The position numbers and the translations under genes are program-made. The notes under the pieces are model-generated. The model was not told the origin of the DNA and did no database searches. It saw nothing but the letters and a program-made list of their open reading frames with translations. Below, one piece after another: positions 1 through 64,000 of a DNA stretch of 64,000 bases. Origin of the DNA: Pseudoglutamicibacter albus (GTDB lineage: Bacteria; Actinomycetota; Actinomycetes; Actinomycetales; Micrococcaceae); the NCBI RefSeq assembly GCF_031458175.1, contig NZ_JAVDXX010000001.1, positions 558,001 through 622,000 of the forward strand, in the 5' to 3' direction. Numbering within the stretch: position 1 is the stretch's first letter; the number at the start of each line of letters is the position of its first letter.

Positions 1-2556
1 CTCGCGCTGATCACTGGCGCTGGTATCGCTCACGTTACGACGGGCCGCCCGGAGCTTGATGGCCCGTTCGAGATGTTGTGGGCTGGCGGGGGATGGGTCG
101 GCTGGTTCGTTGGTGAACCGCTCGCGGCGCTACTCACCGAGGGCGGCGCGGTCGTCGTTTTGTGCCTCGTGGGCATCTTATCGCTGCTGATCATCACGGG
201 AACCCCGGTGAAGAAGGTCCCTGAACGGATTGTGGGCCTCTACCGGCTGCTCATGATCGGTCATGAAGACCCTGAACATGATGTGAGTGGGGACCGCGAC
301 GGCCACGATCAGTCCTATCTCTACGATGCTGAACGCCGCGAAAAAGAGAAGAATAAGCAGGCTGGAAAGAGTAAGAAGTCCCGCAGGTCTTTGTTTGGGC
401 GTAAGAAAGACGCCGAGGCCGATGCGGAGGCAGTTGAGCCTGGAAACTCGAGCGAGGCCTACGAAAGCCCCGTGATCCACGACGGCGCTGAAACCGATGG
501 CGCTGGAGCCGATGCGGCAAATGGCGGCTCGGCGGATGCGACCGAGGCGATCACCCCGCCTCCCGGCGTGCGTCGCCCTACCCGGGATGAAAAGCGCCGC
601 GCCAAGCTCATGCGTGATGCCGGTGTCTATAACGTTGAGGAGCACGGTGGGGCAGGAACCCCTTCCGAGGAGAACAACACCGCGAACCACGATGCGGCGA
701 ACGCTGATCCTGACGCAACCACGGTGATCAACCGCGGCGATGCAGACGTGCGCACGCAAGCCATCGACATGACCGGTGCCCCAGCGGCAGGTGCGAGTGT
801 TGCACCGACTGCGCAGCCTGAGAGGCCCATGCCTGAGCCGTTGCCGCAGCGCACCGAACAGCTCGAGCTCTCCGGGGACGTCGCGTACACGCTGCCACCG
901 AGCGAATACCTGCCGGCTGGCCCGCCGGCCAAGGAACGGTCTGAGGCCAACGACAAGGTTGTGCATGCGCTGCAGGAAACCTTGCGCGAATTTAAGGTCG
1001 ACGCTGAAGTCACGGGCTTCTCGCGTGGCCCGACTGTGACCCGCTACGAGATCGAACTCGCCCCGGGCACCAAGGTTGAGCGCGTCACGAACCTGTCGAA
1101 GAACATCTCCTATGCCGTGGCTTCCTCGGATGTGCGCATCCTCTCGCCGATCCCGGGTAAGTCCGCGATCGGTATTGAGATCCCGAACACGGATAAGGAA
1201 GTCGTATCCCTCGGCGATGTTTTGCGTTCCAACGCGGCCCGCCGCACTGATCACCCGATGGTCATGGGCGTGGGTAAGGATGTTGAGGGCGGGTTCGTTG
1301 TAGCGAACATGGCGAAGATGCCTCACATGCTCGTGGCAGGTGCCACCGGTGCTGGTAAGTCCTCGTTCATCAACTCGCTCATCGTGTCCTTGCTCATGCG
1401 GGCAACCCCGGATGATGTCCGGCTTGTGCTGGTTGACCCTAAACGTGTTGAGCTCACCGCGTATGAGGGTGTTCCGCACCTGATCACCCCGATTATCACG
1501 AACCCTAAGAAGGCTGCTGAGGCGTTGCAGTGGGTTGTGAAGGAGATGGACACCCGTTACGACGATCTAGCGAACTTCGGTTTCAAACACGTCGATGACT
1601 TCAATAAGGCGGTGCGTGCAGGCAAGGTGACTCCGCCTGCCGGTTCTAAGCGGGTCATTAAGCCGTATCCGTACCTGTTGGTGATTGTCGATGAGCTCGC
1701 TGACCTCATGATGGTGGCCCCGCGCGATGTTGAAGATTCGATTGTGCGTATCACCCAGCTCGCTCGTGCCGCGGGTATCCACCTCGTGTTGGCGACCCAG
1801 CGTCCGTCGGTGGATGTTGTCACGGGCCTCATTAAGGCGAACGTGCCTTCGCGTATGGCGTTCGCTACCTCCTCGGTCACCGACTCCCGTGTGGTGCTGG
1901 ATCAGCCGGGTGCAGAGAAGCTGCTGGGCCAGGGTGACGCTCTGTTCTTGCCGATGGGTAAGTCCAAGCCGATTCGTGTCCAGGGCGCGTGGGTTACAGA
2001 GTCCGAGATCCACAGGGTCGTTGAGCATGTCAAGGGCCAGCTGAGCGCGCACTACCGCGAGGATGTGGTCCCGGAGACCCAGAAGCGTGAGATCGACGCG
2101 GACATCGGTGATGACCTCGAAGACTTGCTGCGCGCTGTCGAGCTCGTGGTGACCTCGCAGTTCGGTTCGACCTCGATGCTGCAGCGTAAGTTGCGCATCG
2201 GGTTCGCGAAGGCCGGTAGGCTCATGGACCTCATGGAGTCCCGCGGCGTGGTCGGCCCATCCGAAGGCTCCAAGGCCCGCGATGTGCTGGTCAAACCTGA
2301 GGACCTTCCGCAGGTAGTGGCCGCGATCAACGGAACACCGGCGCCGGAGACCCCGGATGCCCAGCAACAGGCGCTAGCCGATGAAGCCGCCTATAACCAT
2401 GCACCAACTCAAGCGGCGGAAGCGGGGGAGAACACCGCATCGAGCGCAGGGGCGGGCGCAGGTGCAGGCGGTGCTGGCGGCGGATACGCTGGGGACACGT
2501 GGCACGACGATGACGACGAGGAGTCCGAAGACGCATGGTCGCTGACAGGCCGGTAA
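1..2556 (+). CDS. ftsK: DNA translocase FtsK (5' end outside window)
   Basis: The reading frame is open from base 1, so the gene begins upstream; 851 residues are visible. FtsK/SpoIIIE proteins are septal DNA pumps that clear chromosome ends during division. One membrane segment (about residues 43-67) is followed by an acidic, Ala-rich linker. The motor domain has Walker [10 protein letters not shown] (about 446-454) and Walker [14 protein letters not shown] (about 560). A winged-helix gamma domain (about 700-770) that would read KOPS sites comes next, and the protein ends in a Gly/Ala-rich and acidic tail. pgsA overlaps the last 22 bases, suggesting coupled translation. Identity is clear from the motor domain; the remaining N-terminal membrane segments cannot be seen. 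Confidence 0.97.
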
Positions 2557-3143
2557 CCGGGGCAGGCCCACACGCGGGGCAGGCTTCGAGCTGGAACATC
2601 GCGAACATCCTGACCGGGATGCGGATTCTGCTGATCCCTGTATTCGTGGTGTTCATCGTCCTGGATGCCGCGCACTATGGCGCGTGGCGTTGGTGGGCGG
2701 TCGCGGTGTTCGTGGTCGCGACCCTTACCGACTGGCTTGACGGTGCTCTTGCGCGCCGGCTGAACCTTGTGACGGATTTCGGCAAGATCGCCGATCCGAT
2801 TGCGGACAAGCTGCTCATGGCGGTTTCGCTCATCAGCTTGAGCGTGCTGGGGGATCTGACATGGTGGATCACCGCGATCATCCTGGTGCGCGAGATCGGT
2901 GTGACCGTGATGCGGTTCTGGGTCATCAAATACGGTGTGATCGCGGCGAGCCCGGGCGGGAAGATCAAGACGGTCGCGCAAATGCTGGGCACGTTCATCC
3001 TGCTGTTGCCGACCGCCCATTTTGTGCACGGTGTGTGGTGGGCCGGTTTCCTGATCATGCTGATTGCCGCCGCATTGACTCTGTGGTCCGCGATCGACTA
3101 CGTGCGCCAGGCCGCCGCGCTGTATAAGAACCGTGAACGGTAG
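2535..3143 (+). CDS. pgsA: CDP-diacylglycerol--glycerol-3-phosphate 3-phosphatidyltransferase
   Basis: A 202-residue integral membrane enzyme of the CDP-alcohol phosphatidyltransferase family. It makes phosphatidylglycerol phosphate, the precursor of phosphatidylglycerol and cardiolipin. The family signature D-x2-D-G-x2-A-R-x8-G-x3-D-x3-D is complete from residue 66 to about 92. Several hydrophobic segments surround it. The ATG lies inside the ftsK 3' end (22-base overlap). The ftsK-pgsA-cinA-clgR order is widely conserved in actinobacteria, which supports PgsA over other members of the family. Confidence 0.93.
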
Positions 3144-3185
3144 TGGTCACAGCGTGCGCGTGGATCAGCGAGGAAGGTGACTACG

Positions 3186-3677
3186 ATGCGGGACGCAACA
3201 ACGCTGGTGCGCGGGCTTGAGCGCGCCGGGCTGAGCATCGCTACGGGGGAGTCGCTGACGGCTGGTTTGGTTGCCAGCCGCATCGCCGATGTCCCGGGTG
3301 CCTCCGCCGTGTTGCAGGGCGGGGTGGTCGCTTATCAGGTGAGCGTCAAACGTGACGTTTTGGGTGTGGATGCGGGCCTTTTGGAGCGTCATGGCCCGGT
3401 GCACCCAGAGGTCGCTGAGCAGATGGCGGTGGGTGCGGCGCGAGCCTGCGGGGCGCGCATCGGGGTATCCACCACGGGTGTGGCAGGGCCTGAACCCCAC
3501 GGAGGACATGCGACCGGGACGGTGTATATCGGTTGGGCGGTTCTCAACGAGGCTGGGTCCGAGATTCAAGCTCAGGGGCATGAGCTGTTGCAGCTGGAGG
3601 GGGACCGCGCAGCGGTGCGGAACGCGACCGTGGATGTCGTGCTGGCGCAAGGTGAACGTATCCTCGCTGCTTCCTGA
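3186..3677 (+). CDS. CinA C-terminal domain protein (nicotinamide-nucleotide amidase family)
   Basis: A 163-residue protein consisting only of the CinA C-terminal domain. Members of this family deamidate nicotinamide mononucleotide (PncC activity) in NAD recycling. Signature pieces are ATGESLTAGLVASR near the N-terminus, followed by GGVVAY and STTGVAGPEPHGG. I chose ATG 3186 because AGGAAGG at 3171-3177 is 8 bases away; the in-frame GTG at 3177 overlaps that ribosome-binding site. The gene follows pgsA by 42 bases and probably shares its transcript. The N-terminal MoaB-like domain of full CinA is absent, as usual for this actinobacterial locus. Confidence 0.88.
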   Translation: MRDATTLVRGLERAGLSIATGESLTAGLVASRIADVPGASAVLQGGVVAYQVSVKRDVLGVDAGLLERHGPVHPEVAEQMAVGAARACGARIGVSTTGVAGPEPHGGHATGTVYIGWAVLNEAGSEIQAQGHELLQLEGDRAAVRNATVDVVLAQGERILAAS

Positions 3678-3856
3678 CAACTTCCTGATGATTAGGCCGT
3701 TTGGGAACAAACAGGGTCTGAACCTGGTTACGCTTAATGTCCGATCTTCTTTCGAGCAGTTCACACGAGTAGTTCACGCAAGCACACCACGCAAGCGGTT
3801 CAAGAACAGTTCAGATGGCTGAAGATATGCAAACCGCAAGGAGAAGCGAGATTTCA

Positions 3857-4297
3857 ATGAACCGACAGCCCACCCACGTAAACGGAATTACCCGCTGGGC
3901 GGGCGTGGAAGACAACCCTTCCAAAAAGACTGAGGCAGTTCGCCGCCCCGTTGTCCTGCGACAAGAGATTGGCGAGGTTCTTCGCCAGATCCGCCAGCAG
4001 CAGGGCCGCACACTTCGCGAAGTATCCCACTTGGCTCGTGTATCGCTCGGATACCTCTCCGAGGTAGAGCGTGGCCAGAAGGAAGCCTCGAGTGAGCTTC
4101 TAGCATCGATCGCGGCCGCACTTGAAGTTCCGCTCGCCGTTGTATTGCGTGAAGTCACGCAGCGCATCGCGCTCATGGAGGGCCTGATCGACGGCAGCTC
4201 CGTGCCAGACACTATCCCTGCAGAGTTCTACGAACACGGCGGCGTGTCCGTTCCAGACGCCCTGCCAGAAGACTTCGGCACCGTTACTTCTGCCTAA
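3857..4297 (+). CDS. clgR: XRE-family transcriptional regulator, ClgR type
   Basis: A 146-residue protein with a helix-turn-helix of the XRE/Cro type at about residues 32-90 ([21 protein letters not shown]). The position after pgsA and cinA and before recA matches ClgR, which activates clp protease and other stress genes in actinobacteria. Start ATG 3857 is preceded by AAGGAG (3838-3843); an in-frame ATG at 3815 has no ribosome-binding site. The N-terminal 30 residues look disordered. It is 180 bases downstream of cinA, so it likely has its own promoter. A strong terminator (4332-4366) follows. The target genes are inferred from the family, not seen here. Confidence 0.85.
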
Positions 4298-4331
4298 AGG
4301 TGCCTCGGCCTAAGCACTACTTACATTCACG

Positions 4332-4366
4332 GGTGAGGGCGGATCCATTGCGGATCCGCCCTCACC
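4332..4366. terminator. Bidirectional intrinsic terminator between clgR and the DUF3046 gene
   Basis: A perfect 15-bp stem (left arm 4332-4346, right arm 4352-4366) with a 5-base loop, followed on the plus strand by a T-rich run. It lies between two convergent genes and can serve both. Confidence 0.85.
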
Positions 4367-4434
4367 TGTTTGTTGGTTGTTCGGAACTGACCACTCCAGT
4401 GTTAGCTTTTCTGGCTTGTTAGCCGTTCCGACTT

Positions 4435-4671
4435 TTAGCCGTCCCAGGGCGTGTCGCGTAAGGGGAGGTCGCGCCCCAGCCAGCGGGACTCGGGAACATC
4501 CTTGGCGCGGCACAGAGCAAGCCATACGGTCTTCGGTTCGAAGCCGGCCTCGAGGGCGTCAGCGGCGGTGAGACCGTCGCATTCGGTCAGGGCCATCGTG
4601 AGCATGAGGTGCTCACCGGCGGCCTCGCCGAACTCTTCTGTAACCATCCGGTGGAAATCGCTCAAACGCAT
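4435..4671 (-). CDS. DUF3046 domain protein
   Basis: A 78-residue protein beginning MRLSDFHRMVTEEFGEAAGE and containing an A-x-A-L-E-A-G-x-x-P-x-x-V-W-x-A-L-C segment, the hallmark of DUF3046. Small DUF3046 proteins sit beside recA in many actinobacteria; their function is unknown. This gene is transcribed divergently from recA, so the 288-base intergenic region with the LexA box could also drive it. The SOS box lies about 50 bases upstream of this start. No catalytic residues are evident. Confidence 0.85.
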   Translation of the reverse strand: MRLSDFHRMVTEEFGEAAGEHLMLTMALTECDGLTAADALEAGFEPKTVWLALCRAKDVPESRWLGRDLPLRDTPWDG

Positions 4672-4722
4672 ACCAGGATCCTCTCACGCGAAAGCCATGA
4701 GTCAGTGACACGCTTCGATGTA

Positions 4723-4740
4723 TTCGAATGTGTGTTCGAA
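4723..4740. promoter_or_regulatory. LexA (SOS) box upstream of recA
   Basis: TTCGAA-TGTGTG-TTCGAA is a perfect 6+6 palindrome. Its core matches the actinobacterial SOS consensus TCGAAC-N4-GTTCGA in 15 of 16 positions. It lies 220 bases before recA and 52 bases before the divergent DUF3046 start. lexA itself is in this window. Confidence 0.93.
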
Positions 4741-4819
4741 ATCCGTTATCCTTATTCACGGTATCCACAGCCGGAACATGGGCGGAAGTTGTGCACATTG
4801 CGGGCCTGTCAGGAACAAA

Positions 4820-4842
4820 CTGTCAGACCCCCGTCCTAGGCT
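4820..4842 (+). promoter_or_regulatory. RecA-NDp-type (PafBC-dependent) promoter of recA
   Basis: CTGTCAGAC, exactly eight bases, then TAGGCT. This matches the mycobacterial RecA-NDp promoter pattern tTGTCRgtg-N8-TAnnnT, which is activated by PafBC independently of LexA. It lies 80 bases downstream of the SOS box and about 118 bases before the recA ATG. Confidence 0.75.
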
Positions 4843-4959
4843 AAAAACAGTTACACAACGAATAACTAGCTTCCTAACCACAAGTATTGAGCTTCCCAAG
4901 CACACAGTTGCTACCCGGGCCGCCCCGGGCAGTGACACACAGATCCGAGAGGACTTCAG

Positions 4960-6003
4960 ATGGCAGCACAGGACCGCGAGAAAGCACTGAATCAGGCTCT
5001 CGCCCAAATTGACCGGCAGTTCGGTAAGGGCGCGGTGATGCGCCTGGGTGATGAGACCAAGGCACCGATTGAGACGATCTCGACCAGCTCGATCGCCCTC
5101 GACGCCGCACTTGGCATTGGTGGTTTGCCGCGCGGCCGCGTCGTGGAGATCTACGGCCCGGAATCCTCCGGTAAAACCACTGTCGCGCTTCACGCGGTTG
5201 CTAACGCGCAGCGCAACGGCGGGATCGCCGCGTTCATTGACGCGGAGCACGCACTTGACCCGGTGTACGCCGCCAAGATCGGTGTGGACACGGACGCTCT
5301 CCTGGTTGCACAACCGGACACGGGTGAGCAGGCCCTGGAGATCATGGACATGCTCGTCTCCTCGGGCACGATCGACATCGTGGTGATCGACTCGGTTGCG
5401 GCACTTGTTCCGCGTGCGGAAATCGAAGGTGAGATGGGTGACTCCCACGTTGGTTTGCAGGCACGCTTGATGTCCCAGGCGCTGCGTAAGATCACCGGCC
5501 GCCTCGCCCAGACCAAGACGACCGCAATCTTCATTAACCAGCTGCGTGAAAAGATCGGTGTCTTCTTCGGTTCCCCAGAAACCACCACGGGTGGTAAAGC
5601 GCTGAAGTTCTATGCTTCGGTCCGTGTTGATGTTCGCCGCATCGAAACCCTCAAGGACGGCGCTAACCCGGTGGGTAACCGCACACGTGCCAAGATCGTG
5701 AAGAACAAGATGGCTCCGCCGTTCAAGCAGGCGGAGTTTGACATCCTCTATGGTGAAGGTATTTCCCGTGAGGGTGGACTGCTGGACATGGGTGTCGAGA
5801 ACAGCCTGGTCAAGAAGTCCGGTGCCTGGTACACCTATGACGGCGATCAGCTGGGCCAGGGTAAAGAGAACGCACGCCGCTTCTTGAAGGACAACCCGGA
5901 TCTAGCCGATGAGCTGGAACGTCAGATCCGCATCAAGCTGGGCATTGACGAGGATCCGGAAGCTGAGAACGAAGCCAACCTGAAGGCTGTTCCTAAGGCA
6001 TGA
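4960..6003 (+). CDS. recA: Recombinase RecA
   Basis: A 347-residue RecA that forms ATP-dependent filaments on single-stranded DNA, drives homologous recombination and triggers LexA self-cleavage. It has Walker [10 protein letters not shown] (66-74), the Walker B segment [12 protein letters not shown] and loop 1/loop 2 sequences; there is no intein. The start ATG follows AGAGG with suitable spacing. The long 5' region carries both a LexA box (4723-4740) and a RecA-NDp-like promoter (4820-4842). recX overlaps its stop by four bases (ATGA), so the two are translationally coupled. Confidence 0.99.
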
Positions 6004-7088
6004 GCCACACCCCGGATACGTCCGGGAACTCAGGAGAGAATCCTGCCGGACTGAGTGACGAAAAGCTTGCCGAGCGCCAGCGCCTCCAAAACCTTTTGGG
6101 CCTGGTGCCGGCAAGCTCACTCAGCCAACCTGCAGACAGCGACGTGGACGCCAAGCCCACTCGCTCGGACAACCGCTCGACGTTGGGGAAATCCGCCCGC
6201 TCAAAGAAGCGCAAAGCTAAGCCGGCGTCGATCCAGCAGCTGCAACGGCAACTCAAAGCGTTGCGTGAACAGCGCCGCGAACGCGAACACCAGCCACTGA
6301 CCGGCGGCTCGGCACCCGCATTCGGCCGAACACAGAGCGACGAAGACGAGCCAAGCGCCAAATACGCCAACGGGGCAGCTGCGAACACCAACGCGGGAAC
6401 GGCCGAGGCTCCGGTGCCGGAATGGCTCAACACGGACGCCGAGGTTCCAGAGTGGATGCTCGGTGACCTGCCGAATGACGTGCTCGAGCTCATCGAAGCA
6501 GGGGAGACTCTCAACGCACCCGGTGGCGAGCCCCCTAGCAACGAGGAAGCCTCCGAACCAGCCGAAGAATTGACCAGCGAGCAGGCTGAACGCCTGTGCC
6601 GGGAGACGGCGTTGCGCTTGCTTTCAACGCGGGCTCGTTCACGGTACGAAATCGAAGAGAACCTCCGGCGCAAAGAGCTTCCAGATGACGCCATCGCACA
6701 CGTCATGGACCGTTTCGAGGAAGTCGGCCTGATCGATGATGAAGCGTTCGCACACGCGTGGGTTGAATCCCGCAACAGGTCGAAAGGTTACGCATCAGCA
6801 CGCCTATCCCAAGAGCTGCGGCGCAAGGGGATCGGCGAAGAACACATCGCCGCGGCCCTTGAACAGCTCGACGGTGACGACCTTCGAGCCCAAGCAGAAC
6901 AGCTTGCGCTCAAACGCCTGGGACACAGCGACCTCCCGCCGGACCGCTACGGGCCAGACCGTAAGGAACGCGAGAAAGTCATGCGCCGCATCGTGAGCCA
7001 CCTCCAGCGGAAAGGCTACGCGCCAGGCATGTGCATGGCTGCGACCCGTGCGGCGATGCAACGCCACGACAGCGGCGAACGCGGCTAG
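6000..7088 (+). CDS. recX: Regulatory protein RecX with long N-terminal extension
   Basis: A 362-residue protein whose C-terminal half (about 195-355) is RecX: helical three-helix modules beginning [29 protein letters not shown], with the typical [14 protein letters not shown] and [11 protein letters not shown] pieces. RecX binds RecA filaments and inhibits or recycles them. The first 190 residues are low-complexity and probably disordered, with a basic stretch ([10 protein letters not shown]) and a coiled region [17 protein letters not shown]. Canonical RecX is about 150-200 residues, so the extension doubles the length. It is coupled to recA by an ATGA overlap. Confidence 0.93.
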
Positions 7089-7147
7089 AAGGGCCCATTC
7101 ACAGCAACCACCGAACCAGCCGCAGCGCGCCAATCTGCACCAGGGTG

Positions 7148-7630
7148 TCAGCCGGTGATTCGGCGCATGAACCCAAGGCACCGTTGCTGTAGGGCCTCAA
7201 CTCGCTGGGACCTGAACAGTTCAGGGTCGAGCGCGCCCTCCATCGGGGTCGGTAGCCGCCGCGCGTACTCGTTGCAATGGAAGTCCTCGTGGATCAGGGT
7301 CGCAACCGAGTTACCGGAACGGCCAGCATCCCCGGCGCGCCGGGCCGAGAACATTCGCACACCAGCCAGCTCGGTCACATCACGACACAGCGCGCACACG
7401 CCATGAACCCCAGGGGTGTGGGTCGGCCTCAACACAGCACCGCGCAAGACCCCATCCACCTCAACAACGAGGTAGGCGCGCGTGCGGTCCCGCTGATCCC
7501 GCCACCCTAGAAACTCCATGGCCTCCCAGTGATACTCAGCCAACGGGAACGGAGGTACGGCACCGGCAGCCTCACGGCGCGTCGCATTCACAAAACAACC
7601 AGCCAACGCTTCCGCACTCACAGCCTGCAC
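7148..7630 (-). CDS. FBP domain protein (treble-clef zinc finger)
   Basis: A 160-residue protein with GTG start at 7630 behind AAGGAGG (7 bases). Residues around CALCRD and FHCNEYARR are the zinc-ligand pattern of the FBP C-terminal treble-clef domain. This domain is also found in fibronectin-binding or FusB-like proteins that contact elongation factor G. An aromatic run EYHWEAMEFLGWRD precedes it. A ribosome-associated role is inferred from the family only. It is convergent with recX and divergent from miaB. Confidence 0.8.
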   Translation of the reverse strand: MQAVSAEALAGCFVNATRREAAGAVPPFPLAEYHWEAMEFLGWRDQRDRTRAYLVVEVDGVLRGAVLRPTHTPGVHGVCALCRDVTELAGVRMFSARRAGDAGRSGNSVATLIHEDFHCNEYARRLPTPMEGALDPELFRSQRVEALQQRCLGFMRRITG

Positions 7631-7710
7631 AGACGTTCCTCCTTTTCAACAGCCACAGGTACCGAAACAGCCCACGGTTACCGACTCACCATGTTACGTG
7701 CCCCGCTCGT

Positions 7711-7723
7711 TAGACTAGACGGG
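7711..7723 (+). promoter_or_regulatory. -10 element for leaderless miaB mRNA
   Basis: TAGACT occupies -12 to -7 relative to the GTG of miaB, so the first transcribed base would be the G of the start codon. No ribosome-binding site is present. Confidence 0.6.
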
Positions 7724-9267
7724 TGACTTCAACCCCAATGACTGCTTCAAACTCAGCAACCGAACACCACACTGACGGTGCGCAACACACGGCGCGGACC
7801 TACCAGGTCAACACGTTCGGGTGCCAGATGAACGTCCACGATTCCGAACGGATCGCGGGCCTGCTTGAAACCGCAGGCATGGTTCCGGTTGAGCCCGGCA
7901 CAGATGAGGGTGATGCCGACGTCGTTGTGTTTAACACGTGCGCGGTACGTGAAAACGCGGACAATAAGCTCTATGGCCACCTCGGTATGCTCAAGGCCGC
8001 GAAAGATGAGAACCCCGATCTGCAGATTGCTGTGGGCGGGTGTCTTGCACAGAAGGACCGTGACACCATCGTCAAGCGTGCCCCGTGGGTCGATGTGGTG
8101 TTCGGAACCCACAACGTCGGCTCCTTGCCGGTGCTGCTCGAGCGGGCACGCCATAATAAAGAAGCCCAGGTTGAGATCCTTGAAGCGCTCGAGGTTTTCC
8201 CATCCACTCTGCCGGCTAAGCGGGAGTCTCATTCCGCGGGCTGGGTTTCGATCTCGGTGGGATGTAACAACACGTGCACGTTCTGCATCGTGCCGTCCTT
8301 GCGCGGTAAAGAGAAGGACCGCCGCCCGGGGGAGATCCTCGCCGAAGTCCAGGCGTTGGTTGATGACGGCGCGATCGAGGTGACCCTGCTGGGTCAGAAC
8401 GTGAACTCTTACGGCGTTGAATTCGGTGACCGCCAGGCGTTCTCCAAACTGTTGCGGGCATGCGGTGAGATCGAAGGCCTCGAAAGGGTCCGTTTCACCT
8501 CGCCACACCCTGCGATGTTCACTGACGATGTGATTGAGGCGATGGCTGAAACCCCGAACGTCATGCCGCAGCTTCACATGCCGTTGCAGTCCGGTTCGGA
8601 CAAGGTCCTGAAGGATATGCGGCGCTCGTACCGTTCCAAGAAGTTCCTCGGGATCCTGGAGAAGGTGCGCGAGCGTATGCCGCACGCGGCGATCACCACC
8701 GACATCATCGTCGGCTTCCCGGGTGAAACCGACGAGGACTTCGAAGAGACCATGCGGGTTGTCGAGCAGTCCCGCTTCCATCAGGCGTTCACGTTCCAGT
8801 ATTCGCCGCGGCCGGGAACCCCGGCGGCCGAATACGAAAACCAGGTCCCTAAAGACGTGGTGCAGGAACGTTTCGAGCGCCTCGTTGCACTCCAGGACCG
8901 TATTTCTGCCGAAGAAAATCAGAAGCTGCTCGGCACCACGGTTGAGCTGATCGTCGCTGACGAAAAGGGCCGCAAAGCCGAAGAGACGGGCCGGCTTGCG
9001 GGACGCGCCCAAGACCAGCGGCTCGTGCACTTCTCTGTTCCGGAAGGCGGTCAAACCCCTCGCCCAGGCGATGCCGTGACCGTGCCGATCACTCACGCTG
9101 GATCCTTCCACTTGCTCGCTGACCCAACCCTGGAGCAGTACAGTGTTCGCCGTACCCGCTCCGGGGACGCGTGGGAGCGCGCACAAGCAGATTCGTGCTC
9201 GCCAGGCGGTAGCGCGAGCGGCAAGGGTGTTTCGCTCGGCATGCCGAGCCTGCGCCCGCAAGCGTAG
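7723..9267 (+). CDS. miaB: tRNA-2-methylthio-N6-dimethylallyladenosine synthase
   Basis: A 514-residue radical-SAM methylthiotransferase that adds the 2-methylthio group to i6A37 of tRNA. It carries the UPF0004 domain with three cluster cysteines ([22 protein letters not shown]). The radical-SAM CNNTCTFC motif is at about residue 182. A C-terminal TRAM domain follows, then about 45 extra residues. The GTG start has no Shine-Dalgarno but sits at the predicted transcription start (see 7711-7723). miaA, which makes the substrate i6A37, follows after 14 bases. Confidence 0.96.
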
Positions 9268-9281
9268 ACAACCGCACTACA

Positions 9282-10196
9282 GTGAACCCGAACCCTGTGA
9301 TCGCGGTGGTCGGCCCGACCGGCACCGGTAAATCCGAGCTCGCCCTTGATCTGTGCCACATGCTCAATGGAGAAGTGGTCAACACGGATGCGCTGCAGTT
9401 CTATCGCGGCATGGACATCGGTACAGCCAAGCTTCCTGTGGCGCAGCGGCAGGGGATCGAACACCATCTGCTCGACATCATGGATGTGACCGAGGAAGCC
9501 TCGGTTGCGGTGTTCCAACAGCAAGCCCGCGATGCGATCGCTGAGATCCAGGCGCGCGGGAGGACCGCTGTGCTGGTAGGTGGTTCTGGGCTATATGTGC
9601 GCGCGGTTTTAGATGAGATCGAGTTCCCGCCCACCGATCCGGAGGTCCGCGCCGAGATCGAGGCGTGGGCTGATGCGCGTAGTGCCGAGGAGGTCCGCGA
9701 GGCTCTGCGTGCAGTCGATCCGGCGAGCGCTGAGAAAATCACTGACGTGCGCCGCATGATCCGCGCGCTTGAAGTCCACCGCATCAGCGGCCGCGCATTC
9801 ACCTCGTTCATGCCGCAACGCATCTATCACCAGCCCGCCGTCCAGGTGGGGCTTGACCTTGACCCGGCTGTCCTCAACGAGGCCCTCTTGCAGCGGGTCC
9901 ACCGGATGTATCAAGCAGGCTTGCTGGATGAGGTCCGCGAGCTCATCACGCACGGCCTGCGGGAAGGCCGGACCGCATCGGCGGCTATTGGGTATAAACA
10001 AGCGCTCGCCGTGCTCGATGGTCAGATGAGCCAGGACGAAGCGATCGAGAGCACCCACATCGCCACGCGGCAGTTCGCCAAGCGGCAGAGAACATGGTTC
10101 CGTGCTGATCCGCGTGTCAAGCATTACGATGCCGGCGCCGGCGCGCGCGAGATCGCCCGGGCATTCGTTGCCGAAGCCATCCCGGAGGCTCTCTAG
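9282..10196 (+). CDS. miaA: tRNA dimethylallyltransferase
   Basis: A 304-residue enzyme that transfers a dimethylallyl group to A37 of tRNAs reading UNN codons, the step before MiaB. P-loop GPTGTGKSELALDL is at residues 10-23. NTDALQFYRGMDIGTAK holds the conserved Asp/Thr region and RTASAAIGYKQAL is the family C-terminal signature. It starts at GTG 9282, 14 bases after the miaB stop, with no clear Shine-Dalgarno, so it probably depends on coupling with miaB. Confidence 0.96.
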   Translation: MNPNPVIAVVGPTGTGKSELALDLCHMLNGEVVNTDALQFYRGMDIGTAKLPVAQRQGIEHHLLDIMDVTEEASVAVFQQQARDAIAEIQARGRTAVLVGGSGLYVRAVLDEIEFPPTDPEVRAEIEAWADARSAEEVREALRAVDPASAEKITDVRRMIRALEVHRISGRAFTSFMPQRIYHQPAVQVGLDLDPAVLNEALLQRVHRMYQAGLLDEVRELITHGLREGRTASAAIGYKQALAVLDGQMSQDEAIESTHIATRQFAKRQRTWFRADPRVKHYDAGAGAREIARAFVAEAIPEAL

Positions 10197-10224
10197 GTTC
10201 CCGCGGACGCGGGACGACTCTCGG

Positions 10225-10237
10225 TAGGCTGGGGTCA
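10225..10237 (+). promoter_or_regulatory. -10 element for leaderless DapF-family gene
   Basis: TAGGCT at -12 to -7 relative to the ATG at 10237, with no ribosome-binding site; the same geometry as at miaB, hisC and argC. Confidence 0.55.
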
Positions 10238-11208
10238 TGGTCGATCCGCTCTCGAATGACGTCCCGGTGAGCCTTGCCGGTGCGAGTTTTGCCCGCGTCA
10301 CCGCGGGCGCTGTCCCGTTTCTGATCAGCACGGCAGCGACCGTGAGCGAAGCCGAAGCCCAGTGGCTGTGCGACGGCTCCGCTGGGCTCGGTGCGGCAGG
10401 CGTGATCACGGTGTCTCAACAAGGGGACAGCGTAGGAGCTAATACTGGCGCATGGCACTGCGTTCTGACGGGGGCATCAGGGGCCCCGGTTCCTGAGCTA
10501 GAGCCCGATGCGGCACTAGCGGTGGCCGCCTACCTCGATGAGGCTGGTCAGTTGGGCGCGGGCACGCGGCTCGAATTCGGTTCGGGTGAGGCATACGTGG
10601 TCTCGCGTTCGCGGGGTAACTATAAGGTCGCTGGGGTGCGGTGGTCGTTCGCGTTCCCGCAGCAGGCCCAAGCAAAAGCCAGTGACGGCACGGTCCAGGC
10701 TGAGGGTGTACCGGTGGCCCGTCCGTGCCTCACGATGACCGTTGGCGCGCCGGTTTCTGTGGTTGCGCTCGCGGATGTGTCCGAGCTTGACCGGCTACGT
10801 TTGGATGAGCGCGGCCCGCAGCTGGATTCCGAGGTGCTTGAGCGTTCGTCGACGAGCTTCGTTGTTCCGCATGATCCGCTGGTCGAACGCGGTATCGCTG
10901 CGGTGTCGATGCGTTTCTATCATGCGCACGATGCGTTAGCAGGCAACAGCGGCGACACTGCCAGCATCAGTATGGCAGGGAGGCGGCTTTCGCGCGAATA
11001 CGGTTCGAGTGTGGCTGCCGCGGTCGCGGGATCGGTTGCGTTCCAGTACTGGGCAGGCTCCGGTAGGGACATCGCGGAAGGCTGGGCGGTGAACCAGCCA
11101 TCAGCGCTCGTGGGGGTCCGGCTTGAGCCGGGGTCCGCATCGAACGCTTCCGGAACAGCGCAGGCAACGGGGCCTGCGCGCGTCATCGCGAAGATCCAGC
11201 TGCGCTAG
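10237..11208 (+). CDS. dapF: Diaminopimelate epimerase-family protein lacking both catalytic cysteines
   Basis: A 323-residue intact frame following miaA, the usual DapF site in actinobacteria. Its C-terminal half aligns with DapF in pattern (SFVVPHDPLV..GIAAVSMRF, FQYWAGSG, NQPSALVGVRLEPG, SGTAQATGPARVIA). However, the N-terminal GTGNDF motif reads TAGAVPF. The first active-site region (NADGS-x-AEMCGNG in the family) reads LTGASGAPVPELEPD at about 77-91. The second (ERG-x-GET-x-x-CGTG) is replaced in 226-265, with YGSS where CGTG is expected. No cysteine remains in either motif. The family is therefore recognisable but epimerase activity is unlikely; a pseudoenzyme or decaying gene is possible. 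Confidence 0.75.
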   Translation: MVDPLSNDVPVSLAGASFARVTAGAVPFLISTAATVSEAEAQWLCDGSAGLGAAGVITVSQQGDSVGANTGAWHCVLTGASGAPVPELEPDAALAVAAYLDEAGQLGAGTRLEFGSGEAYVVSRSRGNYKVAGVRWSFAFPQQAQAKASDGTVQAEGVPVARPCLTMTVGAPVSVVALADVSELDRLRLDERGPQLDSEVLERSSTSFVVPHDPLVERGIAAVSMRFYHAHDALAGNSGDTASISMAGRRLSREYGSSVAAAVAGSVAFQYWAGSGRDIAEGWAVNQPSALVGVRLEPGSASNASGTAQATGPARVIAKIQLR

Positions 11209-11234
11209 CCCCATTCAGCTGCGTTAGCCTCATA
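11197..11234 (+). repeat. 19-bp tandem duplication across the dapF-like stop codon
   Basis: Units 11197-11215 and 11216-11234 are adjacent and differ at only a few positions. The first contains the real TAG stop (11206-11208) and the second repeats it. Confidence 0.8.
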
Positions 11235-11250
11235 AAGCCGAGCTCGCGGT

Positions 11251-11859
11251 TCAAGCCGGGCGGGCCACGCGCAGAATCCGGAACTCTTTCTTTCTCGCGT
11301 AGCGTTCAACGCTCCACTCTCCCGGCAGGTTTTCGGCGAGCCATTTCTGTAGGGAATCTGAGCCGAGGTTTTTCTGGACCACAAGATACGCCTCGCCGCC
11401 CGGGTTGAGGCGCGGAAGCCACGTCATGAGGATCTCGTGGAGGACCTGCTTACCCACACGGATCGGTGGGTTGGACCAGATGAGGTCGAAACTTACATCG
11501 GCCGGCACCGCCTCCGGTGTGCACACCGTGACGTTGCGAGCGCCGGCATCGGCCGCGTTGAGACGGGCCAGATCCATCGCGCGTTCGTTGACATCGACAC
11601 CCCACACCTCAGCCTGTGGAGAAGTCAGCGCGAGCGTGAGCAAGATGGGTCCCCAACCGCACCCGATGTCGAGCATCGTTCCGTGGGCCCGCGGGCTAGG
11701 AGCTTCATCCAATAAAATCTGGGTTCCCTTATCCACACCGGCGGGGCTGAAAATGCCCGAAGCGGTATGAACGTCAAGTTCCCGGTCAGCCAGAGAAACC
11801 GTAATGCGCTTGCGTGCCTCGGGAGTCACCGGTTCCGCTGTGAAGTAATGCTCGGCCAT
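11251..11859 (-). CDS. Class I SAM-dependent methyltransferase, RsmC-like
   Basis: A 202-residue methyltransferase of the MTS (RsmC/RlmG) type. Motif I is MLDIGCGWGPILL and the catalytic motif is WSNPPIRVGK (N-P-P-I), typical of guanine-N2 rRNA methyltransferases. Start at 11859 (MAEHYFTAEP) is preferred over the longer frame. On the minus strand, TAGGCT lies 8 bases before this ATG and there is no Shine-Dalgarno, giving a near-leaderless message. The gene is shorter than E. coli RsmC, having only one methyltransferase domain. It is convergent with the dapF-like gene. Confidence 0.82.
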   Translation of the reverse strand: MAEHYFTAEPVTPEARKRITVSLADRELDVHTASGIFSPAGVDKGTQILLDEAPSPRAHGTMLDIGCGWGPILLTLALTSPQAEVWGVDVNERAMDLARLNAADAGARNVTVCTPEAVPADVSFDLIWSNPPIRVGKQVLHEILMTWLPRLNPGGEAYLVVQKNLGSDSLQKWLAENLPGEWSVERYARKKEFRILRVARPA

Positions 11860-11914
11860 GGAACACAAGCCTAACCGAGGCACAGGGCCGCAGGTGGGTC
11901 GCTGCGGCACGGTC

Positions 11915-11963
11915 GCGACGACACCGGCGCTACGGCAGGGTTGCGACGACACCGGCGCTACGG
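11915..11963 (+). repeat. 21-bp direct repeat with 28-bp period
   Basis: The same 21-base sequence (GCGACGACACCGG...CTACGG) occurs at 11915-11935 and 11943-11963. It lies in the intergenic region between the divergent methyltransferase gene and hflX. Confidence 0.85.
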
Positions 11964-12036
11964 TCTAGCTGAGCCCGCTACAGCTTAGAATGGTGGGGAG
12001 CCCGCAGGCCGCGGGACCACGCAATGTCAGGAGACC

Positions 12037-13847
<1,811 letters not shown>

Positions 13848-13851
<4 letters not shown>

Positions 13852-15950
13852 GCCAGGACGTTTCGGCTGGGTCCGAGCCAGAAAGCACCGCTGCATCTGA
13901 AACGGGTGCCGCATCGGAGGCTTCAACTGAGTCGGGTGAGCCCGCCGTTGAAGAGGTTGAGCGTCTGCTGACCACGGCGGTGGACAAGATGGGTGGGCAG
14001 CGCCGCGATGGTCAGCATGAGATGGCGCATTCGGTTGCGTACGCTCTGTCCACGGGTACGCACCTGCTGGTGCAGGCCGGGACCGGCACGGGTAAGTCGA
14101 TGGCGTACTTGATTCCTGCGATCCGGCACGCGATCGAGGCGGATAAACCTGTAGTGGTTGCCACCGCAACGTTGGCGTTGCAGTCCCAGGTTGTGGGGCG
14201 CGATGTTCCGCGGCTTCTGAAGGCTCTGGAAGATGAACTTCCGCGGCCGGTGGACGTCACCCTGCTCAAGGGGCGGAACAACTATGTGTGCAAATATAAG
14301 CTCTCTGGCGGGTATCCGGAGGATGAGGACGCGGGCTCGCTTTTCGATGCGTCCCTGGCAGACCCGAATGCGGCCGAGGACGGCCCGACTTCGCCTTTGG
14401 GTCAGGAGATTATGCGCATCCGGAAGTGGGCTGAAGAGAGCGAGACGGGGGACCGGGATGAGCTGATCCCTTCGGTTTCGGATAGGGCGTGGCGGCAGGC
14501 TTCGGTGTCCTCGCTTGAATGTCTGGGTACCCAGCATTGTCCTATGGCGGAGGAATGTTTCACGGAGCGTGCCCGCGCGTTGGCCGCTGAGTCCGATGTG
14601 GTGGTCACTAACCACGCGATGCTCGCTTTTTCTGCGTTTGAGCAGCTACCGGTTTTACCGGATTTCGATGTTGTGATTGTGGATGAGGCCCACGAGTTGC
14701 AGGACCGGGTCACGAACACGTACACGCGCCCGCTCACCCACACCGCGATCACGCACGCGGCGCAGGGAGCTAAGAAGCACCTCAAGGTTGCGTCGAAGGC
14801 GTTATCTGATGCCGCTAAGGCTTTTGAGAAGTCTGTCACGAACATCCCGACAGGTCTTCAGCCGCGCGGTTTGACCGAGGCTCAACGTGCCGCTGTGATG
14901 CAGGTTTTCGAATCAGCGAAGGTCGTGATGGCGGATTCCAAACGCGAGGCTGGCGATGCGGCTCCGGATGGCGCCTGGCAGTCCGCGCGTTCCGCGGTGG
15001 CTCAGGTTGTTGAGCTGGCTGAACGTTTGTTGAACGCTGGTCAGGGCGACGAGGTTGTGTGGGCGGCCCGGCCCGGCAGCTTCGAGCCAGGGCGCGGCTA
15101 TGTGGTTCCGGATGATTCTGAACCGGCGTCTTTGATGGTTGCCCCGTTGTCTGTTGCGATGCAGATGCGGGATGGCTTGTTCGCGGACCGGACCGTGGTT
15201 TTGACCTCGGCCACACTTGCTGTGGGTGAGGCTTTTGAGCCGGTTGCTGGCGGTTTGGGGTTGATGGGGCCGGAGGCTCCTGAGTGGGATTCGGTTGATG
15301 TTGGTTCGCCGTTTGAGTATGAGAAGCAGGGCGTGCTGTATGTGGCTCAGCATCTTCCGCCTCCAGGCCGCGGGGTCTCTGAAGCAGCTATCGATGAGCT
15401 TGTGGACTTGATCAAGGCTTCTGGCGGTGCGGCGTTGGCGCTGTTTTCTTCACGCCGAGCCGCTGAGGACGCCGCCGCTGCGTGCCGTGAACGTCTGGAT
15501 GTGCCGATTTTGGTGCAGGGCGAGGCGTCAATGACGGAGCTGGTGCGGGAGTTCTCAGCTGATGAGCAGACTTGTCTGTTCGGGACGATGACGCTGTGGC
15601 AGGGTGTGGATGTACCGGGGCGGCATTGTCGTTTGGTGGTGATTGATCGGATCCCGTTCCCGCGCCCTGACGATCCTTTGATGACTGCGAGGACCCGTGA
15701 CGTGAATGAGCACGGCGGGAATGGGTTCATGTCTGTTTCGGCGCATCACGCGGCGATCCGTTTGGCGCAGGGTGTGGGCCGTCTGATCCGTTCCACAGAG
15801 GACAGGGGAGTGGCCGCGATCCTGGATTCGCGGATGGCCACCCGTCGCTACGGTGCATATCTGCGTAGCGCGTTGCCACCGTTGTGGACCACAACTGACC
15901 GGAATACGGTTCTCGGCGCTTTGGGACGCCTGCGCGAAGCCAATAAGTAG
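13848..15950 (+). CDS. ATP-dependent DNA helicase, DinG-like (XPD family)
   Basis: A 700-residue superfamily 2 helicase. It has Walker A AGTGTGKSMAYL (about 76-87), DEAH box VIVDEAHELQD (about 276) and motif VI QGVGRLIRS. Four cysteines (YVCKYK, SLECLGTQHCPMAEECF) are placed to hold the 4Fe-4S cluster typical of XPD/DinG helicases. The likely role is unwinding damaged or R-loop DNA. It overlaps hflX by four bases (ATGA). I see no LexA box at its start, so despite the name its expression probably follows hflX. Confidence 0.9.
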
Positions 15951-15980
15951 CGCGGCGCTCATGGAAACGGCGCGGCGATA

Positions 15981-16030
15981 CGGGCCCTGCGCTTAAGAGG
16001 GGTTGCCTGAACGGGCCTGCGCTTAGAGGG
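15981..16030. repeat. Imperfect ~20-bp direct repeat at the lexA 3' end
   Basis: CGGGCC(C)TGCGCTTA(A)GAGGG occurs at 15981-16001 and again at 16012-16030. The second copy contains the lexA stop codon on the minus strand. It lies between the convergent helicase gene and lexA. Confidence 0.75.
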
Positions 16031-16859
16031 AGCGCAGCACGGATACGACGCGGCCCATGATTTGTGCGTGGTCACCCAGGATGGGTTCGTATTGCGAGTT
16101 CTGAGGCAGTAGCCACGTGTGGCCGTCGCGTTGACGGAAGGTCTTCACGGTGGCTTCGTCATCCAGCAGCGCTGCGACAATCTCGCCGTTCTGTGCGGTG
16201 TTTTGGCGGCGGACCACAACCCAGTCGCCATCGCAGATCGCGGCGTCGATCATCGAGTCCCCAGAGACTTTGAGCATGAACAGTTCGCCGTGCCCTACAA
16301 GCTGACGTGGCAGGGTCACGACGTCTTCAACGTGTTGTTCAGCAAGGATCGGTCCACCTGCCGCGATACGGCCGACGAGTGGGATCTCAGCCGAGTCTTC
16401 CCCGCCGCGAGCCTTGAACTGCGTGATGTTGGCGGAGTCGGTGGCGTTGGAGGATTGTGCGGTGCTGGCGGAGTCTGTGGTGTTTGGGAGTTTGGCTGCA
16501 CCGGGCATTGGTGTGACCTCCGCTAGGCCGGCGCCTGTCGCTGCTCCGAGTGCGGCCGCACTAGCTGTGGTGGAGTCCTTCTGGGTCACGTCCAGGGTGG
16601 ACGGATAGAGAACCTCGAGCGCGCGGGGGAGTTTGGGGTCGCGGCGAATCCAACCGAGCTTGTTGAGCTGCTGCAGTTGGTGTGTCACCGAAGACAGCGA
16701 TTTCAACCCGACCGCGTCACCGATCTCACGCATCGTGGGCGGATACCCCTGATTCTCTAAGAAAGACTCGATGCACTTCAGCACAGAGCGTTGACGCGAA
16801 GTCAGCGGTTTCGAAGGGCGTGCGGGCTGGGTGTCCATCGACGGTGTATCGGTGCTCAT
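16023..16859 (-). CDS. lexA: SOS repressor LexA
   Basis: A 278-residue LexA. The N-terminal winged helix (about 20-85) starts [36 protein letters not shown]. The peptidase has Ser202 (SGDSM) and Lys239 (EATVK), and the cleavage pair is Ala167-Gly168 (GRIAAGGP). The spacing A-S 35 and S-K 37 equals that of E. coli LexA. The linker between the two domains is about 60 residues longer than usual and rich in Ala, Thr and Asn ([33 protein letters not shown]). Start ATG 16859 follows AAGGATGG. Two overlapping LexA boxes at 17043-17070 lie upstream, so it is probably autoregulated. Confidence 0.97.
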
Positions 16860-16986
16860 TCGTTTCCCATCCTTCGTTTCCCATCCCTGGTTCGCTACCC
16901 ATGGCCATCAATGTGTCAGGGGGTTGTTCTTGACTGTAATGACAGTCCACATCGGTAGTTACAGCCTATATGGCTTCGCCGCATAT

Positions 16987-17002
16987 TCAAAGATATGTAC
17001 GA
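16987..17002. promoter_or_regulatory. Weak third LexA-box candidate
   Basis: TCAAAGATATGTACGA matches the SOS consensus at about 13 of 16 positions. It lies between lexA and the two stronger boxes and could be a low-affinity site. Confidence 0.4.
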
Positions 17003-17042
17003 AGACTATTGAGCAGATTCGGAGATGTGTGCTAGAAATATA

Positions 17043-17070
17043 TCGAAGAGATGTTCGAATATATGTTCTG
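17043..17070. promoter_or_regulatory. Two overlapping LexA boxes between lexA and the LysM gene
   Basis: TCGAAGAGATGTTCGA (17043-17058) has perfect arms. TCGAATATATGTTCTG (17055-17070) shares four bases with it and matches about 14 of 16 positions. Both genes on either side are expected to be controlled by LexA from here. Confidence 0.88.
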
Positions 17071-17092
17071 TTCGATGTCGGAAGGAATGGTC

Positions 17093-17503
17093 ATGGTGGA
17101 AACCGTTGTCATGTCGAATACTGCTGAACGGCCCGTCAATTCTGATGAGCGCATTGTTAACACTGCTCATCACGAGCACGCATCACGTCAACGTATCCGT
17201 CTGACTTCACGGGGGCGGTTTGTGTTCTTCGGCCTGCCGACTATGGCTTTGGTCGTTGGCGTGTTTTTGATGCTCTCGGCCTTGCTTCAGCCTGCTCAGG
17301 CAACCACGGGTGAGCCGGTGACCGCGCAGGGGGATCGCTTGGTTGAGGTCACCGTTGCGCATGGAGATACCTTGTGGGAGCTAGCTGAGCACTATGCACC
17401 TGAACGCGATGTCCGCGACACGGTGGCTCTGATCCAAAAGCACAACTCTTTTGATGGAGCGCTCGTTCCGGGGCAGAAGCTCGTTGTCCCGGTCAGCTAC
17501 TAA
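17093..17503 (+). CDS. LysM domain protein, probable SOS cell-division inhibitor (ChiZ/YneA-like)
   Basis: A 136-residue protein with a basic N-terminal cytoplasmic part and one membrane helix (about 39-61, FVFFGLPTMALVVGVFLMLSALL region). A C-terminal LysM domain (about 84-134, HGDTLWELAEHYAPERDVRD..IQKHNS..LVPGQKLVVP) would bind peptidoglycan outside the membrane. A single-pass LysM protein divergent from lexA with shared LexA boxes is the arrangement of mycobacterial Rv2719c/ChiZ and Bacillus YneA, which delay division during SOS. Start 17093 has AAGGA six bases upstream; an ATG at 17051 lies within the LexA boxes and is unlikely. The role is inferred. Confidence 0.85.
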   Translation: MVETVVMSNTAERPVNSDERIVNTAHHEHASRQRIRLTSRGRFVFFGLPTMALVVGVFLMLSALLQPAQATTGEPVTAQGDRLVEVTVAHGDTLWELAEHYAPERDVRDTVALIQKHNSFDGALVPGQKLVVPVSY

Positions 17504-17570
17504 CCCGACCTCAGCGTGAGTGGATGCGCAATAGGGCGACCCTAATTCGAGACGCCACTTAGCCGATCCC

Positions 17571-17583
17571 TAGACTTGAACCA
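17571..17583 (+). promoter_or_regulatory. -10 element for leaderless hisC mRNA
   Basis: TAGACT at -12 to -7 relative to the hisC ATG and no ribosome-binding site. Confidence 0.6.
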
Positions 17584-18689
17584 TGTCTCAGGATGCTATG
17601 CAACGGCTCAACCAACTTCCACTTAGGGATAACCTCCGTGGGCTCTCCCCGTACGGCGCCCCACAGATCGACGTTCCGGTACAGCTGAACGTTAACGAAA
17701 ACACTCACCCGCTGCCACAAGACGTGATCGATGAGATCGCCGCATCCGTACGCGAGGCCGCACACAGCCTCAACCGCTACCCAGATCGGGAATTCACGGC
17801 GCTACGCACCGCACTCGCCGAATACCTCGGCCGCGGGCTCACCCCAGAAAACGTGTGGGCTGCTAACGGCTCCAACGAAGTACTGCAACAGATCCTGCAA
17901 GCCTTCGGCGGTCCAGGCCGAACCCTGCTGAGCTTCCCACCCACCTATTCGATGTACCCGCTGTTGGCGTCTGGAACAGACACCACATACATCGCCGGCC
18001 ACCGCGCCGAGGACTACAGCCTCAGCGCGGAATCCGCGGCAGAACAAGTCCGCACACACAAACCGAACATCGTGTTCCTGTGCTCGCCCAATAACCCGAC
18101 CGGGACCGGGCTCGAACTCGACGTCGTGCGCGCCGTCTATGAGGCCGGCGAAGAGTTCCAGACCATCGTCGTCGTTGACGAGGCCTACGCCGAATTCGCG
18201 CACGACCCAGACTCGACCGCCCTCACCCTGCTTGAGGGTCGGCAACGGTTGATCGTCTCCCGAACCATGTCCAAAGCGTTCGGGCTCGCCGGGGCACGGC
18301 TCGGCTACCTGGCGGCCGCACCAGAAATATCAGACGCCCTACGTCTCGTACGCCTTCCGTACCACCTCTCCGCCGTAACCCAAGCCACCGCACTCGCAGC
18401 CCTCAAACACACCGACGCGTTGCTAGCCAACGTCGAGGCGATCAAAGAGCAACGCGACCGGATCGTGACCGAGCTCAGAGGCATGGGGCTCACACCAACA
18501 GTTTCTGACTCAAACTTCGTCACCTTCGGCGACTTCGAAGACCCCAACGCAGTCTTCGAATACCTCCTGGAAGGCGGAGTCATCATCCGCAACAACGGGC
18601 TACCAGGCAAGCTACGCGTCACCGCAGGAACCGAAGAGGAAACCACCACGTTCCTGACCCTGATGCGCCAATACATGGAACGCGCCTAA
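17583..18689 (+). CDS. hisC: Histidinol-phosphate aminotransferase
   Basis: A 368-residue PLP enzyme of fold type I that converts imidazole acetol phosphate and glutamate to histidinol phosphate. The cofactor lysine is K231 in SRTMSKAFGLAGARLGY; NVNENTHPLP, ANGSNEVLQQ, CSPNNPTGT and VVDEAYAEF are family motifs. It is the first histidine gene here, with no hisD upstream. The start codon sits six bases after a TAGACT -10 element, so the message is probably leaderless. hisB follows after 122 bases. Confidence 0.95.
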   Translation: MSQDAMQRLNQLPLRDNLRGLSPYGAPQIDVPVQLNVNENTHPLPQDVIDEIAASVREAAHSLNRYPDREFTALRTALAEYLGRGLTPENVWAANGSNEVLQQILQAFGGPGRTLLSFPPTYSMYPLLASGTDTTYIAGHRAEDYSLSAESAAEQVRTHKPNIVFLCSPNNPTGTGLELDVVRAVYEAGEEFQTIVVVDEAYAEFAHDPDSTALTLLEGRQRLIVSRTMSKAFGLAGARLGYLAAAPEISDALRLVRLPYHLSAVTQATALAALKHTDALLANVEAIKEQRDRIVTELRGMGLTPTVSDSNFVTFGDFEDPNAVFEYLLEGGVIIRNNGLPGKLRVTAGTEEETTTFLTLMRQYMERA

Positions 18690-18811
18690 CACGCGGCAAG
18701 CGGCCGGCTCACCAGGACGCCGCAACAGCACCCTCATAGAATGAGGGCAGAACAATCCCCACGCAGATGCGTAGACGCGCATCTGCGCATCACATGAAGA
18801 AAGCGAGCACC

Positions 18812-19432
18812 ATGAGCGCCCAGCTGATCGGTACCCGTGAAGCCACCATGGAACGGATCACCTCCGAATCCACCGTTAAAGTCACCATCAAACTCGATGG
18901 AACCGGTCAAGCGGACATCTCCACAACAGTTCCGTTCTACGATCACATGTTGACCTCGCTGGCGCGCCACTCGCTCATGGACATCACCATCGCAGCGCAC
19001 GGGGACACAGATATCGACGTCCATCACACTGTCGAAGACACCGCGATCACGCTCGGCGAGGTATTCAAAACAGCGCTCGGTGACAAGCGCGGCATCACCC
19101 GCTTTGGCCAGGCAACCATCCCACTGGATGAGGCGCTTGCGCGCTGCATCGTGGATCTCTCCGGCCGCCCTTACGTGATCCATGAAGGCGAACCTGAGGG
19201 CCAGCAGTACCACCTCATCGGCGGGCACTTCACCGGTTCGATGACCCGCCACGTCTTCGAATCCTTCGCCTACCACGCAGGCATCTGCCTGCACATCGAC
19301 GTTCTGCGTGGCCGCGACCCTCACCACATCGTGGAATGCCAGTTCAAGGCTCTAGCGCGAGCACTGCGTGAAGCCATCGAACCAGACGAGCGGATGGGGA
19401 ACACGATCCCGTCCACTAAGGGAGCGCTATGA
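18812..19432 (+). CDS. hisB: Imidazoleglycerol-phosphate dehydratase
   Basis: A 206-residue dehydratase of histidine biosynthesis. The paired metal-binding motifs are HHTVEDTAI and [14 protein letters not shown], with DHML at about 40. I placed the start at ATG 18812 ([21 protein letters not shown]) to match the family N-terminus; in-frame starts at 18767 and 18794 would add 15 or 6 residues. The single-domain form (no HisN phosphatase) is normal for actinobacteria. It overlaps hisH by ATGA. Confidence 0.95.
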
Positions 19433-20073
19433 CCCAGGGCCGCCGGCCGCGTATCGCGGTTGTCGATCACGGCGCGGGTAACGTTCACTCGGTTCTGCGC
19501 GCCTTCAAACACGTGGGCGCTGATGTCTCGTTGACCGCGGACAGCGATCAGTTACGTACCGCTGATGGCGTGGTGCTGCCCGGTGTCGGTGCGTTCGCCA
19601 GCGTCATGGCGGCACTCAAGAAGGGCTCGCTGCTGCGTCATCTCGGCTACCGGATCGCGGGTGGGAAGCCCGTTCTGGGGATCTGTGTGGGCCACCAAGT
19701 GCTGTTCACTGAAAGCACGGAGGGCGGCACCAGGACGGCGGGCCTGGACGAATGGCCTGGCGTGGTTGAGCGGCTCACGGCCGATGTGGTTCCGCACATG
19801 GGCTGGAACAGCGTGACTCCGCCGGAAGACACGCAGCTGTTCCGCGGCATCGAAGGCGAACGTTTCTACTTTGTCCACTCCTACGCTGTACAGAGCTGGG
19901 ATTTCGACGTCGTTCAGCCGCTCATGAAACCGCCGATGGTCACGTGGTCGGATCACGGTGGCCCGTTCATCGCGGCAGTTGAGAACGGACCGCTGAGTTC
20001 GGTTCAGTTCCACCCGGAAAAATCTGGCGAGCCCGGCGCCCAGTTGATTAAGAATTGGATGGAGACGCTCTGA
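19429..20073 (+). CDS. hisH: Imidazole glycerol phosphate synthase, glutaminase subunit
   Basis: A 214-residue class I glutamine amidotransferase that supplies ammonia to HisF. The nucleophile is C86 in [11 protein letters not shown], where most relatives have GICLGMQ. The His-Glu pair is in [13 protein letters not shown]. It overlaps hisB by four bases and the next small gene by one (TGATG). hisF is not in the window. Confidence 0.95.
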
Positions 20074-20324
20074 TGCCCTCACCGATTGTGTTGATGATCC
20101 TGGGCGGGTTGCTGGTTGGCGGCACGTATTCGCTCGCTCAACAGGGTGTTAAGCGGGTATGGGTCATCGTGTGTGGCGCGCTGGCTCTCATGTTTTTGAT
20201 TGCGGCGTGGGCTGTTGCGCAGAAAGGCCCGGACACGGACGATAAAGGCAACGAGGACGCCGTGAGGGAGGGGCAAGCGATCCATGTGGTCGCTGAGTTC
20301 CCTCCACCTGCCACCACGGTTTGA
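20073..20324 (+). CDS. Small two-helix membrane protein between hisH and hisA
   Basis: An 83-residue protein I do not recognise. Two hydrophobic segments (about 3-20, IVLMILGGLLVGGTYSLA, and 26-46, VWVIVCGALALMFLIAAWAVA) are separated by a short basic turn and followed by an acidic tail. The ATG overlaps the hisH stop (TGATG). Its translation is thus coupled to the histidine operon, but nothing suggests an enzymatic role. An earlier in-frame ATG at 20055 lies within hisH. Confidence 0.75.
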   Translation: MPSPIVLMILGGLLVGGTYSLAQQGVKRVWVIVCGALALMFLIAAWAVAQKGPDTDDKGNEDAVREGQAIHVVAEFPPPATTV

Positions 20325-20401
20325 ACCTTTCTTCCGAGAGCATCGCTTCGTTTCTTCCTAGTTTTCACTTCTTGAGCTGTTGAGAGAGACCCGAAAAACC
20401 C

Positions 20402-21208
20402 ATGACTGATCACAAAGCAACTGCGCACACGCCAACTGGGCACACGCCAGCCGAGAATCAGAAACTCCTTTTGTTCCCTGCGGTGGACATCGTCAACGGG
20501 CAGGCGGTGCGCCTGACCCAAGGGGAAGCCGGCACCGAAACAGATCACGGCGACCCGTTCGATGCGGCTTTGCGCTGGCAAGAAGCCGGCGCGGAATGGA
20601 TCCACGTGGTTGACTTGGATGCCGCTTTCTCGCGCGGGGATAACCGTCCAGTGCTCAGACGCATCGCGACCGAGCTGGATCTCAAGGTTGAGCTTTCCGG
20701 CGGTATTCGAGACGATGAGTCACTGGATCGCGCACTCGAATGGGGTGCAGCACGGGTCAACATCGGCACCGCGGCACTAGAGAATCCGGAATGGACCGCC
20801 AAAGCCATCGAACGGGTAGGCGAGGCGATCGCGGTAGGCCTCGACGTGCGTGGCACCACGCTCTCTGGCCACGGCTGGACCAAAGACGGCGGGGACCTGT
20901 GGGATGTGCTCGCTCGCCTCGATGATGCCGGGTGCGCCCGCTACGTCGTCACTGATGTGACCCGTGATGGAACCATGACCGGCCCCAATACCGAACTGCT
21001 CGCCGACATCGCGAAGCACACTGATAAGCCGCTGATCGCATCCGGTGGCATGTCCACCCTCGATGACCTACGCGCCCTACGCGCGATGGTCGGTAAAGGC
21101 GTAGAAGGCGCGATCATTGGCCGCGCACTCTATAACGGCGCGTTCACCCTCGAAGACGCGCTCGCCGTCGCACGCGGCGAGAAGTCAACAGAAACGAGAA
21201 GTACGTAG
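20402..21208 (+). CDS. hisA: HisA/PriA phosphoribosyl isomerase
   Basis: A 268-residue (beta/alpha)8 barrel. It isomerises ProFAR in histidine synthesis; in many actinobacteria the same protein (PriA) also acts as phosphoribosylanthranilate isomerase for tryptophan. [18 protein letters not shown] holds the first catalytic Asp, [13 protein letters not shown] is the first phosphate loop, [17 protein letters not shown] holds the second Asp and [12 protein letters not shown] is the second phosphate loop. Whether it is dual-function cannot be told without seeing if trpF exists. GAGAGAG precedes the ATG. The stop lies inside a triple 17-bp repeat (21179-21229). Confidence 0.93.
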
Positions 21209-21229
21209 AGGCGAGAAATAAACCGAGCT
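21179..21229 (+). repeat. Three 17-bp tandem units across the hisA stop
   Basis: Units begin GAGAA at 21179, 21196 and 21213, each 17 bases, moderately diverged. The middle unit holds the hisA stop (TAG 21206-21208) and the third ends just before the next gene's ribosome-binding site. Confidence 0.7.
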
Positions 21230-21240
21230 GAGAGGCAAAC

Positions 21241-22209
21241 ATGGCCAATAACTCCGCCGAAGATAACCTAGCCCAGAACAACCCTGCCCACAACAAGCCC
21301 GCCACGGCTGAAAACCCCACCGAGCCCAACCCGGCCGCCGCTAACCCAGCGCCGGGTTCGAAGGCTTTGCCGGCGCACATCCAGCAGGCTTTGCTTGCGG
21401 GTGCTGGTGGCGCATCGGACACCGCGGGCCAGTCCTGGGAGGGCCGGGACCTATCGGGTGAGGGCAATCCTCTGCACCAGTTTGACGGCGATGACGGCTT
21501 GCCGAATGAGGCGTTGCAGGAAGCCCTTGATGCTTTGAAAGCCGGTTATGGCCCGGAGGACGATGTGGTTGAGGCTTTGGCTGATGCGCGCGTCTTTGTC
21601 CCGATTGTGGCTCAGACTGGCCACACGGAGATCGGGGAGCATGGTCATTTGGTGGAGAAGGAAGCGGATATGGCGTTGGTCATGATCGCTGCTCCTGATG
21701 GCCGGACGGCTTTGCCTGTGTTTTCTTCGGTGGATCGCTTGACTGATTGGCATCCGGAGGCTCGTCCGGTTGCGGTGTATGCTCCGCGTGCCGCGTTGTC
21801 TGCGGTGGATGAGGGTGCGCAGTTGTTGGTTTTGGATCCTGGCGCGAATGTCACGTTCGTGGTGCGGCGCCCGGCGGTGTGGGCTTTGGCTCAGCAGCGG
21901 GTGTGGTTGCCGAGCTATCGTGATGATTCGCTTGCGGCACCGTTGCAGGAGGCGGTTTCTCATGTCGATGGTGTGGGTGCGCTGATTTTGGGTCCGGCGG
22001 ATGGGATCGCGTCGCGGGCCGGTGATGGGACTGTGATGCGTGGCGGCGGTCACGGCCCTGAGTTGGCGGTGACTGTAGTGGTGAATAACACGGTTACAGA
22101 TCAGGATGTCTCGCGTATAGTTTCTGAGGTTCGCACTGCTGTTGAGGGTACTCAAGAGGTGCAGGAGAAAGCTGATTCGTTGACCATTAGGGTCGCGCAA
22201 GGGGGATAA
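21241..22209 (+). CDS. SseB family protein
   Basis: A 322-residue protein. After an Asn/Ala/Pro-rich disordered N-terminus (1-65) it has the SseB N-terminal domain pattern: LQEALDALKAGYGPEDDVVEALADARVFVPIVA, then MALVMIAAPDGRTALPVFSSVDRLTDWHPEARPV. A second SseB-like C-terminal domain follows. Function in actinobacteria is unknown. The family name comes from enterobacterial SseB, which is not informative here. GAGAGG precedes the ATG and an MFS gene follows after 3 bases. Confidence 0.82.
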   Translation: MANNSAEDNLAQNNPAHNKPATAENPTEPNPAAANPAPGSKALPAHIQQALLAGAGGASDTAGQSWEGRDLSGEGNPLHQFDGDDGLPNEALQEALDALKAGYGPEDDVVEALADARVFVPIVAQTGHTEIGEHGHLVEKEADMALVMIAAPDGRTALPVFSSVDRLTDWHPEARPVAVYAPRAALSAVDEGAQLLVLDPGANVTFVVRRPAVWALAQQRVWLPSYRDDSLAAPLQEAVSHVDGVGALILGPADGIASRAGDGTVMRGGGHGPELAVTVVVNNTVTDQDVSRIVSEVRTAVEGTQEVQEKADSLTIRVAQGG

Positions 22210-22212
22210 CGC

Positions 22213-23535
22213 ATGACCCAGGCGGGTGTTGGGGAGCCGAGTGGTGTTTTCCAGCGTTATGCACGGGTTCTGAGGCGCCCGCATGTGCCAACTCTTTTGT
22301 TGGTTGGTGTTTTTGGTCGTTTGCCGCATTCGGCGGCCGCGATCCTGTTGACGTTGCATGTCCGTAACGGCCTGCAGATGGATTTCGCCTCGGCTGGTCT
22401 GGTCACGGCGATGCTCACGATTGGTGTAGCGATCGGTTCGCCGTGGCGTGGCCGGATCGTGGATATCAAGGGTGTTCGTCGCGCGGTTTTGCCGTCGATC
22501 GTGGTTGAGGCGGGCGCGTTCGGTGCCGCGCCTTTTGTGGGTTTCCAGGTGTTGCTGGTGCTCATGTTTGTGGCGGGCCTGTTTTCGTTGCCGGTTTTCA
22601 CGGTGGTGCGGCAGTCGATGGGGGTTGTGGTTCGCGGGCCTGATCGCACTACGGCGTTCGCTCTGGATTCGATGACCACTGAGCTGGTGTTTGTGATTGC
22701 ACCGGGCGGTATCAGTGTTCTTGCTACGGCGATTTCAACGACGGCTTCGCTGCTTTTGGTGGGCGCGCTGGTGGTGTTCGCTGGCGTGATTTTGGTGGTC
22801 ACGAACCCGCCGACGCGTTCTTCGCAGTTGCCGTCTGCCCCGCGGGAGGCGGTCGATGATTTGGCGGCTCCTTCGCACCCTAAGGATGCTTCGTCGGTTC
22901 CTGCGATCACGGGTGCGATCCCGGTGGTTCCGTTGCCGCAGCCTCAGCCTCGGAAGCGTCGTTTCATGCCGTGGCTGAGTATTTCGGCGGCTGCGATGAT
23001 GGTCATGGCGTTGGGCGCTGGTATGGCGCTTGCCGGTACTGAGGTCGCGTTGGTGGGCTTCAACGAGACCCTGGGTGGTGGCGGTGACACGCTGTGGGTC
23101 ATGTATGGCGTGTGGTGTTTCGGCTCGCTCGTGGGCGGGTTCGTGTATGGCGCGTTGTCTCGAAAGTTCGATCCGTTCGCGATCATCATTGTTTTGGGTC
23201 TCACGCTGGTTCCGGTCGCGTTCTCGTTGACGTTGGCGTTGATTTCGATCGCGCTTTTCGCGTCTGGTTTCTTTATTGCACCGTTGATGACGGCAGCCTC
23301 GGAGCGGTTGACGGAGGCTGTCCCGGAGCGTAACCGCGGCCAGGCGATGGGCTTATATGGTTCGGCGATGACTGCCGGCACGGCGGCTGGTACGCCGTTG
23401 GTGGGCGTCATGTTGGATGTGGGCGGCCCCACTGTTGCGATCTGTGCGTTGGCTGGCGTCGCGGTTGCTACCGGTGTTGTTGCGATGGTGCTGCGCCAGA
23501 TTCGTCGTCGCCGTCGCCGGATGGCTTCATCCTGA
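22213..23535 (+). CDS. Major facilitator superfamily transporter
   Basis: A 440-residue membrane protein with about 12 hydrophobic helices in two blocks. They are split by a cytoplasmic Pro/Ser-rich loop (about 198-250) ending in basic RKRRFM. WRGRIVDIKGVRRAVLPS is the loop 2-3 signature of MFS exporters. The substrate is unknown. Located 3 bases after the SseB-family gene, so co-transcribed. It ends with an Arg-rich tail (RQIRRRRRRMASS), and its stop lies in a short tandem repeat. Confidence 0.88.
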   Translation: MTQAGVGEPSGVFQRYARVLRRPHVPTLLLVGVFGRLPHSAAAILLTLHVRNGLQMDFASAGLVTAMLTIGVAIGSPWRGRIVDIKGVRRAVLPSIVVEAGAFGAAPFVGFQVLLVLMFVAGLFSLPVFTVVRQSMGVVVRGPDRTTAFALDSMTTELVFVIAPGGISVLATAISTTASLLLVGALVVFAGVILVVTNPPTRSSQLPSAPREAVDDLAAPSHPKDASSVPAITGAIPVVPLPQPQPRKRRFMPWLSISAAAMMVMALGAGMALAGTEVALVGFNETLGGGGDTLWVMYGVWCFGSLVGGFVYGALSRKFDPFAIIIVLGLTLVPVAFSLTLALISIALFASGFFIAPLMTAASERLTEAVPERNRGQAMGLYGSAMTAGTAAGTPLVGVMLDVGGPTVAICALAGVAVATGVVAMVLRQIRRRRRRMASS

Positions 23536-23574
23536 ACCAGCAACATCTAGCCAGCAACGCTGAACCGGCAACGC
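23532..23574 (+). repeat. ~14-bp tandem units across the MFS stop codon
   Basis: Three diverged units (CTGAACCAGCAACAT, CTAGCCAGCAACG, CTGAACCGGCAACGC). The first includes the TGA stop at 23533-23535. Confidence 0.65.
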
Positions 23575-23601
23575 CTCGCGGACTCAGACCTTCTTAAACA
23601 C

Positions 23602-23643
23602 CGACGTGGGGTGAGCTTCCGCTGGGAAGCTCACCCCACGTCG
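23602..23643. terminator. Bidirectional intrinsic terminator
   Basis: A perfect 19-bp stem (23602-23620 and 23625-23643) with loop GCTG, between the convergent MFS and DUF1844 genes. Confidence 0.85.
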
Positions 23644-23677
23644 TTGGCAGAGGTGTTCGCGTTGCCGCGTTTGTGTG

Positions 23678-24067
23678 TTAGCTGACGGGGCCGGTCCATT
23701 TCTCGCCGGGGCCTTGGCCTGGCTTGTCTGGGATCATGGACGCTTCGCGGAATGCGAGCTGGAGGGAGCGTAGGCCGTCACGGATCGGGGCGGCGTGCTG
23801 CGAGCCGATCTCTGGGGCACCCGCTGTCACAAGGCCTGCGAGTGCCGTGATGAGTTTGCGGGCTTCGTCGAGGTCTTTGAGATCTTCGGCGTCAGGGCCG
23901 TCGGCGAGCCCGACCTTGACGGCGGCAGCAGACATGAGGTGGACCGCGGTGGTTGTGATGACCTCGACTGCGGGAACTTCTGCGATGTCACGCAGCTGCT
24001 GTTGGGCGTCTGCATACTCGGAGTCCGAGAAGCTGTGTACGTGCTGATTCGAATTCTGATCGCTCAT
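23678..24067 (-). CDS. DUF1844 domain protein
   Basis: A 129-residue helical protein. The central part (EVITTTAVHLMSAAAVKVGL, then DLDEARKLITALAGLV) is the DUF1844 pattern. A gene of this family next to infC is a frequent actinobacterial arrangement. The function is unknown. It is divergent from infC; TAGCAT lies directly before its ATG on the minus strand and there is no clear ribosome-binding site. Confidence 0.85.
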   Translation of the reverse strand: MSDQNSNQHVHSFSDSEYADAQQQLRDIAEVPAVEVITTTAVHLMSAAAVKVGLADGPDAEDLKDLDEARKLITALAGLVTAGAPEIGSQHAAPIRDGLRSLQLAFREASMIPDKPGQGPGEKWTGPVS

Positions 24068-24451
24068 AATGCTAAGCTTGTCACAGACCGTCCTGCTTGT
24101 TGATGGTTTATGCCGTAAATGTGGCGTTCATCGCTGAAGCCAACTGCTGCAGCGATAGCGAGAATCATTGATGGCCTGAATCATTGACAGTGCGGATGCG
24201 CGCGCCAAGTAAGAATCTGCTGGGTGTGCGTGTTTGGCTTGAGAGCAGGAATTCAAAGCGGAGGTTTCCCACCCGCGATCGCCTCAGGGCGGCCGGGTCA
24301 GGTCTAGCAAGTAGCACGCTGGATGCTACGCAGTTTCGATTGCGTGGTGGGTGCGGCTTGCTGGTATCTGAGCCCCCGTGTTGAACCCGGGGGCTTTTTT
24401 CGTAGGCCTCCCGAGAACGTCGACCACACCATCGCATGAAGGAGCACTAAC
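24068..24451 (+). promoter_or_regulatory. infC leader region
   Basis: A 384-base gene-free stretch between the divergent DUF1844 gene and infC. A TTGACA hexamer (24184-24189) is the best -35 candidate. About 200 bases of potentially structured leader follow, ending in an intrinsic terminator (24371-24400) 50 bases before the infC start. A short open frame at 24184-24384 runs into the terminator, but it has no clear ribosome-binding site and is probably not translated. Confidence 0.6.
24371..24400 (+). terminator. Attenuator-like terminator in the infC leader
   Basis: Arms AGCCCCCG (24371-24378) and CGGGGGCT (24388-24395) are followed by six Ts. This is a canonical intrinsic terminator on the plus strand, placed 50 bases upstream of the infC start codon, so it must be bypassed to express the operon. 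Confidence 0.85.
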
Positions 24452-25132
24452 ATCAGCGACCCACGCATCAACGATCGAATCCGCGTCCCAGAGGTGCGGT
24501 TGGTCGGGCCTAACGGTGAACAGGTGGGGATCGTCCGTATTGAGGACGCCCTGCGCCTGGCGGTTGAAGCAGATCTCGACTTGGTTGAGGTTGCGCCGAA
24601 CGCTCGTCCACCTGTGTGCAAGCTGATGGACTTCGGCAAGTACAAGTACGAAGCTGCGGTCAAGGCTCGTGAAGCTCGCAAGAAGCAGACGAACGCGTCC
24701 CTCAAGGAGGTTCGTTTCCGTCTGAAGATTGACACTCACGACTATGAGACGAAGGTGCGTAACGCGCATCGTTTCTTGTCTTCGGGTGACAAGGTTAAGG
24801 CGATGATTCAGTTCCGCGGCCGTGAACAGCAGCGTCCTGAGTTCGGTGTGAAGTTGCTTCAGCAGTTCGCTGAGGATGTGGCCGATGTGGGTGTGATTGA
24901 GTCGCAGCCGCGCCAGGATGGTCGAAACATGGTTATGGTCGTTGGCCCGCTCAAGAGCAAGGCTGAAAGCCGTAAGGCTCAGCAGGAGAAAGCTCCTCGC
25001 CGCCAGCGCCGTCAGCAGCGTTTGGATACGTCCGCTCCACAGGACGCTTCCGGCCAGACGGTTGCGGCATCGGCTCCTGAAGCTATGCGCCGCATGGCGC
25101 AGGCCTCCAAAGACCAAGCCAAAGAGGGCTGA
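24452..25132 (+). CDS. infC: Translation initiation factor IF-3 with ATC start codon
   Basis: A 226-residue IF-3, which binds the 30S subunit and checks start codons. The frame reads [19 protein letters not shown] from an ATC at 24452, the conserved IF-3 N-terminus. AAGGAG (24439-24444) lies 7 bases upstream, which decides the start; the next usual codon (GTG 24494) would cut off 14 conserved residues. A rare ATC/ATT start is the known basis of IF-3 autoregulation. The N-domain, linker helix and C-domain are intact, followed by a 40-residue Gln/Ala-rich tail. The operon continues with rpmI and rplT. Confidence 0.95.
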
Positions 25133-25344
25133 TACCGGCGTCCACGCCAGGTAAGTCCACACATATAGATAGTTTTCCTCCTCCGTTCCACTTGAGGATG
25201 AGCATCATCTGGGGATCCCTTCCGTTGGAGAATCAACGGCGAGTGGGGGAGGAGCCCAGCGGGCGCCCGCGGCACAGTGTGTGCGGGTAGCTGCACCCGA
25301 TGACCCAGGGGTCATGCGGGAAGACGTACAAGGAGAAGGCTCTC

Positions 25345-25539
25345 ATGCCGAAGTTCAAGACCCACTCTGGGGCTAAGAAGCGTTTCAAGCTCACCGGTTC
25401 TGGCAAGATCCGCCGTCAGCGTGCAAACCGCCGCCACTACCTCGAGCACAAGTCCTCGCGTTTGACTCGTCGCCTGAAGGGCGATGTGGTTGTGGCTAAG
25501 GCTGATCAACGCACCATCCGCCGCATGCTGGGCCTCTAA
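25345..25539 (+). CDS. rpmI: 50S ribosomal protein L35
   Basis: A 64-residue basic protein ([20 protein letters not shown]) of the large subunit. The start ATG 25345 is set by the conserved N-terminus and by AAGGAG upstream; the longer frame from 25300 is rejected. A 212-base spacer from infC contains GC-rich inverted repeats and may be structured. Confidence 0.97.
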
Positions 25540-25649
25540 ACCCACGCTGTCGTGTACGTGCGCTAGAGCGCACACCTATTTGAGACCTTCGAAACTTTTC
25601 TAGCCGCATCGTGAAGGTGTGGCTGGACCCCACATGTTAGGAGACACAC

Positions 25650-26030
25650 GTGGCACGTGTGAAGCGGGCAGTTAACGCCCAGAAGAAGCGTCGCGTCGTT
25701 CTGGAACGCGCATCTGGTTACCGCGGTCAGCGTTCGCGGCTCTACCGTAAGGCTAAGGAGCAGCTGCTCCACTCGTTCGTATACAACTACAACGACCGTC
25801 GTAAGCGTAAGGGTGACTTCCGTCGCCTCTGGATCCAGCGCATCAACGCTGCGGCTCGCGCTAACGGCATGACCTACAACCGTTTCATGCAGGGCCTCAA
25901 GCTCGCTGGCATCGAGGTTGACCGCCGTATGCTCGCCGAGCTGGCTGTGTCTGACGCTCACGCATTCTCGGTTCTGGTGGAGACCGCTAAGAAGGCTCTG
26001 CCAGCCGACGTGAACGCACCGCGCGCATAA
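25650..26030 (+). CDS. rplT: 50S ribosomal protein L20
   Basis: A 126-residue 23S rRNA-binding assembly protein ([26 protein letters not shown]). GTG start at 25650 follows TAGGAG. Third gene of infC-rpmI-rplT; in other bacteria L20 represses this operon, but no L20 site could be identified by eye here. Confidence 0.97.
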
Positions 26031-26060
26031 CTGAAGCTGTGACGCCGCTATAGCCATCGT

Positions 26061-26100
26061 TGTGACACCGCGAATGTGACACTGCGAATGTGACACGGCG
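26061..26100 (+). repeat. 14-bp tandem repeat downstream of rplT
   Basis: TGTGACACCGCGAA, TGTGACACTGCGAA and a partial third unit TGTGACACGGCG run without gaps, 30 bases after the rplT stop. Each unit carries TGTGAC. Confidence 0.85.
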
Positions 26101-26110
26101 GCGTGATGCA

Positions 26111-26142
26111 GGGGGTTCCGACTCGTACGGGTCGGAACCCCC
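26111..26142 (+). terminator. Terminator of infC-rpmI-rplT
   Basis: A 12-bp perfect stem (26111-26122, 26131-26142) with 8-base loop, followed by a short T-containing tail. Confidence 0.8.
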
Positions 26143-26197
26143 AGTGCTTTAATGCGTGCGATGCGGTCGCGTTGCCACAAGATGGGAGGATGAATGT

Positions 26198-27055
26198 ATG
26201 GAGATCATGGATAATCCGCGCGCAGACCGAGTCCGGGCGGCCGCGCACCTAGGGAAGGCCGCGGGCCGGAAGAAGTCGGGGGAGTTCCTGGTTGAGGGGC
26301 CGCAGGCTGTACGGGAAGCGATTGCCCAACATCGAACCCAGCGCGGCCTTGTGCGCGAGGTATTCGTTACTGAGCAGCGGATGGAACGTGAACCTGAGCT
26401 CGCCCAGGTCGCCGACGCACGGGTCAACGTTGTGACTGAGCGCGTCCTGGCCGCGATCGCGGACACGCAGTCCCCGCAGGGCGTGGTTGCCCGTTGCCGC
26501 ATCCCGCACGTGAGCTTGAAACAAGCGCTGACGCCGAAGACGAGCCTGGTCGCGGTGCTGGGGCGGGTCCAGGACCCCGGTAATGCTGGCACCATCATCC
26601 GTGCGGCTGACGCCGCGGGTGCGGACGCGGTGGTTGCGCTGAAGGGCAGCGTGGATGTTTTCTCGCCTAAAGTGGTCCGGTCCACGGTAGGCTCGTTGTT
26701 CCATGTTCCGGTTGTCACGGGTATTGAGCTTGATGAACTGACCGAGCACCTGACCCGTTGCGGGATCGTTTTGCTAGCGGCTGACGGCGGCGGGGATCAC
26801 GATTTGACGGTGCTTGAAGACGATGCGGCCGCCCGCCAGCACGGCGTGACCGTTAGGGGCTCGATGAAGCGGCCGTCCCTGACGACGGCGACCGCGTGGC
26901 TGTTCGGTAATGAAGGCCAGGGGATCTCGGAAGCGGAACGGGCGGCGTCCTTCGCTACGGTCTCGATCCCTCTGTATGGGCAGGCGGAATCCTTGAATGT
27001 TTCGACGGCCGCGGCCTTGTGCCTCTACGCATCGGCACGTGCTCAACGCAGCTGA
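26198..27055 (+). CDS. TrmH/SpoU family RNA 2'-O-methyltransferase
   Basis: A 285-residue SPOUT methyltransferase, most likely acting on 23S rRNA ribose, as for the gene found between rplT and pheS in actinobacteria. The N-terminal substrate-binding domain has EFLVEGPQAVREAI. The catalytic domain has VLGRVQDPGNAGTIIRAADAAGADAVV (motif 1), LFGNEGQGIS (motif 2) and VSIPLYGQAESLNVSTAAAL (motif 3). ATG 26198 has GGGAGGA 7 bases upstream; the longer frame from 26156 is not used. Its stop lies in a 23-bp tandem repeat. The exact target nucleotide is unknown. Confidence 0.92.
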   Translation: MEIMDNPRADRVRAAAHLGKAAGRKKSGEFLVEGPQAVREAIAQHRTQRGLVREVFVTEQRMEREPELAQVADARVNVVTERVLAAIADTQSPQGVVARCRIPHVSLKQALTPKTSLVAVLGRVQDPGNAGTIIRAADAAGADAVVALKGSVDVFSPKVVRSTVGSLFHVPVVTGIELDELTEHLTRCGIVLLAADGGGDHDLTVLEDDAAARQHGVTVRGSMKRPSLTTATAWLFGNEGQGISEAERAASFATVSIPLYGQAESLNVSTAAALCLYASARAQRS

Positions 27056-27084
27056 AGGCTTGTGCCCAACGCAGCTGAAAGCTC
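27039..27084 (+). repeat. 23-bp tandem duplication across a stop codon
   Basis: Units 27039-27061 and 27062-27084 differ at only a few positions. The first contains the methyltransferase TGA stop (27053-27055) and the second repeats it. Confidence 0.88.
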
Positions 27085-27143
27085 GATGACAGGGTGCGGA
27101 GAATGATCGTGGTGAACATGACAAGCCGAAAAGAGGGAGTGCA

Positions 27144-27647
27144 GTGAGCGCGCAGAATGGTGCCGTAGGTAGCGCTGGCCAGGTGGTGGGGCTCGCGATT
27201 GTGGATGACCTCGTGGATGCTCGGCGTGTGCTGGCAGCGCAACGGGCATATCCGGAATCATTGCGGGGACTGTGGGAGTTCCCGGGCGGGAAGGCCCAGG
27301 AGGGGGAGGGACCGCTGGAGGCGCTTGAGCGTGAGATTTCCGAAGAGCTCGGCTACACGTTCAGGGCTGGCCAGGAGGTCGTACCGCCTGCGGGATATGC
27401 AGGCTGGCCGTTGGATAACGGGATGACGATGCGCGTCTGGACCGGGGTCCTGTTAGACGCCGATGGGGGAGTGCTGAAGCCGGCCGAGGTCACAACGGGC
27501 ACGCAACCTGAAGGGGCGGATCATCTTGAGTTGCGGTGGCTGATCCTGGATCAGAACACGGAAGAAGCGGTCGAGTGGATCCCGGCCGATAAGCCGATTG
27601 TGAGAGCGCTCGTTGAAACCACGGGCTGCATGCCGACCTTCTGCTGA
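27144..27647 (+). CDS. NUDIX hydrolase (MutT-like)
   Basis: A 167-residue protein with a complete Nudix box, GKAQEGE-x7-REISEELGY, at about 51-73. It is preceded by SLRGLWEFPGG, typical of MutT-type enzymes that clean oxidised nucleotides (8-oxo-dGTP, 5-methyl-dCTP). Starts at GTG 27144 behind GAGGGAG. Substrate is inferred only. A diverged ~20-base direct repeat follows the stop (27659-27699). Confidence 0.88.
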   Translation: MSAQNGAVGSAGQVVGLAIVDDLVDARRVLAAQRAYPESLRGLWEFPGGKAQEGEGPLEALEREISEELGYTFRAGQEVVPPAGYAGWPLDNGMTMRVWTGVLLDADGGVLKPAEVTTGTQPEGADHLELRWLILDQNTEEAVEWIPADKPIVRALVETTGCMPTFC

Positions 27648-27774
27648 TCCAGTCCTGGTGAGCCGTGTCCTCTTGAGTATGAGCCGAGCCTATTGAGCAT
27701 CTGTGCGTTGTGTGCAGGCATACGCCAGTAGGGGGATTTCCACTCGATTCGACGTCATCCTGCCGGGGGATCTG

Positions 27775-27909
27775 CTGCAATGTTCCTTCTGTGAACATGG
27801 AGGCATCAACGAGGTTATAAGCCTTCCCCTATGGCCGTTTCAGGTTGCAGACGTTGAGATATGCAGCTCTGCAACCTCCGGCCTTGGCTATCGAGTGAAG
27901 CAGGAGATC
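27775..27909 (+). promoter_or_regulatory. Conserved leader of lipoprotein paralog 1
   Basis: First of four related leaders (others at 28598, 29655 and 30727). They share a TTCTGT-AACAT core, GGCATCAACGAGG, TATAAGCC and CCTATGG. Copies 1 and 2 also have a 9-bp inverted repeat (GGTTGCAGA 27843-27851, TCTGCAACC 27868-27876). TATAAG is a plausible -10 element. Confidence 0.6.
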
Positions 27910-28599
27910 ATGAAGTTCACTAAGTCTTTGAGTGCAGTGACCGCAGTACTTTTCGCTGGCGCTTTAGCGTTGACCGGCTGCTCTGCAGGGGGTGCTGAGA
28001 AGACGCAGGAGAAGCCGACGGCTAATAAGTTCACGGATAATATTCACATCGAAGCTCCAGACGATGCGAAGAAACCCCTTGTAGCGAATGTTAGGTCCAA
28101 GGTCGAAGTCACGGATGAGACCCTCGAGAAATTGGGTAAGGAACATGGGGTAGACAACCCGGACGCTAAACGCACGCTTGAAGGTGATATGGAAGAGATG
28201 ATTAAGGCCGTCGATTTAGGCGAGGACCAGGTTCGTCTCACCGCAGAGTCCCACAACGTAGCCCGCATTGAAGTAGACCGCATCCCGATGGACAAGCTCT
28301 ACAAAATGCTGAGGACTAAGGTTTCCTATACCGATAAGGGAACATATCGGGTGGAGATTCGTCCAATGGTTCTGGAGCCCGTTGAGGAAGATAACCTGAC
28401 GACAGAGCTGAACGTGACCCTGCCGGAGCCGATCGAGAAAGCGAACGTTAGCGGGAAGGTCGACGGGAACACGGTGACATGGACGAGCGATAACTATGCT
28501 GAGGCAATGGAGGGCGTAGAAATCGTACCAGGCGAAATGTTTGATACCGACGGGAAAACCCTTACCGCTGAAACCCGTCCAACAAACACCGATAAGTAA
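27910..28599 (+). CDS. Lipoprotein, paralog 1 of 4 (LppM-like)
   Basis: A 229-residue secreted lipoprotein. The signal peptide MKFTKSLSAVTAVLFAGALALTGC ends in lipobox LTGC (Cys24), so the mature protein is lipid-anchored outside the membrane. The body (about 60-220) has VRSKVEVTDETLEKL, RVEIRPMVLEP, LPEPIEKANVSGKVDGN and TVTWTSDNY, a beta-rich pattern like the LppM/DUF3153 family. Function is unknown. It ends ETRPTNTDK, just where paralogs 3 and 4 continue into a membrane helix. The longer frame from 27703 has no support. Confidence 0.82.
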   Translation: MKFTKSLSAVTAVLFAGALALTGCSAGGAEKTQEKPTANKFTDNIHIEAPDDAKKPLVANVRSKVEVTDETLEKLGKEHGVDNPDAKRTLEGDMEEMIKAVDLGEDQVRLTAESHNVARIEVDRIPMDKLYKMLRTKVSYTDKGTYRVEIRPMVLEPVEEDNLTTELNVTLPEPIEKANVSGKVDGNTVTWTSDNYAEAMEGVEIVPGEMFDTDGKTLTAETRPTNTDK

Positions 28600-28721
28600 A
28601 CACAAACATCAAGGCATCAACGAGGCTATAAGCCTTCCCTCTAGGGCCGTTTCAGGTTGCAGACGCTGAGATATGCAGCTCTGCAACCTTCGGCCTTGGC
28701 CATCGAGTGAAGCAGGAGATC
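28598..28721 (+). promoter_or_regulatory. Conserved leader of lipoprotein paralog 2
   Basis: Nearly identical to leader 1 over about 100 bases, including the 9-bp inverted repeat; the duplication clearly included the upstream region. Confidence 0.6.
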
Positions 28722-29414
28722 ATGAAGTTCACTAAGTCTTTGAGTGCAGTGACCGCAGTACTTTTCGCTGGTTCTTTAGCGTTGACCGGCTGCTCTACGG
28801 AGGGGGCTGAGAAGACGCAGGAGAAGCCGACCGTTGATAAGAACATATATAACGTTGAAGTGGAAGCTCCAGACGGTGCGAAGAAGCCCCTTGTGGCGAA
28901 TGTTAGGTCCAAGGTCGAGGTCACGGACGAGACCATCGAGAAAGAAGCCAAAAAACATCCGAAGGATGACATCAAGGATGCTAAAGGCACACTTAAGAAA
29001 CAGATAAAAGCCCTGCCTCAGGTCATCGGTGTGAGTGAGGACCAGGTCCGGCTCACTTCAGAGTCCCACAACGTGGCCTACGTTGAAGTGGACCGGGTCC
29101 CGATGGACAAACTCTACAAAATGTTGAGGATCAAGGCTTCCCATACCGATAAGGGAACATACCGGGTGGAGATTCGTCCGATGCTTCTGGAACCCGTGGC
29201 GGAAGGAAACGTTAGGGATGAGGTGAACGTGACCCTGCCGGAGCCGATCGAGAAAGCGAACATTAGCGGGAAGGTTGACGGGAACACGGTGACGTGGACG
29301 AGCGATAACTATGCCGAGGCAATGGAGGGTATAGAAATCGTACCAGGCGAAATGTTCGATACCGACGGGAAATCCCTCATCGCTGAAACCCGTCCAACAA
29401 ACACGGATAAGTAG
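28722..29414 (+). CDS. Lipoprotein, paralog 2 of 4 (LppM-like)
   Basis: A 230-residue lipoprotein almost identical to paralog 1 at the signal peptide (MKFTKSLSAVTAVLFAGSLALTGC) and at the C-terminus. The central part (about 70-110) has diverged, with a Lys-rich insert EKEAKKHPKDDIKDAKGTLKKQ. Same LppM-like body and same truncated end ETRPTNTDK. A strong terminator follows (29441-29469). Confidence 0.82.
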   Translation: MKFTKSLSAVTAVLFAGSLALTGCSTEGAEKTQEKPTVDKNIYNVEVEAPDGAKKPLVANVRSKVEVTDETIEKEAKKHPKDDIKDAKGTLKKQIKALPQVIGVSEDQVRLTSESHNVAYVEVDRVPMDKLYKMLRIKASHTDKGTYRVEIRPMLLEPVAEGNVRDEVNVTLPEPIEKANISGKVDGNTVTWTSDNYAEAMEGIEIVPGEMFDTDGKSLIAETRPTNTDK

Positions 29415-29440
29415 ACACCGGCCTGACTTTCGCTGGGTGT

Positions 29441-29469
29441 GGGGTGAGTGCGTTGTGCGCACTCACCCC
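29441..29469 (+). terminator. Terminator after lipoprotein paralog 2
   Basis: A perfect 12-bp stem (29441-29452, 29458-29469) with loop TTGTG, followed by TTGG. Confidence 0.8.
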
Positions 29470-29537
29470 TTGGCGTTGCAGTGGCGGTGCATCCGCGGCA
29501 ACCGCAACGCCAGAGCTTCCCATGCTCACACCATCAT

Positions 29538-29553
29538 TAGAACATATATTCGA
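29538..29553. promoter_or_regulatory. LexA-box-like palindrome
   Basis: TAGAACATATATTCGA matches the actinobacterial SOS consensus TCGAACATATGTTCGA at 14 of 16 positions. It lies 240 bases before lipoprotein paralog 3. Confidence 0.5.
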
Positions 29554-29792
29554 ATCACTGTCACGCTGAGAATTACTGTCACTTTGAACGAAACGCTGTC
29601 ACCGCAAAGAAAGGTGCGGGCACCTTCACAGTCGGGGTCATCCTTACGGTGGACCTACTGCTCTGTGCTTTCTGCAAACATGAAGGCATCAACGAGGCTA
29701 TAAGCCGTCCCCCCTATGGCCTTTCGGGCATGGATGCTGAGGTGTTCAGCTCTGTAGCGTTCCGCCCCCGCCGTCAAACGAAGTAGGAGATC

Positions 29793-30641
29793 ATGAGGTT
29801 CACCAAGTCTTTCCGTGCCGTGACCGCGGCGCTTTTCGCTGGCGCTTTAGCTTTGACCGGCTGTTCCGCAGGGAGTGCTGAGAAAACGCAGGAGAAGCCG
29901 ACCGCTAATAAGTACACGGAGAACATCCAAATCGAAGCTCCAGACGGTGTGGATGGACCCCTTATCGCGAATGTTAGGTCGAAGACCGAGCTCACGGATG
30001 AGCTCCTCGAGGAACTGGGTAAGGAGCATGGCGTAGACAATCCGGACACTAAACGCACGCTTGAAGATGAGGTGACAACCTGGCCTGAGGACCTCGGCGT
30101 GAGAGAAGATCAGGTCCGTCTCATCGGCGAGTCTCATAATGTGGCCTTCATTGAGGTAGATGGGCTCTCGATGGAAGGGCTCTACGACATGTTCAGGGCC
30201 AAGGTTACCTATACCGATAAGGGAACATACCTCGTGGAGATTCGTCCAATGCTTGTGGCTCCGGAAGAGGAACTTAACCTTACGACAGAGGTGAGCGTTA
30301 CCGTGCCGGAGCCGATCGCGGAAGCGAACGTTAGCGGGAGAGTCAACGGGAACACGGTGACGTGGTCGAGCGATAACTTCGCCGAGGCAATGGAGGGCGT
30401 CGAGATTCAACCGATGATGAACGAAGCCGACGGGAAAACGCTCACCGCTGAAACCCGTCCCGCAACCACGGTTGATCAGACACCGATCTGGCTCTCAGCT
30501 GTGATCTTCGTGCTCGGTGTCATCGCGGCCGCTCTGATGGTTGCTCTGGCCGTCACTCCAAGAAAGAAAGCATCGAAGCCGGACACCGGAGCGGACACCG
30601 GAGCGGACACCGGGGCCGATGCCGCTGAGGGCAACGCATAA
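29793..30641 (+). CDS. Lipoprotein with C-terminal membrane anchor, paralog 3 of 4
   Basis: A 282-residue protein with signal peptide and lipobox LTGC (Cys24). The LppM-like body is as in paralogs 1 and 2 (VRSKTELTDELLEELGKEHGVDNPD, GTYLVEIRPM, EPIAEANVSGRVNGN). After ETRPATTVDQTP it adds a transmembrane helix (about 230-252, WLSAVIFVLGVIAAALMVALAV) and a short basic/acidic cytoplasmic tail with TGAD repeats. It would thus be anchored at both ends. The C-terminal module is nearly identical at DNA level to that of paralog 4. Confidence 0.82.
   Translation: MRFTKSFRAVTAALFAGALALTGCSAGSAEKTQEKPTANKYTENIQIEAPDGVDGPLIANVRSKTELTDELLEELGKEHGVDNPDTKRTLEDEVTTWPEDLGVREDQVRLIGESHNVAFIEVDGLSMEGLYDMFRAKVTYTDKGTYLVEIRPMLVAPEEELNLTTEVSVTVPEPIAEANVSGRVNGNTVTWSSDNFAEAMEGVEIQPMMNEADGKTLTAETRPATTVDQTPIWLSAVIFVLGVIAAALMVALAVTPRKKASKPDTGADTGADTGADAAEGNA
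30588..30623 (+). repeat. 12-bp coding repeat (TGAD units)
   Basis: GACACCGGAGCG is repeated about three times and encodes the TGADTGADTGAD tail of lipoprotein paralog 3. Confidence 0.75.
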
Positions 30642-30726
30642 GCGAGGACGTGACCCGTTTGCGCCCGTTTCTATCCGTCCTACTTCCCGTTCGCGGCACC
30701 TTCTCTTGAAGCAGTGGCGGGGGACT

Positions 30727-30865
30727 TGCCGCAATGTGCTTTCTGTAAACATGGCGGCACCAATTAGGCTATATATGGCCGTCCCCTATGGAGCTGCCTG
30801 GCTGTGGCCTTGAAGCGCCTAGCCATGCAGTGTCCAGTCTCAGCCGTCGTACAAAGTAGGAGATT
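30727..30865 (+). promoter_or_regulatory. Conserved leader of lipoprotein paralog 4
   Basis: Fourth, most diverged leader copy. The TTCTGTAAACATGGCGGCACCAA core, AGGCTATATA and CCCCTATGG are retained, while the downstream inverted repeat is lost. Confidence 0.55.
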
Positions 30866-31687
30866 ATGAAGTTCACCAAATCTTTCCGTGCAATGACCGC
30901 GGCACTTTTCGCTGGCGCTATGGTGCTGACTGGTTGCTCTGCCGGAGGTGATGGCGCATCGAATGCAAAGCCTGAGGTGAATAAATTCACGTACGATGTC
31001 GAGCTCGAGGCTGACGTCCGGACTCCGGAGAAGCTCGAGGGGAACGTCGATGTGCAGCTTGAGCTGACCGAAAAGATGCTGCAGGAACAGCGCAAGGCGG
31101 GCGGGGACGATAAGTTCTCGGCTAAAGCCCAGCTCGAGGGGGTCAAGCAGGTGCTGGCTTCACGGGTCGGCATTGATGAGAAGAAACTGAAGGTCGTCGA
31201 GAAATCGGAGCAGGACGCGCATCTGATCGCAGAAGACCTCACGATGCAAGAAGTCACCGATCTCGTCGCGGTTCAGGCCGAGTACACCAGTGATGGAACA
31301 TATCTCGCGCAGGTGTATCCGATGGTTATTGCCGGCAACCAGCAGCAGGGCACCGTTGCAGAGCTCAACTTGACTCTGCCAGCGGCGATCACTGAGGCGA
31401 ATACCGGTGGCCAGATTAGCGGCAACACTGCCACATGGACTACCGAGAACCTTGAAGAAGCTGTCAAGGCGAATGAGGCTCCGGAGTTTCTCACCGCTGA
31501 AACCCGTCCCGCAACCACGGTTGATCAGACACCGATCTGGCTTTCAGTTGTGATCTTCGTGCTGGGCGTTATCGCGGCCGCTCTGATGGTTGCTCTGGCC
31601 GTCATTCCAAGCAAGAAGACGTCTAAGTCGTCAAATACCGCGAAGCCAAACACCGCGGGCACCGATGCTGCCGAGGGGAACGCGTAA
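30866..31687 (+). CDS. Lipoprotein with C-terminal membrane anchor, paralog 4 of 4
   Basis: A 273-residue protein with signal peptide MKFTKSFRAMTAALFAGAMVLTGC (lipobox LTGC). The body is the most diverged of the four (VELEADVRTPEKLEGNVDVQLELTEKMLQEQRK, GTYLAQVYPMVI, LPAAITEANTGGQISGN). Its last 70 residues (ETRPATTVDQTPIWLS, membrane helix, basic tail) are almost identical to those of paralog 3. A body and tail with such different conservation suggests recombination or gene conversion at the 3' end. pheS follows after 42 bases. Function is unknown. Confidence 0.82.
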   Translation: MKFTKSFRAMTAALFAGAMVLTGCSAGGDGASNAKPEVNKFTYDVELEADVRTPEKLEGNVDVQLELTEKMLQEQRKAGGDDKFSAKAQLEGVKQVLASRVGIDEKKLKVVEKSEQDAHLIAEDLTMQEVTDLVAVQAEYTSDGTYLAQVYPMVIAGNQQQGTVAELNLTLPAAITEANTGGQISGNTATWTTENLEEAVKANEAPEFLTAETRPATTVDQTPIWLSVVIFVLGVIAAALMVALAVIPSKKTSKSSNTAKPNTAGTDAAEGNA

Positions 31688-31729
31688 GCGTCGCCACTTC
31701 TTTCGTATAGATAGGACTGACTAACATCC

Positions 31730-32824
31730 ATGGAGAAAGAAACTGCTGTGCCAGAGTCTCCAGCGCAGGTAGCTACAGAGATTCCGCCGGTTCCGCATCC
31801 GACTGATGAAGCCGCCGTTGAGGCTGTTGTTGCGGCCGCGTTGACGGCGTTCGAGAAGGCAAGCGATCTTGACGAGCTGAAAGCCGCACGCCTGGCTCAC
31901 CTGGGTGACAAAGCGCCGATCACGCTCGCTAACCGCGGCATCGGCAAGCTTGAAAATAAGGACAAGGCAACCGCCGGTAAGCTGCTCGGTGGCGCCAAGG
32001 GCCGCATCAATAAGGCGTTGGCGGCACGCACCGAGGTTCTTGAAGCGGAGCGTGCGGCCCGTCGTTTGCGTGAAGAGACCGTGGATGTCACGGCTCAGCC
32101 GCGCCGCACCGTCTTAGGTGCACGCCACCCGCTCTCGCTTCTGCAGGAGCGCGTTTCAGACGTGTTCGTCGGCATGGGATGGGAGATCGCCGAGGGCCCC
32201 GAGGTTGAATCCGAGTGGTACAACTTCGATGCGCTGAACTTTGACCAGGACCACCCGGCACGCGAAATGCAGGACACGTTCTTCGTGGACCCGCCGTCCC
32301 AGCACCTGGTTTTGCGCACCCACACGTCGCCGGTTCAGGTGCGTTCGATGCTGGACCGCGACGTCCCGATCTATGTCTTGTGTCCGGGCCGCACGTTCCG
32401 CACCGATGAGCTGGACGCGACTCACACCCCGGTTTTCCACCAGTTTGAGGGTCTCGCAGTGGATCAAGGCCTCACTATGGCGGACCTCAAAGGCACGCTC
32501 GAGCACTTCGCACGCCAGATGTTCGGCGTGGAAGCGAAGATCCGTTTGCGTCCGTCCTACTTCCCGTTCACGGAGCCATCCGCTGAGCTGGATATTTGGC
32601 ATCCGAACGCTAAGGGCGGCCCGCAGTGGATCGAATGGGGCGGCTGCGGCATGGTGCACCCGAACGTTCTGCGTTCCGGCGGCATCGACCCGGACGTGTA
32701 CTCGGGGTTCGCGTTCGGTATGGGTGTTGAACGCACCCTGATGTTCCGCAACATGGTCCCTGACATGCACGACATGATCGAGGGCGATATCCGCTTCAGC
32801 CAGCACTTCGGGATGGAGATCTAA
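31730..32824 (+). CDS. pheS: Phenylalanyl-tRNA synthetase alpha subunit
   Basis: A 364-residue class II synthetase subunit that attaches Phe to tRNA as an alpha2-beta2 complex with PheT. It has an N-terminal coiled-coil domain. The catalytic motifs are [11 protein letters not shown] (motif 2 region), [13 protein letters not shown], and [13 protein letters not shown] (motif 3). ATG 31730 lacks a clear Shine-Dalgarno. TATAGATAGGAC just upstream may be the -10 region. No T-box leader is seen. pheT follows 3 bases after the stop. Confidence 0.97.
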
Positions 32825-32827
32825 GCA

Positions 32828-35374
32828 ATGCGTATTCCACTTTCTTGGTTGCGTGAGTTCACCGAACTGCCTGAGGGTGCTCGCGCGGAAGACCTCATGA
32901 ACGATGTGGTCCGTGTGGGCCTTGAGGAAGAGGCCGTTCACCGTCCCCTCGATGAGCTGACCGGCCCGATCGTGGTTGGCCAGGTACTCAGCCGTGAACC
33001 GGAGGAACAGAAGAACGGTAAGACGATCAACTGGTGCTCTGTGCGTGTTGTGCCGGAAGGTCAGGAGCAGACGTTGACGGGCGAAGGCATCGATCCGTCC
33101 GGTGTTCAGGGGATCGTGTGTGGCGCCCACAACTTCGATGTGGGGGACAAGGTCGTCGTGACCTTGCCTGGCGCTGTGCTGCCAGGGGATTTCCGCATCA
33201 GCCCGCGCAAGACCTACGGTCACGTTTCGGCCGGCATGATGGCTTCGGCTCGCGAGCTCGGCTTGGGCGATGACCACGACGGCATCCTCGTGTTCTCAGA
33301 CCTCGGCCTGGACCCGGAGATCGGCCAGGACGCGCTTCCGTTGCTCGGCTTCACGGATGAAGCCGCTGAAATCAACGTGACCCCGGACCGCGGCTACTGC
33401 TTCTCGATCCGCGGCGTAGCCCGCGAATACGCGTTGGCCACCGGCACATCGTTCACCGACCCGGCATCCAAGGTCACCGTGGCCGCGCCGACCGAGGCCG
33501 AAGTTGAGACCCGCATCGAGGATCAAGCGCCGATCCGCGGCGTCCAGGGCTGCACGCGCTTCGTGACCCGCGTCGTCACCGACATCGACCCGGAAGCGAC
33601 CACCCCAAGCTGGATGGCTGAGCGTTTGCGCCTTGCGGGCATGCGTCCGGTCTCGCTTCCGGTGGACATATCCAACTACGTCATGTGGGAGCTCGGGCAG
33701 CCGACCCACTGCTACGACCGCGATAAGCTCACCGGCGGCATCACAGTGCGCCGCGCCGAGGCAGGCGAGAAGCTCGTGACGCTGGATGAGAAGGAACGCG
33801 AACTCAACCCTGAGGACCTCGTGATCGCGGACGAATCCGGGGCGATCGGCATCGCCGGCGTCATGGGTGGCGCCTCCACCGAGGTCTCGGATGAGACCCG
33901 CACGATCGTGATTGAGGCAGCGAACTTCGACCCCGTCAGCACGGGTCGCAGCCGTCGCCGCCACAAGCTGCCGTCCGAGGCCGCTAAGCGCAACGAGCGC
34001 GGCGTGGACTGGGACATGGCCTCCGTGGCCGCCCAGCGCGTCGTGGACCTGCTGGTCGAGCTCGCGGGCGGCCGCGACACCGGCAAGGGCGCAGACGTGG
34101 GCGAACGCCCAGAGCCAACGCTCATCCACGTTCCGGCGCACTACCCGGCCGAGCGCGTCGGCATCGAATACACCGAGGAACAAATCGTATCCGCGCTCGA
34201 AGGTGTTGGCTGCGAACTCAACCGCACCGATGAAGGCGGGGACGTCACCGTTCCGCTGTGGCGTCCAGACATGACCATCGCTGATGACGTCGTCGAAGAG
34301 ATCGCGCGCGTGGTCGGCTACGAAAACATCCCTTCCTCAATCCCGGTTCCACCGCCAGGCCGTGGGCTGACCGTGGCTCAACGCAGCCGCCGCCGCATCA
34401 GCGATGCGCTCGCCGGCGCCGGCATGACCGAGGTGCTCGCGTACCCGTTCGTGTCCCAGGCTCAGAACGCGGCGTTCGGTTCCACTGAAGCCGACGCCGA
34501 GGTTGAGGCTGTGCGCCTCGCCAACCCGGTGTCTTCCGAATACGGCTGGATGCGCTTGTCGCTTCTGTCGGGGCTCATCGAGATCGCGCGCCGCAATAAC
34601 GGCCGCGGCTTCCGTGACCTCGCACTCTTCGAAGGTGGGCTTGTGTTCTTGCCTGCCGAGATGCAGGGCCCGGTCGAGTTGCCTGCGGGCGGGGAGCGCC
34701 CATCGGCGGATGTGCTCGCGGAGCTGAACGCGACCGTCCCTGTTCAGCCGTGGCACATCGCTGCTGTCATGGTCGGTAAGGCCTCCCGCGCGGTTCTCGG
34801 CGAGACCGAACGCGCGTGGGACTGGGCGGACGCAATCGATGCCGCGCGCCTCGTCGCTGACACGTTGGGTGTTGAGCTCGTGGTCCGCCAGGGCAGCCAC
34901 CACTCGTTCCACCCGGGCCGTGCCGCGCGTCTTGAGACGAAGGACGGCCAGCTCGTGGGCTGGGCCGGGGAACTTCACCCTGACTGGTTGGCCTCCCAAG
35001 ACCTGCCGGAACGCATGGTCGCGATGGAACTGGACGCCGAGGCGTTGATCAACCGGATGCCGGAGGCCGTGATCGCTGAGCCGCTCACGACGTTCCCTGC
35101 AGCGACGCAGGATGTCGCGTTGACCTTGGCGGCGGATATCCCTGCCACCGATGTCCTCGAGACGTTGCGTGAGGGTGCCGGCGAGCTGCTGGAGCACATC
35201 GAACTGTTCGATGACTACCGCGGCAAGGGCATCGAAGAAGGCCAGAAGTCGCTCGCGTTCGGTATGCGTTTCCGCGCCGCTGACAGGACGCTGACAGCCG
35301 ACGAGGCCTCCGAAGCCCGCCAAGCGGCAGTGCAGCTGGCGGCCGAGAAGTACGGGGCCCAACTGCGCGGCTAG
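32828..35374 (+). CDS. pheT: Phenylalanyl-tRNA synthetase beta subunit
   Basis: An 848-residue subunit. In order it has the tRNA-binding (EMAP II-like) domain at about 40-155 (VVGQVL to GLGDDHDGIL), B3/B4 editing domain, B5 domain, a catalytic-like core, and the C-terminal FDX-ACB anticodon-binding domain (TFPAATQDVALTL..). It forms the heterotetramer with PheS. Tandem 14-bp repeats and a terminator follow the stop. Confidence 0.97.
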   Translation: MRIPLSWLREFTELPEGARAEDLMNDVVRVGLEEEAVHRPLDELTGPIVVGQVLSREPEEQKNGKTINWCSVRVVPEGQEQTLTGEGIDPSGVQGIVCGAHNFDVGDKVVVTLPGAVLPGDFRISPRKTYGHVSAGMMASARELGLGDDHDGILVFSDLGLDPEIGQDALPLLGFTDEAAEINVTPDRGYCFSIRGVAREYALATGTSFTDPASKVTVAAPTEAEVETRIEDQAPIRGVQGCTRFVTRVVTDIDPEATTPSWMAERLRLAGMRPVSLPVDISNYVMWELGQPTHCYDRDKLTGGITVRRAEAGEKLVTLDEKERELNPEDLVIADESGAIGIAGVMGGASTEVSDETRTIVIEAANFDPVSTGRSRRRHKLPSEAAKRNERGVDWDMASVAAQRVVDLLVELAGGRDTGKGADVGERPEPTLIHVPAHYPAERVGIEYTEEQIVSALEGVGCELNRTDEGGDVTVPLWRPDMTIADDVVEEIARVVGYENIPSSIPVPPPGRGLTVAQRSRRRISDALAGAGMTEVLAYPFVSQAQNAAFGSTEADAEVEAVRLANPVSSEYGWMRLSLLSGLIEIARRNNGRGFRDLALFEGGLVFLPAEMQGPVELPAGGERPSADVLAELNATVPVQPWHIAAVMVGKASRAVLGETERAWDWADAIDAARLVADTLGVELVVRQGSHHSFHPGRAARLETKDGQLVGWAGELHPDWLASQDLPERMVAMELDAEALINRMPEAVIAEPLTTFPAATQDVALTLAADIPATDVLETLREGAGELLEHIELFDDYRGKGIEEGQKSLAFGMRFRAADRTLTADEASEARQAAVQLAAEKYGAQLRG

Positions 35375-35399
35375 CGTGCCGAACGGCTAGTGAAGTAAG

Positions 35400-35429
35400 T
35401 AGCTAATTCAGCGTGTAGCTAATGCAGCG
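35400..35429 (+). repeat. 14-bp direct repeat after pheT
   Basis: TAGCTAATTCAGCG (35400-35413) and TAGCTAATGCAGCG (35416-35429), 26 bases after the pheT stop. Confidence 0.75.
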
Positions 35430-35437
35430 AACAGAGC

Positions 35438-35469
35438 TGAGGGGCGGTGCCGTGTGGCGCCGCCCCTCA
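35438..35469. terminator. Terminator between pheT and the quinone oxidoreductase gene
   Basis: A 14-bp stem with one G-T pair (35438-35451, 35456-35469) and loop GTGT, between convergent genes. Confidence 0.8.
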
Positions 35470-35503
35470 CGTGTCTGTATTGGTTCAGTACGTTTGCGTT
35501 GGA

Positions 35504-36469
35504 TTAGATGGTGAGCACGAGTTTGCCGGTTGTCTTGCCGCTTTCGAGGTCGGCGTGGGCTTGGGCGGCGTCGGCGAGGTCGTAGGTGCCTCCGATGCTG
35601 ACCTCGAGTTCACCGTCGGCGAGCATCCCGAATACGTCGCTGGCCCGCCACTGGAGCTCTTCGGTGGTGAGGCAGTAGTGAGCCAGTGACGGCCGGCAAA
35701 CGCTGATCGAGCCTTGGGCGTTCAGACGTTGTAGGTCGAAGGGTGGAACCTGTCCGGATGCGCCTCCGAAGAGCACGAGCATCCCGCGGGTCCGCAGGCT
35801 TGCCAGTGAGTTGTCAAACGTGTCTTTCCCGACGCCGTCGTAGGCGACATCCACGCCGCGGCCGTCGGTAATCTCCAGGACCTTCTCTGGCACTTCATCG
35901 TATTTCAGCACGTAGTCCGCGCCCTTGGATTTCGCGATCGCGGCTTTCTCGTCACTGGAGGTTGTGGTGATCACGGTCGCGCCCTTGGCTTTGAGCATCT
36001 GCGTCATGAGCCCACCCACACCGCCAGCGCCAGCGGTCGTGAGAACCACATCGCCGTCTTGGACGTTATAGGTCGAGTTGATGAGGTAGTGGCTCGTGAA
36101 GCCCTGCAACGGCAACGCTGCCGCGGTCGTGAGGTCGAGCCCGTCCGGGATGCGCGCGAGCTTGTTCTCATCAACGAGCATGTATTCGGAATAAGACCCC
36201 CGCCCACCTGCGGTCGCGACAGCATCCCCAACCGAGAAGTTAGTCACACCCGACCCTACCGCGGCCACGGTCCCGGCACCCTCGCTGCCGGGAATGAACG
36301 GCAGGTCCACGGAATAGACGCCGCTGCGCTGATACGTCTCGATGAAGTTCACGCCTGCGGCAGCGACCTTGACCAGAACCTGGTTTTCGCCTGGCTCGGG
36401 AACCTCGATGTCGGTGAGGGCGAGGACCTCGGGGCCTCCGGTGTGTTTCATCTGGATCGCGCGGGCCAT
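35504..36469 (-). CDS. Quinone oxidoreductase (zinc-independent MDR family)
   Basis: A 321-residue NADPH:quinone reductase-like protein of the medium-chain dehydrogenase superfamily. It has an N-terminal GroES-like fold (GVNFIETYQRSGVY, PGSEGAGTV). The Rossmann fold has AGAGGVGGLMTQ. There are no catalytic-zinc cysteines. Start 36469 (MARAIQMKHTGGPEVL) is set by AAAGGAGG upstream; the longer frame to 36526 is rejected. Divergent from argC. The physiological substrate is unknown. Confidence 0.9.
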   Translation of the reverse strand: MARAIQMKHTGGPEVLALTDIEVPEPGENQVLVKVAAAGVNFIETYQRSGVYSVDLPFIPGSEGAGTVAAVGSGVTNFSVGDAVATAGGRGSYSEYMLVDENKLARIPDGLDLTTAAALPLQGFTSHYLINSTYNVQDGDVVLTTAGAGGVGGLMTQMLKAKGATVITTTSSDEKAAIAKSKGADYVLKYDEVPEKVLEITDGRGVDVAYDGVGKDTFDNSLASLRTRGMLVLFGGASGQVPPFDLQRLNAQGSISVCRPSLAHYCLTTEELQWRASDVFGMLADGELEVSIGGTYDLADAAQAHADLESGKTTGKLVLTI

Positions 36470-36576
36470 GCTGGCCTCCTTTGCATATTTTTTGATTCGA
36501 GATTCTCGCGCTCTGATAGAACGCAACTCAACGCTTATAGCGGGGTGGAGGTAGGGATCATTCCCGGCCCGTCATC

Positions 36577-36594
36577 ATTGCATAACTATTCGTT
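36577..36594. promoter_or_regulatory. ARG box (ArgR operator) upstream of argC
   Basis: ATTGCATAACTATTCGTT matches the ArgR consensus AWTGAATWWWWATTCAWT at 15 of 18 positions. A weaker half-site TGAAT follows at 36599-36603, giving near-tandem spacing. ArgR is encoded in the same operon. Confidence 0.7.
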
Positions 36595-36612
36595 GGAGTG
36601 AATATGGCGGCG

Positions 36613-36625
36613 TATCATGTGCTTA
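36613..36625 (+). promoter_or_regulatory. -10 element for leaderless argC mRNA
   Basis: TATCAT at -12 to -7 of the ATG at 36625, immediately downstream of the ARG box. Confidence 0.55.
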
Positions 36626-37656
36626 TGACGTATTCGGTAGCGGTTTCTGGAGCCACAGGTTACGCCGGCGGCGAGGTTTTGCGCCTGCTCACCCAACATC
36701 CACATGTCAGCATTGGCGCAGTCACGGCGCATTCGAGCGCAGGGGAGCGGTTGGGTGTTTCGCAGCCGCACTTGCGTTCGTTGGTAGAGAGGGTGGTTGA
36801 ACCCACGAACGCTGAAACCCTCGCAGGCCACGATGTGGTGTTCCTAGCGTTGCCGCACGGAGCTTCCGCCGAGATCGCTGAGCAGCTTGGCGAGGACGTG
36901 TTAGTGATCGATGCGGCAGCGGATCACCGTCTCGAAGACCCAGTTGCCTGGGAAAAGTTCTATGGAAGTGAACATGCTGGCTCGTGGCCGTATGGCCTGC
37001 CTGAGCTACCAGGGCATCGCGAGAAGCTTCGCGGCACCAAACGCATCGCGGTACCTGGATGCTATCCGACCTCAGCGCAGCTGGCACTCGCCCCGGGGAT
37101 GGCGGCGAGGCTCCTAGAACCGCAGGATGTTGTCATTGTTGCGGCCTCCGGCACCTCAGGTGCCGGCAAGTCCCTCAAACCGCATCTGCTGGGTGCGGAG
37201 ACGATGGGCGGGATGAGCCCGTACGGCGTCGGTGGGATGCATCGACACACCCCGGAGATCGAACAGGGCCTGAGCGCGCTAGCCGGTGAACCTGTCCAGA
37301 TTTCTTTCACACCAACGCTGGCCCCGATGCCGCGTGGAATCCTCACCACGGCCACCGCCCGCGTCAAGCCCGGGGTGAGCGCAGAGCAACTGCGTGAGGC
37401 GTGGGTGAACATGTACCAAAACGAGCGGTTTGTGCATGTTCTGCCTGAAGGTCAGTGGCCGCACACCAAAAACGTTGCAGGCTCGAACCATGTTGAGATG
37501 CAACTGGCCTTCGATGCGCACGCCGGCCGCGTCATCGTGACCGCGGTGGTGGACAACCTGACCAAGGGGACCGCAGGGGGTGCGGTTCAGTCGATGAACC
37601 TTGCGCTCGGCTTGGAAGAACATGCTGGTTTGCAGCAGGAAGGTATGGCTCCGTAA
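36625..37656 (+). CDS. argC: N-acetyl-gamma-glutamyl-phosphate reductase
   Basis: A 343-residue NADPH-dependent enzyme, third step of arginine synthesis. [14 protein letters not shown] is the dinucleotide loop and C146 in [10 protein letters not shown] is the catalytic cysteine. I placed the start at [16 protein letters not shown] (36625), the usual ArgC N-terminus. Upstream in-frame starts at 36598 and 36604 overlap the promoter. It is the first gene of argCJBDFR, with an ARG box at 36577-36594. The stop overlaps the argJ ATG by one base. Confidence 0.95.
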
Positions 37657-38879
37657 TGAGCAAACATGTCAGCGTTGAACCGCTTCCGGAATACACCTCA
37701 GCAGATGCCGCCCGCGAGCTCGCGGGCGTGACGGCCGCGAAGGGTTTCCGGGCCTCGGGCGTCACCGCAGGTTTGAAGCCTTCAGGTAAGCCAGATGTTG
37801 CGTTGGTTGTCAATGACGGCCCGGACTATGTAGCCGCGGGCGTGTTCACGACTAACCGCGTGTGCGCGGCCCCGGTGCGTGTTTCGCGTGCCGCGCTGGA
37901 ACGCAACCGTTCTGCGCACGCGATGGTTTTGAACTCGGGTGGCGCGAACGCGTGCACTGGTCAGCAGGGGCTCGCGGATGCGTTGGCTACCCGCCAGCAC
38001 GTCTCGGACCTGTTGGGTTGTGAGCCTGACCAGGTTCAGGTCGCCTCCACCGGCATGATCGGTGTCCTGCTCCCGATGGATACCTTGTTAGCCGGCACGG
38101 ATGAGGCGTTCAAGCAGCTATCGGTTGATGGTGGGGCGGATGCGGCCCACGCGATCATGACCACCGACACCGTCGCCAAGCAGGCTCAGGTGACTGCCGA
38201 GGCCGGCTACACGATCGGCGGGATGGCCAAGGGCGCCGGGATGTTGGCGCCGGGACTCGCGACGATGCTCGTGTGCATCACAACCGATGCGGTGATCGAG
38301 CAGCACAGGCTTGAAGCCGCACTGCAGCAAGCTGTCGAAGTGTCCTTCAACCGGGCTGACTCGGATGGTTGCATGTCCACGAATGACACCGTGCTGATCA
38401 TGAGCTCAGGCGCATCCGGTGTCAAGGCGGATGAGGAATTCGAGCAGTTGCTCGCATCCCTCTGCGTAGACCTTGCACGCCAGCTGCTCAGCGACGCGGA
38501 AGGCGCAAGCCACGACATCGCTGTCACAACCATCAACGCAGCCTCCGAGGCCGACGCACTCGAAGTCTCCCGTGCCGTGGCCCGCTCCAACCTCTTCAAG
38601 ACCGCGATCTTCGGCAACGACCCGAACTGGGGCCGCGTGGTCTCCGAGGTCGGCACCACACAAGCCGCCTTCGAACCCGAGAGCCTCAGCGTGGCCATGA
38701 ACGGCGTCTGGGTTGCCCGCAACGGCGGGGTAGGGGACTCCCGCGAGCTCGTGGACCTATCAGCCCAACGCGACGTGCACGTCGAAATCGACCTGCACGC
38801 AGGTGAGGCAACAGCGACGATCTGGACCAACGACCTCACCCACGACTACGTCGAAGAAAACTCCGCGTACTCAACCTGA
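37656..38879 (+). CDS. argJ: Bifunctional ornithine acetyltransferase/N-acetylglutamate synthase
   Basis: A 407-residue ArgJ that recycles the acetyl group from N-acetylornithine to glutamate. It self-cleaves before Thr203 in LATML (KGAGMLAPGLATMLV), giving alpha and beta chains. TTDTVAK and NDPNWGR are further family motifs. ATG overlaps the argC stop. ArgJ in the cluster means acetylornithine deacetylase is not needed. Confidence 0.96.
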   Translation: MSKHVSVEPLPEYTSADAARELAGVTAAKGFRASGVTAGLKPSGKPDVALVVNDGPDYVAAGVFTTNRVCAAPVRVSRAALERNRSAHAMVLNSGGANACTGQQGLADALATRQHVSDLLGCEPDQVQVASTGMIGVLLPMDTLLAGTDEAFKQLSVDGGADAAHAIMTTDTVAKQAQVTAEAGYTIGGMAKGAGMLAPGLATMLVCITTDAVIEQHRLEAALQQAVEVSFNRADSDGCMSTNDTVLIMSSGASGVKADEEFEQLLASLCVDLARQLLSDAEGASHDIAVTTINAASEADALEVSRAVARSNLFKTAIFGNDPNWGRVVSEVGTTQAAFEPESLSVAMNGVWVARNGGVGDSRELVDLSAQRDVHVEIDLHAGEATATIWTNDLTHDYVEENSAYST

Positions 38880-38927
38880 GCTCACCGCACCCGTCGCTAC
38901 CGCCACCTCAACCGATAAGGAAACCTC

Positions 38928-39932
38928 GTGAGCAACCCAGATCCCGGCCCACAAGACCCAGCCCAACAGAACCCGGCACCGCAGACGTCGTCGATCAAGA
39001 CACCGATCAATCAGCGTTCCCAAGCGGAACGGCTCGCGCTCGCCGCCCGCAAAGCGGAGGCGCTGGTTGAGGCTCTGCCGTGGATTCAGCGTTTCGCTGG
39101 GACGCGCATGGTCATCAAGTACGGCGGCAACGCGATGATCAATGACCAGTTGCGGGAAGCGTTCGCTCAAGACATCGTGTTTCTGCATCACATGGGTGTT
39201 CATCCGGTCGTGGTTCATGGGGGTGGGCCGCAGATCAACGCGATGCTGGATCGTCTGGGTGTCGAGTCTAAGTTCCGTGGCGGGCTGCGCGTCACGACCT
39301 CGGAGACCATGGATATTGTGCGGATGGTCTTGACAGGGCAGGTGGGCCGCGAGCTGGTGGGTTTGATCAACTCGCATGGACGGTATGCGGTGGGGCTTTC
39401 GGGCGAGGACGGTCAGCTGTTGCGTGCCAGCCGCCGCGGCACGGTGGTGGATGGTCATGAGGTCGATTTGGGGCTCGTAGGGGAAGTGACTGGTGTTGAT
39501 CCGAGCGCTGTCGAGGACCTGATCGATGCTGGCCGTATCCCGGTGATCTCAACGGTCGCCCCGGAGATCGATGCGTGGGGCCAGCCAACGGGCGAGGTCC
39601 TCAATGTGAATGCCGATACGGCCGCCGCGGCTCTTGCTGGCGCGTTGGGTGCCTCCAAGCTCGTGATCCTCACGGACGTTGAGGGGCTATACGCGAATTG
39701 GCCGGATAAGGATTCGCTGATTTCTTCGCTAACCGTCAGCGAGTTGGTTGAACTGTTGCCTTCGCTGGAGTCGGGGATGATCCCTAAGATGACGGCGTGT
39801 TTGGCGGCGATCGAGGCTGGGGTGTCTCGCGCTCACATCGTGGATGGGCGGAAACCGCACAGCATGATGTTGGAGATTTTCACGTCCGCTGGTGTTGGTA
39901 CGCAGGTGGTTCCGAACGGTGAGGAGGCCTGA
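38928..39932 (+). CDS. argB: Acetylglutamate kinase
   Basis: A 334-residue amino-acid kinase that phosphorylates N-acetylglutamate and is usually the arginine-inhibited step. Motifs are VIKYGGNAM (ATP loop), [18 protein letters not shown] and [15 protein letters not shown]. The first 30 residues are Pro/Gln-rich and the kinase starts at about residue 37. GTG start behind AAGGAAA. argD follows after 3 bases. Confidence 0.95.
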
Positions 39933-39935
39933 AAC

Positions 39936-41297
39936 GTGAGTATTGAAGATTACGATGCGGTAGCGCAGTCAGCGTTGGCGCTGGCTCAGGAGGCGAGTGG
40001 CTCCCATAGCGCGGCTTCGGAGACGGGCGAGACCAATGAGAGCCTTTTGGGACGCTACAAGGAAAGCCTCATGGGTGTGTTCGGCACGCCGCAGCGCCCT
40101 CTGGTGCGCGGGCGGGGCTCGTACGTGTGGGATGCCGACGGTAATCAGTACTTGGATCTGTTGGCCGGTATCGCAGTGAACGCTTTGGGACACGGGCACC
40201 CTGATGTGGTGCGTGCCGTGTCTGAGCAGATCTCCACGTTGGGTCATGTCTCAAACTTCTTCACCTCTCCTACCCAGGTGGCGCTAGCCGAGAAGATCCT
40301 GAAATTGGCCCAAGCGTCTTCCGGTTCTGCCGTGTTTTTCACTAATTCGGGTACTGAATCCAATGAGGCGGCGTTCAAGCTGGCCCGCCGCAATGCCGGC
40401 ACTGATGAGAAGCCGCGGACCCGCATCGTGGCTTTGAAGCAGGGTTTCCACGGCCGCACGATGGGTGCGTTGTCTATGACGTGGAAGCCGGCCTACCGTG
40501 CTCCGTTTGAGCCGCTGGTACCGGGCGTTGAGTGGATTGAGCCGGGTGATGTTGATGCGCTCACAGAGGCGGTGGATGAGACGGTTCAGGCCGTGATTGT
40601 TGAACCGATTCAGGGTGAGGCCGGGGTGCGTGAGCTTCCCGAGGGCTATCTTGAGGAGGTCCGTAGACTGACCCGTGAGCACGGGGCGTTGATGATTGTC
40701 GATGAGGTGCAGACCGGTATTGCTCGCACAGGCGAGTGGTTTGCTTCGCTATCGCGCGTCACTCCGGATGCGATGACGTTGGCTAAGGGCCTCGGTGGCG
40801 GTATGCCGTTGGGTGCGTTGGTCACGTTTGGTGAAGAGAATTCGAAGCGTTTGAGCGCAGGCCAGCACGGGACGACCTTTGGCGGTAACCCGGTCGCTAC
40901 CGCGGCGGGGCTCGCGGTCCTTCAGGCTCTGGAGTCTGAAGGGATTGTGGGTCACGTCAAAGAAACGGGTGCATGGCTTGCCGAACAACTTGCGCAGTTA
41001 CCTGAGGTGGAGTCTGTTCACGGTAAGGGTTTGCTGCTCGGTGTCGAGGTGGGCGAGGGGATCGCACCCCACATGGTCCGCGTCGGGCTTGATGCCGGTT
41101 TCATCATCAACGCAACCGGGCCATCGACGGTCCGCTTGGCTCCGCCGCTGAACATCTCCCGCGATGAGCTACAGACATTCCTTGAGGCGTTCCCGCAGAT
41201 TCACGCTGAAGCACAGTTTCACGCTGAAGCCGCGAAAGCGCGCGAACAAGAAGGCACAGGTGAGGACGATACCCAGAAAGAAGGCCAGCAAGCATGA
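39936..41297 (+). CDS. argD: Acetylornithine aminotransferase
   Basis: A 453-residue class III PLP aminotransferase. The cofactor lysine is K284 in TLAKGLGGGMPLGAL; VFFTNSGTESNEAAFKLAR and VDEVQTGIARTGEWF are family motifs. A 35-residue N-terminal and a charged C-terminal extension flank the enzyme. GTG start at 39936. Overlaps argF by ATGA. Confidence 0.95.
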   Translation: MSIEDYDAVAQSALALAQEASGSHSAASETGETNESLLGRYKESLMGVFGTPQRPLVRGRGSYVWDADGNQYLDLLAGIAVNALGHGHPDVVRAVSEQISTLGHVSNFFTSPTQVALAEKILKLAQASSGSAVFFTNSGTESNEAAFKLARRNAGTDEKPRTRIVALKQGFHGRTMGALSMTWKPAYRAPFEPLVPGVEWIEPGDVDALTEAVDETVQAVIVEPIQGEAGVRELPEGYLEEVRRLTREHGALMIVDEVQTGIARTGEWFASLSRVTPDAMTLAKGLGGGMPLGALVTFGEENSKRLSAGQHGTTFGGNPVATAAGLAVLQALESEGIVGHVKETGAWLAEQLAQLPEVESVHGKGLLLGVEVGEGIAPHMVRVGLDAGFIINATGPSTVRLAPPLNISRDELQTFLEAFPQIHAEAQFHAEAAKAREQEGTGEDDTQKEGQQA

Positions 41298-42265
41298 GTT
41301 CGGTACGTCACTTCTTGAAAGACACAGATCTGAGCCCTCAGGAACAGAACCGGGTTCTGGATATGGCTGAGCGCCTGAAAGCTCAGCGGTGGTCTCGTTC
41401 TCCGTTGGCGGGCCCGCAGACTGTCGCCGTGATTTTCGATAAGACCTCAACCCGTACGCGGCTCTCGTTCGCGACCGGGGTCGCTGACTTGGGCGGGCAC
41501 GCGCTTATCATCAACCCGGGTGAGGCACAGATGGGGCATAAGGAAACCATTGAGGATTCGGCGAAGGTTTTCTCCCGCATGGTTGCTGCCGTTGTGTGGC
41601 GTACGTTCGCCCACGCGGACATCGAGGAGTTCGCGGCGCACGCGAGCATCCCGGTCGTGAACTCCCTGACCGATGACTACCATCCATGCCAGATCCTCGC
41701 TGACCTGCTGACCATCCGAGAACACAAAGGGAAAACCGCCGGCTTGAGCATCGCCTACCTTGGCGATGCCGCTAACAACATGGCGAACTCGTATCTTTTG
41801 GGGTGCGTGACCGCGGGTATGCACGTGCGGATCGCAGGTCCTGAAGGCTATCTTCCGGCCGCGGACGTTGTGGCGGAGGCGCAGAAACGCACGGAAGAAA
41901 CCGGCGGCAGCGTAGTGGTGACAACTGATCCGGTCGAAGCGTTGAAAGACGCCGACGTGGTGGCCACGGACACCTGGATCTCGATGGGGCAGGAAGATGA
42001 GAAAGAGCAGCGGCTCAAGCTGTTCACCGACTACGCGGTCGATGATGCCGCGATGAGCCACGCTGCCGCGGACGCGATCGTGTTGCACTGTTTGCCGGCC
42101 TACCGCGGTTTCGAGATCTCCGAGTCGGTGATCGACGGGCCGCAGTCGGTGGTGTTCGATGAGGCAGAGAACCGTCTTCACGCCCAGAAGGCTCTCTTGA
42201 CGTTCTTGCTGGATGAATCCGGCCTGGCGGCGGACGCACCGAACGGCAAGGAGGAAGCCCGATGA
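41294..42265 (+). CDS. argF: Ornithine carbamoyltransferase
   Basis: A 323-residue enzyme making citrulline from ornithine and carbamoyl phosphate. STRTRLSF binds carbamoyl phosphate, HPCQILADL and HCLPAYRG are ornithine-site motifs. Overlaps argD and argR by four bases each, so the operon is tightly coupled. Confidence 0.96.
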   Translation: MSSVRHFLKDTDLSPQEQNRVLDMAERLKAQRWSRSPLAGPQTVAVIFDKTSTRTRLSFATGVADLGGHALIINPGEAQMGHKETIEDSAKVFSRMVAAVVWRTFAHADIEEFAAHASIPVVNSLTDDYHPCQILADLLTIREHKGKTAGLSIAYLGDAANNMANSYLLGCVTAGMHVRIAGPEGYLPAADVVAEAQKRTEETGGSVVVTTDPVEALKDADVVATDTWISMGQEDEKEQRLKLFTDYAVDDAAMSHAAADAIVLHCLPAYRGFEISESVIDGPQSVVFDEAENRLHAQKALLTFLLDESGLAADAPNGKEEAR

Positions 42266-42867
42266 GCGAGTCGGCACATTCCTCCGCGGGCTCCGTACAC
42301 AGTTCCTCGGGCTCCGCACACAGCTCAGCGGCGGGGCTGAAGACCCCAACCCAGTTGACCACCAAGACAGCCCGGCAGGCGCGTATCCGCGAGATCCTCA
42401 GTACCGCGTCGGTGGGTTCGCAGGCCGAGCTGGTCAACATTCTTGCTGACGAGGGTTTCCACGTCTCGCAAGGAACGCTCTCACGCGACCTTTTGGATGT
42501 TGGCGCTGTACGGGTGCGTGGGGCCAACGGTACGGGATACGTGTACCGTTTGTTGGCTGATGGTGAGGACCCCGCCGCGTTGAGCCGCCCACACGCGAGT
42601 GCTGCGGGGGAACCGGAAGCGTGGGGTGGCAAGCTCGCTCAGCTGTGCACCCAACTACTGGTCGCAGCTGATTCGAGCGCGAACATGGCGGTTCTCCACA
42701 CCCCGCCAGGGGCCGCAAATTTCTTGGCGCAAGCGATCGACCGCGCCGCTATCCCTCTGATTCTGGGGACGGTGGCAGGCGACGACACGGTGTTAGTGAT
42801 CACGCGTGACCCGCACGGCGGGGACGATGTGGCCCGCCGATTCCTCGAGATCGCAGGCGCGATATAG
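42262..42867 (+). CDS. argR: Arginine repressor
   Basis: A 201-residue ArgR. After a Ser/His-rich N-terminal stretch of about 25 residues comes the winged helix (TARQARIREILSTASVGSQAELVNIL, then VSQGTLSRDLLDVGAVRVR). The C-terminal oligomerisation/arginine-binding domain includes GTVAGDDTVLVITRD. It would act at the ARG box before argC. Cotranscribed with argF (ATGA overlap). It is convergent with the ankyrin gene. Confidence 0.95.
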   Translation: MSESAHSSAGSVHSSSGSAHSSAAGLKTPTQLTTKTARQARIREILSTASVGSQAELVNILADEGFHVSQGTLSRDLLDVGAVRVRGANGTGYVYRLLADGEDPAALSRPHASAAGEPEAWGGKLAQLCTQLLVAADSSANMAVLHTPPGAANFLAQAIDRAAIPLILGTVAGDDTVLVITRDPHGGDDVARRFLEIAGAI

Positions 42868-42909
42868 ACGCGTCGGGTGCCTGATAGCTAGCCCGCTTGC
42901 GCTCGCCGA

Positions 42910-43488
42910 CTACTCGGGTGAGCCCTCCAGCAGCGGTAGTAGCGCCGTTTGGTCGAAGGTTTTCGCGGCATCGACCGCGTTGGGTGTTCCCGCATCGGGC
43001 CGTGCTCCGCGTTCCAGAAGCGCGCGCACGAGTGGCTCGTCACCGCGGAACACGGCGCACGTGAGGGCTGACTGATTCGACTGATTGAGGTAGTTGACCT
43101 CGGCGCCGGCCTCGTCGATGAGCGCGAGCGCGAGCTCGCTTTGGCCTGAATAGGCGGCAAGGATCAAAAACGTGTCGCCGCGGCTGTTCTGGATTTCAGC
43201 CGGAATACCCTGCTTGACGTATTCGACCAGCAACATGTCGCCCTCACGGGCCATGTCGAAGAGCTTGTTGAGGAACTCGACCTGTTCATCACTCAATGCC
43301 GGCCCGGTGCCACCAACGTGTGGTGGCGCGGCGATTGCTGCTTCGAAGTCCGTTCCGGAGCGGCGGCGCGGATCAGCCGGGTGCAGGGGCTGTGCATTGC
43401 CTGGCTGCGCGTCGGTTGGCTGCGCATCGCCTGGCTGCGCGTCGCCTGCCTGCGCGTCGTTTTGGTGTGCATCGTGCGTTCCACTCAT
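42910..43488 (-). CDS. Ankyrin repeat protein inside the arginine cluster
   Basis: A 192-residue protein with ankyrin-type repeats in the C-terminal 110 residues (GDTFLILAAYSGQSELALALIDEAG; SALTCAVFRGDEPLVRALLERGARPDAG). The N-terminus has a five-residue repeat (DAQPG, DAQAG, DAQPT). There is no signal peptide. Start 43488 is preceded on the minus strand by TAAGAT seven bases away and no ribosome-binding site. It sits antisense between argR and argH, where argG is normally found; a link with arginine metabolism is not supported. Confidence 0.82.
   Translation of the reverse strand: MSGTHDAHQNDAQAGDAQPGDAQPTDAQPGNAQPLHPADPRRRSGTDFEAAIAAPPHVGGTGPALSDEQVEFLNKLFDMAREGDMLLVEYVKQGIPAEIQNSRGDTFLILAAYSGQSELALALIDEAGAEVNYLNQSNQSALTCAVFRGDEPLVRALLERGARPDAGTPNAVDAAKTFDQTALLPLLEGSPE
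43395..43468 (-). repeat. 15-bp coding tandem repeat in the ankyrin gene
   Basis: About five units of a 15-base motif (plus strand TGCGCGTCGCCTGGC and variants) encode the DAQPG repeats at the N-terminus. Confidence 0.85.
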
Positions 43489-43607
43489 AGGCAACATCTT
43501 AACGAAGCCTGGGTGGCTCCGTGTCTTTGAACAGTCATAGACGGGGTGGCCATAGATAGAATGGACGGCGGTGCTTTGCGCCCGCAACCCGGCCTTTCAA
43601 GGAGTAA

Positions 43608-45083
<1,476 letters not shown>

Positions 45084-45108
45084 AGTTTTTCAAGGAGTAC
45101 ACCTGTTG

Positions 45109-45735
45109 ATGTCGAAGGATGCTGTCATGAGTCAGCCAGCGCAGATGCGTGAGAGAACGCAAGCGGGGGATGCGGCTAGTGAGCCGCGCAAGCCGGTGGA
45201 AGAACCGGTAGGGGAATCTATTGAGCAGCTGCTGGATCGTTTGTGTGCGATCATCCCGGACCACCCCGAGCCTGGCATCACGTTCCGTGATTTGACCCCG
45301 GTTTTCGCTGATGCTGAAGGGCTGCATCGGGTAGTGGATGCGTTAGCTGAGCCGTTCGCTGGTCAGTTCGATGCGGTGGCTGGTTTGGAAGCGCGTGGGT
45401 TCTTGTTGGCGTCCGCGGTCGCGTATGCGGCGGGTGTGGGCCTGATGACGGTGCGTAAGGGCGGCAAGCTCCCGCGTGAGGTGTATTCGCGGGAATATCA
45501 GCTGGAGTACGGCACTGCCTCCCTTGAGGTTCACCGTGACGCTTTACCTAAGGGCGGCCGGGTCTTGTTAGTGGACGATGTGCTAGCCACCGGCGGCACC
45601 GCAGCTGCGGCTGCCTCTTTGGTTGAGCAGGTCGGCGGCACTGTTGCTGGTGTTGCTGTGGTCCTGGAGTTGGATGGTTTGGGTGGCCGCGAGAAACTCG
45701 ATCCGTGGAAGGTGCACGCTCTGCAGCGCGTCTGA
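45109..45735 (+). CDS. apt: Adenine phosphoribosyltransferase
   Basis: A 208-residue purine salvage enzyme (adenine + PRPP to AMP). PRPP motif VLLVDDVLATGGTAAAA at about 151-167; DHPEPGITFRDLTPVF and GLEARGFLLASAVAYA are family motifs. AAGGAG (45092-45097) precedes; a TTG at 45106 or ATG 45127 could also be used. The first 30 residues are additional to the usual ~170-180 length. Confidence 0.93.
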   Translation: MSKDAVMSQPAQMRERTQAGDAASEPRKPVEEPVGESIEQLLDRLCAIIPDHPEPGITFRDLTPVFADAEGLHRVVDALAEPFAGQFDAVAGLEARGFLLASAVAYAAGVGLMTVRKGGKLPREVYSREYQLEYGTASLEVHRDALPKGGRVLLVDDVLATGGTAAAAASLVEQVGGTVAGVAVVLELDGLGGREKLDPWKVHALQRV

Positions 45736-45787
45736 ACCGTAACCCACGGGTGCCGAACTCTCTGAAACGGGTTCGGTGACACACGAA

Positions 45788-45829
45788 AGAAGGTGGCCCG
45801 GTCGTCATACGACGACCGGGCCACCTTCT
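45788..45829. terminator. Bidirectional terminator after apt
   Basis: A perfect 19-bp stem (45788-45806, 45811-45829) with loop ATAC between convergent genes. Confidence 0.87.
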
Positions 45830-45842
45830 ATCTTCCCACGGA

Positions 45843-46757
45843 TTAGGAATCCGAGCCGCTACCCGAGGCTCCTGGACCTCCCGCCCCGCCAGGCATGATT
45901 TCGCTCATGTCGACGGTCTCGTCCTTGGACGGAGCCTCGATCTTGAACTCCTGGTTGAAGTCGCTGATGCGAGCGCGGCCCTTCAGATCCTTTGGCATCG
46001 GGGCTCCGGAACCTGTGTTGCCGGTGTTGAGCTGATTTTCCGACATGATGTCTTCGCCGCTACCTTCAACAGCGAGGAGGGTTTTGCCGTCAGCGGCGTC
46101 GATAAAGAACAAGGTTTCACCGTCTTCTCCAGTGCCCTTGTATTTGAATGCGCTCTTGCCGTTGATCTCTGCAGGCTCACCTTGGTCCTCGACCTTGGAA
46201 ATATCAAGCGACTCAGCGAACTTGGTGAAGTCTGAAGCGTTTGGAGCTGACTGGCCTGTTTCAGAGAACGGCATCGTCATGTATTTACCGCGCATTTTGT
46301 CGAAGGTCTCGCGTATTTGCGGTGGCACCTCACCACCTGCGTTGGCAAAAATGTTGTCTAGAAGGTCGTCGCCGAACTTCATGTACATGTTTTCGCCTAC
46401 GAGCTTCATGTCGAAGCCACCCTTGATTTGCTGGCCACCCTGCGTGATGTCCATCTTGATCTTCATGTCTGCAGCGACCTGCGGATCAACGGTTTGGACT
46501 GAGCTAATCTGCACCTTTCCGTCGGAAGCAGTGAACTCGCCCTGCAGCTTGTAGGACTTCAGGTTCTGCAACTGCTGCTTCACATCAGCGCTGATTTCGG
46601 AGAACGGTTTTGCCTGCCCCTGAGCGTTGTTGTTCTGCTGCTGGCCAGCCTCACCGTTGTTCGAAGCAGGCGCGTTGCCGTCGTTGCCGCATGCTGTCAA
46701 AGCGAGAGCGGAGAGGGAGAGAACGGCAAGCCCTGCGCGGAGCTTATTCTTCATCAT
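45843..46757 (-). CDS. Secreted lipoprotein, LppX/LprG-like
   Basis: A 304-residue lipoprotein with a signal peptide starting MMKNKLRAGLAVLSLSALALTAC (lipobox LTAC). A Gln/Asn-rich linker follows, then a beta-rich domain with SYKLQGEFTASDGKVQISSVQ, GGFDMKLVGENMYMKFGDDLLD and AFKYKGTGEDGETLFFIDAADGKTLLAVEG. This resembles LppX/LprG-type carriers of lipids or a DUF6612-like fold. The C-terminus is Gly/Ser-rich. The start is set by the signal peptide; the longer frame is rejected. Same orientation as the next lipoprotein gene, which shares the domain plan. Confidence 0.8.
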   Translation of the reverse strand: MMKNKLRAGLAVLSLSALALTACGNDGNAPASNNGEAGQQQNNNAQGQAKPFSEISADVKQQLQNLKSYKLQGEFTASDGKVQISSVQTVDPQVAADMKIKMDITQGGQQIKGGFDMKLVGENMYMKFGDDLLDNIFANAGGEVPPQIRETFDKMRGKYMTMPFSETGQSAPNASDFTKFAESLDISKVEDQGEPAEINGKSAFKYKGTGEDGETLFFIDAADGKTLLAVEGSGEDIMSENQLNTGNTGSGAPMPKDLKGRARISDFNQEFKIEAPSKDETVDMSEIMPGGAGGPGASGSGSDS

Positions 46758-46999
46758 TGTTGATCTCACGGTTCCTTTCGTTCCGTGGGATGAACCGCCA
46801 AATGAGCGATGCATCGAGGGTGCTCGTCTAAACAAGAGTATCAAGTACGAGTTTTCGTCAGTTTCGTAGACTAACGTTACGGGGTTGCTGAATAGAAATG
46901 AAAAATAAACGAACCCCGCCGCAAAATTCTCAGCCTAGGCACATCTTCTGCGAGTCAGCCACACAGGCGCGCCGCACTCAGTGAGGACCGCTCACCACC

Positions 47000-47035
47000 G
47001 GACGCTAGCTAGTCATTGGACGCTGGCTAGTCATT
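47000..47035. repeat. 18-bp tandem duplication across a stop codon
   Basis: Units 47000-47017 and 47018-47035 differ at one base. The second contains the stop codon (47027-47029, minus strand) and last codons of the lipoprotein gene. Confidence 0.88.
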
Positions 47036-47938
47036 GGACCAGGGAACTGTTTCGTCTTCCTTTGGCTGTGGAATCAGGGCGGTTTGGTTGAAGCGGCTGA
47101 ACTGGATGATGTGCCCGTCGATGCGGGTGTCCACGGCAACTAACGCGTGGGAGTCCACATCGATGTAGAGCACTACGTCGTCGGCGCCGACGTATTTGAA
47201 CACGTCCTGGCCGTTGAGTTGGATCTTCTCTGCTTCCTCGGTGAACGAGTCCCAGTCGATGGTTGAGAGCATTTGGTCGCTCAGTTTCACGGGGTCGAGG
47301 TTCTTGAGCTCGGCTTCCTGTGGCGTCATCGTCACGTAGTGGTCGAGGATGTCGTCGACGTTTTCGTCTTGACCGTTTTCACCTCCGGCGCCGAGGCTAC
47401 TCCAGAAGACGCGGTCGCCTTTGAGGTAGATGGTCTCATCGTCGAGGATGAGGTTCATTTGGCCGTCCGCGCGGGTGCCGCTCACATGGCCTTCTAGCGC
47501 CATAGCGTGGGCGGGTTGGCGGTGGAAGACACCCACGAAGTCGATCGTGAGCCCTTTGAACATCGTGGTTCCGTCAGCTTTATACGTTGACATCGTGGCA
47601 AGCGTTTTCAGGATGTCGAAGCGAATGTCAGCGATCTGCGGAGCCTGCACACCGTCTTCGCCATCTTCTGCATCCGTTGTGGAGCTTGCCGAAGATGCAG
47701 CTGGTTTCTTCGTCTCCGAGGGGGCCTTCGATGTCGGGGCTTTGGCTTGGGCCGATTCCGGCGTAGCTGAACCTTCAGTTGGGTTATCAGAGCCTTCCGT
47801 GTGTGCGGGCGTTTCGTCAGGCGCGTCTTCGTGTGCCGCGGCGCAGCCGGTCAGCACACCCAGCATAGGCACACTCATAACAAGCAGTGCAGCCACACAT
47901 CGTGCGGTGAACTGTCGTGGCGCGCGAAACTCTGTCAC
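47027..47938 (-). CDS. Secreted lipoprotein with LppX/LprG-like domain
   Basis: A 303-residue lipoprotein. Signal peptide from GTG 47938 (VTEFRAPRQFTARCVAALLVMSV..), lipobox LTGC. AAAGG lies 7 bases before this GTG. A long Ser/Pro/Lys/Glu-rich linker precedes the folded domain (TMSTYKADGTTMFKGLTIDFVG, GQMNLILDDETIYLKGDRVFWSSLG, QDVFKYVGADDVVLYIDVDSHALVAVDTRIDGH). This parallels the neighbour at 45843-46757, suggesting old paralogs. Function is unknown. Just upstream is an 18-bp tandem array. Confidence 0.78.
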   Translation of the reverse strand: MTEFRAPRQFTARCVAALLVMSVPMLGVLTGCAAAHEDAPDETPAHTEGSDNPTEGSATPESAQAKAPTSKAPSETKKPAASSASSTTDAEDGEDGVQAPQIADIRFDILKTLATMSTYKADGTTMFKGLTIDFVGVFHRQPAHAMALEGHVSGTRADGQMNLILDDETIYLKGDRVFWSSLGAGGENGQDENVDDILDHYVTMTPQEAELKNLDPVKLSDQMLSTIDWDSFTEEAEKIQLNGQDVFKYVGADDVVLYIDVDSHALVAVDTRIDGHIIQFSRFNQTALIPQPKEDETVPWSND

Positions 47939-47939
47939 T

Positions 47940-48024
47940 TCAGACCTTTCCGCCACATCAGAACTTTCTGTCACGTTGGAACTCTCCGCCACATCGGAAA
48001 TCTCTGTCACGTAGGAACTGCTTA
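47940..48024 (-). repeat. 18-bp tandem array at the lipoprotein 5' end
   Basis: About 4.5 units of 18 bases, alternating two variants (minus strand GTGACAGA.. and GTGGCGGA..). Each offers an in-frame GTG and several a purine-rich stretch before it. Translated it would read VTEISDVAESSNVTESSDVAERSE. Confidence 0.8.
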
Positions 48025-48178
48025 TCAAGTGTATGTGAGGGCATGCGGACAAGCGCCTCGAGGCGGGCATGATGTGTGCGTGAGCGTAGAATGGACGGTC
48101 GCGCATTTTATTCGCTCATCCACAGCGAGGCGCGGACTTTGCAGGCAGACGCAGGCTCTATAGGTAGGGGGATATCGC

Positions 48179-50479
48179 GTGCAACAGCCACGGTCTGACA
48201 GCACGGAGCAACAGTATGTTTCACAACTGTATGCCCGGGTTGATCAGTTGCGCACCCAGAAGGTTGAACAGCTGAAGAAGGTTCAAGCCACGGGCGCGAT
48301 TGGTAGCGTTCAGAACGCTTCAGAACGTGACTCTTTTGCCGCCCTGTACGAGGACCGGATCGCTCAGCTGGAAGCCGTTGAGCATCGTCTGGTTTTCGGG
48401 CGCATCGACCGTAGCGAGGACATTGAGTGGCGCGTGGGCGAACCGGTCATTGAACAGGCGCGCGCCCGTTATATCGGCCGTATCGGTTTGACTGATGAGC
48501 AGCAGCAACGGTTGCTCATTGACTGGCGTGCCCCTGAGGCTGCGACGTTCTATCAGGCGACCCCGTTTGAACCGTTGGGGGTTGCTCGCCGCCGCCACTT
48601 GAGCCTCAAGGGGCGCACGGTGGCCGCGTTTGAGGACGATGTGCTGGACCCTGATCTCGCGACCGCCGAGGGTGCCTCACATTCCGATGGGGCACTCATC
48701 GCGGCCTTGAACGCTCCTCGAACGGGCAAGATGGGCGATATCGTCGCCACGATTCAAGCGGAACAGGACCGGATCATACGCGCCCCGATGCGCGGCGTCA
48801 CGGTCGTGCAAGGCGGGCCTGGCACCGGCAAGACTGCCGTCGCGCTGCATCGCGCCGCATACCTCTTATATGAGCAGCGTGAACGCCTGGGCCGCGCGGG
48901 CGTATTGATCGTGGGTCCATCGCAGACGTTCATGTCTTATATCGAACGCGTGCTGCCCTCGTTAGGCGAGACCGGCGTTGTTATGTCCACTGTCTCGACC
49001 CTCTACCCAGGCGTTGACGGTGTGCCGGAAACCAACCGGCAGGCGGCCCGTCTCAAGGGTTCCCTGCACATGGTCGAGGTTATGAAACGCGCGGTGGCGC
49101 AACGTCAACGCACCATCCCAGGTAAACGCAAGCTCACCATCGAAGGCCTCACTGTCACGCTAAAACCTAAGACCATCAAGCGGGCGCTCGCCGTGGCCCG
49201 TGCGAGCCGCCAGCCGCACAATAAGGCCCGTGAGGTGTTCGTGGACCACGCGGTCGCGGAGATCCTGGAGCTGTACCAAGCCGCTGTTGACAGCGATGGT
49301 GTGCAGGGCTCCGAGCAGGAAACCGCGGCGTTGGAGCGCGATGTTCGTGCCAGCCGCGATGTGCGTGTTGCCTTGAATCTGTGCTGGATGCCGCTGACCC
49401 CTGAACAGTTGGTGAGGGACTTGTTCAGCAAACCAGAGATCCTGGATGCGGTTCTACCGCGGCTCTCGTCTGTCTCGCGTGAGGCATTGTTGCGGGAGCC
49501 GGGCGCTGCGTTCACGGAGGCGGATGTTCCTTTGCTGGATGAGGCTGCGGAGCTGTTGGGTCCGTTGCCGGTAGCCTCGAGTGCGCAGCGCGCTGAGAAA
49601 CTGCAACGCGAACGCGATGTTGAGAACGCGAAGAAAGCGCTTGAGAACGTCAACGCGGAGCTTGAAGAGATCGGCGTCGACGGTGTGGTCGATGAAAATA
49701 TGCTGCTTGAGTTCAACGAGCACCGCGCTACGGGTTTGAGCGCGGTCGAGCAGGCCGAGCGCGACCGGGAATGGACCTACGGGCACGTGATTGTGGACGA
49801 GGCCCAAGAGCTCACGGCGATGCAGTGGCGGGTTCTGATGCGGCGCGGACCGCTGAAGTCCTTCACGATTGTGGGCGATATTGCGCAGGCCACGACCGTG
49901 GGTTCGGCTTCCTCGTGGGCGGATGCGCTGCAGCCGCATGTGGGGAAGCGGTACCGCTTGGAGGAACTCAGCGTGAACTATCGCACGCCTCGGCAAGTGG
50001 TTGAGCTCGCAGAGAGGCTCGCACGAGCTGAGGGCCTACCGATTTCTGCGGCTCAGGCTGTGCGCGATGCCGACACTGACCCGATGGTGCGTGAAGTCGC
50101 AGACTCCGAGCAGGTGCTCACGCATGCCGGCGATGCCGTGGCTCGCTTCATGGACAAGACAAGCCAGGGCCTCATCGCAGTTATTTGTCCGCAGGCTGAA
50201 CAGACTGCCGCGATGGAGGCTTTATCGCAGCGGTTTGATGCCCAGGTGGGAACTGGTGCCGGCGATGCGGCGGCCGGCCAGCGCATCGTGGTGTTGACTA
50301 CGGATCAAGCCAAGGGCCTCGAGTTCGATGCGGTGGTTGTGCTGGAACCCAACGCGATCGTGGCCGAAGATCACACCGCGGCAGGGCTGTATGTGGCGAT
50401 GACCCGCACAACGCAGGACCTTGTGGTGATCGCCCCTGAGGGCGATCTGCCGGCGGCGTTACAAACTGAAGATCAATAG
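48179..50479 (+). CDS. helD: HelD-like UvrD-family ATPase (RNA polymerase recycling factor)
   Basis: A 766-residue superfamily 1 protein. The N-terminal ~110 residues form a helical arm (QLYARVDQLRTQKVEQLKK) typical of HelD. IGRIGLTDEQQQRLLIDWRAPEAATFYQ is a HelD hallmark. Walker A is GGPGTGKTAVALHRAAYLLY (about 214-233), Walker B YGHVIVDEAQELTAMQWR, and the C-terminal TTDQAKGLEFDAVVVL and VAMTRTTQDLVV are motifs V and VI. HelD/HelR pulls RNA polymerase off DNA and in some actinobacteria protects it from rifampicin. GTG start behind GGGGGA. No rifampicin-associated element was recognised upstream. Confidence 0.9.
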   Translation: MQQPRSDSTEQQYVSQLYARVDQLRTQKVEQLKKVQATGAIGSVQNASERDSFAALYEDRIAQLEAVEHRLVFGRIDRSEDIEWRVGEPVIEQARARYIGRIGLTDEQQQRLLIDWRAPEAATFYQATPFEPLGVARRRHLSLKGRTVAAFEDDVLDPDLATAEGASHSDGALIAALNAPRTGKMGDIVATIQAEQDRIIRAPMRGVTVVQGGPGTGKTAVALHRAAYLLYEQRERLGRAGVLIVGPSQTFMSYIERVLPSLGETGVVMSTVSTLYPGVDGVPETNRQAARLKGSLHMVEVMKRAVAQRQRTIPGKRKLTIEGLTVTLKPKTIKRALAVARASRQPHNKAREVFVDHAVAEILELYQAAVDSDGVQGSEQETAALERDVRASRDVRVALNLCWMPLTPEQLVRDLFSKPEILDAVLPRLSSVSREALLREPGAAFTEADVPLLDEAAELLGPLPVASSAQRAEKLQRERDVENAKKALENVNAELEEIGVDGVVDENMLLEFNEHRATGLSAVEQAERDREWTYGHVIVDEAQELTAMQWRVLMRRGPLKSFTIVGDIAQATTVGSASSWADALQPHVGKRYRLEELSVNYRTPRQVVELAERLARAEGLPISAAQAVRDADTDPMVREVADSEQVLTHAGDAVARFMDKTSQGLIAVICPQAEQTAAMEALSQRFDAQVGTGAGDAAAGQRIVVLTTDQAKGLEFDAVVVLEPNAIVAEDHTAAGLYVAMTRTTQDLVVIAPEGDLPAALQTEDQ

Positions 50480-50528
50480 TCCGGTTGGTAGCATGACCAA
50501 TGTGACCGAAAAGGAGAAAGCCGACGTA

Positions 50529-51827
50529 ATGGCACAGACGAACGACCCCTCATTTGACAACATTTTCCAGGAGCTGAAGTGGCGCGGCCTCATGTACGTG
50601 TCCACCGATGAGGAGGCCCTGGAGAAGGTGCTGGCAGGGGAGCCTATTACGTATTATTGTGGCTTCGATCCGACCGCCCCGTCGTTGCACTTGGGTAACT
50701 TGGTGCAGATCCTGGTTCTGCGCCGCCTGCAGTTGGCGGGGCATAAGCCGTTGGGGCTTGTGGGTGGCTCGACCGGTTTGATCGGCGACCCTCGTCAGAC
50801 GGCCGAGCGTGTTTTGAACACCCCGGAGACGGTTCAGGAATGGGTTAAGCGTTTGCGTTCCCAGATTGAGCGTTTTCTTTCCTTCGAGGGCGATAACGCC
50901 GCACGCATGGTCAACAACCTCGACTGGACCAAGGACCTCACGGCGCTAAGCTTCTTGCGCGATGTGGGTAAGTATTTCCGCGTGGGAACCATGATCCGTA
51001 AAGAGACCGTTGCTAAGCGGTTGGCTTCGGATGAAGGTATTTCTTACACCGAGTTCTCCTACCAAGTCCTTCAGGGCATGGACTACCTGAACCTCTACCG
51101 CGAATACGACTGTGTTCTGCAGACGGGTGGTTCGGATCAATGGGGCAACCTGACCTCCGGCGCGGATCTGATCCGCCGTGTTGAGGGTGTGTCTGTCCAC
51201 GCGTTCGGCACCCCGCTCATCACGAACTCTGATGGCTCTAAGTTCGGTAAGTCCGAAGGCAACGCGATCTGGCTGGATGCCGAGATGTGCTCGCCGTACA
51301 CGTTCTATCAGTTCTGGCTCAACACTTCGGATGCGGATGTGATCGACCGTTTGAAGGTCTTCACGTTCATGCATCGGGCGGAGATTGAAGAGTACGCGAA
51401 GAAGGTTGAAGACGAGCCGTTCCGCCGTGAAGCGCAGAAGCGCCTCGCATGGGAAGTGACTTCGTTGGTTCACGGCCCGGAGGCAACCCAAGCAGCGATC
51501 GATGCTTCCGAGGCCCTGTTCGGTTCCGGTGAGCTTGCGGCGTTGGATGCTGGCACGGTCGATGCTGTGTTTGCTGAGCTGTGTGGCGCTGAGGCTGCAA
51601 GTGGCTCGAATATCGTTGATGTTCTGGTTGCCGCTGGCATCTCTAAGTCGAAGTCTGAAGCGCGCCGTTCGCTGGGTGAAGGCGCGATCAACGTGAACAA
51701 CGTCAAAGTGACTGACCCTGAGGCGACGTTCGAAACCGGTGAGGGCTTGGGTTCTGGTAGCGGCGCGGAGGACGTCCTGATTCTGCGTCGCGGACGCCGA
51801 ACGCTCGCTGCGGTTCGTTTGGTCTAA
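50529..51827 (+). CDS. tyrS: Tyrosyl-tRNA synthetase
   Basis: A 432-residue class I synthetase. HIGH motif is HLGN in CGFDPTAPSLHLGNL; KMSKS is KFGKSEGN; a C-terminal S4 domain (ISKSKSEARRSLGEGAINVNN) binds tRNA. Start 50529 (MAQTNDPSFDNIFQEL) fits the family length and has AAGGAG 12 bases upstream; in-frame ATG 50493 would add 12 residues. Its stop lies in a 31-bp tandem array. Confidence 0.96.
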   Translation: MAQTNDPSFDNIFQELKWRGLMYVSTDEEALEKVLAGEPITYYCGFDPTAPSLHLGNLVQILVLRRLQLAGHKPLGLVGGSTGLIGDPRQTAERVLNTPETVQEWVKRLRSQIERFLSFEGDNAARMVNNLDWTKDLTALSFLRDVGKYFRVGTMIRKETVAKRLASDEGISYTEFSYQVLQGMDYLNLYREYDCVLQTGGSDQWGNLTSGADLIRRVEGVSVHAFGTPLITNSDGSKFGKSEGNAIWLDAEMCSPYTFYQFWLNTSDADVIDRLKVFTFMHRAEIEEYAKKVEDEPFRREAQKRLAWEVTSLVHGPEATQAAIDASEALFGSGELAALDAGTVDAVFAELCGAEAASGSNIVDVLVAAGISKSKSEARRSLGEGAINVNNVKVTDPEATFETGEGLGSGSGAEDVLILRRGRRTLAAVRLV

Positions 51828-51894
51828 GTGGATTTGGGCTAAAGCGGCTTTGGTCTAAGTGGATTTGGGCTAGAGCGGCTTTGGGCTATGTGGC
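51818..51894 (+). repeat. 31-bp tandem repeat across the tyrS stop codon (2.5 units)
   Basis: Units 51818-51848, 51849-51879 and partial 51880-51894. Unit 1 holds the tyrS TAA (51825-51827) and unit 2 repeats the stop context almost exactly. Confidence 0.92.
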
Positions 51895-51967
51895 TGATGC
51901 CGCTTCCGGTTTCACCTGTAGCGATGAACCCTTCCAATCGGGAGGGGAAGAGCGTAGCGTAAAGATC

Positions 51968-52483
51968 ATGACACTGACACCTGATTTTGAAGCCAAGGTT
52001 AACGAACAGATCACCCTCGAATTCGAAGCGAACATGGTGTACCGCCAGCTCGCTATCGAGGCTGATAAGCAGGACCTCACGGGTTTCGCGAAGTGGTTGC
52101 GCGCGCAGGCCGATGAAGAGATCGAGCACGCCAATAAGTTCATCAACCATCTCTTGACCCGTGACGGGGCCCCGAAGATCGGGGCTATCGCGGCTCCGGA
52201 TGTGGCGGAGAACGCATCCCCGTTGGAGCTCTTCACAGCCGCACTCGAGCACGAAAAGAAGGTTTCGCAGGCTATCCGCGATCTGTACCGGGCCGCCGAT
52301 GCCGCTGGCGATATCGATTCGCGTCCTCTTCTGGACTGGTTCATCAACGAGCAGCTTGAGGAAGAGGACACTGTGAGCGAGATCATCGGCCAGCTCAAGC
52401 TGGTGGGCAACGACGGATCGGGTCTGTTGCGCCTCGACACTTCGTTGGGCGCTCGTACGAGCGACGGAACTGAAGACGAGTAG
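51968..52483 (+). CDS. Ferritin
   Basis: A 171-residue four-helix ferritin for iron storage. Ferroxidase ligands are recognisable in LEFEANMVYRQLAIEA (Glu), ADEEIEHANKFINHL (E-x2-H), and WFINEQLEEEDTV (Glu pair). Start ATG 51968 (MTLTPDFEAKVNEQI). No good Shine-Dalgarno; TAGCGT lies 7 bases upstream, so the message may be nearly leaderless. A terminator follows. Confidence 0.92.
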   Translation: MTLTPDFEAKVNEQITLEFEANMVYRQLAIEADKQDLTGFAKWLRAQADEEIEHANKFINHLLTRDGAPKIGAIAAPDVAENASPLELFTAALEHEKKVSQAIRDLYRAADAAGDIDSRPLLDWFINEQLEEEDTVSEIIGQLKLVGNDGSGLLRLDTSLGARTSDGTEDE

Positions 52484-52529
52484 TTTCGACAGCTGAACTA
52501 GGGTTTAGAACTAGACCTAGCTTTCCTCG

Positions 52530-52568
52530 CCTGGGTGGTCACCGGCAGTGAACCGGTGACCACCCAGG
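52530..52568 (+). terminator. Terminator after ferritin
   Basis: A 16-bp perfect stem (52530-52545, 52553-52568) with a 7-base loop. Confidence 0.85.
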
Positions 52569-52629
52569 GCGTTTAAGCCCGGAAACTCAAGGATTCTCGG
52601 CATTCAGCGCGAGCGGTGTGTGGGTGGTT

Positions 52630-52658
52630 TTGCGTTTTGGTGTGGGTGTGTGTAGAGT
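52630..52658 (+). promoter_or_regulatory. rrn promoter P1
   Basis: TTGCGT, 17-base spacer, TAGAGT. Confidence 0.7.
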
Positions 52659-52834
52659 ATTTTCCTGTTGCCCACACGGATGGAGTGCCGGTTGCCGGCG
52701 TGTCTGGTGGACAATGACTCGGGATTCATCTATCGGCTAGGTTTGTTTCTGGTTTCGGTTGGGTGGGGTTTCGGGTTTCATATCTGCCATATGGTTGCTT
52801 TCTTGTAGAGGGTTTCCGGGTTGTTTACCTGGTT

Positions 52835-52863
52835 TTGTTTCCTTGGAAAGCTTGTGGTAGAGT
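52835..52863 (+). promoter_or_regulatory. rrn promoter P2
   Basis: TTGTTT, 17-base spacer, TAGAGT. The -10 is identical to that of P1. Confidence 0.7.
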
Positions 52864-52960
52864 GAGTATCCGCTCTTGAGTGAAGCGTCCTGGTTTCCTT
52901 TCTTACTTCGCATGGTTTGTGTGTGGGGTTTGTGGGGCGTGGAGTCTTGGGTGTTTGTTG

Positions 52961-52982
52961 TTTGAGAACTCAATAGTGTGCC
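52961..52982 (+). promoter_or_regulatory. Antitermination/processing element of the rrn leader
   Basis: TTTGAGAACTCAATAGTGTG followed by CC, matching from memory the element found in mycobacterial and other actinobacterial rRNA leaders near boxA/boxB. Confidence 0.55.
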
Positions 52983-53140
52983 AAGTTTGTTTGTTGATAC
53001 CAAATATTTTTTGTTTGGTGGTTGCCTGCATGCCTTTGATCCCTGTCAGGGTGTGTGGGTTTCTGCTTGGATTAGATGTGACCGCGCCCCTTTTTTGTGG
53101 GATGTGGTTGTCCGCTTTGGAGCATCTGTTTTTATGTTTT

Positions 53141-58300
<5,160 letters not shown>

Positions 58301-58473
58301 AACACCAACCTCATCCTCTTCAATAGCGAGGGTTCGCGTCCACTAAGCGGTCACCACACCACAAACCCACCCCAGCGGTGATACACAACAACTGAATACA
58401 GCAACACACACGTACACGTAACAGATTTCCCCAACCAGCACCACAACGAGAGTGTTGGGTTTGGGGTGAGAGA

Positions 58474-58592
58474 GTTACGGCGGTTATAGCGTGGGGGAAA
58501 CGCCCGGTCCCATCCCGAACCCGGAAGCTAAGCCCCACAGCGCCGATGGTACTGCAACCGGGAGGTTGTGGGAGAGTAGGACACCGCCGAAC
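58474..58592 (+). rRNA. rrf: 5S ribosomal RNA
   Basis: 119 bases, GTTACGGCGG to CCGCCGAAC closing the terminal helix; GGAAACGCCCGGTCCCATCC and GAACCCGGAAGCTAAG are typical. Confidence 0.95.
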
Positions 58593-58607
58593 ACACTATA
58601 GAGAGGA

Positions 58608-58668
58608 TGTTGGTCCCGAAGCTCCCAACCCCCACACAAGGGGTTCGGTCGCAGCATCGGGACCAACA
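58608..58668 (+). terminator. rrn terminator
   Basis: Outer 12-bp stem TGTTGGTCCCGA / TCGGGACCAACA (58608-58619, 58657-58668) with an inner AACCCC/GGGGTT stem. Confidence 0.75.
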
Positions 58669-58728
58669 CCTGTATAAAACACAAACACAACACACATCGA
58701 TCTTCGATTTCACAGTGTCGTGTGTCTT

Positions 58729-58774
58729 AACGGTAAGTGCGGCCCCTGCTTACAACAAGGCCGCACTTACCGTT
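58729..58774. terminator. Second hairpin between rrn and the aldehyde dehydrogenase gene
   Basis: A 16-bp perfect inverted repeat (58729-58744, 58759-58774) with 14-base loop, placed to stop both the rrn transcript and the convergent aldehyde dehydrogenase transcript. Confidence 0.75.
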
Positions 58775-58813
58775 TGCGCCGCGTCCTATATCAGCTGCAA
58801 CGTAGATGATTCA

Positions 58814-60292
58814 TTAGAACGGGAACTGGTCCGTCCCTTCCGAGACACTGACCCAGTGATCGGTAGTGAACTCTTCGATGGCCCACTCGCCGTTGAAACG
58901 CCCAAGACCCGAGTTCTTCTCCCCGCCAAACATCACGTGTGCTTCATCGTTGACGGTGATGTCATTGACGTGGGTCATCCCGGCCTTCACTTCGCGAGCG
59001 AAACGCATACCGCGACTCAGGTCTTGTGTGTACACAGCCGACGACAAACCGAACTCGGTGTCGTTCGCGAGTTCGAGCGCGTGGGACTCATCGTTGGCCT
59101 TGATGATCCCGACAACCGGGCCGAAGATTTCCTCACGGAACAGCTCCATCTCCGGGGTCACATCAGCGAATACGTGCGGAGCGATCAAACGCCCCTCAAT
59201 AGGCCCAGCCAGAACCTCACGCGCGCCTTCTTCGCGAGCCTGTTCGATCTTGGCAGTCACAGATTTCAGCTGACTGTCGTTGATCACCGGGCCAACGATG
59301 GTGTTGTCATCCATCTGGTCGCCATAAGCGATGGATGCGGCGCGCTTAGCGTATGCATCAACGAAGTCGTCATAGAGCGGGGCCTGGACAATGATGCGGT
59401 TGACTGACATGCAGATCTGTCCCTGGTGAAGGAACTTACCCATGATCGCAGCGCCAACAGCCTTATCCAGGTCCGCATCGTCGAGGACAACGAACGGAGC
59501 GTTACCGCCCAGCTCGAGCGCGACCTTCTTGATATGTTCACCGCCAACCGCCGTACGGCCCACGCCCTTACCTACCGGGGTGGAACCCGTGAAAGAGATC
59601 AGACGCGGGGTAGGGTGCTCCACGAAGTAATCGCCAATCTCCGAACCAGCACCAACAACAACATTGAGCACGCCTGCTGGCAATCCAGCCGCCTCGAAAA
59701 TCTTGGCCAGCAGGAGACCGCCGGTCAGCGGTGTGTCAGATGCCGGCTTGAGAACCACCGCGTTACCGCAACCCAATGCTGGCGCGACCGAACGCATCGA
59801 GAGCGTAAACGGGAAGTTCCACGGGCTAATGACACCCACCACACCCAGCGGTTCACGGAAAACGTAGTTAGTTTTGCCAGGGGTGTTGGACGGCAGGATC
59901 TGCCCAGTGATGCGGGTCGGGAAAGTAGTGGCCTCGCGCAGCGAGCCGACAGCCAAGCCGGCCTCGACCGTCGCCTTGAGCGCACTCGAGCCGGACTCCG
60001 CGCGGATCAATTCGATGATCGCGCCCTGGTTCTCCTCGATCCAATCCGCGGCCCTGTTGAGGACCGCGCCGCGTTCCTTGGGCGGGAGAGCGGCCCACTC
60101 GCGTTGGGCATCTGCCGCTGCCTCGTAGGCGGCATCGACGTCTTCTTGGGAAGCCTGACGGATGGTCGCGATCGGTTCGTCATTGAACGGGTTCACGGTA
60201 GTGGCAGAACCCTGGGATGTTCCAGCGCGCCAACCACCGATGTAGAGGTCTTCAGAGATCAGATCAGCGTATGAGGACTGAGCTGCAGACAT
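58814..60292 (-). CDS. Aldehyde dehydrogenase (benzaldehyde/vanillin dehydrogenase-like)
   Basis: A 492-residue NAD(P)-dependent aldehyde dehydrogenase. SPWNFPF, KPASDTPLTG and FTGSTPVGKGVG bind cofactor. The general base is in ALELGGNAP and the nucleophile is C294 in HQGQICMSVNR. HVNDITVNDEAHVMFGG near the end resembles aromatic-aldehyde dehydrogenases. AAAGGAAT precedes the ATG. Directly upstream on the same strand is a remnant of an alcohol dehydrogenase gene, so the pair may once have oxidised an aromatic alcohol through the aldehyde to the acid. Confidence 0.9.
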   Translation of the reverse strand: MSAAQSSYADLISEDLYIGGWRAGTSQGSATTVNPFNDEPIATIRQASQEDVDAAYEAAADAQREWAALPPKERGAVLNRAADWIEENQGAIIELIRAESGSSALKATVEAGLAVGSLREATTFPTRITGQILPSNTPGKTNYVFREPLGVVGVISPWNFPFTLSMRSVAPALGCGNAVVLKPASDTPLTGGLLLAKIFEAAGLPAGVLNVVVGAGSEIGDYFVEHPTPRLISFTGSTPVGKGVGRTAVGGEHIKKVALELGGNAPFVVLDDADLDKAVGAAIMGKFLHQGQICMSVNRIIVQAPLYDDFVDAYAKRAASIAYGDQMDDNTIVGPVINDSQLKSVTAKIEQAREEGAREVLAGPIEGRLIAPHVFADVTPEMELFREEIFGPVVGIIKANDESHALELANDTEFGLSSAVYTQDLSRGMRFAREVKAGMTHVNDITVNDEAHVMFGGEKNSGLGRFNGEWAIEEFTTDHWVSVSEGTDQFPF

Positions 60293-60324
60293 GTCTATTC
60301 CTTTCGTTTGGAAGTACTAAGAGA

Positions 60325-60696
60325 CTACTGGTCAGCGGTCGAGACCTTCAGGACAGCCTTGATGGTGCCGCCCTCATGGGCATCGGCGATCGCCTGGTCG
60401 AGCTCGTCGAAACCATAGAAAGACACGAGCCGGTCGAACGGGAAGCGCCCTTGACGGTAGAGGTCGATCAGCGCAGGGATCAGCGTGCGGCTGTTGGACG
60501 AGCCGCCGAGCGTGCCCACCACTGTCTTACCGAACAAGGTGCGCATGTGGTCCATGGAGAACCGTGCCTCTGCAGGCGCACCGCCCACCAGGATGAACGT
60601 GCCCATCTGGCCCACCGCATCGGCGGCTTGTTCTATGACTTTGATGCTGCCGGTCAAAAGGACATGGGACACATGTGTTGAAACGGGCGGTATCAA
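60325..60696 (-). pseudogene. 5'-truncated zinc-type alcohol dehydrogenase
   Basis: Only about 115 residues match an alcohol dehydrogenase: the C-terminal part of the Rossmann fold and the end of the protein (GSIKVIEQAADAVGQMGTFILVGGAP, LGGSSNSRTLIPALIDLYRQGRFP, GGTIKAVLKV). Full-length enzymes have about 350 residues; the whole catalytic zinc domain and the GxGxxG loop are missing. Homology begins at about 60665. No frameshifted remainder is visible upstream, where the next gene's promoter region begins. The frame itself is intact, consistent with a recent deletion. Confidence 0.78.
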
Positions 60697-60810
60697 CAGA
60701 CTATTTGGATAGAAAGAAAAGTGTGATTGGCGGGCTTTCCCTCGAAGTCGTCGCTAAAATGGTCAGAGGCGCTTGAGGCACGAGCGCGGCACAATCACAA
60801 AGAGGGAAAC

Positions 60811-61908
60811 GTGGCAGACGAGCAGAAACGTCGCTCCCCACGCGGAGCAGGCCAAGAACATGGCAAGAACCACCACAACCGTGGCGGGCACAAACGTGGA
60901 CACGGTGCCTCACCACGTGGAGAACGTAGTCGTGACGACTGGAAGCGCGGCGAGCGTGGTGGCCGCGACGAGCGTGGCGGGCGTCCTGACCGGCGACGCG
61001 GTGAGCGCCGTAACGATCGGCAGCGTAACGACCGCCAGCATAATGAGCGCAACCGCCCGCAGGGACGCCGTGGCGGCGACATTCGTGCGGCGAACCGTCC
61101 AGACCGCGAACGCTCACCAGAAATCGATCCGAGCGTAACCGGTAACGAACTCGATAAAGAAACGCTCCGCGAACTCCGTTTCCTCGACGAAAAGCACCGT
61201 CCATGGGTAGCGAAGCACCTCGTTATGGCCGGCGCACTGATCGATGTTGACCCTGAACTCGCCTTCGCGCACGCAGAAGCGGCATCGCGTCGTGGTGGCC
61301 GAGTTGCCCTCGTTCGCGAAGCTGTAGGGCTGACCGCGTATGCGGCCGGCAAGTACAGCGAAGCACTCCGTGAACTGCGTACCCACCGCCGCATTTCTGG
61401 CGTCCACGACCACATCGCCACGATTGCTGACTGCGAGCGTGCCGTAGGTCGCGTTGAGAAAGCCCTTGAAACGCTACGCTCCGAAGAAGCTAAGGCGCTC
61501 AAGGGCCAGCCGCGTGCCGAAGCAGCGATGGTCGAAGCTGGGATCCTCCTCGACGCCAACAAGAACGAAGAAGCCGTCAAGGCTCTGCAGATTCCAACGC
61601 TCGACAGGAACCGTGCGTTCATCTTCAGCCCACGCCTCTTTGAGCTGTACGCAGACGCACTCGAAGCCACCGGGCAAGCCGAAGAAGCGGCTACTTGGCG
61701 TGCGCGCATCCCCGTTGCGATGGAGGCGCTGGGACTCAACGATGTTGAACCAGAGATCGTAGACCTCGTGGAAGACGATGTAGACTCGGACGAGGACGAG
61801 GCCAAAGAGACCGAGGCCAAGGATGGCGCCACCAACGATGCGGAACTTAATCCATCGGGCGAAGGCGCAGCTGACGTCGAAACCAGCGGCGAGGCCAGCG
61901 CGGAATGA
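60811..61908 (+). CDS. TPR-like repeat protein with Arg/Gly-rich N-terminus
   Basis: A 365-residue protein. Residues 1-105 are strongly basic and disordered (RGERSRDD, RGGRDERGGRPDRRRGERR), likely to bind nucleic acid. Residues 110-320 are helical hairpins of TPR type (LVMAGALIDVDPELAFAHAEAA, ALRELRTHRRISGVHDHIATIADCERAVG, EAATWRARIPVAMEALG), followed by an acidic tail. GTG start behind AGAGGG. In actinobacteria this gene typically precedes the HAD phosphatase and tlyA, as here. Function is unknown. Confidence 0.85.
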   Translation: MADEQKRRSPRGAGQEHGKNHHNRGGHKRGHGASPRGERSRDDWKRGERGGRDERGGRPDRRRGERRNDRQRNDRQHNERNRPQGRRGGDIRAANRPDRERSPEIDPSVTGNELDKETLRELRFLDEKHRPWVAKHLVMAGALIDVDPELAFAHAEAASRRGGRVALVREAVGLTAYAAGKYSEALRELRTHRRISGVHDHIATIADCERAVGRVEKALETLRSEEAKALKGQPRAEAAMVEAGILLDANKNEEAVKALQIPTLDRNRAFIFSPRLFELYADALEATGQAEEAATWRARIPVAMEALGLNDVEPEIVDLVEDDVDSDEDEAKETEAKDGATNDAELNPSGEGAADVETSGEASAE

Positions 61909-62780
61909 CCGGCGCCACGCATCAGGACGCGTCCCTGCTAGACATGCATGACGCCTTGCTGTGCGACCTTGACGGGGTTGTATATGCAGGCCCGGACGCA
62001 GTTTCGCACGCGGTCGAAGCGCTGGTCGCGGCGCAGGAGGCCGGTGTTCGCGTTGCCTACTGCACCAATAACGCATCCCGCACCCCGGAAGAGGTCGCCG
62101 AACACATCAGCTCGCTGGGCATCCCGACCATGCCCGAGCAGGTCTTCGGTTCCTCGCGAGCCGCTGCGGAACATGCACGGCAGACCGCAGCGGATGCACA
62201 GCTTCAAGAGCCGACCGCTTACATCGTCGGGACCGAAGCTCTACGCCGCGAAGCCGAAAACGCGGGCTTCAAACTTGTTGATTCAGCCACCGAGCAACCC
62301 GACTTTGTGTTGCAGGGCTTCAACCCCGACGTCACGTGGCGGCACCTCGCGGAAGCCGGCTACGCGATCACCGCAGGCGCGCGATGGATCGCAACAAATA
62401 CGGACACGACGATCCCTCGGGCGGAAGGTATCGCTCCGGGCAACGGGACGCTCGTCGCCGCGGTGGCGGCCGCGACCGGGCAGGAACCTCTCGTGACCGG
62501 TAAGCCCGCCCCGACGCTGATGCAGATGGCGGCGCGAGCCGTGGGAGCACAAAATCCGCTCGTGATCGGCGACAGGCTTGACACCGATGTTGCAGGCGGG
62601 AACGCTGCCGGCTTCGCTACCGCGCTAGTCCTGACCGGGGTCGATACGCTCGCATCCGCCCGCAAGGCGGAGCCTGGGCTGAAACCGCGTTACGTACTCA
62701 ATGATTTACGCGACTTGCGGGCACCAGCCAACTCCTGTGTACTCGAAGACAGCGGAACTCAAGAGAGCCTGAATGACTAG
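61905..62780 (+). CDS. HAD-superfamily hydrolase, subfamily IIA
   Basis: A 291-residue phosphatase of the NagD/4-nitrophenylphosphatase type. Motif I is LLCDLDGVVY (nucleophile Asp), motif II YCTNNASR, motif III Lys in VTGKPAPTLM and motif IV VIGDRLDTDVAGGNAAG. The C2A cap lies between. Substrate is unknown. It overlaps the upstream gene by ATGA and the downstream small gene by 8 bases. Confidence 0.9.
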   Translation: MTGATHQDASLLDMHDALLCDLDGVVYAGPDAVSHAVEALVAAQEAGVRVAYCTNNASRTPEEVAEHISSLGIPTMPEQVFGSSRAAAEHARQTAADAQLQEPTAYIVGTEALRREAENAGFKLVDSATEQPDFVLQGFNPDVTWRHLAEAGYAITAGARWIATNTDTTIPRAEGIAPGNGTLVAAVAAATGQEPLVTGKPAPTLMQMAARAVGAQNPLVIGDRLDTDVAGGNAAGFATALVLTGVDTLASARKAEPGLKPRYVLNDLRDLRAPANSCVLEDSGTQESLND

Positions 62781-62979
62781 CGAGAACTCACCAGAACACG
62801 ACGCGGCAACGGAACAGCCGGCACAAGAGTTGCCTGGGCAGGAACAGCCGGTGCAGGACCTACCGGAAGTGTTGCAGCCGCTAGCTGACCTCGATTCGCT
62901 CCCAGTCAGCGATCATCCCGAACGGTTCAGCCGCGTTCTTGACGACCTCACTAATGTCCTGGAGAGCGATCTTCCGTGA
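62773..62979 (+). CDS. Small acidic protein between the HAD phosphatase and tlyA genes
   Basis: A 68-residue acidic protein without cysteines. The N-terminal half is Glu/Gln/Pro-rich with short repeats (AQELPGQEQPVQDLPE) and the C-terminal half is probably helical (HPERFSRVLDDLTNVLESDLP). Overlaps both neighbours (8 and 4 bases), so it is a real, translationally coupled gene. I do not recognise a family. Confidence 0.75.
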   Translation: MTSENSPEHDAATEQPAQELPGQEQPVQDLPEVLQPLADLDSLPVSDHPERFSRVLDDLTNVLESDLP

Positions 62980-63809
62980 GCGGGACTCAACGCCTTGACG
63001 CCGCACTCGCAGACCTCGGCTATGCGCCTTCGCGCACCCGGGCGGCCGTCTTGATCCGGGAGGGCCGCGTGTTCGTCGACGGCAAGCCGGCAACCAAGCC
63101 CGCGGCCAAGGTACAGGTGGGTGCGAGCATCGTGATCCAAGAGCATGCCGAGGACCGTTGGGTGGGGCGGGCCGCCGGTAAGTTGCACGCGGCGTTGGAA
63201 CGCTTGAGCACGCACGGGATCAGGTTGCCGATCAACGGGGCAACCTGCATGGACGCCGGCGCTTCGACCGGCGGGTTCACCCAGGTTTTGCTGGATCATG
63301 GGGCCGAACGTGTCTATGCGGTCGATGTGGGCCACAGACAGCTGCACCCAAGCCTCGCTTCAGACGCCCGCGTTGTGAACCGTGAAGGCGTCAATGTTCG
63401 TCACCTTGAACCGGGCTTCATCCCTGGTGGGGTTGATGTGGTGGTGGGGGATCTTTCGTTCATCTCGCTCACGCTCGTGCTGGAGCCGCTAGCTGCTCAG
63501 CTGAAAGAGGGCGGCCGGATGATGATGCTGGTCAAGCCTCAGTTCGAGGTGGGCCGTTCCGGGCTGAATAAGGCCGGGGTTGTGGTTCATCCAGCCTTGC
63601 GGCGCCACGCCGTGACGAAGGTTGTGGACTTCGCTGAACAGGCCGGGCTGGGTTTGGAACCCGTGGCTGTGCTGCGCTCTGAAGTGCCGGGGCAAGACGG
63701 AAACGTTGAGTTCTTCGTGATGTGGATAAAAGAAAACACTACGGAGACGGATTCATCCACAAGAGAGCGCAACCTCACTGCTTTGCTGGACGCCGTTGAC
63801 TATTCTTGA
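62976..63809 (+). CDS. tlyA: TlyA family rRNA 2'-O-methyltransferase
   Basis: A 277-residue protein with an S4 RNA-binding domain (QRLDAALADLGYAPSRTRAAVLIREGRVFVDG) and an FtsJ-like methyltransferase domain (CMDAGASTGGFTQVLLDHGAERVYAVDVG; VGDLSFISLTLVL). TlyA methylates 16S and 23S rRNA cytidines; this sensitises ribosomes to capreomycin in mycobacteria. GTG start. nadK follows after 25 bases. Confidence 0.94.
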   Translation: MSGTQRLDAALADLGYAPSRTRAAVLIREGRVFVDGKPATKPAAKVQVGASIVIQEHAEDRWVGRAAGKLHAALERLSTHGIRLPINGATCMDAGASTGGFTQVLLDHGAERVYAVDVGHRQLHPSLASDARVVNREGVNVRHLEPGFIPGGVDVVVGDLSFISLTLVLEPLAAQLKEGGRMMMLVKPQFEVGRSGLNKAGVVVHPALRRHAVTKVVDFAEQAGLGLEPVAVLRSEVPGQDGNVEFFVMWIKENTTETDSSTRERNLTALLDAVDYS

Positions 63810-63834
63810 AGATCGGTAACAACAAGGAGCGTCA

Positions 63835-64000
63835 GTGCGTCGGATCTTGGTCATGACCCACACGGGTCGAGAAGAAGCTGTAGCGATCGCAATGCGAGCC
63901 GCGAGAGCTTTATCGGCCCACGGGCTTTCGCCTGTCATGATGCGCGATGAAGTCGATGTGATCGGCCAGATTCACGTTGACGGCGCGATGATGGATGTGG
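63835..64000 (+). CDS. nadK: NAD kinase (3' end outside window)
   Basis: The first 55 codons are visible: RRILVMTHTGREEAVAIAMRAARALSAHGLSPV, the usual actinobacterial NAD kinase N-terminus. GTG 63835 follows AAGGAG. The tlyA-nadK order is conserved in actinobacteria. The catalytic GGDG motif lies beyond the window. Confidence 0.85.
   Translation, partial: MRRILVMTHTGREEAVAIAMRAARALSAHGLSPVMMRDEVDVIGQIHVDGAMMDV

Follow-up and report, generated by a model that had tools for sequence, protein, structure and literature searches.

The diaminopimelate (DAP) epimerase DapF is an antibacterial target and has been described almost only as an enzyme. In the succinylase branch of the pathway, DapD and DapE together yield L,L-DAP, and the dehydrogenase Ddh takes tetrahydrodipicolinate to meso-DAP in a single step. 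PhzF-type isomerases have the DapF fold and function without a cysteine pair, as do some members among the PhzF and proline racemase relatives. Pseudoenzymes as a kind are already known; a search of open-licence papers turned up no description of a DapF that is catalytically dead in nature. In Escherichia coli, the catalytically dead DapF(C73A/C217A) still binds and activates RppH (PMC4227774; DapF-RppH complex, PDB 6d13 and 6vck), so that there a DapF body free of catalysis can bind and stimulate a partner.

Here we describe a DapF-derived protein without catalytic residues (pseudo-DapF) from Pseudoglutamicibacter albus and regard it, with rather more confidence than doubt, as a pseudoenzyme that has been retained for some function other than catalysis, probably the binding of another protein. 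Compared with DapF proper (PF01678, TIGR00652; for example Corynebacterium glutamicum DapF, PDB 5h2g, 5h2y and 5m47), it has the same descent, locus, length and predicted fold but lacks the catalytic cysteines and the substrate-contact motifs and falls under the profile cut-offs. Its gene lies at 10237..11208 on the plus strand of the window, the whole 64-kb stretch of DNA analysed (G000:C1:558001-622000, within a complete 2.22-Mb genome), and was recognised from its open reading frame, alignment, dN/dS and predicted fold. The frame starts with ATG and encodes 323 amino acids. It follows miaA (9282..10196, plus strand; TIGR00174, E 9.9e-75, and synteny) after a gap of 40 nt and is the final plus-strand gene ahead of the convergent gene of an RsmC-like methyltransferase (11251..11952, minus strand; from synteny). 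Both of these conserved neighbours provide context and dN/dS controls. Further along lies another conserved neighbour, an open reading frame at 12037..13851 (plus strand; from the frame and synteny) that we take, from its sequence and the gene order, to encode an hflX-type GTPase. The order recA - miaB - miaA - dapF - methyltransferase - hflX - dinG is common to nearly all the family genomes compared. Separately, just upstream of the window (about 554.6-557.5 kb; L147 3621-6481), an RNase J gene stands directly 3' of dapA, and in this genome a lysine-pathway gene therefore adjoins an RNA-decay gene; RNase J acts in mRNA degradation after 5'-pyrophosphate removal (PMC4227774).

The pseudo-DapF gene is a dapF by descent. 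The protein shares approximately 26-38% identity with intact Micrococcaceae DapFs at the same syntenic place, with E values down to 2.5e-25, which bears out the preliminary description in putting a DapF-family protein at the dapF site, 3' of miaA. A protein search found homologues in 31 of 39 genomes, and 26 of the 28 matches outside the genus came from genomes with an intact DapF, the other two being in genomes without one (G017 and G022). The window protein does not reach the curated DapF cut-offs (PF01678, TIGR00652), and no Pfam or NCBIfam model matches pseudo-DapF even at E<=10; the Yaniella/Enteractinococcus homologues give sub-threshold scores of up to 29.2 bits for PF01678 and 38.4 bits for TIGR00652. 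The family profiles miss pseudo-DapF because the DapF motifs, both cysteines included, have been replaced. Alignment with intact relatives places VTAGAVPF at the former motif 1 (GHGTGNDF; residues 21-28, 10297..10320, plus strand), ELEPDA at the former first catalytic-cysteine motif (EMCGNG; residues 87-92, 10495..10512, plus strand) and SSVAA at the former second one (SCGTG; residues 257-261, 11005..11019, plus strand), where the ERGVGET-SCGTG stretch of intact DapFs is replaced. The residues aligned to MDYRN, GNPH and GTNVEF are mostly altered too. The alignment thus upholds the earlier statement that the two catalytic cysteines have been lost along with all three active-site motifs. The conservation of the two cysteines elsewhere in the chain, which would have spoken against it, was also checked in the alignment and is not seen: the window protein has cysteines at 45, 75 and 164, none of them at a catalytic position. 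Pseudo-DapF retains 35 of the 88 columns that are invariant among 14 intact DapFs, most of them Gly, Trp, Leu, Val and Ala. In addition, about 20 extra residues stand ahead of the former motif 3 (residues 233-254, window 10933-10998), an insertion that is shorter in G001 and G002. The catalytic cysteines are likewise gone in 12 other aligned pseudo-DapFs, and the loss is not peculiar to this genome, since it recurs in every genome of the genus looked at and in two further genera. From the loss of the motifs, pseudo-DapF is predicted to have no L,L-DAP epimerase activity.

The remainder of the pathway can be read from the gene content. PF01678 has no match anywhere in the complete 2.22-Mb genome, so the genome has no second dapF, a case that the preliminary description had raised as a possibility. 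Lysine was in that case expected to require DAP dehydrogenase or uptake, and a gene for the former is present: ddh (meso-DAP dehydrogenase; TIGR01921, E 2e-137), dapB and lysA are all found above their cut-offs, and dapA adjoins dapB. No dapD or dapE above cut-off occurs in the genome, an absence that goes beyond the preliminary description, as does the same retention of the dapF body in two separate lineages. Meso-DAP and lysine are accordingly predicted, from these genes, to come via Ddh. With Ddh present and dapD, dapE and an intact dapF absent, L,L-DAP epimerisation is therefore no longer required. The replacement of the succinylase route by the Ddh route is thus the same here as in the known cases, with dapD and dapE lost; both genes are above cut-off in none of the 14 pseudo-DapF genomes versus 10 of 10 comparison genomes of the family with an intact dapF. 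A still-active DAP epimerase working through relocated residues would fit the DapF fold and locus, but it is highly improbable: no aligned member retains either catalytic cysteine, hardly any of the substrate-contact motif residues survive in them, and the genome lacks dapD and dapE, through which the succinylase route supplies L,L-DAP.

Among 395 genomes of the family, 61 carry ddh above cut-off and 17 have no PF01678 match. Pseudo-DapF is found in 14 genomes, comprising Pseudoglutamicibacter (G000, G001, G002 and G056), Auritidibacter (G017) and nine of Yaniella/Enteractinococcus. All 14 have a cysteine-less open reading frame of about 300-320 amino acids at the same place (the copy in G180 is cut by a contig end), and synteny was found in 9 of 9 loci checked. 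Thirteen of these genomes also have a ddh gene; the one in which none was found, G180, is 71% complete. Both ddh and an intact dapF occur together in 47 genomes, and the presence of ddh therefore does not by itself bring about the loss of dapF. Three further apparent losses of dapF (G142, G161 and G356) were not counted; a miaA match is also missing there, and the region is probably absent from the assemblies. In two other genomes that keep an intact dapF, it is ddh that appears broken, by an in-frame TGA or TAG or a split frame (G137:C1:2058471-2059413 and G243:C12:33262-34237), which suggests that redundancy between ddh and dapF may also resolve in the opposite way; a sequencing error is possible. 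Outside the family, a ddh-bearing genome of the same order that lacks dapD and dapE (G026) has the methyltransferase gene directly after miaA (L144, G026:C1:1243000-1253000), and no dapF relic was found at that miaA-methyltransferase locus. Whereas the pseudo-DapF genomes have kept dapF as a pseudoenzyme, this genome has deleted it outright, and the clean deletion shows that retention of the dapF body is not inevitable.

Selection on the retained body was assessed as pairwise dN/dS by the Nei-Gojobori method with a codon bootstrap. The ratio for pseudo-DapF is 0.120-0.199 in Pseudoglutamicibacter, with an upper 95% limit of at most 0.273, and 0.073-0.123 in Yaniella; for the same pairs, the controls give 0.061-0.126 (miaA) and 0.077-0.123 (methyltransferase). 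Pseudo-DapF is under purifying selection and is not decaying, and the two marks of a pseudoenzyme, loss of the catalytic residues and purifying selection, are both found in it. Of the constraint or very recent decay that the preliminary description had offered as alternatives, constraint therefore stands, at 0.12-0.20 within the genus, and decay does not. The lost catalytic motifs and the somewhat faster evolution of the Pseudoglutamicibacter protein relative to miaA would suit a pseudogene in decay that is still free of stop codons, but this reading is refuted by dN/dS of 0.07-0.20, whose upper 95% limits stay below 0.28, and by frames that are intact in 14 genomes of three genera. Synonymous divergence between G000/G056 and G001/G002 is alike for pseudo-DapF, miaA and the methyltransferase (pS 0.42-0.49); selection therefore acts on the encoded protein. 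The end of the convergent neighbour lies nearby, as might be expected if the DNA rather than the protein were kept and an overlapping gene or RNA element preserved the frame, but with synonymous sites as free as those of the two controls such a constraint is exceedingly improbable.

Within the protein, the distribution of conserved columns differs from that of the active enzymes. In intact DapFs the active-site columns are 0.94 identical versus 0.51 elsewhere, and in the Yaniella pseudo-DapFs the former active-site columns are 0.59 identical versus 0.59 elsewhere. The corresponding values for Pseudoglutamicibacter, 0.92 versus 0.84, come from three close sequences only and allow little to be read from them. 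Judged by the Yaniella columns, selection has shifted its target away from the active site.

The full two-domain DapF fold is predicted to have been kept. An AlphaFold2 model of the window protein (pLDDT 82.5, pTM 0.85) aligns along its entire length with C. glutamicum DapF, at Foldseek rank 2 and with a VIA-align Z of 27.1 (rmsd 2.7 over 258 residues); a second pseudo-DapF model has a pLDDT of 88.9 and a Z of 27.5 to the same structure. The insertion at residues 233-254 is of low confidence in the model, with pLDDT under 50. The beta-16 strand is the main dimer contact of C. glutamicum DapF (PMC5296763), and the model has a C-terminal strand at residues 314-321, beta-16 being taken here as the C-terminal strand. 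PhzF and proline racemase relatives have the same two-domain fold as the model, at a sequence identity of only about 9-14%, and PhzF structures align to it with Z of 21-23.

That similarity to PhzF could also be cited for a neofunctionalised enzyme, in which the DapF fold would carry out a different reaction through carboxylate or other residues. The best hint of this kind is an acidic residue at the Asn of CGNG, D91 in the window protein and D or E in 13 of 13 aligned pseudo-DapFs. Furthermore, the former motif 1 and motif 2 regions have taken new, lineage-specific conserved forms (in Yaniella, for instance, TGPxGDW), a change that might reflect a new ligand or chemistry instead of pure scaffolding. 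A new enzyme is nevertheless unlikely, as few other new cleft residues are common to both lineages, the former active-site columns of Yaniella show no excess of conservation over the remaining columns, and no new pathway gene adjoins what is an ordinary miaA-dapF-hflX locus. The new conserved residues in the former motifs, together with the two-domain cleft fold that the model retains, would similarly be in keeping with a metabolite-binding sensor, one that would hold a small molecule such as lysine or DAP without converting it and would control the pathway or the cell wall. This, too, is quite unlikely, given that both lineages have replaced almost all of the motif residues that contact DAP and that neither the Pfam and NCBIfam profiles nor the model reveals an attached DNA-binding or signalling domain. 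Of all the alternatives, a new enzyme and a sensor are nonetheless the two that stay in contention.

Judged by the genes around dapF, the three genera fall into two separate lineages. In a tree built from six of these neighbours, concatenated, Pseudoglutamicibacter groups with G012, and Auritidibacter and Yaniella group with G003, both strongly supported. Placing the three genera in one clade was rejected by this tree (AU p 3.6e-31); the same one-clade test on single genes gave p 0.037 for miaA and p 0.17 for the methyltransferase. In the dapF tree itself, all pseudo-DapFs are grouped (87/98), on very long branches, and the native placement of either lineage is not rejected (p 0.21 and 0.24). 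When Pseudoglutamicibacter is left out, the Yaniella pseudo-DapFs join their own species relatives (98/98, and 99/98 without Auritidibacter as well). Two independent losses of the active site, with the body retained, are preferred and probably occurred, and gene transfer between the lineages is possible. The ddh tree, for its part, unites Pseudoglutamicibacter, Auritidibacter/Yaniella and genus g4 (G049 and G115) in one clade apart from the other ddh genes of the family (100/100; loci L121-L140), which hints at the horizontal spread of one ddh type.

Returning to a pseudoenzyme kept for a role other than catalysis, the computed results are that DapF catalysis is dispensable, with the Ddh route as an evident metabolic cause in these very genomes, and that dapF has stayed at its locus under purifying selection, having lost the cysteines and most substrate-binding residues, with its fold predicted to be kept. 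The proposal that goes beyond them is that the folded body rather than the active site would do the job. Acting through its surface, the protein would most likely serve another cytoplasmic protein as a (probably dimeric) binding partner or allosteric cofactor. RppH-like Nudix hydrolases, MiaA, HflX and Ddh itself are candidate partners only. A binding role is proposed by analogy because E. coli DapF(C73A/C217A) still binds and stimulates RppH. That protein is a laboratory mutant of an active proteobacterial enzyme, whereas the loss in pseudo-DapF is natural and common to whole genera; the RppH interaction is known from E. coli only. More tentatively, and with somewhat more doubt than confidence, a catalysis-independent second function may be ancestral in actinobacterial DapF, in which case ddh would have freed the protein from catalysis in two separate lineages, and selection would have kept the body in each and let the active site go.

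Were such an ancestral second function real, the two lineages would amount to two parallel natural separation-of-function experiments. They could also offer a clean system for finding the second function of DapF, since the gene should be removable with the lysine and cell-wall supply left undisturbed. The lineages in question span three genera, related to one another, whose members are bacteria associated with soil and animals. That they have dropped the catalysis and the preceding enzymes yet keep the DapF body suggests that DapF has a further function in Actinobacteria, in parallel with the extra role in proteobacteria to which the work on RppH in E. coli pointed.

Follow-up and report, generated by a model that had tools for sequence, protein, structure and literature searches.

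Short tandem duplications across stop codons of Pseudoglutamicibacter probably reflect a frequent mutation kept where it is tolerated

Ten gene ends in a 64,000-nucleotide stretch of the Pseudoglutamicibacter albus genome (GCF_031458175.1, contig NZ_JAVDXX010000001.1, positions 558,001 to 622,000; here called the window) had been listed in an earlier note as carrying short tandem duplications across or beside the stop codon. Here, we show that such arrays are numerous, that they vary between two strains, that stops and spacers tolerate them whereas starts are depleted of them, and that within genes they have only periods divisible by three. We consider it probable that short tandem duplications arise at a high rate throughout the DNA and are then sorted by selection, and that they do not form a system of back-up stop codons. 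Under this explanation, short tandem duplication would be frequent in Pseudoglutamicibacter, with units of mostly 11–28 bp and most commonly near 16–18 bp. Duplications inside genes would survive only if the unit is divisible by three, and almost all of those spanning a start codon would be lost. A duplication spanning a stop codon would survive at any unit length, because translation would already end at the original stop, which the first copy retains, leaving the protein unchanged; spacers would be likewise tolerant. Stops would then be the harmless places for duplications that reach into genes, with the second stop a mere by-product. We infer that duplications at stops are neutral.

For each of the ten sites, a 120-bp stretch was aligned to itself without gaps and its score compared with those of 300 shuffles, and a stricter array scan, in which degenerate repeats drop below the threshold, was also run over the sites. 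The repeats are real: at eight of the ten sites, no more than one of the 300 shuffles reached the observed score. No shuffle did so at the dapF-like, hisA, MFS, TrmH-family, lipoprotein, tyrS and rplT sites, one did at pheT, 6 at lexA and 42 at the NUDIX gene, the last two being the weaker sites. The stricter scan places the stop inside an array at four of the ten. The dapF-like gene (10237–11208; the name is that of the earlier note, and no NCBIfam match was found) has a 19-bp tandem duplication at 11197–11233 (+ strand) that includes its stop at 11206–11208, and the TrmH-family gene a 23-bp tandem duplication at 27039–27083 (+) that includes its TGA stop (27053–27055). The gene that the earlier note called a lipoprotein has an 18-bp tandem duplication at 47000–47039 (− strand) including the stop 47027–47029, and in tyrS a 31-bp unit, equal to two 15–16-bp subunits, is repeated 2.5 times at 51818–51893 (+), including the TAA stop 51825–51827. 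Degenerate repeats under the threshold of that scan lie over the stop of hisA (hisA-trpF type, 20402–21208; period 17, 21179–21229, +, score 14) and at and past the stop of the MFS gene (22213–23535; period 14, 23533–23574, +, score 12). The arrays of rplT (a 14-bp unit in three copies, 26061–26100, +) and pheT (a 16-bp duplication, 35399–35429, +) begin 31 and 25 bp past the stop. The NUDIX repeat, a duplication of about 20 bp located 12 bp past the stop (27659–27697, +), is supported only with an indel allowed in the alignment (TRF score 55) and is not significant ungapped. At lexA (stop 16023–16025) the degenerate duplication at the gene end (15981–16030, −) is weak, and a clear 16-bp array is found at the lexA stop of a P. 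cumminsii-like relative (G001).

Copy number differs at five of the ten sites between this genome and P. albus ACRRA, in which the dapF-like site is 19 bp longer, rplT has one copy fewer, TrmH and pheT have a single copy and tyrS is 16 bp shorter; the lipoprotein array has equal length in both strains. The same process is seen elsewhere in the window: a perfect 14-bp duplication lies in a spacer away from any stop (16859–16886, no strand assigned; identical in ACRRA), and a coding counterpart, with in-frame 12-bp copies and hence a period divisible by three, lies within a gene at 30580–30613 (+; one copy fewer in ACRRA).

Arrays were then counted in a sample of 864 kb, made up of the window and 40 further 20-kb stretches. 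The sample contains 195 arrays, compared with 3–10 in five dinucleotide shuffles; 24 have a stop and 2 a start inside (the first count, over 664 stops and 667 starts, was 25 and 2; L032:1, a stretch-end artefact, was then removed from the stops). Stops inside arrays numbered 0, 0, 0, 1 and 0 in the shuffles, so the frequency at stops is far above that in shuffled sequence, contrary to one of the two outcomes that the earlier note had named as refuting. At a looser threshold, a segment of 178 kb has an array at 16 of its 120 gene ends, compared with 1 of 426 shuffled windows. The placements available to arrays are similar at stops (22,197 bp) and starts (23,014 bp), and starts are depleted, at 0.09 arrays per kb of placement (p = 2e-5 versus spacers). 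Whether stops exceed other intergenic DNA, failing which the note would regard its idea as refuted, depends on the spacers taken for comparison: at 1.08/kb they do not differ from all spacers of up to 400 bp together (0.84/kb, p = 0.35), but they hold approximately 1.9 times as many arrays as co-directional spacers (p = 0.05) and, with long uncalled stretches counted as spacer, 24 arrays against 13.9 expected (1.7-fold, p = 0.005). A modest extra preference for stops beyond tolerance may therefore exist. Stop-codon type showed no significant preference (TAG at 12 of 25 array stops versus 232 of 679, p = 0.20).

The comparison with ACRRA covered 346 kb at 97.4% identity. At 8 bp and above, there are 56 clean indels, of which 33 are changes in tandem copy number: 17 are coding (all divisible by three), 8 in spacers, 8 at stops and none at starts. 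Most of the copy-number differences look like gains, as judged by the spacing, which in the related species G002 is closer to the shorter allele at 15 of the 19 sites that could be compared (a rough test). Noncoding indel sizes have two peaks, with 30 of 1–4 bp, 1 of 5–9 bp and 28 of at least 8 bp. A two-strain control with seven pairs of relatives yielded no tandem noncoding indels in 17.4 kb of noncoding DNA, although this control is weak, because the divergence of most pairs exceeds what the flank filter allows; under the same filter, even the elevated pair of this genome and G002 gives only 1–3. In the only pair of relatives with equal divergence (L077–L086, 3.5 kb noncoding), neither of 2 indels was tandem. 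Between E. coli K-12 and RM14723 (10.5 kb), the clean noncoding indels of 8 bp and longer numbered 2, neither of them tandem, where the present rate predicts 4.5 tandem ones (P = 0.011).

The four Pseudoglutamicibacter genomes have 0.98, 1.04, 1.03 and 2.58 arrays per kb of noncoding DNA, compared with 0.12–0.79 in five other Micrococcaceae (pooled 0.38/kb, 13 in 34.3 kb; p = 0.0008 versus the genus), and none was found in 12.7 kb of noncoding E. coli DNA. Among 70 loci of relatives outside the genus (1,365 genes), arrays lie over 15 stops and 3 starts, which indicates that the asymmetry between stops and starts is general; the 54 spacer arrays in 279 kb of these loci are a lower bound, because genes were not called properly on several of them that are low in GC or distant, and the comparison of densities therefore rests on the genome figures above.

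The reading frame speaks against selection for back-up stop codons, the other reading offered in the earlier note, in which stop-spanning duplications are kept for the second stop that they supply. Only a period divisible by three puts the copied stop in frame. All 109 coding arrays have such periods, compared with 22 of 58 in spacers, 7 of 24 at stops and 0 of 8 among polymorphic stop arrays, with one third expected for both stop sets. G002 gives 5 of 7 in a small sample, and four non-independent genomes together give 23 of 54, not clearly above one third. At 23 of 25 array-bearing stops, the copy further downstream also reads as a stop, but this follows from the copying itself. In the accessible part of their survey, Ho and Hurst (2019) report no evidence that additional stop codons are under selection in eubacteria (PMC6764699), and we regard such selection as very improbable here. 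Gene ends could also be a mutational hot spot, perhaps one tied to transcription termination, on top of neutral tolerance; this would fit both the excess over co-directional spacers and the array coverage within them, 4.65% in the first 40 bp past the stop versus 1.72% mid-spacer. Orthologous stops of this genome and G002 also share arrays more often than expected (4 versus 1.7, p = 0.07), although with 1 versus 1.4 expected for this genome and G001, and 2 versus 0.9 for G002 and G001, array-prone stops common to species were unconvincing. Against a hot spot, divergent spacers contain no stops, yet arrays are no rarer in them (1.31/kb, p = 0.54) and cover 6.9% of their zone 40–100 bp upstream of starts, and in-frame arrays are common within genes; we consider it unlikely. 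The position at gene borders is reminiscent of a mobile or interspersed family of repeats that inserts there, as with the mycobacterial MIRUs, but this reading deserves almost no credence and was rejected. The units are unrelated between loci, as the earlier note had stated: a 10-mer is shared by 13 of 3,570 pairs of noncoding arrays, compared with 9–19 pairs for random noncoding segments, and the short alleles of ACRRA are one copy of the flanking sequence itself. The idea of hairpin-prone units was rejected as well, the mean folding energy being −2.06 for the units and −1.81 for noncoding segments taken at random (p = 0.72).

Frequent duplication sorted by selection leaves several routes for the molecular step. 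The note's reading of a repeated process kept where harmless is supported by the data above; its label of slippage is tentative, and replication slippage or template misalignment is our default guess for the enzymatic step. Birth by slippage predicts microhomology at the junctions, and at least 3 bp was found in 5 of 23 fresh two-copy arrays, compared with 9.9% in simulated duplications (rank test p = 0.26), and in 4 of 12 polymorphic arrays, compared with 11%, all four of which hold more than two copies. End-joining of staggered breaks after fill-in, a Ku-dependent route to small tandem duplications in mammals, would suit fresh duplications without significant microhomology, their clustered sizes and the two-peaked indel spectrum. 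However, Ku (PF02735) had no match in the Pseudoglutamicibacter genomes G000, G001 and G002, which refutes the classical Ku route there; it is present in 18 of 51 genomes searched, and relatives with high array density include genomes both with and without it. End-joining of this type is thus improbable, although a Ku-independent joining route may operate. A mismatch-repair or slippage-control defect through loss of NucS, SbcD or XseA (the ExoVII large subunit) was also rejected on predicted gene content, with NucS present in 7 of 7 examined and SbcD and XseA over the cut-off in G000, G001 and G002. It is conceivable, but doubtful, that every tolerant gene end in the genus is being rewritten by a duplication pathway new to science, independent of Ku and mostly of homology, whose unit length is fixed near 16–18 bp; the fixed length would perhaps come from the footprint of a primer, nuclease or polymerase, and the pathway would show as the separate peak in the indel spectrum.

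Since stop-spanning duplications are visible at any length without a change of protein, gene ends would keep a neutral record of a type of bacterial mutation that is hidden in coding DNA. With short tandem duplication among its leading classes of indel, the genus is a natural system for measuring the mechanism and rate of this mutation. Two size peaks in further strains, if confirmed, would point to a process distinct from ordinary 1–4 bp slippage. The duplications also place copies of C-terminal codons behind the stop, from which a later stop loss could yield a protein extension.

In the open-licence literature we found no description of this pattern for Pseudoglutamicibacter, which does not prove its absence elsewhere. 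It resembles additional (fail-safe, tandem) stop codons in that a second stop triplet follows the first, but the copies here are mostly out of frame and frame-keeping periods are not enriched. Like MIRUs, the arrays border genes with small effect on them; MIRUs, however, are one mobile-looking family and are said, in the available text of one source, to insert at start codons (PMC12548453), whereas the units here are unrelated and starts are avoided. Fill-in duplications in mammals are likewise short and without marked microhomology, but according to the accessible part of the report they require Ku80 and Pol alpha-primase (PMC8355091), and Ku was not found in Pseudoglutamicibacter. Minisatellites (VNTRs) arising by replication slippage between close direct repeats share the head-to-tail copies of 11–36 bp and the strain-variable copy number, but there the arrays are few and long, whereas here they are mostly two-copy, private to their locus and genus-wide. 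In five-genome alignments of E. coli, minisatellites make up 2–4% of small variable loci, as given in the available portion of that study (PMC2884548), compared with the 33 of 56 clean indels reported here, the two definitions being different.

Short tandem repeats (arrays) abound in the genome holding the window, a single contig of 2,222,850 bases. We sampled 864 kb, made up of the window and 40 stretches of 20 kb each, in which a purpose-built Markov gene finder called 709 genes; checked on a stretch of E. coli, the finder located 38 of the 39 annotated stops. A scan for periods of 10–45 bp returned 195 arrays, far more than in five dinucleotide shuffles, which gave 4, 5, 4, 10 and 3. After removal of one stretch-end artefact, 24 arrays contain a stop codon and 2 a start codon, the stop count depending on the edge rule (20 under a stricter rule; 25/679 under another way of counting codons). 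With a looser score, arrays occur at 16/120 gene ends, at 13/120 in G002, a related species of the same genus, and at 7/35 in G001, a P. cumminsii-like relative, against 1/426 shuffled windows. The stop-codon pattern is sound, and broader than the earlier note saw. The sample uses the three stops almost equally (TAA 222, TAG 232 and TGA 225 of 679 called stops), and a TAG share this high is unusual.

The adjacent repeats described at ten places in the window were read directly in the sequence. In ungapped self-alignment, no more than one of 300 shuffles scored as well at eight of them, and those at lexA and the NUDIX gene are weak (6/300 and 42/300 shuffles equally good), gaining strength once indels are allowed. 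Arrays strictly contain the stop at four of these places (the dapF-like, TrmH, lipoprotein and tyrS genes), and the hisA and MFS repeats are degenerate, older-looking copies. NCBIfam scores exceed the cut-off for hisA (hisA-trpF type), tyrS, lexA, pheT and rplT, and fall below equivalog cut-offs for the TrmH-family and NUDIX proteins; the dapF-like and lipoprotein proteins have no NCBIfam match, so those names are the earlier note's own. The 31-bp tyrS unit (window 51818–51893) comprises two 15–16-bp subunits and the second P. albus strain, ACRRA, has a 15-bp version; this is duplication on top of an earlier duplication. One called gene (51968–52483) separates tyrS from a downstream rRNA operon (53140–58592; 16S 53140–54669, 23S 55190–58300, 5S 58476–58592), which was masked in every count.

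The duplication process is active. The two strains share 97.4% identity across 345,658 aligned bases and, judged by the usual 95% species boundary, are probably one species; the best named matches of the TrmH protein are ACRRA (98%) and P. cumminsii (93%). Tandem copy changes account for 33 of the 56 clean-flanked indels of at least 8 bp, kept from 253; the 197 discarded sit in diverged or replaced stretches, for example near genome 516–520 kb. Unit copy number differs between strains at five of the ten places, ACRRA having 19 bp more at the dapF-like site and less at rplT (14 bp), TrmH (23 bp), pheT (16 bp) and tyrS (16 bp). In a rough comparison, the spacers having diverged, outgroup G002 is closer to the shorter allele at 15 of 19 anchored sites; one further site lacked anchors. 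Elsewhere, ACRRA carries a 42-bp segment, itself no tandem copy, at window 18730 (between 18689 and 18794). Adjoining stretches of about 0.8 kb at 27794–30568 match each other's ACRRA counterparts at 78–85% identity, and the genes there resemble paralogues arrayed in tandem. Outside the window, large indels that are not tandem cluster at about 516300–520300 of the contig, as though one of the two strains had undergone replacement or erosion there.

Whether stops are special depends on the comparison. Per available placement, arrays occur at 1.08/kb at stops, 1.31 in divergent, 0.97 in convergent and 0.56 in co-directional spacers, and 0.09 at starts; none spans a stop and start together (5.6 expected). 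Beyond 200 bp from a stop, array coverage falls to a coding-like 0.44%, which suggests missed genes, and spacers were therefore restricted to 400 bp, a limit chosen after this result had been seen. Enrichment at stops over other intergenic DNA is then not significant (stops versus all spacers, p = 0.35). It stands at p = 0.05 with co-directional spacers as sole comparison, where the first 40 bp past the stop are 4.65% array-covered versus 1.72% mid-spacer, and at p = 0.005 if long stretches with no called gene are treated as spacer (24 stop arrays versus 13.9 expected). Selection for back-up stop codons, one explanation offered earlier, is not borne out, because a second stop is in frame only when the period is a multiple of three. 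Such periods make up 109/109 coding, 7/24 stop and 22/58 spacer arrays, and 17/17, 0/8 and 1/8 of strain-polymorphic ones, as selection on reading frame alone predicts; the small G002 sample (5/7 stop arrays) points the opposite way.

The other explanation, a repeated process kept where harmless, is supported in the form of abundant duplication with selection on proteins and starts, and the account is mostly this ordinary one; slippage or template misalignment would be the default mechanism only. Units differ between genes and form no family, in keeping with the earlier view that this is not a mobile element, nor are they hairpin-prone. Unit lengths peak at 15–18 bp and are sparse above 24 (scan up to 120 bp). 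Static arrays under-detect short units, yet strain indels repeat the size pattern: noncoding indels number 30 at 1–4 bp, 1 at 5–9 bp and 28 at 8 bp or more, 16 of these last being tandem (lengths 11–28). Junction homology of at least 3 bp occurs in 5/23 fresh two-copy arrays versus 9.9% simulated (p = 0.26), and in 4/12 polymorphic arrays versus 11%, all four having more than two copies, with older copies inflating the measure. NucS, SbcD and XseA are present; Ku has no match in this genome, G001 or G002.

What goes beyond the ordinary explanation is why Pseudoglutamicibacter makes so many duplications of such size. Arrays per kb noncoding reach 0.98 here, 1.04 in ACRRA, 1.03 in G002 and 2.58 in G001 (3.5 kb only), versus 0.12, 0.16, 0.36, 0.37 and 0.79 in five other Micrococcaceae (13 in 34.3 kb; p = 0.0008 for this genome) and none in 12.7 kb of E. 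coli. Among the relatives' loci scanned, the highest density is that of Zafaria cholistanensis, where 3.6 kb of noncoding DNA contains 8 spacer arrays. Because some other relatives, Z. cholistanensis for example, have individual 20-kb loci that are equally high, the trait is raised in Pseudoglutamicibacter and graded across the family rather than unique to the genus.
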